Below, piece after piece: positions 1 through 30,740 of a stretch of 30,740 bases of DNA. The notes beneath the pieces are model-generated. The model was not told the origin of the DNA. It saw only the letters and a list, made by a program, of their open reading frames with translations, and did no database searches. Every line of letters starts with the position of its first letter. Within the stretch, counting starts at the first letter, position 1. A program made the translations under genes and the position numbers. The stretch comes from a virus: the IMG/VR virus record IMGVR_UViG_3300045999_003493, positions 1 to 30,740 of that record, one strand, 5' to 3'.

Positions 1-2
1 TT

Positions 3-155
3 TTAGCGTTAAGACTGTATGAAGATAATTTTTTACAATTCGAAGGAGCCAAAAAAGAAATGGTTATTGATTATGTAGGAAAGGTCAAGCGATTGCTTGA
101 GTCATACGGAGTAAGATGCGAGCTGGAGGGCAAGCCTAGTGAAAGAATACTATGA
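3..155 (+). CDS. 3' end of an unknown protein (partial)
   Basis: This open frame enters from the left edge and ends at TGA 153-155, giving about 50 visible residues. The segment is charged and probably helical, with Lys/Glu-rich stretches around a VKRLLESYG motif. No domain is recognised. It overlaps the next gene's GTG start by 17 nt and contains that gene's ribosome binding site (GGAGGG, 125-130), so the two are probably translationally coupled. The true start lies outside the window. Confidence 0.6.
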   Translation, partial: LALRLYEDNFLQFEGAKKEMVIDYVGKVKRLLESYGVRCELEGKPSERIL

Positions 156-336
156 TGTGGTTCATGTTGTATACATCCATTCAGAGCAATGTCACGGTAC
201 TGTTGAAAAACTTGGTGCGTTTGCATCAACGGTTAACTACAATAAGGATGGCATGGAGTACAGCGAATTAATGGAAAATGAAGAGTTTAGCATCATTGAT
301 GAGATAATCTTTAAACATATTGAGGAATCAGAATAA
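139..336 (+). CDS. Small acidic hypothetical protein
   Basis: A 65-residue protein starting at GTG 139, preceded at 9 nt by GGAGGG inside the previous gene. It ends in TAATG, sharing one base with the next start. There are isolated His and Cys residues near the N-terminus but no recognisable metal motif, and the C-terminal half is acidic. I do not recognise a family. The coupling on both sides supports it being a real gene. Confidence 0.65.
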   Translation: MKEYYDVVHVVYIHSEQCHGTVEKLGAFASTVNYNKDGMEYSELMENEEFSIIDEIIFKHIEESE

Positions 337-572
337 TGGAAAAAATATTATGCTATAGCTGTAATAAGTCTAAAAACAAGCTAGAGGTAAAGAAGTCAGT
401 TCTTTTGCCAATTAATTTACTTATTTGTGAAACATGTTTTTCTTCTAAATTTGAGCCACGTTGGGTAATTATATTGGCTGGAAGATCTTCTGGTCCAGAT
501 CACGTAAAAGAATACATTGTAAAAAGACGTTATGTTGGTAACGAAATTACCGCTTCGGAGCTTTTAATTTAG
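336..572 (+). CDS. Small CxxC/CxxC zinc-ribbon-like protein
   Basis: A 78-residue protein with two Cys-x-x-Cys pairs (Cys6/Cys9 and Cys31/Cys34), the pattern of a small treble-clef or zinc-ribbon fold. The C-terminal half is basic (KRRYVG). It begins at the TAATG junction with the preceding gene. Such one-finger proteins are very common among small actinophage genes and usually have no assigned function. Metal binding is inferred from the cysteine spacing only. Confidence 0.7.
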   Translation: MEKILCYSCNKSKNKLEVKKSVLLPINLLICETCFSSKFEPRWVIILAGRSSGPDHVKEYIVKRRYVGNEITASELLI

Positions 573-604
573 TCAACCGTTTTAAATTATAATTTTAAGT
601 CGAG

Positions 605-610
605 TATAAT
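605..610 (+). promoter_or_regulatory. -10 element for the 620 gene
   Basis: TATAAT lies 9 nt before ATG 620, in the only non-coding gap nearby. No good -35 is seen. The short distance implies a leader of two or three bases, so the mRNA would be practically leaderless. Confidence 0.45.
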
Positions 611-619
611 TAGTTTATT

Positions 620-901
620 ATGAGTATTCTTGAATGGATTGTGCTTTCTGCTGCCGCCGCTTCTGGCCTAGGATACTTTGGCAATAAATTTTTTAAGCTT
701 TTTAAGACCTGGTTTCAATTTATTCAGGACTGGAATGGCACTGAAGATCGTCCAGGAGTTGTAGAAAGATTAGAACTCGGACACCTTAGATTTGAACATT
801 TAGACGAAGAAATAAGAATTATTAAAGCTGAACTATTTAATAATCATGGCACCTCATTGAGGGATGCAATTGATAGAATTGAAAAAAATACCTCTAAATA
901 A
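620..901 (+). CDS. Membrane-anchored helical protein, possible lysis accessory
   Basis: A 93-residue protein with one N-terminal membrane segment (about residues 4-24), an aromatic amphipathic stretch and an acidic, helical C-terminal part ending in a GTSLRDAIDRIE motif. I have seen this topology and closing motif in small phage membrane proteins near lysis genes and in the DUF2746 group, so a holin-like or spanin-like role is possible but unproven. No Shine-Dalgarno sequence is visible. The start is placed by the TATAAT just upstream. Confidence 0.65.
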   Translation: MSILEWIVLSAAAASGLGYFGNKFFKLFKTWFQFIQDWNGTEDRPGVVERLELGHLRFEHLDEEIRIIKAELFNNHGTSLRDAIDRIEKNTSK

Positions 902-906
902 CCTAC

Positions 907-935
907 TTGCACATCGAATTTTAAAATAGTATACT
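907..935 (+). promoter_or_regulatory. Promoter TTGCAC-17-TATACT, leaderless start at 943
   Basis: A -35 TTGCAC (907-912) and a -10 TATACT (930-935) are separated by 17 nt. ATG 943 follows the -10 by 7 nt, so the predicted transcription start coincides with the start codon. There is no Shine-Dalgarno sequence. Confidence 0.6.
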
Positions 936-942
936 AGGTTAT

Positions 943-1509
943 ATGACCTGCATAGTAGCTCTAATCCATGAAAATAAAGTCCTCTTGGGGGGCGATGCTG
1001 CTGCATCAGATGATAAGTCTGGATTAATTTTTCAGCGCACAGACCCAAAAGTTTTTAAAGTAGGTCAGTTCGGAATAGGATTTGTTGATAGTTTTAGAAT
1101 GGGACAAATTTTGCAATATGACTGGACACCACCAGTTTACAAACCAACTGCTGGATTCAGAAACTTAGATAAATTTATAAGAACAAAATTTGTAGAGTCA
1201 ATTAAAGATTCATTTAAAGAACACGGTTACGGAAACTTTGGATCTGGAACTGAAGACGGCGATGAAGGCGGAATATTTTTAATAGCAGTTCAAGGCGCTG
1301 GAAGAATTTTTACAATGGATTCAGACTTTCATATAGGCGAAGCAGATGTTCAATACATGGCTGAAGGTGCTGGGCAGGAACTAGCACTTGGTTCATTGTT
1401 TTCAACTGGATTAATAAAGACTCCACGCAAGCGTGTTAGAATGGCTTTAGAAGCTGCAGCAAAGTTTAATATGAGCGTAAGGCCTCCCTTTACAATTATA
1501 GAAGTCTAG
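943..1509 (+). CDS. Proteasome-like Ntn hydrolase
   Basis: A 188-residue protein beginning MTCIVAL, which after Met removal exposes an N-terminal Thr as expected for an N-terminal nucleophile hydrolase. It is followed by a GGDAAASD segment matching the proteasome-beta/HslV strand that carries the conserved Asp, and later by glycine-rich strands. I know this MTCIV...GGDSA family from actinophages, where it is annotated as a proteasome beta or HslV-like peptidase. No ATPase partner is in the window. Its substrate is unknown; a role in processing phage or host proteins is an inference. The leaderless promoter placement supports this start. Confidence 0.75.
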   Translation: MTCIVALIHENKVLLGGDAAASDDKSGLIFQRTDPKVFKVGQFGIGFVDSFRMGQILQYDWTPPVYKPTAGFRNLDKFIRTKFVESIKDSFKEHGYGNFGSGTEDGDEGGIFLIAVQGAGRIFTMDSDFHIGEADVQYMAEGAGQELALGSLFSTGLIKTPRKRVRMALEAAAKFNMSVRPPFTIIEV

Positions 1510-1517
1510 AGTATAAT
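1489..1517 (+). promoter_or_regulatory. Promoter TTTACA-17-TATAAT, leaderless start at 1524
   Basis: The -35 TTTACA (1489-1494) lies inside the end of the Ntn hydrolase gene and the -10 TATAAT is at 1512-1517, with a 17-nt spacer. ATG 1524 is 6 nt after the -10, so the mRNA should begin at or within a base of the start codon. Confidence 0.6.
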
Positions 1518-1523
1518 AGATTT

Positions 1524-1850
1524 ATGAAATGGGTTAATCGTTTAGCAGCTACCCTAATTGGATTAATTGGTATTGGGGTTGTAAGAGAGTTTTTTAACAG
1601 ATACGACGTTTTGGTATTTGATAAAAATGATATAGAAGAGGCTAGGCAAGAGCAGGAAAACCCTGTCTCTAATCCAGTAGACTTGCGTGGAACTCCTACT
1701 CACGCTTGTGTTTGTGGATCAATTCATTTTTATGTAAGGGCTATCTTTGACGATTATGAGATTGCAACTTATTTTTTAGATATGCAGTGCGTTGAGTGTG
1801 GAGCTTTATTGACAGCCCCTACTCCATTAGACAGAGAGATAACAGAGTGA
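1524..1850 (+). CDS. Membrane-anchored zinc-motif protein
   Basis: A 108-residue protein with an N-terminal hydrophobic helix (about residues 6-20) followed by a soluble acidic linker and a small metal-binding module, Cys62-x-Cys64 and Cys89-x-x-Cys92. The architecture suggests a membrane-tethered zinc ribbon. No family is recognised. It overlaps the next gene by four bases (GTGA). Its promoter predicts leaderless translation. Confidence 0.65.
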   Translation: MKWVNRLAATLIGLIGIGVVREFFNRYDVLVFDKNDIEEARQEQENPVSNPVDLRGTPTHACVCGSIHFYVRAIFDDYEIATYFLDMQCVECGALLTAPTPLDREITE

Positions 1851-2017
1851 GAAAATCAGACAGAATTAGACTGCTTGAAATGGAAATGCTAAGAATGCAA
1901 TTTCAGATAGAATATTTAAACACAGCAGTTAGACTTTTATTAGATGAAAATAAAGTCACGGGTCCAGAAATGGACGCTGGTAAGTGGTATAACGCTAAAT
2001 TAAATAAAGATAAGTAG
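1847..2017 (+). CDS. Small coiled-coil protein
   Basis: A 56-residue protein. I place the start at GTG 1847, in a GTGA overlap with the previous stop, rather than at codons further upstream that would overlap the zinc-motif gene heavily. The sequence is mostly one amphipathic helix rich in Leu, Met and Arg (RIRLLEMEMLRMQ). No family is recognised. Confidence 0.6.
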   Translation: MRKSDRIRLLEMEMLRMQFQIEYLNTAVRLLLDENKVTGPEMDAGKWYNAKLNKDK

Positions 2018-2021
2018 GCTA

Positions 2022-2050
2022 TTGACAATCCTTCTTGTATTTAGTATTAT
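2022..2050 (+). promoter_or_regulatory. Promoter TTGACA-17-TATTAT, leaderless start at 2058
   Basis: A consensus -35 TTGACA (2022-2027) is followed after 17 nt by the -10 TATTAT (2045-2050). ATG 2058 follows 7 nt later. This is the best sigma70-type promoter of the left arm and it drives the secreted protease gene. Confidence 0.7.
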
Positions 2051-2057
2051 ATAGTCT

Positions 2058-2993
2058 ATGAATAAAAAAATACTAGTGGGCCTAATTGCCCTTACACTAT
2101 CTATACCATCAATATCGCATGCAAACGTAAAGAACAGGACCGTATCGGCTCCGACCCTTGCAATTCTTGATACTGCGTTAGACACTTCTATCCCAGCTAT
2201 TAAAGAAAAACTTGTATATGAGGTTTGTATACTAGAGTGGACAACCTGTCCTAATGGAAAATCTTTTATGGAAGGTCCAGGATCAGCTTTCTTGCCTTTA
2301 GCATCTATTACAAAAAACGGATTTGATCATGGAACTCAAATGGCTTCTGCAGCAATTTCTGCAAATCCAAACATGAACATAGTTTTTGTTAGAATTATCG
2401 GGCAGAATGTTAATGGTGACAGACAAATTACAACAGAAAAAACAGTTTATTCTGCTTTAGACTGGGTGTATGCCAATAAAGATAAATTTAATATTAAGGC
2501 AGTGTCTATGTCTATGGGAGACTCTACTAGAGCATCAGGACAAAACTACTGTCCGTCTACCCCAACTACACAGCAATCAATTAAGAACCTATTGTCTGTT
2601 GATATTCCAACCTTTTTCCCTACAGGAAATGGTCGTGACTATTCAAGAATTGACTGGCCATCTTGCATACCAGAATCCTTTGCTATTGGATCTGGTTCTA
2701 GAAACGGAATTGATCTAATTAGTAACTCTGACCAATCTCTAACAGATTTCTATTCTGTCGGTAACGCAAGAGTTACAGTGCCAGGAAATATTGTTAGAAA
2801 TGCTGCTGGAACCTCTGTCTCTGCTCAAATTGCAGCAGCACAATGGCTTACATTAAAGCAAACTTATCCACAGTATACGGTTAAGCAAATTTCTGACTTA
2901 ATCCATAAGACTTCTGTTAAAATTAACAGGGGCAAGAAGTTCCCAAACTCGTTTGGCAACCTGTTTGACCTAAGTAAGGCAATCAATGGATAA
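2058..2993 (+). CDS. Secreted subtilisin-like serine protease (S8)
   Basis: A 311-residue protein with a cleavable-looking signal peptide (KK, hydrophobic core, cleavage near SHA-N at residues 20-23). It then has the subtilase blocks in order: Asp38 in LAILDTALD, His91 in DHGTQMAS, the oxyanion Asn191 in PTGNGRD and Ser253 in AGTSVSAQ. The complete catalytic set suggests an active peptidase exported across the host membrane. There is no long prodomain, so it is a compact form. Four Cys at 57, 64, 165 and 203 may form disulphides. Export by a phage-encoded subtilase is unusual; possible roles are host surface protein cleavage at lysis or superinfection exclusion. Activity and role are inferred. 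Confidence 0.85.
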   Translation: MNKKILVGLIALTLSIPSISHANVKNRTVSAPTLAILDTALDTSIPAIKEKLVYEVCILEWTTCPNGKSFMEGPGSAFLPLASITKNGFDHGTQMASAAISANPNMNIVFVRIIGQNVNGDRQITTEKTVYSALDWVYANKDKFNIKAVSMSMGDSTRASGQNYCPSTPTTQQSIKNLLSVDIPTFFPTGNGRDYSRIDWPSCIPESFAIGSGSRNGIDLISNSDQSLTDFYSVGNARVTVPGNIVRNAAGTSVSAQIAAAQWLTLKQTYPQYTVKQISDLIHKTSVKINRGKKFPNSFGNLFDLSKAING

Positions 2994-3198
2994 GCAAATG
3001 ACAGTGCTTGAGTCTATCGTACAAGATGTAGCAAAGGCCCTTTTTCAAAAATGGGCTAATGCTCTTCCTGAGGACCAACAATCAGAAGAAACTATCTCTA
3101 ATTTAAATAAGAATGCTACAGAGTCTACATATTTTGTAGTTAAAATGTTTATGGATAAGTTTAATGAAGCAGCAGATGACCTTAAGGACAAAAATTGA
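2986..3198 (+). CDS. Small helical hypothetical protein
   Basis: A 70-residue, predominantly helical acidic protein. ATG 2986 overlaps the protease stop by 8 nt; ATG 2998 is an alternative in-frame start just after that stop. It ends inside the TTG start of the thioredoxin gene. I do not recognise the family. Its position in a tightly overlapped run suggests co-translation with thioredoxin. Confidence 0.6.
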   Translation: MDKQMTVLESIVQDVAKALFQKWANALPEDQQSEETISNLNKNATESTYFVVKMFMDKFNEAADDLKDKN

Positions 3199-3497
3199 TA
3201 GTAACAGACCAAAGTTTTGCTCAAGTTATTGAGTCTAACAGCTTAGTCCTTATAGATTTCTGGGCTGATTGGTGTGGTCCATGTAAAAGAGTTTCTCCAA
3301 TATTAGATGAAATCTCTGAAGAGACTGGCTTGCTAATTGGTAAGTTAAATATTGATGAACATCCAGAAAAAACTCAGGAATACTCTGTACACTCGATACC
3401 AACTATGGTATTATTTAAGGATGGAAACCCAGTCCACACAGTGCTTGGCGCAAAACCTAAGCACGTTCTTTTAAAGGAGCTATCGGAATGGATCTAA
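3195..3497 (+). CDS. trxA: Thioredoxin
   Basis: A 100-residue complete thioredoxin with the redox motif WCGPCK (Cys27, Cys30) and the cis-proline in HSIPTMVLF (Pro69). Length and order of motifs match classic thioredoxin. The start is TTG 3195, overlapping the previous stop by 4 nt, and the end overlaps the next gene by 10 nt. It probably reduces disulphides in the cytoplasm. A class II ribonucleotide reductase, which needs such a reductant, is encoded at the right end of the window, so supply of electrons to it is a plausible job. Confidence 0.9.
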   Translation: MIVTDQSFAQVIESNSLVLIDFWADWCGPCKRVSPILDEISEETGLLIGKLNIDEHPEKTQEYSVHSIPTMVLFKDGNPVHTVLGAKPKHVLLKELSEWI

Positions 3498-3721
3498 CAT
3501 TTAATGAATGGATTACATACGGCATAGAAAAAGGTTGGTGCGGACCACCTGTATGTTCTACACATGACGGACTACCAATGTCTGAACAAGAAGACAGGGA
3601 TTTTGATGAAGGTCAGGATCCATGCATTCATATTGTTCGAATGTACGAAGACATTGAAATGAAAAAAAGTATCGAAGAGAGCCACTCTCCGTCACAATGG
3701 CGGAACTCGTACACAAAATAG
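3488..3721 (+). CDS. Conserved small phage protein (GWCGPPVC motif)
   Basis: A 77-residue protein with a WITYGIEKGWCGPPVCSTHDG segment near the N-terminus and a second Cys/His cluster (DPCIHIVRMY). I recall closely similar small proteins in actinophages but know no function. It overlaps thioredoxin by 10 nt. The Cys/His content suggests metal binding or redox behaviour, which is only a guess. Confidence 0.65.
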   Translation: MDLTFNEWITYGIEKGWCGPPVCSTHDGLPMSEQEDRDFDEGQDPCIHIVRMYEDIEMKKSIEESHSPSQWRNSYTK

Positions 3722-3768
3722 AATTCCACGCTCATCTAGAGGTGGATAAATTAAGGAGAAAAAAATAA

Positions 3769-4797
3769 ATGAAGTCATTTAAGAAAGTATCGCTAATCAT
3801 CGCTGCAGCCCTGACTAGCACAATGCTTGTATCGCCAGCAGCTCAGGCTAATGCTGGAACTGTTACCCTAACGGTAGCGGGATCTGCAGCAACAGGTGGA
3901 ACAGTAGCAACAACTCCTGTTTCATTGCCAGTCCCAGCAGATAACAGTATCGATGCAGCAGATGCATTGAAGATTGCCGTAACAGGCGTTGATACTGGAA
4001 CATCAGTAACAGCAGTTGCAACTAATGCAACAATTGTTCCTGCTCTAGCAACATCAACAGCACCAGTAACTGCTTCAAATGGAACATCAACACTTTCAAT
4101 TGCAACTGGAACTGGAACAGCAGCAGACTTTTTTGTATACACTAAGTCTACAGCAGTAGGAACAGTAGCAATTACTCGTGCTGGAACTACAACAGTTTAC
4201 TATGTGCAGGGTTCAAACTCAGCAGCAACAGCAAACTCTATTACACTATCTGCTCCAGCATCAGGTGCAGCAGGTACATCACAGGTCCTTAAGGTATCTG
4301 CATTTGACGTATTTGGTAACCCAAAGAGCGGTGTAACAATTAATACTCTAGTATCTTCAAATGGTATTGCAACAGCAACAGCACTTGTAACAGATACAGC
4401 AACAGCAACAATTGGAACAAAGGAACAAACAATTACACTTCCTGCTTCTGGTTCAGTTACTGTTACAGCATACGCAACAGTAGCATCAGCCGTAACAGGC
4501 TTAGCAGCACCAGTAGGTTCTGTTGTTGCAACAGTTGCAGTTCGTGATCTTGCAGGAGAGCTTGCATCAGTTACATCACGACTAGCAATCGCTAACGCAG
4601 AACTTGCAGCAGAAAAGGCTGGACGTGCAGCAGACAAGCTAGCATCAGATAAAGCTATCGCAGATGCAGCAGCTAAGCTTGCAACCGATAAGGCAGCAGC
4701 AGATCTTGCTAAGGCCACCTACATTGCAGAGTATAATGCTCTAGCAAAGAAGTGGAATGCAAAGAATCCACGTGCTAAGGTCAAGCTAAAGAAGTAA
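3769..4797 (+). CDS. Secreted Ala/Thr-rich protein with Ig-like domain and helical tail
   Basis: A 342-residue protein with a clear signal peptide (basic start, long hydrophobic core, cleavage near AQA-N at residue 27). It then has beta-rich Ala/Thr/Ser repeats, a bacterial Ig-like stretch (KVSAFDVFGNPKSGVTI) and a C-terminal alanine-rich coiled coil built on AELAAEKAG and ASDKAIADAA units, ending in a basic tail. The strong AAGGAGA-type ribosome binding site (3753-3758) and uniform GCA/ACA codons suggest high expression. The ending NALAKKWNAKNPRAKVKLKK resembles surface proteins I associate with freshwater actinobacteria, so host origin is plausible. Surface display or adhesion is inferred. 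Confidence 0.75.
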   Translation: MKSFKKVSLIIAAALTSTMLVSPAAQANAGTVTLTVAGSAATGGTVATTPVSLPVPADNSIDAADALKIAVTGVDTGTSVTAVATNATIVPALATSTAPVTASNGTSTLSIATGTGTAADFFVYTKSTAVGTVAITRAGTTTVYYVQGSNSAATANSITLSAPASGAAGTSQVLKVSAFDVFGNPKSGVTINTLVSSNGIATATALVTDTATATIGTKEQTITLPASGSVTVTAYATVASAVTGLAAPVGSVVATVAVRDLAGELASVTSRLAIANAELAAEKAGRAADKLASDKAIADAAAKLATDKAAADLAKATYIAEYNALAKKWNAKNPRAKVKLKK

Positions 4798-4813
4798 TTC
4801 TTTATATTGTTCG

Positions 4814-4837
4814 TGGGGCAGGGGAAACCTTGCCCCA
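4814..4837 (+). terminator. Hairpin with GAAA loop
   Basis: A 10-bp stem (TGGGGCAGGG pairing with CCTTGCCCCA, one G-T pair) closes a GAAA tetraloop just after the secreted protein gene. There is no T-run, so termination may be factor-assisted or the hairpin may protect the 3' end. Its 3' arm supplies the TTGCCC -35 of the next promoter. Confidence 0.55.
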
Positions 4838-4858
4838 TTGACATATAAATGCTAGAAT
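4830..4858 (+). promoter_or_regulatory. Promoter TTGCCC-17-TAGAAT, leaderless start at 4865
   Basis: The -35 TTGCCC (4830-4835) sits in the preceding hairpin and the -10 TAGAAT is at 4853-4858 after a 17-nt spacer. ATG 4865 follows 6 nt later. A second possible -35, TTGACA at 4838-4843, is badly spaced. Confidence 0.5.
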
Positions 4859-4864
4859 ATACTT

Positions 4865-4990
4865 ATGGAATACATAGAAGATGCTATAAGAGAAAAAATA
4901 GCAGACGAAATTAGGTATTTAGAATTACCATATGAATGGAAGCCTAACGAAGTTATTAGATACATCGTTAGAAAAATAGAAAGGCAGTAA
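4865..4990 (+). CDS. Small helical protein
   Basis: A 41-residue charged protein, probably two helices, that starts without a Shine-Dalgarno sequence 6 nt after a -10 element. Its stop abuts the ATG of the next gene directly. No family is recognised. The leaderless promoter and the exact junction argue that it is expressed. Confidence 0.6.
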   Translation: MEYIEDAIREKIADEIRYLELPYEWKPNEVIRYIVRKIERQ

Positions 4991-5179
4991 ATGTTTAATA
5001 AACTAAGACTATGGATCCTTGAGCAACAGGTAAAGACTATTGTTGCATCAGATTCAGCAAATGAAAAGCAAGTGTCAGCACCTAAGAAGAAGGTTGCAAA
5101 GAAGCAGGCACCTAAGAAAAAGGCTCCAGCAAAGAAGCCTGTAAAAAAGACAGTTAAAAAGACAACTAAAAAGAAGTAA
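4991..5179 (+). CDS. Lysine-rich histone H1-like DNA-binding protein
   Basis: A 62-residue protein. Residues 1-25 form an amphipathic helix, and the remaining part is almost only Lys, Ala, Pro, Val and Thr in AKK, PKKK and VKK repeats, like the tail of histone H1 or actinobacterial HupB. Such tails bind DNA without sequence preference. A nucleoid-remodelling or DNA-condensing role in infection is inferred. It overlaps the next start by one base (TAATG). Confidence 0.65.
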   Translation: MFNKLRLWILEQQVKTIVASDSANEKQVSAPKKKVAKKQAPKKKAPAKKPVKKTVKKTTKKK

Positions 5180-5301
5180 TGAACTTAGAAGATATATGTG
5201 AGATGGCGGGTTGCTCTAATAAGGCAACTCGTATCACAAGTACAGAAACAAAGTATGTAGTTGTTTGTGAAAAATGCTGGCACGATAGATACAGGAAATG
5301 A
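5179..5301 (+). CDS. Tiny zinc-motif protein
   Basis: A 40-residue protein with Cys7, Cys12 and a CEKCWHDR motif near residues 30-37, a typical four-ligand (Cys/Cys, Cys/Cys) arrangement. The TAATG start and ATGA end overlap both neighbours, which supports expression. Function is unknown. Confidence 0.65.
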   Translation: MNLEDICEMAGCSNKATRITSTETKYVVVCEKCWHDRYRK

Positions 5302-5936
5302 TCAAAAAAGAAGTTAAGGAAATCTCAAAAGGTGTATATTATATAAAACAATATATATCTAAAGAAACTGCGGAAACTTTATCAAAATATTTAAGCTCTG
5401 ATCCAATAAATACGTTAAATAAAACAAATGCTTTTGAGGTTTATGGTGGACTTTCTGGTTCAAAATTAAGCAACCCAGGAATTGTTTTTGGATATGGCCA
5501 GAGCGGAAACTACAACATAGCCATAGACATATCAACATTCATTCTTTTTTCAATTAATGAATTAGTTAGTGATTATTTTAAAGGCAAACATCAAGTTAAG
5601 AATTGGTTCTTCAGTTGTATGAAAACTGGTTCCTCAAATCCAACTCACACAGACAACTATATGATTAATGATAATAATGAACCCGTCATTAACCCAGAGT
5701 TTGCTTTTGATAAATCTGCAATTTTATATTTAAACGATAATTATGTTGGGGGAGAATTATTTTTTCCTAATCAAAACCTATTAGTTAAACCAGAAATAGG
5801 AGACCTAATATTTTTTGAAGGAGATTTAAATAAACCACATGAAGTAAAAAAGGTTACTGATGGAGAAAGACATGCTTTTATTACTTTTTATGAACCAGAA
5901 GGGTATTTAGCGGACAATGCAAATATTAGCAAATAA
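5298..5936 (+). CDS. 2OG-Fe(II) dioxygenase, prolyl-4-hydroxylase-like
   Basis: A 212-residue double-stranded beta-helix protein with the full 2-oxoglutarate/iron motif: His117-x-Asp119 (THTDNY), a GGELFFPN strand, distal His181 (PHEVKK) and Arg191 for 2-oxoglutarate. The layout matches phage P4H-like hydroxylases. The substrate cannot be deduced and could be a protein side chain, a nucleotide or a sugar. It starts in an ATGA overlap and is followed by a second enzyme of the same family, so a tandem duplication or paired activity is likely. Confidence 0.85.
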   Translation: MIKKEVKEISKGVYYIKQYISKETAETLSKYLSSDPINTLNKTNAFEVYGGLSGSKLSNPGIVFGYGQSGNYNIAIDISTFILFSINELVSDYFKGKHQVKNWFFSCMKTGSSNPTHTDNYMINDNNEPVINPEFAFDKSAILYLNDNYVGGELFFPNQNLLVKPEIGDLIFFEGDLNKPHEVKKVTDGERHAFITFYEPEGYLADNANISK

Positions 5937-6531
5937 GATATTTGTTATGGAAAACTTTCTATCACCCGAAACGTGTGATTTTTTATCAGATAGTTTTTCT
6001 AAAAACCTAGTGGATAGTCCTAGCTGGGAGAATGGGTCTGGAGATTATTCTGCTGGATCCAGTAAAGATTTTTGGGGAAAGGGTATGTCTGCTGGTCCAG
6101 CATATACTTATTCTCATAGAAAAGAAGAGATATCTGCAACCAATAAGATGCTTCCATATGACGGATATAATGACCTGGCTAAAGATTTATTAACAGGGGC
6201 TGCTCTTTTACAGGAAAAAGCAGTGGCAAATATATTTAAAAAAGATATTTATCTCAAGCATATGATGTATTGCTATATGCGTTCTGGAGCTGAAAACAAG
6301 CTTCATCACGACAACTGGCTAGATGATCAAGTAAACGATCACTCTGGCCTGCTATACCTAAACGATGACTACGAGGGCGGTCTTTTACAGTTCCCAAACG
6401 AGAACATATCTTTGAAGCCAAAGAAGGGCACATTTATATGCTTTATTGGAGACGACACCTTGCCACATGAGGTTACAAAAATTACTTCTGGGCACAGGGT
6501 AAACCTCATATCCTTCTATTCTATTAGGTAG
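5917..6531 (+). CDS. 2OG-Fe(II) dioxygenase, prolyl-4-hydroxylase-like (second copy)
   Basis: A 204-residue paralogue of the upstream gene with His130-x-Asp132 (LHHDNW), a YEGGLLQFPNENISLKPKKG core, distal His184 (PHEVTK) and Arg194. All iron and 2-oxoglutarate ligands are present. It overlaps the first copy by 20 nt if ATG 5917 is used; ATG 5947 is an alternative just after the previous stop. The two copies are quite divergent outside the core, so they may act on different substrates. Confidence 0.85.
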   Translation: MQILANKIFVMENFLSPETCDFLSDSFSKNLVDSPSWENGSGDYSAGSSKDFWGKGMSAGPAYTYSHRKEEISATNKMLPYDGYNDLAKDLLTGAALLQEKAVANIFKKDIYLKHMMYCYMRSGAENKLHHDNWLDDQVNDHSGLLYLNDDYEGGLLQFPNENISLKPKKGTFICFIGDDTLPHEVTKITSGHRVNLISFYSIR

Positions 6532-6555
6532 ATTGTGCTTCTTCTAAGAAAAAAT

Positions 6556-6563
6556 GCTATAAT
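6556..6563 (+). promoter_or_regulatory. -10 element in a GCTATAAT context
   Basis: TATAAT (6558-6563) in an ATGCTATAAT context gives an extended -10 (TG one base before it). The start of transcription would be near 6570, leaving a leader of about 50 nt before ATG 6621. Confidence 0.5.
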
Positions 6564-6572
6564 ATCTTTAAT

Positions 6573-6595
6573 AGATGGTATTCTAGACCCATCTA
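6573..6595 (+). promoter_or_regulatory. 5' leader hairpin
   Basis: AGATGG and CCATCT pair across a 10-nt loop close to the predicted 5' end. A hairpin there could protect the transcript. It is followed by a good ribosome binding site, AGGAG, at about 6609-6613. Confidence 0.4.
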
Positions 6596-6620
6596 AATAC
6601 AAACCTATAGGAGAAATAAA

Positions 6621-6785
6621 ATGACAGACGGTATCAACTTGGATGGCTTTACAGCAAATCGCAAGCCAGCAGGAACAAATGACATCAACGCAACTGGAGA
6701 TTATTCACCAGCAACTGGATCATTCCCAGCAGCTAAGGATGTTTCATCTCAGGATGGCGCAGGGCTCGGAAACAACGGTAAGTAA
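6621..6785 (+). CDS. Small polar protein, probably well expressed
   Basis: A 54-residue Gly/Asp/Ala/Thr-rich low-complexity protein (NATGDYSPATGSFPAAKD). It uses the same GCA/ACA-biased codons as the secreted protein at 3769, has an AGGAG ribosome binding site 7 nt upstream, and is preceded by an extended -10 promoter and a leader hairpin. I do not recognise it. The signals suggest a strongly made small phage protein, possibly structural. Confidence 0.6.
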   Translation: MTDGINLDGFTANRKPAGTNDINATGDYSPATGSFPAAKDVSSQDGAGLGNNGK

Positions 6786-6786
6786 C

Positions 6787-6942
6787 ATGTGCGTAGAGTG
6801 CGGATGTGAATCACTCGGAAGCGAGACTGGTATTGCAAATATCCCAGGAGGCATATTAGATGTTTCTAGGGATGGAGAAGCAGGACTAACACTAAACATG
6901 ACTGCAACTCCAGAACAAAGAGAAAACTTTATTAATGAGTAA
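6787..6942 (+). CDS. Small Cys-rich protein (MCVECGCE)
   Basis: A 51-residue protein with Cys2, Cys5 and Cys7 at the N-terminus and a glycine-rich middle. It starts 1 nt after the previous stop and overlaps the next gene by 8 nt. I recall similar MCxxCGC proteins among actinophage small genes with no known role. The three closely spaced cysteines could bind a metal. Confidence 0.65.
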   Translation: MCVECGCESLGSETGIANIPGGILDVSRDGEAGLTLNMTATPEQRENFINE

Positions 6943-7150
6943 TAATGGCACTGGTATGGATACTCCGCCAAATAATCAACCATCTGGCGCAGTAACTTCA
7001 CAAGAAGCAACAAGAAAAAATCCTTCACAGGGAAAGTTTAAATCTGGTTTTTCTGGCCCAAAGCCACCGACTAAGATTGACAGAAACAAGCACGGCATTC
7101 GCAGAGAAACCGTACTTGGTCAAAAGAAAACAAAACCAAAGAAGGTTTAA
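6935..7150 (+). CDS. Small basic disordered protein
   Basis: A 71-residue, Pro/Asn/Gly/Lys-rich protein with a basic C-terminus (KKTKPKK), probably intrinsically disordered. It starts within the end of the Cys-rich gene (ATGAGTAA overlap) and is the last gene before a strong hairpin. Nucleic acid binding is conceivable from charge only. Confidence 0.6.
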   Translation: MSNNGTGMDTPPNNQPSGAVTSQEATRKNPSQGKFKSGFSGPKPPTKIDRNKHGIRRETVLGQKKTKPKKV

Positions 7151-7159
7151 TTAAATATT

Positions 7160-7192
7160 CCCCACTAAGCCCTACTATTAGGGCTGGTGGGG
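7160..7192 (+). terminator. Strong hairpin terminator
   Basis: CCCCAC and AGCCCTA pair with TAGGGCT and GTGGGG around a CTAT loop, giving 13 pairs with a small interior loop, followed by ATCTTTATT. It closes the unit that begins near 6570. Confidence 0.7.
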
Positions 7193-7209
7193 ATCTTTAT
7201 TGGAGAATT

Positions 7210-7296
7210 ATGTGCAAAGAATGTGGATCATGTTCTAAAGAACATACCAACACAATAGACGATGCTATTGACAAAGTCCTGGACTCTCCTATATAA
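7210..7296 (+). CDS. Micro-protein MCKECGSCSKEH
   Basis: A 28-residue protein with three cysteines and one histidine at the N-terminus followed by an acidic helix. GGAG stands 5 nt upstream of ATG. It is short enough to doubt, but the ribosome binding site and the similarity of its start to the Cys-rich protein at 6787 support it. Confidence 0.5.
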   Translation: MCKECGSCSKEHTNTIDDAIDKVLDSPI

Positions 7297-7321
7297 TTAG
7301 GTAGTAGAGAAAGAGGCGGAT

Positions 7322-7552
7322 ATGTGGGATATTCTATTAAATTTAGGTTTCTTTTTAGTTGGTATGACTATTGGGAAATCTTCTCCAGAATCAGAAAACA
7401 AGCTTTCTGATATGTATAACAAATTAAATGAATCTCAAGATTCGGAACAGATGTTACATTCTAAATGGAGAGATGCAGAATTAAGAGCAGAAACATGGGA
7501 AAGAAGATACAAAAGTCTTCTTCCAACTACACAGACATCATTTGAGGAATAG
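7322..7552 (+). CDS. Membrane-anchored coiled-coil protein
   Basis: A 76-residue protein with one N-terminal membrane helix (about residues 3-18) and a charged helical tail (SKWRDAELRAETWERRYK). It precedes a two- or three-helix membrane protein by 2 nt, which suggests a lysis or membrane module. A spanin-like role is possible but no lipobox is present. Confidence 0.6.
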   Translation: MWDILLNLGFFLVGMTIGKSSPESENKLSDMYNKLNESQDSEQMLHSKWRDAELRAETWERRYKSLLPTTQTSFEE

Positions 7553-7554
7553 CA

Positions 7555-7785
7555 ATGGCATGGTCATGGATACTAGCAATAATTGGAGTAGCTGGCATAT
7601 ACTTTGTTGGGCGGAAAACAATATGGGGATGGTTAGTCCTTCTATTCAATGAGATCCTATGGATTACCTACGCTTTAATTACCAAACAATATGGATTTAT
7701 ATTCTCAGCAATAGCCTACGCTATTGTGTATATTAGATCATACATACACTGGTCTAAAGAAAAGGTAAACGAGATACCACTATGA
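7555..7785 (+). CDS. Small multi-pass membrane protein, holin-like
   Basis: A 76-residue hydrophobic protein with two or three membrane helices rich in Trp, Ile and Tyr and a short charged C-terminus. Its pattern (WSWILAIIGVAGIYFVGRK) matches small phage proteins variously annotated as membrane protein or holin. No enzymatic motif is seen. It is flanked by other membrane proteins, which favours a lysis or envelope role. Confidence 0.6.
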   Translation: MAWSWILAIIGVAGIYFVGRKTIWGWLVLLFNEILWITYALITKQYGFIFSAIAYAIVYIRSYIHWSKEKVNEIPL

Positions 7786-7919
7786 ACAAGAAAACAATTA
7801 CATTAGTTGGGCTACTCATAGCCCTTGCAGCAGTTGCTTTTGCAGCATATAACAGCCTTAGTCAATTAAAAGATATAGACTATGACCTATTTGATACGGA
7901 AGAAGATGAAGATGATTAA
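7782..7919 (+). CDS. Single-pass membrane micro-protein with acidic tail
   Basis: A 45-residue protein with a hydrophobic helix (about residues 5-22) and a strongly acidic end (DTEEDEDD). It begins in an ATGA overlap with the holin-like gene and its end overlaps the GroES-like gene by 8 nt, so all three are probably coupled. Function is unknown. Confidence 0.6.
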   Translation: MNKKTITLVGLLIALAAVAFAAYNSLSQLKDIDYDLFDTEEDEDD

Positions 7920-8214
7920 GCCAATTGGTGGAATGCTATTAGTAACAAAAGAAACAGATAAGGAAAAGACTACTCAGTCTGGCTTAGTTATATCTGCAGT
8001 ATTTAATGATGCTGGTCCCAAGATTGGAACCATTGTCGATATGGGAGCAGGAGAGGTCAACTACAGAGGCGACTTGATGCCTATCCCAGAGCTTGATATT
8101 GGGGATGTAGTGTATTTCCCAGACCATACAGGCACGGAGATTGAGGACGATCAATCTAACAAGTATCTTCTAATTAATCATAAACATATTATGGCTAAAC
8201 TAGAACGCAATTAG
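7912..8214 (+). CDS. GroES-like co-chaperonin
   Basis: A 100-residue protein following the Cpn10 pattern in order: IKPIGGMLLV, a mobile-loop-like TTQSGLVIS, GTIVDMGAG, MPIPELDIGDVVYFPDHTGTEIEDD and a closing YLLINHKHIMAKLE. Length fits GroES. It should cap the host GroEL for folding of phage proteins, as gp31 does in T4 (established for that phage, inferred here). I chose ATG 7912, which gives the normal GroES N-terminus. No chaperonin gene is seen nearby. Confidence 0.8.
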   Translation: MIKPIGGMLLVTKETDKEKTTQSGLVISAVFNDAGPKIGTIVDMGAGEVNYRGDLMPIPELDIGDVVYFPDHTGTEIEDDQSNKYLLINHKHIMAKLERN

Positions 8215-8245
8215 TGAAGCGAAAAGTGCGTCGGAAGGTAGAGAG

Positions 8246-8368
8246 ATGAATTCCACAGAATTTGACGAAGAGTATGATCTTGATAGATCATTGCGTCTAA
8301 AGCGTGTAATAGAGCAGGTATTTGAAGAGAATGCCGAACTGCTTGAAAGGTTAAAAGAAGATGATTAA
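8246..8368 (+). CDS. Small acidic helical protein
   Basis: A 40-residue protein, probably one long amphipathic helix (RLKRVIEQVFEENAELLERL). A GGAAGG ribosome binding site lies about 9 nt upstream. It overlaps the next gene by 8 nt. No family is recognised. Confidence 0.55.
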   Translation: MNSTEFDEEYDLDRSLRLKRVIEQVFEENAELLERLKEDD

Positions 8369-8492
8369 TAAGATTAAATGCAAAATAAAAGGACACGCTT
8401 TGGTCCAGGCAGGAACCTGCCCATTTACAGGATCGACTTATGAGTATTGTGAAAGGTGTGAAGTTATGATTCCAATTCAGGTGGCAGTATGA
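8361..8492 (+). CDS. Small zinc-motif protein
   Basis: A 43-residue protein with Cys7, His12, Cys20 and a CERCE pair at 30/33, compatible with one zinc site. ATG 8361 overlaps the previous stop and its TGA overlaps the next ATG. Function is unknown. Confidence 0.6.
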   Translation: MINKIKCKIKGHALVQAGTCPFTGSTYEYCERCEVMIPIQVAV

Positions 8493-8752
8493 TTGATTGG
8501 CTAATAAACAGATTGTTTTGGTGGACTCCAGTAAGAGAAGCTATCTTTGCTGAGGTTAATTTCTATAACTCAATTACTAGAACTATTAATGATCCAGAGT
8601 CTATGAAGATTGTTTCATCATTCTGGGATGAGGAAGACGGCTGGCGAGGATGGGCTATCAAAGATGACGGAACCTACTATTTTCACGATACTCCAGAAAA
8701 AACATTAGGGGAAGTAATGGATATACTTTCAGAAACGGAAGTCGGTGTATGA
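8489..8752 (+). CDS. Hypothetical protein with aromatic N-terminus
   Basis: An 87-residue protein with a Trp-rich start (IDWLINRLFWWTPV) that could associate with membranes, followed by a soluble acidic domain with a beta hairpin (GWAIKDDGTYYFHDT). It is joined to both neighbours by ATGA-type overlaps. I do not recognise it. Confidence 0.6.
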   Translation: MIDWLINRLFWWTPVREAIFAEVNFYNSITRTINDPESMKIVSSFWDEEDGWRGWAIKDDGTYYFHDTPEKTLGEVMDILSETEVGV

Positions 8753-8916
8753 TGGGATTCCTAGACAACCTAGAAGAGTGGCTAGACTTTGGCGAAGATG
8801 TTGATAAAGATCCAGAATTAGAGACTAAGTCAGAGGCAGGCTACAGCACAGGCAAGTGGTCGGATGATGATGACTATAAGGGTAATATAACCCCATTCTT
8901 TGGTAGAAATAGATAA
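8749..8916 (+). CDS. Small acidic hypothetical protein
   Basis: A 55-residue acidic protein with a helical start and a GRNR end. ATG 8749 overlaps the previous stop; ATG 8752 is an equally possible start. It is the last gene before a short gap that carries a repeated A-rich motif. No family is seen. Confidence 0.55.
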   Translation: MMGFLDNLEEWLDFGEDVDKDPELETKSEAGYSTGKWSDDDDYKGNITPFFGRNR

Positions 8917-8967
8917 GATTAATAGGACCTATATAGTGCGAAAAAGTGCGGCGAGAAGAGAAGACAT

Positions 8968-9156
8968 TTGCGAAAATTACTAAACATATACGGAACTGAG
9001 GTAGAAGAGCTAGATGCTCCTACTGATCTCATAGTCCATACTAAGGCTCCAGGTAAATGGAAGCTGATCGATATGGAGACGGGGCAGGAATATGTAGGCT
9101 CCCCAACTCCTACTAAATACGGGCATTGGATAAGAACTAAAGACTCTTCTTCATAA
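8968..9156 (+). CDS. Small hypothetical protein
   Basis: A 62-residue protein starting at TTG 8968 after a purine-rich leader (AGAAGAGAAG). The second half has a beta-strand pattern (KWKLIDMETGQEYVGSP) typical of a small beta domain. No family is recognised. Confidence 0.5.
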   Translation: MRKLLNIYGTEVEELDAPTDLIVHTKAPGKWKLIDMETGQEYVGSPTPTKYGHWIRTKDSSS

Positions 9157-9163
9157 AAGATAT

Positions 9164-9171
9164 GCTAGAAT
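9164..9171 (+). promoter_or_regulatory. -10 element in a TGCTAGAAT context
   Basis: TGCTAGAAT ends at 9171 and is the same extended -10 seen before 4865. A purine-rich ribosome binding site (AGAGAAAGAG, 9181-9190) follows before ATG 9202. Confidence 0.4.
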
Positions 9172-9201
9172 TGGTATATAAGAGAAAGAGTAGATTTATA
9201 A

Positions 9202-9342
9202 ATGTCTAACGAAAATACCGAAAAAGAGATTTGCCATTACTGTGCAAATAAGGCTAAATATACAGATGTAGCAGAGATTGAGAAACAACGCTATGCTGTA
9301 ATTGGTGTTTGCCAATGTCATTTTGTTAATGAGACTCCTTGA
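9202..9342 (+). CDS. Small zinc-motif protein
   Basis: A 46-residue protein with CHYC (Cys11, Cys14) and CQC near residues 37-39, a likely single zinc site. It ends in a TTGA overlap with the next gene. Function is unknown. Confidence 0.6.
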   Translation: MSNENTEKEICHYCANKAKYTDVAEIEKQRYAVIGVCQCHFVNETP

Positions 9343-9515
9343 CAGATTACCTATATAGCTTCTACTGTAAATGTGGTTCAGTCCTTGATCTTGATTTATC
9401 TCATGAGATATCATATGAGCCCAAATGTTTGAAATGTAATTCTAGTCGACTACAATTAAGATATAGCATTATACAGGGGGAACTCTGGATGAATGACGAG
9501 ATACTTAGAAATTAG
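9339..9515 (+). CDS. Small zinc-ribbon protein
   Basis: A 58-residue protein starting at TTG 9339 with CKC (Cys10, Cys12) and CLKC (Cys30, Cys33), a classic short zinc ribbon. The TTGA overlap and coherent cysteine spacing support the non-ATG start. Function is unknown. Confidence 0.6.
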   Translation: MTDYLYSFYCKCGSVLDLDLSHEISYEPKCLKCNSSRLQLRYSIIQGELWMNDEILRN

Positions 9516-9523
9516 GTAGGTAT

Positions 9524-9769
9524 ATGAGATGTAAATGCGATGGGTCAAGTCTATTCCCAAGATGTGATCGAAATGGTCAAGGTAAATGTTCAATAGAACT
9601 AGTAGACATATGTGATCACGAATTTCTACCAATATTGTATGGATGTCCACCAGAGATATATGCTCCAGAGGTAAAGGCTGGAAGAGCTTTTGCGGGAGGA
9701 AATAGGATGCCTAATGCTCCTGATTATAGATGCAAGAAATGTGGGGCGGGGAAGCAAAATGACCTGTAA
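9524..9769 (+). CDS. Cys-rich zinc-binding-like protein
   Basis: An 81-residue protein with eight cysteines, beginning CKC and ending CKKCG, plus a conserved-looking CDHEFLP segment. An AGGTAGG ribosome binding site precedes ATG 9524. It could hold two zinc sites. It overlaps the next gene by 11 nt. Confidence 0.65.
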   Translation: MRCKCDGSSLFPRCDRNGQGKCSIELVDICDHEFLPILYGCPPEIYAPEVKAGRAFAGGNRMPNAPDYRCKKCGAGKQNDL

Positions 9770-9932
9770 CGTATGTAATCTCAATAAGGACCTATATCTA
9801 TATACTAAGAACAATCTGATATATTCACTCTGTAACTCTTGCCTATATACCCAGAATCAGATAGATATATTCTACGCATGGGGTAGAGAGCAGCTACGTA
9901 TAGCCAAAGAGTCTGGAGAAACTCCATTCTAA
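9759..9932 (+). CDS. Small zinc-motif protein
   Basis: A 57-residue protein with CNVC (Cys3, Cys6) and CNSC around residues 25-28, followed by a helix. The start is ATG 9759, after a GGGGCGGGG purine run; upstream start codons would overlap the previous gene far more. It is the last rightward gene before the gene-poor gap. Confidence 0.6.
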   Translation: MTCNVCNLNKDLYLYTKNNLIYSLCNSCLYTQNQIDIFYAWGREQLRIAKESGETPF

Positions 9933-10166
9933 TGGCTAAAATCTGCTCCATATCCTAGGTTCCCCCCGCCATATAACATGTCTCTAATAGCCTCCTAGAG
10001 CCTTATTTGACCTATTTTAGAGATCATCTACCATAAAATATACTACTAATTCTTGAGTAAATACTACTGATATATATGTAGTTAGATATACATGTAATGG
10101 GACTCTCCCTTTTACTCCACCGTAATCCATTTTGCTCCACATACAGCCATATCCATGGCATATTTG

Positions 10167-10191
10167 AGGGATTTTGTCAATACCCTCGTAA
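10167..10191. repeat. AGGG-N16-CGTAA element, copy 1
   Basis: AGGG at 10167-10170 and CGTAA at 10187-10191, 16 nt apart, followed by GGCCCACA at about 10203. It is one of eight related intergenic elements. Confidence 0.55.
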
Positions 10192-10356
10192 ATAGCATAT
10201 ATGGCCCACATTGTCAAGGCTTCTGGGGCATAAAAATCTCTCCCGTAAACGGGAAAATTTGCCCCCAATTCTGACAGATTTAGATCACATTCTGTTATAT
10301 TTTATATATGTTTAATAAGATTAATATACATTTATATCTCATTATCTGAGATTTTC

Positions 10357-10381
10357 AGGGATTTTTTATATGTGGTCGTAA
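10357..10381. repeat. AGGG-N16-CGTAA element, copy 2
   Basis: AGGG at 10357-10360 and CGTAA at 10377-10381, separated by 16 nt that include a T6 run. GGCCCACA follows at about 10393, as in copy 1. Confidence 0.55.
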
Positions 10382-10403
10382 ACGGACAAATTGGCCCACA
10401 TTT

Positions 10404-10445
10404 TTTCCACAAAAAATCCACAGGCTGTGGATAACCTGTGGATAA
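10404..10445. other. DnaA-box-like cluster, candidate origin
   Basis: Within 42 bp there are TTTTCCACA (10404-10412), an ATCCACAG/CTGTGGAT inverted repeat, and two direct TGTGGATAA copies (10426-10434 and 10437-10445). TGTGGATAA is the exact complement of the DnaA box TTATCCACA. The flanks are AT-rich. A replication origin or a host-DnaA-controlled site is inferred; a hairpin terminator between convergent units is an alternative. Confidence 0.5.
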
Positions 10446-10471
10446 TTTGGGCTAGATATATTTAATTAGTT

Positions 10472-10885
10472 TTACATGAATGGATGATCTATAGTTACTC
10501 TATTAGTGTTATTTGTTTCATGGAGCCAAGAGTATTTATAGTCCCCCGTTTTTTCTTTTGGTAGACGGTCTATAATTGCTTTCCGCTCCTGGTTAGTTAT
10601 AGGTAGTTTAACATTGTTAAATGTATTCTTATCTTTAATCTTATCTATAACTTGGTCTAACTTATATGCTATGGCAAGACCTTCTGATACCATACCGCCG
10701 TTTTCGATTTCTCGTTCATAGCGCCTTGCTTGCTTCTCTATCACCCACGCTACAACCTCCATAATACGGTCTAGAGTATAGGTAGGCTGGTCGGCTAGGA
10801 AGCCTCCCAGAGAAGCAGGATTGAAGAAATGGTCTTCTGAATAGTTACACAGAAGTTCTGCTATTTGTTGTTCCTTGGTTTTCAT
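10472..10885 (-). CDS. Hypothetical protein, 137 aa
   Basis: A soluble, mainly helical protein. The N-terminal half reads LLCNYSEDHFFNPASLGGFLADQ, and a middle helix is rich in Arg/Glu. No catalytic motif is seen and I do not recognise it. It has its own promoter of the TGTCAG-N10-TATAAT class and a GAAAGGCGGAG ribosome binding site. It is the last gene of the leftward block and faces the candidate origin. Confidence 0.65.
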   Translation of the reverse strand: MKTKEQQIAELLCNYSEDHFFNPASLGGFLADQPTYTLDRIMEVVAWVIEKQARRYEREIENGGMVSEGLAIAYKLDQVIDKIKDKNTFNNVKLPITNQERKAIIDRLPKEKTGDYKYSWLHETNNTNRVTIDHPFM

Positions 10886-10905
10886 ACTCCGCCTTTCGTC
10901 TTAAG

Positions 10906-10929
10906 ATTATATCACGAGGGGCTGACACT
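10906..10929 (-). promoter_or_regulatory. TGTCAG-class promoter P1
   Basis: On the minus strand, TGTCAG (10927-10922), 10 nt, then TATAAT (10911-10906). The box lies in the stem-loop that ends the upstream gene. It serves the gene starting at 10885. Confidence 0.65.
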
Positions 10930-10940
10930 TGGCCAGCCCC
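10918..10940 (-). terminator. Hairpin overlapping promoter P1
   Basis: GGGGCTG and CAGCCCC form a 7-bp stem between the Lsr2-like gene and the next promoter. No T-run follows. The promoter's TGTCAG box is inside it. Confidence 0.5.
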
Positions 10941-10964
10941 CCGATTGTCCACCTACTGGACAGC

Positions 10965-11111
10965 TTACTTCTTTGCCTGTGGCTTTTCTGCTTCGAATGT
11001 CATCCCACTTGTCTGAGCATCCGCAATTGCCTTTACAGCGGCAGCTGAGAAGCGGCCACGCTTACCCACAGTAATTCCTTGTGACTTTAGATATTCACGC
11101 TTTGTTGCCAT
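10965..11111 (-). CDS. Lsr2-tail-like DNA-binding protein
   Basis: A 48-residue protein, MATKREYLKSQGITVGKRGRFSAA then an Ala-rich helix. The REYL..QGI.VGKRGRFS..AV pattern matches the C-terminal DNA-binding domain of Lsr2, whose RGR loop inserts into AT-rich minor groove. Only this domain is present, with no oligomerisation domain. Stand-alone versions occur in actinophages and may counter or mimic host Lsr2 (inferred). The upstream -10 is TATAAT (11149-11144), without a TGTCAG box. Confidence 0.65.
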   Translation of the reverse strand: MATKREYLKSQGITVGKRGRFSAAAVKAIADAQTSGMTFEAEKPQAKK

Positions 11112-11211
11112 TTGTTTATCCCCTTTCAAGAGATGTTTTATTTATTATATCGGATATCGACGAATTTGTAAATACCCCCGTAAGAGCTTTGATCAGCCCC
11201 TACGTCCCGCC

Positions 11212-11412
11212 TTATATATTAAGTTGTAGATCTAATGATGTATCTTCGTTTAGATACACATCTGTAGCTTCGATCACATCATCTGTTGGAATGGAATCCC
11301 ATTCTGTCTCAGGTAATGCATTGGCTAAATCAACTGCCTCAAATTGATCGGCAGCCTCAATGATTGTATAATAGTTCTGATACTTATTTCCAAATACTCT
11401 ATAAGCTGGCAA
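11212..11412 (-). CDS. Small acidic hypothetical protein
   Basis: A 66-residue protein resembling the small beta-alpha-beta folds that phages use in many unassigned genes (RVFGNKYQNYYTIIEAADQFEAVDLA). The FEAVDLANALPETEW segment is reminiscent of DUF-type proteins in actinophages. It overlaps the next upstream gene by 14 nt and closes a long operon. Confidence 0.6.
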   Translation of the reverse strand: MPAYRVFGNKYQNYYTIIEAADQFEAVDLANALPETEWDSIPTDDVIEATDVYLNEDTSLDLQLNI

Positions 11413-11626
11413 GCTCTCTACTCTCCCATTCCGCTAATGTTCTAACAGTAAAGTCCTTACCTAGATTATAACAATATTTCACCGCTTTTGTCAATGACTC
11501 TGTCTCATATATTGGGACATCTAAAGGTATATCAGATTTATCATACACCTCAAACATATCGACTCCTCCAGGAGAGCAACCGTAATTAACTTCCAGGATT
11601 TCTAAGCTTGGCTCATAACCGTTCAT
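11399..11626 (-). CDS. Hypothetical protein
   Basis: A 75-residue protein. The start is ATG 11626, preceded by GAAAGGGACAAA and in an ATGA overlap with the upstream stop. The sequence is mixed alpha/beta with one Cys in YCYNLGKDFTVR and no known motif. It has no recognised family. Confidence 0.6.
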   Translation of the reverse strand: MNGYEPSLEILEVNYGCSPGGVDMFEVYDKSDIPLDVPIYETESLTKAVKYCYNLGKDFTVRTLAEWESRELASL

Positions 11627-11775
11627 TTTGTCCCTTTCTCTTTGGCCAACTTTTGCTGTTCCTTCCAGCGCTGCCAATGATTAACTTGTGTAATCTCAAC
11701 ATCAACTTCTGGAGGGCATTCAAGGATATATGGGACTCCTCCCACTATCTCTATCTTAACTTTGTATTTACTCAT
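11623..11775 (-). CDS. Small hypothetical protein
   Basis: A 50-residue protein with a beta-rich first half (KYKVKIEIVGGVPYILECPPEV) and a basic helix at the end. ATGA and 8-nt overlaps connect it to both neighbours. Not recognised. Confidence 0.6.
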   Translation of the reverse strand: MSKYKVKIEIVGGVPYILECPPEVDVEITQVNHWQRWKEQQKLAKEKGTK

Positions 11776-11908
11776 CGTTGCCTAGTCTATCTTTAATTAG
11801 TTTAGCAATGAGATTATGTGCTTCAATGTTTTCTGTTTCGGACCCGCCCCATAGTAAGCGCTGCGCTTCCGCTAGCACGGTATCCACATATTTGTCAGTT
11901 GTCTTCAT
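11768..11908 (-). CDS. Small helical protein
   Basis: A 46-residue helical protein, MKTTDKYVDTVLAEAQRLL then HNLIAKLIKDRL. The start at ATG 11908 lies 14 nt inside the preceding gene after a GAAGATGAAG purine run. I recall similar small actinophage proteins without function. Confidence 0.55.
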   Translation of the reverse strand: MKTTDKYVDTVLAEAQRLLWGGSETENIEAHNLIAKLIKDRLGNDE

Positions 11909-12209
11909 CTTCATCCTCTTCTTCTTCCCACATTGTATCCACAATGTAGTCACGATTAGTCATCCATTCAAGGACGTCGTCTTGGTGCTGTTCTGCCCCG
12001 TATTCTAAAGAGAACCCGTGGCCAGCCGATACAGCCTCACAGAGGTTGTCCCACATTTGATCTTGGGTAACCTTTGCCTTATAGGTTTCATCATCTAAGA
12101 TGTTGTTGATTGTGGACCACGTCCATAGCCAAACCATTGATAGGCCTAGGTCCGTTGTGTCTAGAATCTCTAAACATTTGTTTAGTTTATCTTTGTCTTC
12201 AGGCTTCAT
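11895..12209 (-). CDS. Hypothetical protein with acidic tail
   Basis: A 104-residue protein; ATG 12209 is chosen because GGAG stands 6 nt upstream. It has a Trp-rich segment (MVWLWTWSTINNIL) and ends in an extreme run of Glu/Asp (EEEEDEDED), which could mimic nucleic acid. DNA-mimic function is speculative. Confidence 0.6.
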   Translation of the reverse strand: MKPEDKDKLNKCLEILDTTDLGLSMVWLWTWSTINNILDDETYKAKVTQDQMWDNLCEAVSAGHGFSLEYGAEQHQDDVLEWMTNRDYIVDTMWEEEEDEDEDN

Positions 12210-12471
12210 CCCGTGCTCCAATCACAAAAGATAAATCATAAGTTAGTTTATATAGTTCTGTATATGTATCGAGGACACCCTCCCAATACTTTCGCTCCAT
12301 AGAATCCATTGCCTCTTCTGATTCTTCTTCAATCTGTTGGGCATTAGTTAGTTCTTGTTCAGCGATTAGCATTAGGTTTTTAAGTTCCCCGTGCATTATA
12401 TCTAATCCAGTAACACCTGCATTGACCATTCGTTGCAGGTGGGGCGGAAGCCCAACAACTTCAATATTCAT
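12199..12471 (-). CDS. Helical hypothetical protein
   Basis: A 90-residue protein made of long amphipathic helices rich in Glu and Met. It shares ATG/TGA overlap with the gene before and overlaps the next by 11 nt. No recognised family. Confidence 0.6.
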   Translation of the reverse strand: MNIEVVGLPPHLQRMVNAGVTGLDIMHGELKNLMLIAEQELTNAQQIEEESEEAMDSMERKYWEGVLDTYTELYKLTYDLSFVIGARDEA

Positions 12472-12632
12472 TTACTATTAACTCCTGCCTCATATGCAAC
12501 CTTATATATTTCAACAAGACGCTGATATACCGCTTTGCTTGCTTTATTTTCGCTAGACATAGCAGATTCAAAATAGATAATTTGGTCGGCTTGGTCTTGA
12601 AGGTCTTCCTTTACATCTGATGATAGTTTCAT
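12468..12632 (-). CDS. Small helical protein
   Basis: A 54-residue acidic, all-helical protein starting at ATG 12632 after the shared AACGAAAGG leader. It has its own TGTCAG-class promoter inside the coding sequence of the preceding gene. Function unknown. Confidence 0.6.
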   Translation of the reverse strand: MKLSSDVKEDLQDQADQIIYFESAMSSENKASKAVYQRLVEIYKVAYEAGVNSK

Positions 12633-12817
12633 CCATATACCCTTTCGTTAGAAGAGTTCATTATATCAGTAGCCACTGACAATAAATGCTCGGTTGCCAT
12701 AATTTGTCCCTGGATGTTTATCTTAGATTCAACATTCAAGTCTTTCTCCATATCCTGGTTAAGACTAATTAAATGAAGTTTCATATACTCTAAGAACTTA
12801 CTAGTCTTGGTAACCAT
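12629..12817 (-). CDS. Helical protein whose 3' end contains a promoter
   Basis: A 62-residue protein starting at ATG 12817 after a GAGGGG site. Its last 20 or so codons read LLSVATDIMNSSNERVYG, which is the in-frame translation of the TGTCAG box, -10 and AACGAAAGG leader of the following gene. The stop overlaps that gene's ATG by 4 nt. Either a real bifunctional stretch or read-through of an inserted promoter cassette. Confidence 0.55.
   Translation of the reverse strand: MVTKTSKFLEYMKLHLISLNQDMEKDLNVESKINIQGQIMATEHLLSVATDIMNSSNERVYG
12660..12683 (-). promoter_or_regulatory. TGTCAG-class promoter P2
   Basis: TGTCAG (12681-12676), 10 nt, TATAAT (12665-12660), then AACGAAAGG and ATG 12632. 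Located within a coding frame. Confidence 0.65.
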
Positions 12818-12986
12818 CAAAATACCCCTCTGCCCATAGACCCTGTAAAAAGCTGACAGCGTCTTCTAAGTCTTTTACCAGTGGGTCCTTGTTCATTAAA
12901 TCGGACGGGGATCGAAGATAAAATAACTTAACATCGTGTATAGCATTAATCATTCTATCGATATCTGCCATTTCATAACCTAGCAT
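12801..12986 (-). CDS. Small hypothetical protein
   Basis: A 61-residue helical protein (ADIDRMINAIHDVKLFYL, then DAVSFLQGLWAEGYFDG). A GGAG site is 9 nt upstream. It overlaps both neighbours. No recognised family. Confidence 0.6.
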   Translation of the reverse strand: MLGYEMADIDRMINAIHDVKLFYLRSPSDLMNKDPLVKDLEDAVSFLQGLWAEGYFDGYQD

Positions 12987-13165
12987 AGTTCATACTCCAT
13001 ATCCCAAGATACGTCAGGCCAATTTAAATCATATCTTTCGCTATCAACATCACCTAAATCGTTTAGGTGTAGATTAATTTTCTCGTGTGCTTCCTTTTCA
13101 TTATTGGCCATTACAGCACCTTCTAATCTAATTACAAATGGATACTTATTCAAAGTAATCCTCAT
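12980..13165 (-). CDS. Small hypothetical protein
   Basis: A 61-residue protein. I chose ATG 13165 after GAGGGAG because upstream starts would overlap the preceding gene by over 35 nt. It reads as a beta-alpha-beta unit (RITLNKYPFVIRLEGAV) with an acidic Trp-containing end. Similar 'VIRLEGAVMANNEKEA' proteins occur in phages, with no function known. Confidence 0.55.
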   Translation of the reverse strand: MRITLNKYPFVIRLEGAVMANNEKEAHEKINLHLNDLGDVDSERYDLNWPDVSWDMEYELC

Positions 13166-13364
13166 CTCCCTCTTTAAGTTCATAGAACTTATTGAATTCT
13201 TGTTGGACAAACTTATCCCCTGACATTTCAGCAAATTGTTTATCTGCATAATATTGACCTTCGTCAAGATTACTGTTAATCCAATCTTCTAGTAATTGTT
13301 CTGCTATATCTTGATAGCAAGCGTCAATTACCATTTGGTTTACATCTTCTAAGAAACTAGCCAT
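13146..13364 (-). CDS. Acidic helical hypothetical protein
   Basis: A 72-residue acidic protein with a strong GAGGAGG ribosome binding site 6 nt upstream of ATG 13364. Mostly helical, rich in Asp, Glu, Gln and aromatic residues. Not recognised. Confidence 0.6.
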   Translation of the reverse strand: MASFLEDVNQMVIDACYQDIAEQLLEDWINSNLDEGQYYADKQFAEMSGDKFVQQEFNKFYELKEGDEDYFE

Positions 13365-14148
13365 TTAGTGCCTCCTCTTGTGTGTAGGTTTTCAAAGGTA
13401 ATAATACACTATGGGTCTGACATTCTGCCATAGCCTTTTCATCCTGCCAAGAGCCCTCATTACATTCAGAGCAGAATTCACCACAGTCATCTTCACAATA
13501 CTCAACACAATCAAAAGACTGGCAAGCATAGCAACGGTTCTCATATGAAAGAATCTCTTTAACCTCACCACGAACAATCTCATACTCTCCACCCCAACCT
13601 GTTTCTTCCTCATACTCTAATGTGAGCAGGCAGTTAGGAACAAGATTACTTAGTTTAGTTAAGATAGTTACAGCAGGTGACCAAGCAGTCTCATATTTAT
13701 ATACAACCCAGTTGTCATCACCTTCTGACTTGTATTCAAGTAACTCTGTATTTGAGTATTCTTCTTCATCACGAACTGCAACATCCCATTTAGTTCCCCA
13801 GTTAGAGTTATTCCACGAATACCAATCCTTCTGAGTTTTAGCAAACTCAACAGACTTGCGGAACCAATCAGGGTCATTTTGGATATCTATGTCTCCACGA
13901 GAAGGCTGGCAGGCATATTCCTCATCAGTAATACCTTCATCCTTATATGAATGGATATTGAAGAATGCAAAGACAGGATTACTATAAGTAACCTGTTTAA
14001 TTTTGGTGGGGAAACCTGAAGAACTAATATCACCCATACCATATGTCTCTTGTGCTAATGTAAATGGCTTATTCAGTCTATCCTTGATATAATCAACTTC
14101 TGACTTTGGTCCTTGAATAGTTAACGTGTTATAACACCAATTTGGCAT
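13357..14148 (-). CDS. YubB/Api92-like ferredoxin-fold protein with Cys cluster
   Basis: A 263-residue protein starting MPNWCYNTLTIQGP, the hallmark of the Api92/YubB ferredoxin-like family (DUF1281) of phages and plasmids, with the family's WGTKWD and TAWSP blocks. The C-terminal third has a Cys-rich segment (RCYACQSFDCVEYCEDDC then EFCSEC) that could bind zinc or an iron-sulphur centre and is longer than I expect for the family. Function of the family is unknown. It heads a long operon from its own TGTCAG-class promoter. Confidence 0.75.
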   Translation of the reverse strand: MPNWCYNTLTIQGPKSEVDYIKDRLNKPFTLAQETYGMGDISSSGFPTKIKQVTYSNPVFAFFNIHSYKDEGITDEEYACQPSRGDIDIQNDPDWFRKSVEFAKTQKDWYSWNNSNWGTKWDVAVRDEEEYSNTELLEYKSEGDDNWVVYKYETAWSPAVTILTKLSNLVPNCLLTLEYEEETGWGGEYEIVRGEVKEILSYENRCYACQSFDCVEYCEDDCGEFCSECNEGSWQDEKAMAECQTHSVLLPLKTYTQEEALNG

Positions 14149-14173
14149 TTTATTTCCTTTCGCTAATAACCCA

Positions 14174-14197
14174 ATTATATATTAGACCACTGACATT
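14174..14197 (-). promoter_or_regulatory. TGTCAG-class promoter P3
   Basis: AATGTCAG ending at 14190, 10 nt, TATAAT (14179-14174), then an AGCGAAAGG leader and ATG 14148. It drives the operon 14148-11212. Confidence 0.7.
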
Positions 14198-14254
14198 TGT
14201 CTATGCAATATGGGTGTGTTTTACACCACATTGATCTCAAATACTGAAATTTCC

Positions 14255-14278
14255 AGGGATTTATATTGACATCCGTAA
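14255..14278. repeat. AGGG-N15-CGTAA element
   Basis: AGGG 14255-14258 and CGTAA 14274-14278, one base shorter than the usual spacing. The AATAGCATAT that follows is also found in the copy at 10167. Confidence 0.5.
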
Positions 14279-14315
14279 ATAGCATATGATACCCTCACGC
14301 TTTTGGGGGCCAAAC

Positions 14316-14343
14316 AAAAAATCCCCCAGCTAAGCTGAAGGAT
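14316..14343 (-). terminator. Intrinsic terminator of the ncRNA
   Basis: ATCCTTCAGC pairs with GCTGGGGGAT (10 bp, two G-U) around a TTA loop, followed by a T6 run on the minus strand. A textbook Rho-independent terminator. Confidence 0.8.
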
Positions 14344-14466
14344 CTTAAGATAAGTAAGGCTGCTAGCAGGAACGAAAGGAATTTAGTAAACGCTGCTTTA
14401 TTTAACGACTTGGGGGAACCCCTGGTAGCCGCACCATACTTCAATGAAAAGGTCCGCTAGGACCTA
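14316..14466 (-). ncRNA. Candidate leftward ncRNA with anti-leader loop
   Basis: About 150 nt between an extended -10 (TGATATAAT, TATAAT at 14477-14472) and a strong intrinsic terminator, without any open frame longer than 11 codons. The 5' end is a perfect hairpin (AGGTCC, TAGC loop, GGACCT). Further on, AGCAG and CTGCT close a hairpin whose loop carries CCTTTCGTT (14379-14371), the exact complement of the AACGAAAGG leader found before about a dozen leftward genes. It could bind those ribosome binding sites in trans. No -35 is obvious. A role as regulator is inferred; it might also be a degenerate gene. Confidence 0.6.
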
Positions 14467-14471
14467 TCCAT

Positions 14472-14480
14472 ATTATATCA
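14472..14480 (-). promoter_or_regulatory. Extended -10 promoter of the ncRNA
   Basis: TGATATAAT on the minus strand, just after the stop codon of the gene ending at 14493. There is no TGTCAG box and no clear -35. Confidence 0.5.
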
Positions 14481-14492
14481 TATCTTAGTTAA

Positions 14493-14897
14493 CTAAACTG
14501 AGATGACAACGTCCGCATACTTCTCGACAAAGTTACTCAGGTCCATTGTAAAGATTGCTTGATTTTTCATCCCATTGACCTTGTTGTCTTTGTCATTGCG
14601 AGGAGCCTCTTCGTGAAGACTAAATGTTTGCTGCTCGAAATCTACAATAGCAACCTTGTGCTCATTGTCTCCAATTTCGTTTACGTGCAGGCCCCATCCA
14701 GTTTCTGAATTCCAGTCATTGTTAATCATCTGACTGATTGTAATGCGTGTTGCATATGCTGGGTCGGACCAGCGAGGACGTGCTTTAAATACTGCCTCTG
14801 CCAATTGTGCTAGCATATTATGTCCAGCCCAGTGCCCGTATAGGACGATTGTATTTCCGTTAGGTTGGACGAATCCAAAGTTTGCTCTGTCTCCCAT
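14493..14897 (-). CDS. Conserved actinophage protein (MGDRANFGF family)
   Basis: A 134-residue protein starting MGDRANFGFVQPNGNTIVLYGHWAGHNML, a start I recognise from many actinophage genomes, with the later blocks YATRITISQMI and ETGWGLHVNEIGDNEH. The fold appears alpha/beta. Function is not known to me. A GGCGGA site precedes ATG. It is the last gene of the operon driven from 16163. Confidence 0.7.
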   Translation of the reverse strand: MGDRANFGFVQPNGNTIVLYGHWAGHNMLAQLAEAVFKARPRWSDPAYATRITISQMINNDWNSETGWGLHVNEIGDNEHKVAIVDFEQQTFSLHEEAPRNDKDNKVNGMKNQAIFTMDLSNFVEKYADVVISV

Positions 14898-14898
14898 T

Positions 14899-15108
14899 TT
14901 ATTCCGCCATTTCTGTTAGTTGTGGTGCTTCTTCTTTTTTGTTTAATTCTATCATCTCGAATGAGACCTTGTCAAGGGCATCCTTGTTTTTATTGTAGTG
15001 GTGGCCACAAAAGAATAGTTCACCATCTACTAGTTTAATTAGATACATAGCCTGAGCTGTGCCACATTGATCACAGCCAATCCAGCGAGTTAGATCCTCA
15101 GAGGTCAT
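14899..15108 (-). CDS. Zinc-ribbon protein of the CDQCGTAQ type
   Basis: A 69-residue protein with CDQCGTAQAMYLIKLVDGELFFCGHHYNKN, in which two Cys form one half and CGHH the other half of a zinc site. The pattern matches the DUF7455-type small proteins common in actinobacteria and their phages. ATG 15108 is preferred because it gives the family's usual start; an in-frame TTG lies at 15123. Confidence 0.7.
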   Translation of the reverse strand: MTSEDLTRWIGCDQCGTAQAMYLIKLVDGELFFCGHHYNKNKDALDKVSFEMIELNKKEEAPQLTEMAE

Positions 15109-15253
15109 AGTCAACGGTTCCAAATTCTAGGCGGTCAGCGATATCATCATATGCTGCGCCGTCCTCAGATGTTTCTGCCCACAGTCGGATATTAGTTACA
15201 ATAACCTCTCGTGCAAATTTGACTCCGTCTTCAAAACCATCTTGGTAATCCAT
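15098..15253 (-). CDS. Small acidic hypothetical protein
   Basis: A 51-residue helical acidic protein (MDYQDGFEDGVKFAREVIV). It starts 1 nt after the previous stop with a GGGAG site and overlaps the next gene by 11 nt. Its first half resembles small phage proteins with a DGFxDGxxFAR pattern. Unknown function. Confidence 0.6.
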   Translation of the reverse strand: MDYQDGFEDGVKFAREVIVTNIRLWAETSEDGAAYDDIADRLEFGTVDYDL

Positions 15254-15254
15254 T

Positions 15255-15467
15255 TTATCTCCCTGTATATCCTGTCGGTTCGTAGTCTGATGTATAACTC
15301 TCTATTAGATTATACTTATCTCGAATGCGACTTACTTTCTCAATGCTACCAGTTCCAATGTTGAATGTCAACGGTGCTAATGCTTGTGGGTCAAGACCCA
15401 TCATCTGAGCATCCCAATAGGCCATCTCCATCGATAGCCTATCAGGAGCAGTCAACTCAAAATACAT
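15255..15467 (-). CDS. Small hypothetical protein
   Basis: A 70-residue protein joined by TAATG to the gene before. Mixed fold, with PDRLSMEMAYWDAQMMGLDP and TFNIGTGSIEKV segments. Not recognised. Confidence 0.6.
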   Translation of the reverse strand: MYFELTAPDRLSMEMAYWDAQMMGLDPQALAPLTFNIGTGSIEKVSRIRDKYNLIESYTSDYEPTGYTGR

Positions 15468-15931
15468 TATGCTTCCCTCACATTACAAACTTCTTGGTCA
15501 AGGATTTCAATATTGCCATTGTGTGAGTCGGCATAGATAGCATCTGTAATCTCTGATTCAAGTTCGTAATCAGTATCATAATCAGAAAGCAAATCAATTT
15601 CAATTGTTCCGCTAACCTCGATAGATGCAGTCCACTCGACTGTTCTAGTCAACTCAATACCAAGGGCTTCTGCGATTGCACGAAGTGTATCTTGGTCTTG
15701 TGAGTCAGCATATGCCTCGCCGATAATATCTTTGACAGTGTTTATCTTGTCTTCAAATACTCCGACACGCTTCTGTGCTTGACGTGCATTGTGTAGGTCC
15801 CACTCAATTGATGTAACCTTATCAGTTGCATATTCTGCATCCGAATATCCCTTGATTACTTTGTAGGTAACCAATAGATTTGGGTTATATGTATCAGGAA
15901 CCGTTGTTATTGTTGTCTCTGCAGTTTCCAT
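15467..15931 (-). CDS. Short isoform from internal promoter P4
   Basis: In-frame ATG 15931 is preceded by AACGAAAGGGAATGA and by a complete TGTCAG-class promoter (15996-15975), exactly as for independent genes. It would give a 154-residue protein lacking the Cys-rich N-terminal domain of the long form. The body (TRTVEWTASIEVSGTIEIDL) looks like a small beta domain with an acidic end. This may be the original gene boundary. Confidence 0.55.
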   Translation of the reverse strand: METAETTITTVPDTYNPNLLVTYKVIKGYSDAEYATDKVTSIEWDLHNARQAQKRVGVFEDKINTVKDIIGEAYADSQDQDTLRAIAEALGIELTRTVEWTASIEVSGTIEIDLLSDYDTDYELESEITDAIYADSHNGNIEILDQEVCNVREA

Positions 15932-16135
15932 TTCATTCCCTTTCGTTTCTGTTATAGGTGTATCTGTATACGGTATTGTAGCATCTTCCACTGACAATAA
16001 TGTGCAATTGGAATTGCATCGGCATGTGAGGTCCATCACACCCGCTGGCCATCCATATCCATCTTTAATTGTATATTCAATTAAAGCGTCACAGTCTCCC
16101 GTGCACACCCATGTATATTTCTGATACTTTGTCAT
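15467..16135 (-). CDS. Two-domain protein with N-terminal zinc finger (long isoform)
   Basis: A 222-residue protein. Residues 1-55 form a Cys-rich module (VCTGDCDAL, then LTCRCNSNC) of a type I know as a separate small actinophage protein. A linker reading LLSVEDATIPYTDTPITETKGNE is the translation of promoter P4 and its leader. The second domain is helical then beta-rich. ATG 16135 lies 6 nt after the P5 -10, predicting a leaderless mRNA. It looks like two neighbouring genes fused by loss of the stop codon between them. Function unknown. Confidence 0.6.
   Translation of the reverse strand: MTKYQKYTWVCTGDCDALIEYTIKDGYGWPAGVMDLTCRCNSNCTLLSVEDATIPYTDTPITETKGNEMETAETTITTVPDTYNPNLLVTYKVIKGYSDAEYATDKVTSIEWDLHNARQAQKRVGVFEDKINTVKDIIGEAYADSQDQDTLRAIAEALGIELTRTVEWTASIEVSGTIEIDLLSDYDTDYELESEITDAIYADSHNGNIEILDQEVCNVREA
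15975..15998 (-). promoter_or_regulatory. TGTCAG-class promoter P4 (internal)
   Basis: TGTCAG (15996-15991), 10 nt, TACAAT (15980-15975), within the long reading frame. It would produce the short isoform from ATG 15931. Confidence 0.6.
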
Positions 16136-16141
16136 GCGAGT

Positions 16142-16165
16142 ATTGTACACCTGGCCACTGACATT
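16142..16165 (-). promoter_or_regulatory. TGTCAG-class promoter P5, leaderless
   Basis: AATGTCAG, 10 nt, TACAAT (16147-16142), then 6 nt to ATG 16135. A TTGTAA lies at -35 with 17-nt spacing. This is one of two TGTCAG promoters with no room for a leader. Confidence 0.6.
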
Positions 16166-16178
16166 TACAATAGAATTC

Positions 16179-16203
16179 AGGGCTTTTTTTATGTGATCCG
16201 TAA
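16179..16203. repeat. AGGG-N16-CGTAA element
   Basis: AGGG 16179-16182, T7 run, CGTAA 16199-16203. Located between promoter P5 and tRNA-Asp. Confidence 0.55.
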
Positions 16204-16267
16204 CACAAAAATTTGGCCTCTACCCCTGGGGGCGTCTCATTATGTGAAATTCAAATCTCATTCTTAG

Positions 16268-16341
16268 CGATCCATATCGGACTTGAACCGACGGCCTCTA
16301 CCGTGACAGGGTAGCGCTCTAACCAACTGAGCTAATGGACC
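16268..16341 (-). tRNA. tRNA-Asp (GTC)
   Basis: A complete cloverleaf on the minus strand: acceptor GGTCCAT with ATGGATC (one G-U), D-arm GCTC/GAGC, anticodon stem CTACC/GGTAG with loop CTGTCAC (anticodon GTC), T-arm GTCGG/CCGAT. The discriminator is G73, as required for Asp. CCA is not encoded. It lies downstream of the DUF932 gene and may be processed from the same transcript. Confidence 0.92.
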
Positions 16342-16347
16342 AAGTGG

Positions 16348-16370
16348 TGAGCAGTTTTAAATCTTGCTCA
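16348..16370. repeat. GAGCA/TGCTC hairpin, copy 1
   Basis: TGAGCA and TGCTCA (6 bp) around an 11-nt loop, between the DUF932 gene and tRNA-Asp. A near-identical hairpin is at 18130-18152. A T7 run on the plus strand (16374-16380) would make it a rightward terminator as well. Confidence 0.55.
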
Positions 16371-16382
16371 GGATTTTTTTAT

Positions 16383-17387
16383 TTAGAAAGTTGCAACCAT
16401 TCGATACAACTTATTTTTTTCTGCGGTTAGAACTGGGTCAAAACCAGATGCACCCGCCATAAGTGTTTCACCATTGCCACGACCTGAACGATAATAATCA
16501 AGACGCTCAGTTAGTGCATTGAACGCACCCCACTTTGTTCCCTTGATTGTAGCGTTAGTTGGTGAATTGTGATACAAATCGTCAATGAGAACAACTTTGT
16601 TTTCCCACTTCTTCAATGCACCCTTAGTATCCTTATCGGGCTTAGGATAAATTGTCTGAATCAACTTAGAGAATTCAGCATCAGTAATTGCTTGAGAGTA
16701 TAGCGCCTTTGCTTGAACTTCGAATTCATCGAAATATCCAAGAGCAAGCCCAAGAGTTTCACGAGCAACTTGAATGCGACCTTCAACAGATTGCGTGTGG
16801 CGAATCTTGAAAGATTGCTTTGCATTCTTCATTGCAAGATTCAAAGTGTTTTGGCATACAACACGAACAGGTGTAACCGCTGCTTGAACAGCAACAGAAC
16901 CATCGTGTGATGTCCATACGATTAGATATAACTTTGTTTGGTCATTGGCGCCTTGTGGGTCAAGAACCATTGTGCGAGGAATATCTACAGTTCCAAATAC
17001 AACTTTGCCCTTCTTTAGAGAACCAGCAGATTCCCAACGGCAATCAGCATTGGCATCGTGAATTGCATCAGCGAACTGAAATAATTCTTCATTCTGCACT
17101 GGCTTATAACGCTTACCAACAGTAGCAAGAACATCAGTTCCGCCATTGAATGGGTTATCACGAATAACCAATGAGGCTTCAGACACATCATTCCAAGATT
17201 CTGAAATGTGGTCAGTTAGTGGAGATAAACGAACATTCCAATTCGCTAACTTTGCTTCTTCAAGCATTGTTGCGGTTGTAACTTCTTCATCTTGTGTAAA
17301 GATGCGATTTGCAAGGTTGTGCCAAGCAGGTGCACCACGGAGAGCGAAAGCAACTTCGCCATTTTCGACTTCGAGATTGTGAGCCAT
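16383..17387 (-). CDS. DUF932 / phage-plasmid-like protein
   Basis: A 334-residue protein of the DUF932 family (phage/plasmid-like, TIGR03299): MAHNLE start, the PAWHNLANRIF block, YKPVQNEELFQFADAI, and the VRVVCQNTLNLAM motif. Length is normal for the family. Such proteins accompany mobile DNA; their function is not established. It has its own TGTCAG-class promoter with a TGTGA-N6-TCACA palindrome about 70 nt upstream. This is the largest gene of the leftward block. Confidence 0.85.
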   Translation of the reverse strand: MAHNLEVENGEVAFALRGAPAWHNLANRIFTQDEEVTTATMLEEAKLANWNVRLSPLTDHISESWNDVSEASLVIRDNPFNGGTDVLATVGKRYKPVQNEELFQFADAIHDANADCRWESAGSLKKGKVVFGTVDIPRTMVLDPQGANDQTKLYLIVWTSHDGSVAVQAAVTPVRVVCQNTLNLAMKNAKQSFKIRHTQSVEGRIQVARETLGLALGYFDEFEVQAKALYSQAITDAEFSKLIQTIYPKPDKDTKGALKKWENKVVLIDDLYHNSPTNATIKGTKWGAFNALTERLDYYRSGRGNGETLMAGASGFDPVLTAEKNKLYRMVATF

Positions 17388-17414
17388 TTTTTACCTTTCG
17401 TTAGATTAGTTGCA

Positions 17415-17438
17415 ATTATAACAGGTGGCACTGACATT
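17415..17438 (-). promoter_or_regulatory. TGTCAG-class promoter P6
   Basis: AATGTCAG, 10 nt, TATAAT (17420-17415), then AACGAAAGG and ATG 17387. A TAGACA lies 17 nt before the -10. Confidence 0.7.
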
Positions 17439-17474
17439 GTCTAGATTAGTTAGTCATTTGTCCGAATTGATCCG

Positions 17475-17490
17475 TGTGAGTAATCTCACA
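17475..17490. promoter_or_regulatory. CRP/GlxR-like palindrome
   Basis: TGTGAGTAATCTCACA, an exact TGTGA-N6-TCACA match, about 65-70 nt upstream of the P6 -10. Confidence 0.5.
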
Positions 17491-17496
17491 AATTTT

Positions 17497-17522
17497 TGGG
17501 CGTTTTCCACAGGCAGCCGTAA
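17497..17522. repeat. Variant (TGGG-N17-CGTAA) element with hairpins
   Basis: TGGG 17497-17500 and CGTAA 17518-17522. The CGTAA is the loop of GCC-GTAA-GGC within CCACAG/CTGTGG arms, and a CCCGCA/TGCGGG hairpin follows at about 17535-17550. A TGTGGATAA lies at about 17526. Confidence 0.5.
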
Positions 17523-17565
17523 GGCTGTGGATAACCCCGCAGCTCTGCGGGCCAGCTTGGGAAAT

Positions 17566-17600
17566 GGGGCGGGCATCTAGATTAGTGTGCAACCCGCCCC
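17566..17600 (-). terminator. Hairpin after the 17608 gene
   Basis: GGGGCGGG and CCCGCCCC form an 8-bp GC-only stem with a 19-nt loop, immediately after the stop at 17608. No T-run follows. Confidence 0.55.
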
Positions 17601-17607
17601 AAGATCA

Positions 17608-17850
17608 TTATCCAAGCAAGTTAGTTAGTTCAGATTTTGGTGGAAGAGATTCACGATTTATAATTAGAGCAGTTGTCTTTTTCTTTTTTAGATTATCATA
17701 AACATATGCTCTGATGTTTCCGTCAAACTTACGCATATTAGAAAATACTAATTCAGTTAGATATTCTTTATCCACACCTTGCTCTGAATAGATTGTCAAG
17801 TCATTTGCTTTGTTCTCGTCATAGATTTCTACACGATAACGGTTTTTCAT
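17608..17850 (-). CDS. Small basic alpha/beta protein
   Basis: An 80-residue protein with a beta strand start (RYRVEIYDENKANDLTIY) and a basic segment (NLKKKKTTALIINRE). The shape suggests a small RRM-like or ferredoxin-like fold. Its -10 (TATAAT, 17883-17878) lacks a TGTCAG box. Function unknown. Confidence 0.6.
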   Translation of the reverse strand: MKNRYRVEIYDENKANDLTIYSEQGVDKEYLTELVFSNMRKFDGNIRAYVYDNLKKKKTTALIINRESLPPKSELTNLLG

Positions 17851-17888
17851 TTTGTTCCTTTGTTAGTAGGGATAATAATTATAACATT

Positions 17889-17913
17889 GGGGGCTAGATT
17901 TTGTCTAGCCCCC
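17889..17913 (-). terminator. 10-bp perfect hairpin
   Basis: GGGGGCTAGA and TCTAGCCCCC with a 5-nt loop, between the genes ending at 17921 and starting at 17850. It abuts the next -10, so termination and re-initiation are adjacent. Confidence 0.65.
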
Positions 17914-17920
17914 ATTTGTA

Positions 17921-18103
17921 TTACTTGCCGATTTTTACCATAGCATAACGCATACCTGCGCCTGTATCTAATCTTAGTTTAGTTAGATTAGGGCGGATAG
18001 CAATAATCTCTGAGATAGTTCCAGTAATACCTGACTTACCAGTTGTAAAGACATCGCCCTTACGATAGAAGCGACCCTTAGCGGTATCTAGAATTGGAGA
18101 CAT
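17921..18103 (-). CDS. Small SH3-like protein, paralogue of 18727
   Basis: A 60-residue beta-rich protein (GDVFTTGKSGITGTISEI, then LRLDTGAGMRYAMVKIG). It shares the TT.KSG..G.I pattern with the protein at 18727-18876, so the two are likely paralogues of a KOW/SH3-type barrel. No separate -10 is obvious; it follows the 18591 gene and is preceded by the GAGCA hairpin and AACGAAAGG leader. Confidence 0.6.
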   Translation of the reverse strand: MSPILDTAKGRFYRKGDVFTTGKSGITGTISEIIAIRPNLTKLRLDTGAGMRYAMVKIGK

Positions 18104-18129
18104 TTTATTCCTTTCGTTAGTAGGTGGGT

Positions 18130-18152
18130 TGAGCAGTTTTTAGACTTGCTCA
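18130..18152. repeat. GAGCA/TGCTC hairpin, copy 2
   Basis: The same TGAGCA...TGCTCAGG hairpin as at 16348, in the gap between two genes that appear to share a transcript. It suggests an RNA processing or stabilising site. Confidence 0.5.
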
Positions 18153-18168
18153 GGTCGTTGCTTGTTAT

Positions 18169-18591
18169 TTATAGATAACGAGCAATAGCGTTGTATGTGG
18201 AAGTATTTACAACTTCCTCATCTGTCATTTTGAGGATACGAATTGCGTTCGTGATTTCCTCTTTCATTTCATTGTATTGGTGAGTATGAACAACCTCAAA
18301 ATCCTTTTCAGGTTCTTTAGGAAAAGTTCCCTCTTTAGTGATGATGTCAAAATCAACATTGAGAGTGTTGTTCCAAGAGCGATAGTTTGTGCGAAGGTTC
18401 TCAGCCTTTGAGAAGTTAGCAATAGCCCACTTGCCTACTTCCTTTTTCCACGCTTCGTGCGCCTTAGTGTGCTTTGCTTCGTTTTCGCCTTGTGCCTTAT
18501 AGTTCTTTTCTAACTCAGCAAGGCGTGTTTCTAGTGCCTTGATTACTTTAGGTGTAGCGATTTTCACGCTAATAGATTTTCCTCTACTCAT
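18169..18591 (-). CDS. Helical hypothetical protein, 140 aa
   Basis: A protein with a long helical, Lys/Glu-rich first half (KALETRLAELEKNYKAQGENEAKH, read here in part) typical of a coiled coil and a C-terminal alpha region ending TYNAIARYL. It has its own TGTCAG-class promoter. I do not recognise a domain; coiled-coil interaction protein is the most that can be said. Confidence 0.6.
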   Translation of the reverse strand: MSRGKSISVKIATPKVIKALETRLAELEKNYKAQGENEAKHTKAHEAWKKEVGKWAIANFSKAENLRTNYRSWNNTLNVDFDIITKEGTFPKEPEKDFEVVHTHQYNEMKEEITNAIRILKMTDEEVVNTSTYNAIARYL

Positions 18592-18624
18592 TTATTTCCC
18601 TTTCGTTCGGTTGGTTGGTTGATT

Positions 18625-18648
18625 AGTATAACATAGGGGTCTGACATT
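18625..18648 (-). promoter_or_regulatory. TGTCAG-class promoter P7
   Basis: AATGTCAG, 10 nt, TATACT (18630-18625), then GAACGAAAGG and ATG 18591. GGGGT/ACCCC (18636-18654) pair around the box. Confidence 0.65.
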
Positions 18649-18658
18649 TACCCCTAAG

Positions 18659-18699
18659 GGTGAGAGTTCTTACTTACGACATTGGGCGAGAACACTCTC
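18659..18699 (-). terminator. Imperfect hairpin after the 18727 gene
   Basis: GAGAGTGTTCT pairs imperfectly with AGAACTCTC across a long loop. A weak terminator candidate before promoter P7. Confidence 0.35.
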
Positions 18700-18726
18700 T
18701 AAACTGCCCCTGTTTCGTTCAGTTTG

Positions 18727-18876
18727 TTAGACTTCTACTGAAGTCCAACGCTCTGAGCCATTTACATCAAGTAGCACTCTTGCCACTCCGCTAGGGTGGT
18801 TATCTACTGCCTTGATTACTCCGACTACGCCTGACTTAGCAGTTGTAATCGTGCTTCCGATTTCTAGTGTTGTCAT
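18727..18876 (-). CDS. Small SH3-like protein
   Basis: A 49-residue beta-rich protein (EIGSTITTAKSGVVGVIKAV, then VLLDVNGSERWTSVEV). Probable paralogue of the 17921 gene. ATG 18876 is preceded by AACGAAAGGAAACAAA, the shared leader. Function unknown. Confidence 0.6.
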   Translation of the reverse strand: MTTLEIGSTITTAKSGVVGVIKAVDNHPSGVARVLLDVNGSERWTSVEV

Positions 18877-18901
18877 TTTGTTTCCTTTCGTTAGGTGGTT
18901 T

Positions 18902-18925
18902 ATTATACAGGGTGGGTCTGACATT
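18902..18925 (-). promoter_or_regulatory. TGTCAG-class promoter P8
   Basis: AATGTCAG, 10 nt, TATAAT (18907-18902), leader and ATG 18876. The box is in the loop of a GGGTGG/CCACCC hairpin (18910-18933). Confidence 0.7.
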
Positions 18926-18960
18926 TTCCACCCTAATCTCATTATTTGAGAAGGTTATAG

Positions 18961-18976
18961 TGTGATACTAATCACA
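18961..18976. promoter_or_regulatory. CRP/GlxR-like palindrome
   Basis: TGTGATACTAATCACA, extended by one base pair on each side. It overlaps the stop codon of the upstream gene and lies about 60 nt above the P8 -10, so it may be either a terminator hairpin or an operator. Confidence 0.45.
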
Positions 18977-19246
18977 CTCAGGAAGCCACGCATCTAAGTG
19001 GTGAGCCTCGATGATAGCCGATGCAGGTGCAGTATTTTGATCCCGCCAAGTAATCGGTGCAGGTAGGTCAATAAGACGCTGATAGTCCTCCTCATAGTAT
19101 GCGTCAATAGCATCTATGCAAGGTTGCACCATTGAGCGGGGAACGGGTGGATAGTGATTACTTGATAAGTGAATACCAATTTGTGTTTCTAAGTCTAAGC
19201 CTAATAAGTCGTTATCGGCTAGTTCAGTTGCGAAAGTGCTTCCCAT
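18968..19246 (-). CDS. Conserved actinophage hypothetical protein
   Basis: A 92-residue protein, FATELADNDLLGLDLETQIG at the start and ASAIIEAHHLDAWLPE at the end. I recognise this as a recurring actinophage protein without known role. It starts directly after the TAA of the preceding gene. Confidence 0.65.
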   Translation of the reverse strand: MGSTFATELADNDLLGLDLETQIGIHLSSNHYPPVPRSMVQPCIDAIDAYYEEDYQRLIDLPAPITWRDQNTAPASAIIEAHHLDAWLPECD

Positions 19247-19522
19247 TTATTCGTTCTCCTCTAAGATAGTTTCTGATAGGTCGTCCATTTCATCTATTGT
19301 AGCAACAAGGTCTGACATTTCTTGCTCGGTCAATAGGATTTTAGTTATGCTATCGGCAACCTTAGCAGATAGAGCCGATGAATACATAAATAAATACTTA
19401 GCATAGATTTCATCTGATAGTTCATTTCTGCGTGTGTGCAGTTCACCCGCTAATCCCATTATGTCCTCGTCAAAGATACTTGATTTGGTTGCGTCTAAGA
19501 TTTCAATAGCAGTTGATAGCAT
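19247..19522 (-). CDS. Helical hypothetical protein
   Basis: A 91-residue acidic, all-helical protein. ATG 19522 overlaps the upstream stop by one base (TAATG) and has AAAGGG 9 nt upstream. No known domain. Confidence 0.6.
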   Translation of the reverse strand: MLSTAIEILDATKSSIFDEDIMGLAGELHTRRNELSDEIYAKYLFMYSSALSAKVADSITKILLTEQEMSDLVATIDEMDDLSETILEENE

Positions 19523-19746
19523 TAGATATTTCCCTTTACTGTCAATTCTGCCCAAGTGTTATTTTCATTTGCTACTTCAAGAGTATTAGACATACCAAGA
19601 GCGTGAATGGTTGCACCCTTGCACATCTTTTCAATTTCAGATTGTGGTAGGTTGATTAGTGCAGGCAATAGATTTGCAGGGATTTTATCCAAGTCAATAA
19701 TTGCCTCAAAAACTACTGTGTGTGGAACCTTCATTAGATTAGACAT
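19522..19746 (-). CDS. Hypothetical protein
   Basis: A 74-residue mixed alpha/beta protein (HTVVFEAIIDLDKIPANLLPAL, partial). First gene of a three-gene unit with its own promoter and an AACGAAAGG leader. Not recognised. Confidence 0.6.
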   Translation of the reverse strand: MSNLMKVPHTVVFEAIIDLDKIPANLLPALINLPQSEIEKMCKGATIHALGMSNTLEVANENNTWAELTVKGNI

Positions 19747-19775
19747 TTGTTACCTTTCGTTGTTGGAATAATGGT

Positions 19776-19799
19776 ATTTTACACTAGGCCACCGACATT
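19776..19799 (-). promoter_or_regulatory. TGTCAG-class promoter P9 (TGTCGG)
   Basis: AATGTCGG, 10 nt, TAAAAT (19781-19776), leader and ATG 19746. The only copy with G at the fifth box position. Confidence 0.55.
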
Positions 19800-19814
19800 T
19801 GCTAACACATCCTC

Positions 19815-19823
19815 GGCGTGTCG
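19815..19823 (-). repeat. CGACACGCC repeat, copy 1
   Basis: CGACACGCC on the minus strand. Five more copies lie on the plus strand at 21108, 22427, 22470, 22519 and 23230, all in or next to intergenic control regions. Confidence 0.4.
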
Positions 19824-19830
19824 CAGCTTT

Positions 19831-19846
19831 TGTGAGTTTTCTCACA
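19831..19846. promoter_or_regulatory. CRP/GlxR-like palindrome
   Basis: TGTGAGTTTTCTCACA, with the symmetry continuing three A/T pairs outwards, about 55 nt above the P9 -10. Confidence 0.5.
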
Positions 19847-19852
19847 AAATTC

Positions 19853-19877
19853 AGGGTTATCCACAACTAAGCCGTAA
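19853..19877. repeat. AGGG-N16-CGTAA element with hairpins
   Basis: AGGG 19853-19856 and CGTAA 19873-19877. Between them is TTATCCACA (a DnaA box match, 19858). CCCGCA/TGCGGG follows. Confidence 0.55.
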
Positions 19878-19890
19878 GCCTGTGGAAAAC

Positions 19891-19906
19891 CCCGCAGTGT
19901 TGCGGG
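19891..19906 (-). terminator. CCCGCA/TGCGGG hairpin with T-run
   Basis: A 6-bp stem with GTGT loop. On the minus strand it is followed by GGTTTTCC, so it can terminate the unit ending at 19911. Confidence 0.6.
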
Positions 19907-19910
19907 CCCT

Positions 19911-20036
19911 TCAGTCTAGAGAATCTCCCCAGACTTCAGGATCCACCTCCGCTAAATATTCTTTAGCGGTTTTTCTTTCTTCATCATTACCAACCACGGA
20001 ATTTATTAATGCATTAAAGTACTTTAGTTCGGCCAT
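19911..20036 (-). CDS. Small acidic protein
   Basis: A 41-residue protein (MAELKYFNALINSVVGNDEE...) lying 9 nt after the GP88-like stop, with GAGAAAAT upstream. It ends at the CCCGCA hairpin. Function unknown. Confidence 0.55.
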   Translation of the reverse strand: MAELKYFNALINSVVGNDEERKTAKEYLAEVDPEVWGDSLD

Positions 20037-20045
20037 TTTATTTTC

Positions 20046-20765
20046 TCATTTCTTAGTTGCGCTAAATCTAATATCCGCTTTACCGTAGACACATAGGCCA
20101 CATGAAACACATGCGGACCCTGCATTGCTAATAAGTGGAATGCTCTTCATATTCTCAGGACACTTAGCACCAGGCTTACCAGTTAATTCTTTCATTGTGT
20201 TTTCAGTAAGCGCAAAAGTTTTGCCAAGGTAAGCAAGTCGTATACCGTCATTAAGTTTTAAATCGTGTGCAATCTCTTTATTCTCATCATCCGTTGAATA
20301 ATAAAGTGAAAGATTAGATACATTCTTAAGAATAAGCGCTGCAGACTTAACACGAGTATAAACCCAGAATTGAATATCTGGGTGGTTCATGATAATAGTC
20401 TTCCACGCATATGCGTAGGTATCGTTAAAGAAATCGCCGTCCCAGTGGATACGGAATAACTTAGGTGCCTCTTTCTTTTCACAATCATTGACAAAGTCAA
20501 CAATCATCTCATCAAGCAATAGCAACATGGCGTCCATGTCTGCATTACGTAGGAGCTCCCAGTTATGAAGAAGATTAGTTTTTACTCCTGGGAATAGCTT
20601 TTCAAGCTTGCCTGCATAGCAAACAGTCTCGCAGATAGACGTAGCACCAGGACATGAAAAATCTTTTCCTGCGGGTAGGCCAAACGTGTTGGCAATTGCT
20701 GCTTGCTTTCCATTTTTTGTGACAAGGTTAGCCACCTTTCGATCATTTGAACGTTTTAATTTCAT
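20046..20765 (-). CDS. GP88-like protein (Cys-rich, possible Fe-S)
   Basis: A 239-residue protein. It begins KLKRSNDRKVANLV, followed by FGLPAGKDFSCPGATSIC, ETVCYAGK and an HWDGDFF motif, and ends in a CVSCGLC cluster. The layout matches the mycobacteriophage gene-product-88 family, whose function is not settled. The Cys clusters (Cys-x-Ala-Gly and CVSCGLC) suggest a metal or Fe-S centre. ATG 20765 is chosen because it lies 7 nt after a -10 within a TGTCAG-class promoter, predicting a leaderless mRNA; further ATG codons upstream would overlap that promoter. Confidence 0.75.
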   Translation of the reverse strand: MKLKRSNDRKVANLVTKNGKQAAIANTFGLPAGKDFSCPGATSICETVCYAGKLEKLFPGVKTNLLHNWELLRNADMDAMLLLLDEMIVDFVNDCEKKEAPKLFRIHWDGDFFNDTYAYAWKTIIMNHPDIQFWVYTRVKSAALILKNVSNLSLYYSTDDENKEIAHDLKLNDGIRLAYLGKTFALTENTMKELTGKPGAKCPENMKSIPLISNAGSACVSCGLCVYGKADIRFSATKK

Positions 20766-20772
20766 AGGGGTA

Positions 20773-20796
20773 ATTATAGCGGTTAGATCTGACATA
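20773..20796 (-). promoter_or_regulatory. TGTCAG-class promoter P10, leaderless
   Basis: ATGTCAG, 10 nt, TATAAT (20778-20773), 7 nt, ATG 20765. The AACGAAAGG leader is absent here. Confidence 0.6.
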
Positions 20797-21006
20797 TTAG
20801 TAATCCTCATCCATTCCGTGTCCTGCAGACGCAAGGGCGTCGGAATCGGACCAGCCAGTTAGTTCATAGAATTCCATTTCTTCGGAATCATAACATTCGG
20901 CACACATATAGTCATCGCCAAAGACTTCATAATCAGACTCATTATCAAAAGTCATAGTTGAGCCACAGATTTCAGAGTTTAAGCAAGCAACGGTAATTTG
21001 TTCCAT
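20797..21006 (-). CDS. Acidic Cys-containing protein
   Basis: A 69-residue, very acidic protein with Cys8 and Cys14 near the start and a CAECY pair mid-way, a likely zinc site. The C-terminal end is Asp/Ser/Gly-rich. It has its own promoter and a GAACGAAAGG leader. Unknown function. Confidence 0.6.
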   Translation of the reverse strand: MEQITVACLNSEICGSTMTFDNESDYEVFGDDYMCAECYDSEEMEFYELTGWSDSDALASAGHGMDEDY

Positions 21007-21035
21007 TAGTTGGACCTTTCGTTCGATTTAAGAGA

Positions 21036-21059
21036 ATAATACCATAGGGCACTGACATT
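21036..21059 (-). promoter_or_regulatory. TGTCAG-class promoter P11
   Basis: AATGTCAG, 10 nt, TATTAT (21041-21036), then GAACGAAAGG and ATG 21006. Confidence 0.65.
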
Positions 21060-21082
21060 TTTTGAAACACGCCCCAGAATCT

Positions 21083-21107
21083 AGGGTGTTTTATATCACA
21101 CCCGTAA
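21083..21107. repeat. AGGG-N16-CGTAA element
   Basis: AGGG 21083-21086 and CGTAA 21103-21107, inside a GGGTGT/ACACCC inverted repeat. Followed by CGACACGCC and CCGCA/TGCGG. Confidence 0.55.
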
Positions 21108-21149
21108 CGACACGCCCGACTCCGCAGCTCTGCGGGCATTTGTCGACAA

Positions 21150-21281
21150 TTAAGAATTTAATTTATTTTTATGTTTGATCTTGCGTGTGTATTTTTTTTT
21201 ATTGCGAACAGGTTGCGCCGCATTACTGCGACGCAATTCCTGAATGCGTTTTACTTTATCTTGAACTGAAGTTAGGAACAT
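21150..21281 (-). CDS. Very basic small protein
   Basis: A 43-residue protein rich in Lys and Arg (VKRIQELRRSNAAQ, then NKKKYTRKIKHKNK). It overlaps the preceding gene by 26 nt with a GAGTGGG site. The charge suggests nucleic acid binding. Moderately supported. Confidence 0.5.
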   Translation of the reverse strand: MFLTSVQDKVKRIQELRRSNAAQPVRNKKKYTRKIKHKNKLNS

Positions 21282-21447
21282 TATACCCACTCGCTTCGTG
21301 AAATCTTTTTACATCAAATCGCTCATTATCTTTCGCAAACATTTCCGCAAAATCATTTACGATTTTAGAAAATAAAGCGGGGTGAGTTTTATTGCTCGCA
21401 TACTTTAGAATTTCTGCGGTTGCGATGTAATCTTTTCTAGTCATCAT
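21256..21447 (-). CDS. Conserved small actinophage protein (MTRKDY)
   Basis: A 63-residue helical protein starting MMTRKDYIATAEIL with ADNERFD-like middle (KDNERFDVKRFHEASG). I know the MTRKDYxxxAxxL...RFDxxRF pattern from many actinophages. Function unknown. ATGA overlap with the gene before. Confidence 0.7.
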   Translation of the reverse strand: MMTRKDYIATAEILKYASNKTHPALFSKIVNDFAEMFAKDNERFDVKRFHEASGYNVPNFSSR

Positions 21448-21647
21448 TTTACTACGACCTCTCCTGAACGATAAAATAATTTAGTGTAGCATTTGCCAGT
21501 TGGTGTAAATAAATTTACAGTTGAGTATTCATTAGCAGAACCCCAATCGGTAAAGCGGAAAAAGTTTTCCCACGCACCAAATTCGTTTTCGTATTCGGCA
21601 GACCAGTGGGGAGCGTTGCTATCATAAGCGCAAGTTAGTTTATACAT
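21444..21647 (-). CDS. Small aromatic-rich protein
   Basis: A 67-residue beta-rich protein with many Trp, Tyr and Phe (HWSAEYENEFGAWENFFRF). Linked to neighbours by TAATG and ATGA. Not recognised. Confidence 0.6.
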   Translation of the reverse strand: MYKLTCAYDSNAPHWSAEYENEFGAWENFFRFTDWGSANEYSTVNLFTPTGKCYTKLFYRSGEVVVK

Positions 21648-21811
21648 TAGTTATTTACCCAATCTAGTGTTAGTTCATCAGAGATTTCATCTACGCAAGA
21701 GCAAGGCTCTACATCATAGTTATTTTCATTTCCCCAAAATAAGAAACCAGCACCACCGCACTCATCGCAATTCGCTGCGATTATTTCTATGTATTCTTTT
21801 ACTTTAGCCAT
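21647..21811 (-). CDS. Zinc-motif protein
   Basis: A 54-residue acidic protein with CDECGGAGF and CSC motifs, the DnaJ-type CxxCGGAG zinc knuckle plus a second half. First gene of a five-gene unit from promoter P12. Function unknown. Confidence 0.65.
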   Translation of the reverse strand: MAKVKEYIEIIAANCDECGGAGFLFWGNENNYDVEPCSCVDEISDELTLDWVNN

Positions 21812-21926
21812 TTAGGTTTTCCCTTTCGTTTGTTTTGGTAATTGTAGCAGATAGGACTGACAAGGCTTCCGCCTTGCTTGCTTCACGTTGTGCGATAACG
21901 TGCTTTTTGAATTCGTCTAGGTTCAT
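21804..21926 (-). CDS. Small protein overlapping promoter P12
   Basis: A 40-residue frame starting in an ATGA overlap with the preceding gene. Its second half (ALSVLSATITKTNERENLNG) is the in-frame translation of promoter P12 and its leader, and its stop overlaps the next ATG by 8 nt. Probably translated, but the end may be a by-product of the promoter cassette. Confidence 0.45.
   Translation of the reverse strand: MNLDEFKKHVIAQREASKAEALSVLSATITKTNERENLNG
21841..21864 (-). promoter_or_regulatory. TGTCAG-class promoter P12 (within a frame)
   Basis: TTGTCAG, 10 nt, TACAAT (21846-21841), then AACGAAAGGG and ATG 21811. Confidence 0.6.
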
Positions 21927-22048
21927 TCGAACGCTCCTTCGTTTAGTAATCCGATTTCGATTTGAAATAACTCATCTGGAGTGGCTTCGGATAAATCTAC
22001 CCAGCCAGCACCATTTTCATTTATGCGAAAAATTTCGATGTGTCCCAT
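21923..22048 (-). CDS. Small hypothetical protein
   Basis: A 41-residue acidic protein (MGHIEIFRINENGAGWVDLS...). It begins directly behind the upstream TAA (TAATAATG) and ends in ATGA. Not recognised. Confidence 0.55.
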   Translation of the reverse strand: MGHIEIFRINENGAGWVDLSEATPDELFQIEIGLLNEGAFE

Positions 22049-22050
22049 TA

Positions 22051-22257
22051 TTATTCACCAACCTTTACTGCGATTGTTGCGAATTTATTTCGCAGACCGC
22101 CCGTGCGAATTTCGATTAGATACGCTTCGGTTTTTTCGCCGTAGTAAATTTCAGGGCGAGGTTCAGCAGAAACGATTTCGCCTGAAAAGTGGCGAGAGTT
22201 TGAGCGATAGTTTTTTCCTACAAGTAGGCTTTCGATTGTGTATAGTTTGGTAGCCAT
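22051..22257 (-). CDS. Conserved small actinophage protein (LYTIESLLVGKNYR)
   Basis: A 68-residue beta-rich protein starting MATKLYTIESLLVGKNYRS and ending FATIAVKVGE, a family I know from actinophages. The central part reads SAEPRPEIYYGEKTEAYLIEIR. Function unknown. GAAGG lies before ATG. Confidence 0.7.
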   Translation of the reverse strand: MATKLYTIESLLVGKNYRSNSRHFSGEIVSAEPRPEIYYGEKTEAYLIEIRTGGLRNKFATIAVKVGE

Positions 22258-22292
22258 TGGCAGACCTTCTTTCGTTTGTTGTTATGTATGGA

Positions 22293-22316
22293 ATTATACA
22301 CGAACGGACTGACATT
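22293..22316 (-). promoter_or_regulatory. TGTCAG-class promoter P13
   Basis: AATGTCAG, 10 nt, TATAAT (22298-22293), then a leader with AACGAAAG and ATG 22257. Confidence 0.65.
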
Positions 22317-22361
22317 TTCCAATTTGGCAAGGGTTTGTCTCACTATTTGGAGCGTGGGCTT

Positions 22362-22377
22362 TGTGATAAGCATCACA
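22362..22377. promoter_or_regulatory. CRP/GlxR-like palindrome, tandem copy A
   Basis: TGTGATAAGCATCACA. The 19-bp unit including CAA is repeated 23 bp further on. Confidence 0.55.
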
Positions 22378-22384
22378 CAAGTTA

Positions 22385-22400
22385 TGTGATAAGCATCACA
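22385..22400. promoter_or_regulatory. CRP/GlxR-like palindrome, tandem copy B
   Basis: Identical TGTGATAAGCATCACA, 23 bp from copy A (about two helical turns), so bound dimers would lie on nearly the same face. Confidence 0.55.
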
Positions 22401-22444
22401 CAAAATGTCCGATTTGTCTGTCAAATCGACACGCCGCAGAATTC

Positions 22445-22469
22445 AGGGTTTTTTATAACAAATCCGTAA
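22445..22469. repeat. AGGG-N16-CGTAA element
   Basis: AGGG 22445-22448, T6 run, CGTAA 22465-22469; then CGACACGCC and a CCCG/CGGG hairpin near 22483-22498. Confidence 0.55.
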
Positions 22470-22501
22470 CGACACGCCCGACCCCGTGCCTTTGCGGGCC
22501 A

Positions 22502-22518
22502 GCTTGATTTTGTCAAGC
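22502..22518. terminator. GCTTGA/TCAAGC hairpin
   Basis: A 6-bp perfect stem with 5-nt loop just after the gene ending at 22533. No T-run on the minus strand. Confidence 0.35.
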
Positions 22519-22532
22519 CGACACGCCGTTAT

Positions 22533-22661
22533 TTAGCGAAAATCTTTTATGACTTCCCTCACATCTTCTTTTAGGTCTGCCCACATTAGGCGAGCCATAT
22601 ATAGGGCGGGGATCCCAATACCTAATTGCACTAGCGTAGTTAGTATGCGGTTAGTAGTCAT
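22533..22661 (-). CDS. Small membrane protein
   Basis: A 42-residue protein with one hydrophobic helix (LTTLVQLGIGIPALYMARL) and a charged C-terminal helix. TAATG junction with the preceding membrane protein gene. Unknown function. Confidence 0.6.
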   Translation of the reverse strand: MTTNRILTTLVQLGIGIPALYMARLMWADLKEDVREVIKDFR

Positions 22662-22816
22662 TACTTATTCTTCTTTCTCTTATAAATCTTATAGCCGATT
22701 ACTAGGGCGGTGATAATAGCAATAGTGTGCCAAGGTAAATAGATAGCGCCTAGAAAACTATCTAACTCTAATCCGTAGTCGCTTGTTATGTATAACTCTA
22801 ATCCGTTAGGTATCAT
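22661..22816 (-). CDS. Small single-pass membrane protein
   Basis: A 51-residue protein with an acidic N-terminus, a membrane helix (TIAIITALVIGYKIY) and a basic end (KRKKNK). TAATG links on both sides. Together with the next gene it may form a membrane pair. Confidence 0.6.
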   Translation of the reverse strand: MIPNGLELYITSDYGLELDSFLGAIYLPWHTIAIITALVIGYKIYKRKKNK

Positions 22817-22968
22817 TATTTTACCTCTACTCCTCTTACATTGTAGGTAAATCCTTTACCTAGTTTATTTAGTTCGGTCATTACATTTAGCAATTCATCT
22901 GCGCTATTAGCCTTGTTATCTACGCTTAGTAGTTGCGAGCCTTGCCATAGTGAGTAAGTGATAGTCAT
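22816..22968 (-). CDS. Small soluble protein
   Basis: A 50-residue protein (MTITYSLWQGSQLLSVDNKA...) with a beta start and a helix with MTELNKLGKGF. It starts directly behind the upstream TAA. Unknown function. Confidence 0.6.
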   Translation of the reverse strand: MTITYSLWQGSQLLSVDNKANSADELLNVMTELNKLGKGFTYNVRGVEVK

Positions 22969-23163
22969 TTATTTTATTCCTAACATAGTAGCGACATTAT
23001 CTAATTCTTCATCTGTAAGATGGTCTAACTCAATAGCCTTAGAAAATCCGAAAAAATCTTCTTCATCTTCATTATTTAGCGCATTGTTATACGCTTCTTC
23101 TTCATCAAGATAAACATAAGCATCGCTTACATCTGCTTGGATAGTATCCCATTTAGTCATCAT
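22969..23163 (-). CDS. Acidic small protein
   Basis: A 64-residue acidic protein (MMTKWDTIQADVSDAYVYLDEEE...). ATG 23163 follows AACGAAAGAAGAAC; ATG 23160 is an alternative. First gene of a four-gene unit. The Glu/Asp-rich region NNEDEEDFFGF could be a mimic or interaction surface. Not recognised. Confidence 0.6.
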   Translation of the reverse strand: MMTKWDTIQADVSDAYVYLDEEEAYNNALNNEDEEDFFGFSKAIELDHLTDEELDNVATMLGIK

Positions 23164-23199
23164 TATCTGTTCTTCTTTCGTTAGTAGGTTATGTGTGAA

Positions 23200-23223
23200 A
23201 TTGTAGCGTATCGGTCTGACATT
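23200..23223 (-). promoter_or_regulatory. TGTCAG-class promoter P14
   Basis: AATGTCAG, 10 nt, TACAAT (23205-23200), leader and ATG 23163. Confidence 0.65.
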
Positions 23224-23249
23224 ATCAAGCGACACGCCGTTAGTGTGTA

Positions 23250-23265
23250 TGTGAGTTAGCCCACA
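23250..23265. promoter_or_regulatory. Near-match CRP/GlxR-like palindrome
   Basis: TGTGAGTTAGCCCACA, one mismatch to TGTGA-N6-TCACA, about 50 nt above the P14 -10. It covers the stop codon of the next gene. Confidence 0.35.
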
Positions 23266-23408
23266 TTTACTAGGGCGTGTGTAGCGTAGTTACCGCCACA
23301 CATTACGCATAGAGTCCAAGCGGTTACTCTACCGCAACCGCTAGAGCAAGCGACATAGTCGCTATTAGTCTGATAGTCGTTACGACTTTCCCAAATTCTA
23401 TTAGTCAT
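23256..23408 (-). CDS. Zinc-motif protein
   Basis: A 50-residue protein with CSSGC (Cys21, Cys25) and CVMCGG (Cys34, Cys37), a probable four-Cys site. It shares TAATG with the preceding gene. Function unknown. Confidence 0.6.
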   Translation of the reverse strand: MTNRIWESRNDYQTNSDYVACSSGCGRVTAWTLCVMCGGNYATHALVNVG

Positions 23409-23578
23409 TATTTAGACTCCTTATCTATACAGTTGATACAGTAGCAAGCCTTGCTACTTAGTAAATCACGCAATAGAGCCTTGCGTGTGTAGGCATTTAG
23501 TCCATATGAGGACTTTACTCCACCATTGTGGAAATCGTGCACGATTGTGCTATACAGAGTTTCTGTTAGTTGAGTCAT
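23408..23578 (-). CDS. Small protein with CYCINC end
   Basis: A 56-residue helical protein ending in CYCINC, with a strong AAAGGAG ribosome binding site. First gene of the leftward block at its origin from the divergent control region. Function unknown. Confidence 0.6.
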   Translation of the reverse strand: MTQLTETLYSTIVHDFHNGGVKSSYGLNAYTRKALLRDLLSSKACYCINCIDKESK

Positions 23579-23627
23579 TATCTGACTCCTTTCTTTAGTA
23601 AGACTTTCTTACTTTCTTTATACTATA

Positions 23628-23651
23628 AGCCTAACACGGGGCACTGACATT
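23628..23651 (-). promoter_or_regulatory. TGTCAG-class promoter P15 (weak -10)
   Basis: AATGTCAG, 10 nt, TAGGCT (23633-23628), directly followed by TATAGT. The -10 at the usual spacing is poor; the TATAGT beyond it gives a 16-nt spacing instead. Confidence 0.45.
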
Positions 23652-23687
23652 TAGGGGGGTTACTGGCAAGTATTCTCAAACTATTTT

Positions 23688-23703
23688 TGTGATTAGCATC
23701 ACA
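23688..23703. promoter_or_regulatory. CRP/GlxR-like palindrome
   Basis: TGTGATTAGCATCACA, exact TGTGA-N6-TCACA, between the leftward P15 and the rightward ncRNA promoter, so it could act on either. Confidence 0.5.
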
Positions 23704-23819
23704 TTCACGCTCAGAGTTAATAATCTATGGGCGCACTATATAGACAAATCGGACATTCTAAAACCCTGGATCATACAAATAAAATCTATATTAACATTTT
23801 CATAAATCTGAAATACTAG

Positions 23820-23849
23820 TTGACTAGAATATTATCTGTATGATATAAT
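23820..23849 (+). promoter_or_regulatory. Promoter TTGACT-18-TATAAT of the rightward ncRNA
   Basis: -35 TTGACT (23820-23825), 18 nt, extended -10 TGATATAAT with TATAAT at 23844-23849. Predicted start near 23856. The AGTTGACTAGAATAT stretch is repeated at about 24272. Confidence 0.7.
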
Positions 23850-23855
23850 TTATTT

Positions 23856-24067
23856 AACAGCAAATCGACGGACGAGCTGGAGTATGGCAGAAATTCTCCT
23901 TGTCAACAAGGCGGAATTGCATAAGAGGCCTTAACAGGTAGGATTAGTGATCTAAACTCTTAGTAGAACTAAAGCGGATCTAATTGAGCTGTTGACTTGT
24001 TCTTAGTGGTAAAAGGCAATCCACTTACTCACTAAAAAATCTCAAGGAGAAATCTTTGGGATTTTTT
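23856..24067 (+). ncRNA. Candidate structured ncRNA, about 210 nt
   Basis: Bounded by a strong promoter and a strong intrinsic terminator. The first six bases AACAGC pair with GCTGTT (23988-23993), closing a domain of about 138 nt. Inside are CCTTG/CAAGG, TAAG/CTTA and TTAGT/ACTAA hairpins, and after the domain TTAGTG/CACTAA. The only frame with an ATG is 16 codons (MAEILLVNKAELHKRP) with poor start signals, so a leader peptide is possible but coding is unlikely. I do not recognise an RNA family; it is not tmRNA by its sequence. Role unknown. Confidence 0.6.
24034..24067 (+). terminator. Intrinsic terminator of the ncRNA
   Basis: AAAAAATCTCAAGG pairs with CTTTGGGATTTTTT (14 bp with G-U pairs) around a short loop, ending in T6. 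Confidence 0.8.
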
Positions 24068-24077
24068 GCTTTAACTC

Positions 24078-24107
24078 TTGACCTAGCAATTTTCATCATG
24101 TTATACT
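24078..24107 (+). promoter_or_regulatory. Promoter TTGACC-18-TATACT
   Basis: -35 TTGACC (24078-24083) and -10 TATACT (24102-24107). The transcript would run through a 170-nt non-coding leader to the genes from 24293. Confidence 0.55.
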
Positions 24108-24292
24108 TAAGGCTGGTTTGTGGGGGCTTACACTGAAACTCATAATGACGGAAATGTGTAGCTTCTCTATCCTACAAAATTGATTTTAAATTTTGGGGGG
24201 TAGGGGGGCTTTCCTAAAATCTAAAAATCTGGAAATGTAATTAAAAGATTATATATATTATATATATCTTAGTTGACTAGAATATAGAGAAT

Positions 24293-24379
24293 ATGACAGT
24301 AAATAAAGTAAAGCGATATGTTAATTACTTTGCTTGGATTTGTATGATCTCATGGATAGTATACCTTGGCATCCAATAG
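24293..24379 (+). CDS. Membrane micro-protein
   Basis: A 28-residue hydrophobic peptide (MTVNKVKRYVNYFAWICMIS...), basic start then a membrane-spanning helix. The ribosome binding site is weak (AGAGA). The AGTTGACTAGAATAT copy just upstream may be its promoter. Real but unproven. Confidence 0.4.
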   Translation: MTVNKVKRYVNYFAWICMISWIVYLGIQ

Positions 24380-24488
24380 AATTGTTAAATGTGATAGTTG
24401 TGGGCGGGAAATCGAAGTAAGATCTGGATTTGCCCATATGACACTGAATAACCACTATAGGGCATGTAAAGACGGTGAATCAAAATAG
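24366..24488 (+). CDS. Zinc-finger-like micro-protein
   Basis: A 40-residue frame starting at TTG 24366 with CDSC (Cys9, Cys12) and a later HYRAC, a CxxC...HxxxC zinc-finger pattern. It overlaps the micro-protein before and runs into the SGNH frame. The start has no strong Shine-Dalgarno sequence. Confidence 0.45.
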   Translation: MASNRIVKCDSCGREIEVRSGFAHMTLNNHYRACKDGESK

Positions 24489-25069
24489 AGAACATAGCTT
24501 TAATCGGAGACTCTCACGCTAATGGCATAGCTAAAGCATTTGAAGTATTTTATAGCAATAATCAAAAGATAGTTCATATTAAAGATCTATATGCATTTCC
24601 TGGAAAGCACTGCTATAACGTAGATTATTCAAATGTCGACATACCTATAGGTAGTAAAATACTACTACACTTTGGCGAAATTGATATTCGCAAGAGTTTA
24701 CCTAAATACAAGAATACTGAAGATACTGTTAAGAGATACATTGATAAATCAGTCGACTACTTTAAAGACTATGATCTATTCTTCATAAAGCCTATACCAC
24801 AAGCTGAAGATGACCTCACTTGGGAGTTTAAGCCTGGAGCTACTTTAGGGGAAAATAGAAGAGCATACTATTTGGAGGAAAGGCTAGAGGAGCAAAATAT
24901 TTTTTATTCGACACTAGACAAATATGCTCCTAATGTTATAGATACTCCATCTGCAATTAATACGAATATATTGAAATCAGAGAATACAGATGATGGATGT
25001 CACTTAAATCTAGCAAACTCTTTGAAGCTTATAGAATATATAGATATTGCAATCAATTCAGGGGTATAG
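24479..25069 (+). CDS. SGNH/GDSL-like hydrolase with non-canonical start
   Basis: A frame of 196 codons with the SGNH blocks in order: GDSH at residues 10-13 (catalytic Ser12), GEID at 66-69 in the place of block III, and DGCH at 172-175 giving the Asp-x-x-His dyad. Such enzymes cleave ester bonds, for example on sugars or lipids. There is no ATG, GTG or TTG between the preceding TGA (24476-24478) and the first catalytic block; the first codon after the stop is ATC, where homologues would have ATG. The start is therefore ATC 24479 or the gene is impaired. The next TTG, at 24872, would remove the Ser. Confidence 0.65.
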   Translation: MKIENIALIGDSHANGIAKAFEVFYSNNQKIVHIKDLYAFPGKHCYNVDYSNVDIPIGSKILLHFGEIDIRKSLPKYKNTEDTVKRYIDKSVDYFKDYDLFFIKPIPQAEDDLTWEFKPGATLGENRRAYYLEERLEEQNIFYSTLDKYAPNVIDTPSAINTNILKSENTDDGCHLNLANSLKLIEYIDIAINSGV

Positions 25070-25075
25070 TATAAT
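25047..25075 (+). promoter_or_regulatory. Promoter TTGCAA-17-TATAAT, leaderless start at 25082
   Basis: -35 TTGCAA (25047-25052), 17 nt, -10 TATAAT (25070-25075), then 6 nt to ATG 25082. The -35 lies in the SGNH coding end. Confidence 0.65.
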
Positions 25076-25081
25076 ATAGAT

Positions 25082-25624
25082 ATGGATGACCTTGTAAAAG
25101 AATTTAAAGACGCTATTGAAGATCCTAACGTAAATCACAAGATATTTAAGAAAGCTTTTGTGGTAACTCCTACGTGGGATGATATGCAAGGTTATATCGA
25201 ATTTTCAAGAACTGCAGGAAACTATAGATCAGATTATGAAGGATTCTATATTCTTCACTGCAAGGAACACCATGACATATCCCATATGAAGGGGACTAAA
25301 GAGTTTTTAGAGTTCATGGGTAAGGTGTATGATAAAGTCCCAGCATCTCAGGATTCATTTACATTTGTTATATCTGAGAACTATAGAGCAGTTACAGATT
25401 TAAGTGGAATTAAAAGACATACAGATACAACAGATACAATTCACTGGACTACAGTTGGTGCAACCATATGGACACTATATCAGGATGGTCAAGCTCACGA
25501 ATATTTAGTTGAACCAGGAGATATTGTATTTATTAAATATGGCACAGAGCATGGAGTAGAATCTTTAACTCCTAGAGCAGGTATTGTTTATTCTGGTGGA
25601 GAATATCATCCTAATAAAGACTAA
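25082..25624 (+). CDS. Cupin-like Fe(II) oxygenase
   Basis: A 180-residue protein whose second half is a double-stranded beta-helix: His113-x-Asp115 (RHTDTT), a VEPGDIVFIKYG turn, distal His157 (EHGV) and Arg165. The order fits a 2OG-Fe(II) or JmjC-like oxygenase. The substrate is unknown. A leaderless promoter sets the start. It is unlike the P4H-type copies at 5298 and 5917. Confidence 0.7.
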   Translation: MDDLVKEFKDAIEDPNVNHKIFKKAFVVTPTWDDMQGYIEFSRTAGNYRSDYEGFYILHCKEHHDISHMKGTKEFLEFMGKVYDKVPASQDSFTFVISENYRAVTDLSGIKRHTDTTDTIHWTTVGATIWTLYQDGQAHEYLVEPGDIVFIKYGTEHGVESLTPRAGIVYSGGEYHPNKD

Positions 25625-25662
25625 TATAATTATAGTCGACTAATATATATTGTAAATTTAAA

Positions 25663-25674
25663 AAGCGGGAACGC
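25663..25674 (+). terminator. AGCG-GGAA-CGCT hairpin
   Basis: A 4-bp GC stem with GGAA loop and a nearby T-rich stretch after the oxygenase gene. Weak evidence. Confidence 0.3.
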
Positions 25675-25734
25675 TAAGAAATTTTCTTTGCTACAATTAA
25701 GCCATATGAGACACTCTTGTAGGTATTACCTAGG

Positions 25735-26019
25735 ATGAAGTCCGAAAAGCTCTCTATAGCCAAGCAGAAGGCTTATCTGGCTACATATATCAGAGACCTT
25801 AAAGAAAAATCTCCTTGTAGAGACTGTGGGAAATTTTATCCATACTATGTCATGGATTTTGACCACGTCCGTGGCAAGAAACATGCAAATGTAATGGAAC
25901 TTATTCCCACGTTGTCTAAAAAGAAGATAGATGAAGAAATTGCTAAATGTGAGATCGTATGTAGTAATTGTCATCGTATTAGGACACATATAAGACGTAT
26001 AGCTAAAAAAGATAAATAA
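25735..26019 (+). CDS. Small HNH-endonuclease-like protein
   Basis: A 94-residue protein with CRDCGKFYPYYVMDFDHV and CEIVCSNCHRIRTH, which together form the zinc knuckle and DH...H centre of HNH proteins. Length fits a minimal HNH domain. It may be a homing or packaging-linked nuclease. Next to the tRNA cluster, a common site for homing enzymes. Confidence 0.75.
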   Translation: MKSEKLSIAKQKAYLATYIRDLKEKSPCRDCGKFYPYYVMDFDHVRGKKHANVMELIPTLSKKKIDEEIAKCEIVCSNCHRIRTHIRRIAKKDK

Positions 26020-26080
26020 TCTCTTCTATCGCCGCCGTCGCACTTTTTCGGACTCACTTTTCAATTCGCACTTTATTTAG

Positions 26081-26086
26081 TATACT
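26081..26086 (+). promoter_or_regulatory. -10 element of the tRNA cluster
   Basis: TATACT, 10 nt before tRNA-Asn. No clear -35. An AT-rich stretch surrounds it. Confidence 0.4.
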
Positions 26087-26096
26087 TATAACATAA

Positions 26097-26169
26097 TGGA
26101 CCATAGCTCAGCTGGCAGAGCGTAGAGCTGTTAACTCTAATGTCCCAGGTTCGAGCCCTGGTGGTCCAG
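26097..26169 (+). tRNA. tRNA-Asn (GTT)
   Basis: TGGACCA pairs with TGGTCCA, D-arm GCTC/GAGC, anticodon stem TAGAG/CTCTA with loop CTGTTAA (anticodon GTT), T-arm CCAGG/CCTGG. Discriminator G, as expected for Asn. CCA not encoded. Confidence 0.9.
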
Positions 26170-26173
26170 CTTA

Positions 26174-26247
26174 GCACCAGTAGCCAAGTTGGTTAAGGCC
26201 CCGAACTCATAATTCGGCTATCGTAGGTTCAAGTCCTGCCTGGTGTA
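26174..26247 (+). tRNA. tRNA-Met or tRNA-Ile2 (CAT)
   Basis: GCACCAG pairs with CTGGTGT, anticodon stem CCGAA/TTCGG with loop CTCATAA (anticodon CAT), T-arm regular. The anticodon stem lacks the GGG/CCC of an initiator tRNA. It may be elongator Met or, if lysidine-modified, Ile for AUA; sequence alone does not decide, and AUA is frequent in these genes. Confidence 0.85.
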
Positions 26248-26251
26248 CTAA

Positions 26252-26323
26252 ATCTCTATAGCTCAGCGGAAGAGCAACAGGTTTCTACCCTGTGTGTCGG
26301 GAGTTCGAATCTCTCTAGGGATA
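26252..26323 (+). tRNA. tRNA-Arg (TCT)
   Basis: ATCTCTA pairs with TAGGGAT (one G-U), anticodon stem ACAGG/CCTGT with loop TTTCTAC (anticodon TCT), T-arm GGGAG/CTCTC. It reads AGA/AGG. AGA is common in these AT-rich genes, so it probably supplies an under-represented host tRNA. Confidence 0.88.
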
Positions 26324-26328
26324 CTTAA

Positions 26329-26604
26329 TTATCTTTCGATTATCATTACAGCACATGTAACTGTGCCATCTTCGCCAAGCGCATACAGTCTATCGTCTTT
26401 ATATAAGTCGATAGTGACGGGCGGTGCATCATGTTCAATTCTTATTCCGTAGTCTGTAGGTGTCATATTGCTATTTCCAATAATTAGATGCTTATTGGTA
26501 CTTGTGTTAGAAATTATCATTGTTGATTTTACATTTATTTCGTCTTCAATTGAAAGCTCAACAGGAGTCGTAGCATTTAGGGTATAATTTCTAGTTCTTA
26601 TCAT
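26329..26604 (-). CDS. Small beta-sandwich-like protein
   Basis: A 91-residue beta-rich protein (LNATTPVELSIEDEINVKST, then NKHLIIGNSNMTPTDYGIRI) that looks like a phage structural or fibre accessory domain. I start it at ATG 26604, 6 nt after TATAAT 26616-26611; a second ATG at 26610 directly follows the -10. The small tRNA-proximal position tells little about function. Confidence 0.6.
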   Translation of the reverse strand: MIRTRNYTLNATTPVELSIEDEINVKSTMIISNTSTNKHLIIGNSNMTPTDYGIRIEHDAPPVTIDLYKDDRLYALGEDGTVTCAVMIIER

Positions 26605-26610
26605 ATCCAT

Positions 26611-26619
26611 ATTATAGCA
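26611..26619 (-). promoter_or_regulatory. Extended -10, leaderless start at 26604
   Basis: TGCTATAAT on the minus strand directly after the T-run of a terminator, then 6 nt to ATG 26604. Termination and new initiation are adjacent. Confidence 0.55.
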
Positions 26620-26650
26620 AAAAACCCATTCAGAGGCGGATCCGAATGGG
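26619..26650 (-). terminator. Intrinsic terminator of the small RNA
   Basis: CCCATTC and GAATGGG (7 bp) with a 12-nt loop and a T6 run on the minus strand. Confidence 0.8.
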
Positions 26651-26716
26651 CATTGCTAGTGTATTGCTACACATTATACTGGGAGCTTAATCTGTGGGAT
26701 GCTACAACCAGTACAT
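26619..26716 (-). ncRNA. Candidate leftward small RNA, about 98 nt
   Basis: A consensus promoter (TTGACA-17-TATACT, 26749-26721) and an intrinsic terminator enclose about 98 nt without an open frame over a few codons. It folds into three hairpins: ACTGG/CCAGT (26712-26678), GTGTA-GCAA-TACAC (26672-26659, GNRA loop) and the terminator. Target unknown. Confidence 0.6.
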
Positions 26717-26720
26717 ATTA

Positions 26721-26749
26721 AGTATAAAATAGTTTAAATTCTATGTCAA
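26721..26749 (-). promoter_or_regulatory. Promoter TTGACA-17-TATACT of the small RNA
   Basis: -35 TTGACA (26749-26744) and -10 TATACT (26726-26721) with 17 nt between them, immediately after the gene ending at 26754. Confidence 0.7.
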
Positions 26750-26753
26750 GGAT

Positions 26754-27338
26754 TTATCCGATGAAAATTTCATCGTGTCTATATATCCAGTCAACAGCAG
26801 CATACTTGATGCCATCTGTTACTTCATCAGTTTCATACTGTTCACCATTTTTTAATGGAAGTAGGTATAGTTGATTTTCTTTAACTGGAATACTAAAGTC
26901 TAAATCTTCCCAGTTGTCTTTACTCTTTAGGACTAAGTTTCCGCCCTCAAACTCACCAATATAAAGCACTACTATGTAGTCAGCGGCAGTCCAGGTTCTA
27001 GATATTTTAGTTTTAAAATGTTTTAAATGAGGAGCAGATCTACTAACCCAAATATGACCATTGGTCCAATATTTAGGAATTATAAAATCAATTAGCTTAT
27101 CTTGAAATATTTCAAGCGATCTTACTGGTGGGCTTATTAGGCCATCGATATCACTAGAAGCATCTTCATGGCTACTCCAAGACTCTTTCTTTATCTGCTC
27201 TATTTCTTTTTTAATTAAATTTAATTTTTCTTCTGGAAGAAAGTTTTCATATAAAAGAATTCCATGACCTATTTCAGTCAGAGACTCAGTGTTTTTGATA
27301 TTTGTTAAAAAATCTTCTTGCTTAAAAACTTGAGACAT
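26754..27338 (-). CDS. 2OG-oxygenase-fold protein lacking catalytic residues
   Basis: A 194-residue protein that aligns with its neighbour through VVLYIGEFEGGNLVLKS and VTDGIKYAAVDWIYR, the core and C-terminal strands of 2OG-Fe(II) enzymes. The HxD pair is missing where it should be, the distal His of 'RHGV' is replaced by Tyr/Glu (EQYETD), and the 2OG-binding Arg is Lys. It is probably a pseudoenzyme, perhaps a partner of the active copy next door. Both lie in one leftward unit, 6 nt apart. Confidence 0.65.
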   Translation of the reverse strand: MSQVFKQEDFLTNIKNTESLTEIGHGILLYENFLPEEKLNLIKKEIEQIKKESWSSHEDASSDIDGLISPPVRSLEIFQDKLIDFIIPKYWTNGHIWVSRSAPHLKHFKTKISRTWTAADYIVVLYIGEFEGGNLVLKSKDNWEDLDFSIPVKENQLYLLPLKNGEQYETDEVTDGIKYAAVDWIYRHDEIFIG

Positions 27339-27344
27339 TTTATT

Positions 27345-27905
27345 TTAACTCCTATATAAAAAGCTTGGATAAACATATCTGATGCCAGATTTAACTTCAG
27401 AAACCCCGTGTCGGATTCTTGATCCATGTATAACTAAATCTCCAGCAGAAGGGGTGTATGATAGAGATAGATTTGGGTAATATAGATTTCCGCCTTCAAA
27501 ATCGTCATTGATATAAACAACGCATCCATACTCAGTTATAGCACATGTGTTGTTGTCGTCGGTATCATCAGTTCCTTCATCACCACAACTGTCTTCATGC
27601 TCATGCATTGTATCTCCAGCCCACATTCTGGCAAGTGATTCTCCAGGAGTTACACTGTATCCTTGAACAAGATCTTGAATTTTATTTCTTACTGGAATTA
27701 GTTCTGGAACAATTAAACTACTTCTTCCGTTATACCATTCGATTGTATGTCTGGCAGCGTCTCCGCCCCAAGCCTCATCACCTAAATTTTTAGATACGTC
27801 ATATAGATTAGACACTTCTTCTTTACTTAGAAAATTCTTATAAACCCAAATCTCTTCTTCTGGGTGAAGTCTTTGAACGTTTGGGTTGTTTTCAAAATTA
27901 AGCAT
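27345..27905 (-). CDS. 2OG-Fe(II) dioxygenase, prolyl-4-hydroxylase-like
   Basis: A 186-residue enzyme with His103-x-Asp105 (HEHEDS), a FEGGNLYYPN core, distal His166 (RHGV) and Arg176. The HxD loop is unusually long and acidic (GDEGTDDTDDNN). The GGAGAAAGAAGAAAG leader is inside the preceding gene. Substrate unknown. Confidence 0.82.
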   Translation of the reverse strand: MLNFENNPNVQRLHPEEEIWVYKNFLSKEEVSNLYDVSKNLGDEAWGGDAARHTIEWYNGRSSLIVPELIPVRNKIQDLVQGYSVTPGESLARMWAGDTMHEHEDSCGDEGTDDTDDNNTCAITEYGCVVYINDDFEGGNLYYPNLSLSYTPSAGDLVIHGSRIRHGVSEVKSGIRYVYPSFLYRS

Positions 27906-28059
27906 CTTTCTTCTTTCTCCAAAATAGTATTTTAGAAATTATTTTTTCTATACGTTTTTCTATCTTGGCTTCCATTTGCCCAGCAGGACTTTCTTCCCTG
28001 TAATATTTTGATTGGAAATAGGGGTTCTTCATTTGCTTAGAAAATTCATGTGGGGACAT
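27898..28059 (-). CDS. Small basic helical protein
   Basis: A 53-residue protein (MSPHEFSKQMKNPYFQSKYY...), very basic at the C-terminus (FWRKKKDA). ATG 28059 lies 6 nt after TATAAT, predicting a leaderless mRNA. It overlaps the oxygenase gene by 8 nt. Function unknown. Confidence 0.6.
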   Translation of the reverse strand: MSPHEFSKQMKNPYFQSKYYREESPAGQMEAKIEKRIEKIISKILFWRKKKDA

Positions 28060-28065
28060 AAATTT

Positions 28066-28094
28066 ATTATACCCACATGAACCTAATAACTCAA
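28066..28094 (-). promoter_or_regulatory. Promoter TTGAGT-17-TATAAT, leaderless start at 28059
   Basis: -35 TTGAGT (28094-28089), 17 nt, -10 TATAAT (28071-28066), 6 nt to ATG. Confidence 0.65.
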
Positions 28095-28097
28095 ATA

Positions 28098-28295
28098 TTA
28101 TTGATCTACTGAAATAGCACCACGAGAAATTAGTGCATCAACCATGCCGCTACACATTTGTCGATATCCTTCTTGGACTGACAATAGGTGCTTTTCTAAC
28201 TCAACAAGGTCCTGCTTATGCATTACTGCCGCCTGACGCTGTTGGATATTAAGTTGTTCTACCATAATTTCTACAATTGCGTTTTTAGTCGCCAT
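28098..28295 (-). CDS. Helical hypothetical protein
   Basis: A 65-residue, nearly all-helical protein starting at ATG 28295 after GAGG, overlapping the gene before by 11 nt. The sequence (NIQQRQAAVMHKQDLVELEK) suggests a coiled coil. Not recognised. Confidence 0.6.
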   Translation of the reverse strand: MATKNAIVEIMVEQLNIQQRQAAVMHKQDLVELEKHLLSVQEGYRQMCSGMVDALISRGAISVDQ

Positions 28296-28500
28296 CTTTA
28301 TTTTCCTCAACTGAATAAGAAGGGGTGGGCCCAAGTAGGAACCCCTGTTCATGATATTGTATCATTTTTTGTGTATCTTCGCCACCCACTATTTTATTAG
28401 ATATTATAGTGAGCAGGTCATAAATTCTATGAAGCATAATATAATTTACCATTGGCAAATTATCTTCTAGATTTTGAGGCTCTGGATTATTTTCTGTCAT
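28285..28500 (-). CDS. Hypothetical protein
   Basis: A 71-residue protein with an AGGAAGG ribosome binding site. Helical middle part (NYIMLHRIYDLLTIISNKIVG) and a Gly/Pro-containing end. Not recognised. Confidence 0.6.
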   Translation of the reverse strand: MTENNPEPQNLEDNLPMVNYIMLHRIYDLLTIISNKIVGGEDTQKMIQYHEQGFLLGPTPSYSVEENKDGD

Positions 28501-28609
28501 CTGGCCTTCCTAGGTCTTCCCAAAACTTTTCCCGCCCCATGGCATCTGTTTCTTTAATGGTTCCTCCGTCAGTTTGAATTTCGGTCAACGGATTTTTTAA
28601 GCTCTCCAT
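28487..28609 (-). CDS. Small hypothetical protein
   Basis: A 40-residue frame (MESLKNPLTEIQTDGGTIKE...). It overlaps both neighbours, by 41 nt upstream and 14 nt downstream, so it is less certain than its neighbours. Confidence 0.45.
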   Translation of the reverse strand: MESLKNPLTEIQTDGGTIKETDAMGREKFWEDLGRPDDRK

Positions 28610-28781
28610 AAAATTCCAATCCAATATTATTTGTATACTGACAGGATAAGCAGTATAAATAAATTATACCCTCATTTGTTTCGTTGCACATTAAAGGGCC
28701 CTGATCCATAGGACATTTAAGTCTAGGAACAAGGCCCTTCTCTGCTAGAAGTAGGTATTTAGACACATATTGTATGTTCAT
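28569..28781 (-). CDS. Zinc-ribbon-like protein
   Basis: A 70-residue protein with CPMDQGPLMC and CLSC motifs, a probable zinc ribbon, after a helical start. Expressed with the lysozyme gene from 29390. Function unknown. Confidence 0.6.
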   Translation of the reverse strand: MNIQYVSKYLLLAEKGLVPRLKCPMDQGPLMCNETNEGIIYLYCLSCQYTNNIGLEFYGELKKSVDRNSN

Positions 28782-28793
28782 ATACCTACCCTT

Positions 28794-29345
28794 CTAATTT
28801 TTGAATTCAGCTAAGAACTCTTTGTATCTTGCCCCATTTAGGGAAGACCATGATGACCAATCGGTTCCGCCTTTAGTCATATAATACGTTATCTCTGCGT
28901 TAATTACTGGGTCAAACAATAAAATGTTTGACTTTAGATCAAATTTTTCTTTACGATCAATGCCGAGTTCACCCAACATATTAATCTGAAAAATTCCGTA
29001 GGAACTGTCTCCAGTTTTCCTGTCACCATTGTAAGCCATAGGCCTTGAATTGGATTCTGACTTAGCAATAGCCCAAGCCTGTTTAAGGGCTTTTCCTTCA
29101 AAACCAACAGCTGATAGGAGTTCTTTTAGTTCTCCGTCTGTTAGCATCTCAGAAGGCTTGTATACAGTAGTGCTGTACTTCTCTAAGGTTTCTTTCTTTA
29201 GTTGTACTGTTGATTTAGGTGTTTCCACCTCAAGAGCTTGAGTTTCTGTTGGACCAGGCTGGACAGTAAACAGGAACAATGTTATCATTCCTATATAAGC
29301 CCAGTTATGAGCAACATCACTCAAACGTTCTTTTATTTTCTCCAT
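28794..29345 (-). CDS. Membrane-anchored lysozyme-fold protein (lytic)
   Basis: A 183-residue protein. An N-terminal membrane segment (about residues 16-30, GMITLFLFTVQ) is followed by a linker and a lysozyme-like domain with Glu97 (AKSESN), SYGIFQINM and a C-terminal TDWSSW strand, as in SLT/lysozyme-like phage lysins. The motif order fits a transglycosylase-type peptidoglycan enzyme. ATG 29345 is chosen because AAGGAGG is 8 nt upstream. It may act in the envelope at lysis, anchored in the membrane. Confidence 0.75.
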   Translation of the reverse strand: MEKIKERLSDVAHNWAYIGMITLFLFTVQPGPTETQALEVETPKSTVQLKKETLEKYSTTVYKPSEMLTDGELKELLSAVGFEGKALKQAWAIAKSESNSRPMAYNGDRKTGDSSYGIFQINMLGELGIDRKEKFDLKSNILLFDPVINAEITYYMTKGGTDWSSWSSLNGARYKEFLAEFKN

Positions 29346-29366
29346 TGGCATTTCCTCCTTTAGAGA

Positions 29367-29404
29367 TAACGAACTATAATCATAACATTACTTGACAGTA
29401 GGTG
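29367..29404 (-). promoter_or_regulatory. Promoter TTGACA-18-TATGAT
   Basis: On the minus strand -35 TTGACA and -10 TATGAT are 18 nt apart, followed by TATAGT and an AAGGAGG leader before ATG 29345. The -35 is part of a TTGACA/TGTCAA inverted repeat. Confidence 0.6.
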
Positions 29405-29430
29405 TCAAGTTAGTCAACCAGAAAGATTAA

Positions 29431-30414
29431 ATGGAAATATCATATTCTACGCCTAGATCCAACTTAACAACCAAAAATGGTTATGGTCATGCTGGATTTA
29501 AAGTGGCAGAATGTCTAACCAAAATGGGTCATAGATTAACCTATCAAAACCCTAAAGCTAAATTACAAATTAATTTTTCACAACCTACAAATTATAAATT
29601 ACATAGAAATCAATATCAGATTGGTTATACTCCATGGGAATCAACAGTTATTCCAGAATCGTGGAGAGAAAAAATAAATTCTTGCGACGAGTTTTGGACA
29701 ACATCTCAATGGTGTAAAGATGTATATGAGAATAATGGATTTAAGGTATCTAATGTTTTTCCGCATGGCATAGATCCAATCTGGTCACCTAAAAAACGTG
29801 AGTCTACAAATGTTGTAAAGTTCTTGCATGTTGGAGAACCAGCAGAAAGAAAAGGCGGACAAGATACAGTAAACGCATTTATAAAAGCGTTTGGAAATAA
29901 TCCTAATTATACATTAACAATAAAGGCTCATAAATCTAGTGTTCTTAGAGTATACGATAAAGATGGAAGTATTCTTGGACTTCCCCACGAAATGTATAGT
30001 AATATTAAATTAGATGAAAGAGATTTAGAGGATAACGAACTAGTAGACATGTATCATCAACATGATGTTATGATCTATCCTACTTATGGAGAGGGATTTG
30101 GATTTATTCCATTCCAGGCTCTTGCAACAGGTATGCCAGTTATATCAACACACGACTGGGCAGATTACAAAAAATATTTAGGACCTCTAAAGTTAAACTC
30201 TACACTTATAGATTCTCCATGGGATGTTATGCATCCTGGAAAAGTTTACAAGCCAGATAGCAATCATTTAGTTAGTTTAATAGAAGATGCAGCAATTAAT
30301 TTTAAAGCATATTCTGGATACTATTATGCTCAGTCAACTGAAATACATAAAGAATATAATTGGGATCAGTTGACCAATAAAGCATTTGAAGAAGTATTTA
30401 AAAAAATATCATAA
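29431..30414 (+). CDS. Glycosyltransferase family 4-like protein
   Basis: A 327-residue GT-B-fold enzyme. The N-terminal half ends in FPHGIDPIWSPKK, and the C-terminal half has FLHVGEPAERKGG and the nucleotide-sugar site YPTYGEGFGFIPFQALATG. These are the hallmarks of retaining GT4 transferases. The lack of a signal or membrane segment places it in the cytoplasm. It may modify phage DNA, virions or host glycans; which is not shown. It probably shares the 29.4 kb divergent promoter region with the lysin. Confidence 0.82.
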   Translation: MEISYSTPRSNLTTKNGYGHAGFKVAECLTKMGHRLTYQNPKAKLQINFSQPTNYKLHRNQYQIGYTPWESTVIPESWREKINSCDEFWTTSQWCKDVYENNGFKVSNVFPHGIDPIWSPKKRESTNVVKFLHVGEPAERKGGQDTVNAFIKAFGNNPNYTLTIKAHKSSVLRVYDKDGSILGLPHEMYSNIKLDERDLEDNELVDMYHQHDVMIYPTYGEGFGFIPFQALATGMPVISTHDWADYKKYLGPLKLNSTLIDSPWDVMHPGKVYKPDSNHLVSLIEDAAINFKAYSGYYYAQSTEIHKEYNWDQLTNKAFEEVFKKIS

Positions 30415-30503
30415 CCCCTTCCCCTTTAGATTAAAGTTTGGTAGAATTAGACTTCAACTAAAAAATCATAAACCGCAGGGCGGAGAAAAGGTGTTATTTA
30501 AAA

Positions 30504-30740
30504 ATGTCAAGAACTATTGAAAACCCATACGAAAATTTTATTGCTTTGTCACGTTATGCAAGATGGATTCCAGAAGAGAATCGCCGTGAATCATGGGGAG
30601 AAACAGTAGACAGATATTTTGAGTTTATGCTAGATCGTCTTTTCAAAGAACATGCATACGAACCAGAATCAAAGTTAATTGAAGAGTTAAAGTCTGCAGT
30701 TTTTAATAGAAATGTTATGCCGTCAATGAGATCTGTATCT
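30504..30740 (+). CDS. nrdJ: Adenosylcobalamin-dependent ribonucleotide reductase (partial)
   Basis: The first 79 codons of a gene cut by the window edge. The start MSRTIENPYENFIALSRYARWIPEE and the VMPSMRSVS block match class II reductases, which convert ribonucleotides to deoxyribonucleotides with coenzyme B12 and do not depend on oxygen. The thioredoxin at 3195 could supply electrons. GGAG lies 20 nt upstream and AAAAGG nearer. Confidence 0.8.
   Translation, partial: MSRTIENPYENFIALSRYARWIPEENRRESWGETVDRYFEFMLDRLFKEHAYEPESKLIEELKSAVFNRNVMPSMRSVS

Follow-up and report, generated by a model that had tools for sequence, protein, structure and literature searches.

A TGTCAG box locked to the -10 hexamer as a candidate -35 stand-in at promoters of uncultured phages

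Main

Along 30,740 nt of an uncultured virus (IMG/VR record IMGVR_UViG_3300045999_003493; the whole stretch is called the window here), leftward genes are repeatedly preceded by a box, TGTCAG, placed exactly 10 nt before a -10 hexamer. Is this box part of the promoter and, if so, what reads it? Transcription control in phages of actinobacteria, the probable hosts, is to our knowledge little studied, and we found no description of this promoter class in the open-access literature searched. Here we define it for a large group of uncultured phages, whose boxed gene set becomes predictable from sequence.

Results

The pattern TGTC(A/G)G-N10-TANNNT occurs 17 times in the window, every copy on the minus strand. 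TGTCAG-N10-TANNNT alone accounts for 16 copies against 0.45 expected, a number reached in none of 100 shuffles, and TGTCGG occurs once (19776). An earlier note on this DNA had listed fifteen sites; all fifteen coordinates and 10-nt gaps are exact, but 13401 and 19296 were overlooked. Its statement that rightward genes lack the box agrees with the zero sites on the plus strand. The -10 that it gave as TATAAT is exactly that in 7 of the 17; the others are TACAAT (5), TATTAT (2), TATACT, TAAAAT and TAGGCT (1 each). In the window, 14 of the 17 have a gene start 14–43 nt past the predicted +1; 16142 and 23200 have no assigned gene. The likely ATG of the GP88-family gene (20765) lies 1 nt past the predicted +1, so that this transcript may be leaderless.

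For each gene we counted the box among distinct upstreams of close relatives fetched by protein similarity, excluding protein matches that start beyond the first 12 residues or have fewer than 110 bases upstream. All sites that follow are on the minus strand. The box is present in every counted upstream of ORF 12468-12632 (12660..12681, within the 3' end of the upstream ORF; 5/5), ORF 20797-21006 (21036..21057; 12/12) and the DUF932 gene 16383-17387 (17415..17436, with TAGACA retained at -35; 56/56). Before DUF932, exact TGTCAG-N10 was also found in 78/78 close-relative loci examined (78 of 80 returned). It is nearly as regular before ORF 13146-13364 (13401..13422, within the 3' end of the DUF1281 gene; 41/42), the DUF1281_C gene 13357-14148 (14174..14195; 55/56 plus one TGTCGG), ORF 15467-15931 (15975..15996; 35/36 plus one TGTCAT) and ORF 22051-22257 (22293..22314; 51/54 plus three TGTCGG).

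TGTCGG is the commonest variant among orthologs of the boxed genes. It recurs before ORF 18169-18591 (18625..18646; 54/59 plus three TGTCGG), ORF 23408-23578 (23628..23649, with the weak -10 TAGGCT; 29/33 plus one), the GP88-family gene 20046-20765 (20773..20794; 19/32 plus nine), ORF 21647-21811 (21841..21862; 14/34 plus two) and ORF 19522-19746, where the window itself has TGTCGG (19776..19797) and the relatives have 23/26 TGTCAG and three TGTCGG. ORF 18727-18876 (18902..18923) has the box in 48/55 and other TGTC boxes in the remaining seven. Relatives of two genes seldom carry it: ORF 10472-10885 (10906..10927, TGTCAG-N10-TATAAT; 2/28) and ORF 18968-19246 (19296..19317, within ORF 19247-19522; 6/52 plus one TGTCGG). 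The motif scan alone gives 16142..16163, with no gene start assigned beside +1, and 23200..23221, with no downstream gene assigned.

The scan of relatives that the earlier note had proposed was run on 158 related loci that had been retrieved through the similarity of their proteins and not through the box. It gave 1,432 boxes at a distance of 10 from the -10, at most 31 at any other distance from 4 to 17, and 23 at distance 10 on the opposite strand. Box density in the close DUF932 loci is 8.5 per 10 kb on the strand of the genes versus 0.014 on the other. A Shine-Dalgarno sequence and start codon follow 83% of 768 and 76% of 482 boxed sites in protein-fetched loci, compared with 6% of opposite-strand -10-like hexamers, and the predicted +1 falls on a Y-A step in 45% and 67% of two protein-fetched sets (24% and 19% at the control place). 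The spacing, the retention and the -35 trade-off described below rest on protein-fetched loci; the 637-box, 204-promoter, hairpin and unboxed -35 figures come from loci chosen wholly or mostly by box pattern, one of the patterns additionally demanding CGAAAGG. The loci are mutually related and counts are therefore not independent. Boxed promoters precede many small genes in a large group of uncultured phages, probably of actinobacteria. G+C content and the literature hint that the contigs may come from freshwater, a point on which none of our conclusions depends.

The -35 element is decayed in most boxed promoters and kept in neighboring unboxed ones. Among 204 non-redundant, box-selected promoters, 21% have at least 5/6 of TTGACA at a spacer of 16–18 (2.5% at a control position), so the earlier description of no consistent -35 suits most boxed promoters but not this fifth. 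The N10 spacer, which had been called unconserved, has T/A, G/C and G/C directly after the box, and the TG of an extended -10 is correctly placed in 56% of the 204, hence in only part of them. TGn alone can permit -35-independent initiation. When only extended -10 promoters at gene starts are compared, 5/6 TTGACA is found in 18% of 324 boxed versus 62% of 95 unboxed promoters in the close set, and in 21% of 131 versus 44% of 179 in the distant set. Neither TGn nor a 4/6 -35 is present in 29% of the 204 box-selected promoters, or 15% under a stricter rule.

Three unboxed minus-strand promoters in the window have an ordinary layout: TTTACA-N17-TATAAT before the mini-Lsr2 gene 10965-11111 (11144..11172; box in 0/42), TAGACA-N18-TATAAT before ORF 17608-17850 (17878..17907; 0/61) and TTGACA-N18-TAGAAT before ORF 14493-14897 (14946..14975; 0/57). 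A -35 of at least 5/6 is found in 94%, 91% and 64% of their upstreams with a usable -10 (69/76, 33/91 and 96/105, respectively; upstreams without a 5/6 -10 were excluded). Some boxed promoters also retain a 5/6 -35, namely 45/56 before DUF932 and 20/53 before ORF 18727, and in many distant relatives TTGACA stands immediately before the box. The box is therefore not always replacing the -35.

In distant relatives the TGTC core is constant, while the two following bases change from genome to genome but tend to match inside a single genome. Within-locus agreement of these bases is 0.616 versus 0.391 after shuffling, and none of 2,000 shuffles was as high. On the array strand of one genome (G062), TGTCGG is counted 26 times and TGTCAG never; two loci have mixed variants (L422 and L448), and the agreement is thus partial. 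Such agreement is expected if one reader governs many sites. The variants track phage lineages, and the natural series (AG, GG, TG, CG and CA) offers a handle for finding the reader.

Inverted repeats surround some boxes: 10906 and 13401 fold, and 18902 was judged by eye. In the box-selected set, stems of at least 7 occur in 5.4% of non-redundant promoters versus 0.8% with swapped partners, and fold energies below -7 in 25% versus 12% (15 upstream bases included); fixed-register complementarity was looked for in boxed promoters and none was found. The consensus of the unboxed 17608 promoter also carries an inverted repeat. We dropped a hairpin reading of the promoter, given that the hairpins are real but confined to a minority of boxed promoters and also present at this unboxed one. 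They are perhaps terminators of the upstream gene.

Discussion

The observed geometry, strand, conservation, -35 decay and within-genome agreement would fit a positive promoter element, in which the box stands in for the -35 and is read by an activator touching sigma-A region 4. Host RNA polymerase with sigma-A would recognize the -10, often as an extended TGn, while a trans-acting factor sitting on about -31 to -19 (AAATGTCAG plus W-S-S) would hold region 4 where a good -35 would be. This would be class II activation, like that of T4 MotA, and could switch on up to approximately 26 small-gene promoters per genome together. Activation, binding as a monomer, the factor's identity and origin and the timing are what we infer from the DNA. 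Because the two positions that follow TGTC vary from genome to genome yet tend to be alike inside any one of them, the activator is most likely phage encoded. We hold the reading as a whole to be evenly balanced between right and wrong. More tentatively, and with doubt outweighing confidence, a single phage factor, probably partnered at sigma-A region 4 by a WhiB-like protein of the phage, may read TGTCNN 10 bp from the -10 and drive up to 26 promoters per genome, the sites being rewritten together when reader specificity changes.

Profile searches of 15 large genomes gave no sigma region 2 (PF04542) and no PhoB-type Trans_reg_C (PF00486), with positive controls for both; MotCF was likewise without a match in the 15, as it was in control genomes. 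Sub-threshold matches to sigma region 4 occur in 8 of 12 genomes, mostly to short frames. A WhiB-like protein is encoded in all 15 large genomes and, since Wbl proteins partner sigma-A region 4, it is our guess for the best single candidate component of the reader. In three genomes the WhiB genes have TTGACA-N17/18 promoters 236–361 nt upstream. Neither WhiB nor the HTH_17-like and approximately 48-aa HTH candidates visibly track the box variant, and the phage Jay2Jay also has WhiB, its arrays carrying only a weak element. The 48-aa HTH protein (Pfam: generic HTH and sub-threshold sigma region 4 matches; PHROGs: DNA-binding and HNH families) is present in 10/10 genomes compared, but its helix is nearly constant while the boxes differ, and it was set aside as the reader. 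We also dropped the 140-aa product of 18169-18591, which matched nothing in the phage collection, has relatives that vary throughout the group and looks like a coiled coil, and kept mini-Lsr2 as a bystander rather than an activator.

The box could be positive and yet have a reader of host origin, either a separate factor or the holoenzyme, each phage carrying its host's variant. The arrays match the leftward terminal-repeat genes of cultured Streptomyces phages in gene content and direction and are plausibly early-entering DNA, present before any phage-made factor exists. Variants that track phage lineages may thereby track hosts, and three such sites lie on a contig whose ties to the main group are just two weak protein matches. 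On the other hand, the strict CGAAAGG form was matched once, by a Clostridia genome, across a collection of bacterial and archaeal genomes, although CGAAAGG may be dispensable for use of the box by hosts, and the same phage genomes also contain ordinary TTGACA promoters. On balance, we consider a host reader rather unlikely.

A repressor operator in the spacer, through which the whole gene set would be silenced jointly at a later stage of infection or during immunity, is less probable still. Operators often lie between -35 and -10, the TTGACA-W-TGTCNG of distant relatives is an imperfect inverted repeat, and L5 stoperators share the TGTCA core. However, nothing obliges an operator to keep its distance from the -10 to within one base, and this reading leaves unexplained the decay of the -35 at boxed promoters and its retention at unboxed ones. 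That these are ordinary extended -10 promoters with a functionless box inherited by duplication seems very improbable: TGn in 56% of the promoters speaks for it, but the box stays while spacer and flanks diverge, and 29% of the promoters (15% under the stricter rule) lack both TGn and a -35.

Several known systems share features with the boxed promoters. Mycobacteriophage L5 stoperators, with the consensus GGTGGMTGTCAAG, are numerous, point one way and contain a TGTCA core, and the earlier note had offered them as an alternative. In these respects they resemble the box, but they read TGTCAAG after GGTGG, whereas here the site is AAATGTCAG, with A/T before TGTCAG, and is locked to the -10; a stoperator-like role thus appears less likely. 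A similar gene array is found at the leftward terminal-repeat promoters of Samistivirus Streptomyces phages. Five of these have a weak TGTC at the same offset (mean 2.1–2.5 of 4 matches versus a background of about 1), which is not unique, as the extended -10 offset gives 2.0–2.2 and a -35 offset in Angela is slightly higher; no such TGTC was seen in StarPlatinum or in Coruscant, the latter with 4 promoters. Unlike the boxed promoters, at least half of the promoters in each of the five keep TTG at -35, and their -10 is TAGACT.

At Escherichia coli phoA and pstS, it is the downstream TGTCA half-site that takes the place of the -35, with its end 10 bp ahead of the -10. The pho box core is given as CTGTCAT in passages of PMC4415409. 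Pho boxes are direct repeats, with a second half-site 11 bp upstream, whereas here at least 4/5 of TGTCA is found at offset -11 in 0.5% of the 204 box-selected promoters. Among actinobacterial partners of sigma-A region 4, sections of PMC10245118, PMC3781837 and PMC6282962 describe Wbl proteins (WhiB7, by class II activation) and WhiA/WhiB, with WhiA binding as a monomer to asymmetric GACAC, that is, GTGTC in the opposite orientation. The base before TGTC is instead A or T here, with G in only 3% of 637 box-selected boxes, and the A/T-rich target of WhiB7 lies farther upstream than the -35, whereas the box lies at -28 to -20.

The closest likeness proposed earlier was to T4 middle promoters, with a box placed to replace the -35, and the fixed spacing, strand, gene-start placement, conservation and -35 decay support it well. 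The phage activator or altered sigma contact suggested along with it is one candidate reading beside a host-encoded reader and a repressor. As passages of PMC2988021 describe them, these promoters pair a host -10 with a MotA box near -30 in place of the -35, around half also carry TGn, and the activator acts as a monomer. The boxed promoters likewise have a phage box centered near -30, a -35 replaced in most cases and TGn in around half, and the A/T run before the box recalls that of the MotA box, (a/t)(a/t)(a/t)TGCTTtA. They differ in the box itself, TGTCAG rather than TGCTTtA, and in its distance to the -10, 10 rather than 12 ± 1. If the reader acts via sigma-A region 4, phages would have a second, independent route for redirecting host polymerase at the -35. 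The boxed promoters would then be the actinobacterial counterpart of T4 sigma appropriation, made from unrelated proteins.

Boxed promoters and their conservation

The motif TGTCAG-N10-TANNNT, a box lying exactly 10 nt before a -10 hexamer, has 16 copies on the window's minus strand and none on the plus strand (0.45 expected), which bears out the one-strand use described in the earlier note. A TGTCGG copy at 19776 brings the total to 17 boxed sites, 14 of which have a gene start 14-43 nt past the predicted +1; those at 12660, 13401 and 19296 lie within the end of the upstream gene. The ATG of the GP88-family gene is 1 nt past the predicted +1 of its own boxed promoter (20765-20794, minus strand), so its transcript is suggested to be leaderless. 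In a minority of promoters (10906, 13401, 18902 and 17878-17907) inverted repeats enclose the box or the -35; such repeats are commoner than with swapped partners and are perhaps terminators overlapping the next promoter.

Relatives of the window's DUF932 protein were fetched by protein similarity as a close and a distant set, each the best 80 of several hundred, a selection independent of the box. An exact TGTCAG-N10 promoter precedes DUF932 in all 78 loci examined of the 80 in the close set, where each 10 kb carries 8.5 boxes on the strand of the genes versus 0.014 on the other, and boxes per locus in the distant set (80 loci) range from 22 down to 0. Pooling both sets gives 1432 boxes at distance 10, with 31 at the runner-up distance and 23 at distance 10 on the opposite strand. 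Among the distinct sites of these protein-fetched loci (768 and 482), 45% and 67% show Y-A at the predicted +1, against control-position values of 24% and 19%; 83% and 76% are followed by a ribosome-binding site and a start codon, compared with 6% of -10-like hexamers on the other strand.

A consensus built on 637 distinct sites from loci chosen by box pattern reads, in order, an A/T-rich stretch (-31 to -29), TGTCAG (-28 to -23), T/A, G/C, G/C, often TGn, and the -10. The three bases after the box show no strand preference, which suggests that they are read through the minor groove. No second half-site was found 11 bp upstream of the box.

Box presence and promoter class are mostly stable across the close set. 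TGTCAG is kept before DUF932 (56/56), DUF1281 (55/56) and the minus-strand genes with left coordinates 13146 (41/42) and 15467 (35/36), and is absent before the unboxed genes mini-Lsr2 (0/42), 17608 (0/61) and 14493 (0/57); the boxes of genes 10472 (2/28), 18968 (6/52) and 21647 (14/34) are less stable. Retention is lower in the distant set, with TGTCAG in 31 of 67 cases for DUF932 (plus 17 other TGTC boxes) and 13 of 56 for 18727 (plus 8).

The box and the -35

Among gene-start promoters with an extended -10, at least a 5/6 match to TTGACA is found in 18% of 324 boxed versus 62% of 95 unboxed promoters in the close set, the corresponding figures for the distant set being 21% of 131 and 44% of 179. 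Unboxed neighbours with usable upstream regions mostly carry a -35 (mini-Lsr2, 94% of 69; 17608, 91% of 33; 14493, 64% of 96). The earlier claim that boxed promoters have no consistent -35 stands for most genes of the close set (13146, 0/41; 18169, 0/57; GP88, 0/28; 15467, 1/35; 22051, 2/54; DUF1281, 9/56), with 18727 at 20/53, but fails for DUF932 (45/56). On this sequence evidence, the box probably substitutes for the -35. The residual -35 at boxed promoters is enriched at spacers of 17-18, and in many distant relatives TTGACA directly abuts the box upstream; these promoters may thus have had both elements at first, with replacement as a later stage.

Spread and concerted variation

A scan of relatives, proposed with the original observation, found the motif in all 40 records searched whole, mostly on one strand and in 2 to 20 copies. 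A pattern scan of viral contigs matched at least 119 stretches, 117 of the 119 belonging by protein matches to one phage group, the main group. A second scan added 92 loci, 83 of them assigned to the main group under a simple rule and three of the remaining nine being short pieces, and a third at least 72, every one in the main group. Six of the loci left outside that group are more distantly related and carry 3-26 copies each, often TGTCAGTGGT. The short contig L124, which resembles the main group in just two weak protein matches, has three TGTCAGTGG promoters ahead of small ORFs (5657-6299). A strict form of the motif gave a single match when the collection of bacterial and archaeal genomes was searched. 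A near-identical boxed site, TGTCAGCAAATGTCTATAC(A/T)AT, recurs in several genomes (G055:106820, G064:69146, G057:63 and G032:2379, record coordinates) about 50 nt from another box; its spacer is conserved, unlike that of other boxed sites.

In distant relatives the core TGTC is constant and the following two bases vary. The array strand of genome G062 has 26 TGTCGG and no TGTCAG, and in G053 TGTCGG makes up 13 of 15 TGTCRG. When every TGTCNN site at a gene start is counted, single variants dominate loci L427, a part of G062 (GG, 17/23), L436 (TG, 10/13), L442 (TG, 7/9) and L445 (TG, 6/8); L432 has 7 CA and 3 CT among 11 sites, and L448 (5 CG and 3 AG of 10) and L422 are mixed. Two sites of one locus agree with a chance of 0.616, a level reached in 0 of 2000 shuffles across loci (0.391 after shuffling). 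The test took in 622 sites from 59 loci of five or more sites each, related loci among them.

Virus, host and candidate reader

The window, which is the whole of its virus record, has 30,740 bases, 38% G+C and four tRNAs, and its 10-24 kb region had no megablast match in the phage collection. Nearest to its DUF932 protein and glycosyltransferase are Streptomyces phages of Stanwilliamsviridae (~50% identity); the terminase of one relative shows 60-64% identity among the 40 matches listed, and the longest relatives among records searched whole are 112-117 kb. WhiB occurs in nearly all large relatives (11/12 in one set, 15/15 in another), and two papers (PMC10202952, PMC6802176) give whiB as a marker of actinophages. 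We infer an actinobacterial host for the window's phage.

The window, a single 30 kb fragment, also encodes three proteins that match families of 2OG-Fe(II) oxygenases (5298-5936, 5917-6531 and 27345-27905) and have counterparts in its relatives, and, close together on the plus strand, an HslV-like peptidase (943-1509) and a subtilase-family protein (2058-2993). The 48-aa mini-Lsr2 protein (10965-11111, minus strand) consists almost entirely of a DNA-binding domain of the Lsr2 type and has its own conserved unboxed promoter; Streptomyces relatives carry longer Lsr2-like proteins in the same array.

Searches of 15 large genomes for a reader, the factor proposed to bind the box, found no sigma region 2 and no PhoB-type domain, and a MotA search run without a positive control gave 0/15. 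WhiB, an HTH_17-like protein and a ~48-aa helix-turn-helix protein with weak similarity to sigma region 4 are among those common to all ten genomes compared, and none of the three visibly tracks the box variant there. The ~48-aa protein adjoins a RuvC-like gene (G001:63632-63778, plus strand, equal to L131:3632-3778) and has homologs in 9 other genomes. TTGACA-N17/18 promoters lie 236-361 nt upstream of WhiB in three genomes, one with an intervening ORF. Because Wbl proteins are described as binding sigma-A region 4 (PMC10245118), our guess is that phage WhiB could be a component of the reader.

Comparison with known systems

Judged from sequence, the boxed promoters are a real, widespread promoter class. 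Full-text searches of the open-access literature on phage TGTCAG promoters, actinophage promoters, Stanwilliamsviridae transcription and actinobacteriophage early promoters turned up no account of it. Five cultured Samistivirus phages have a weak TGTC at the same position in their terminal-repeat arrays, and none was seen at the box position in the StarPlatinum and Coruscant arrays or in rightward Jay2Jay promoters. The likeness to T4 MotA promoters raised in the earlier note would be one of function, not of family: the boxes fall outside the MotA-box class, but would work alike in standing in for the -35.
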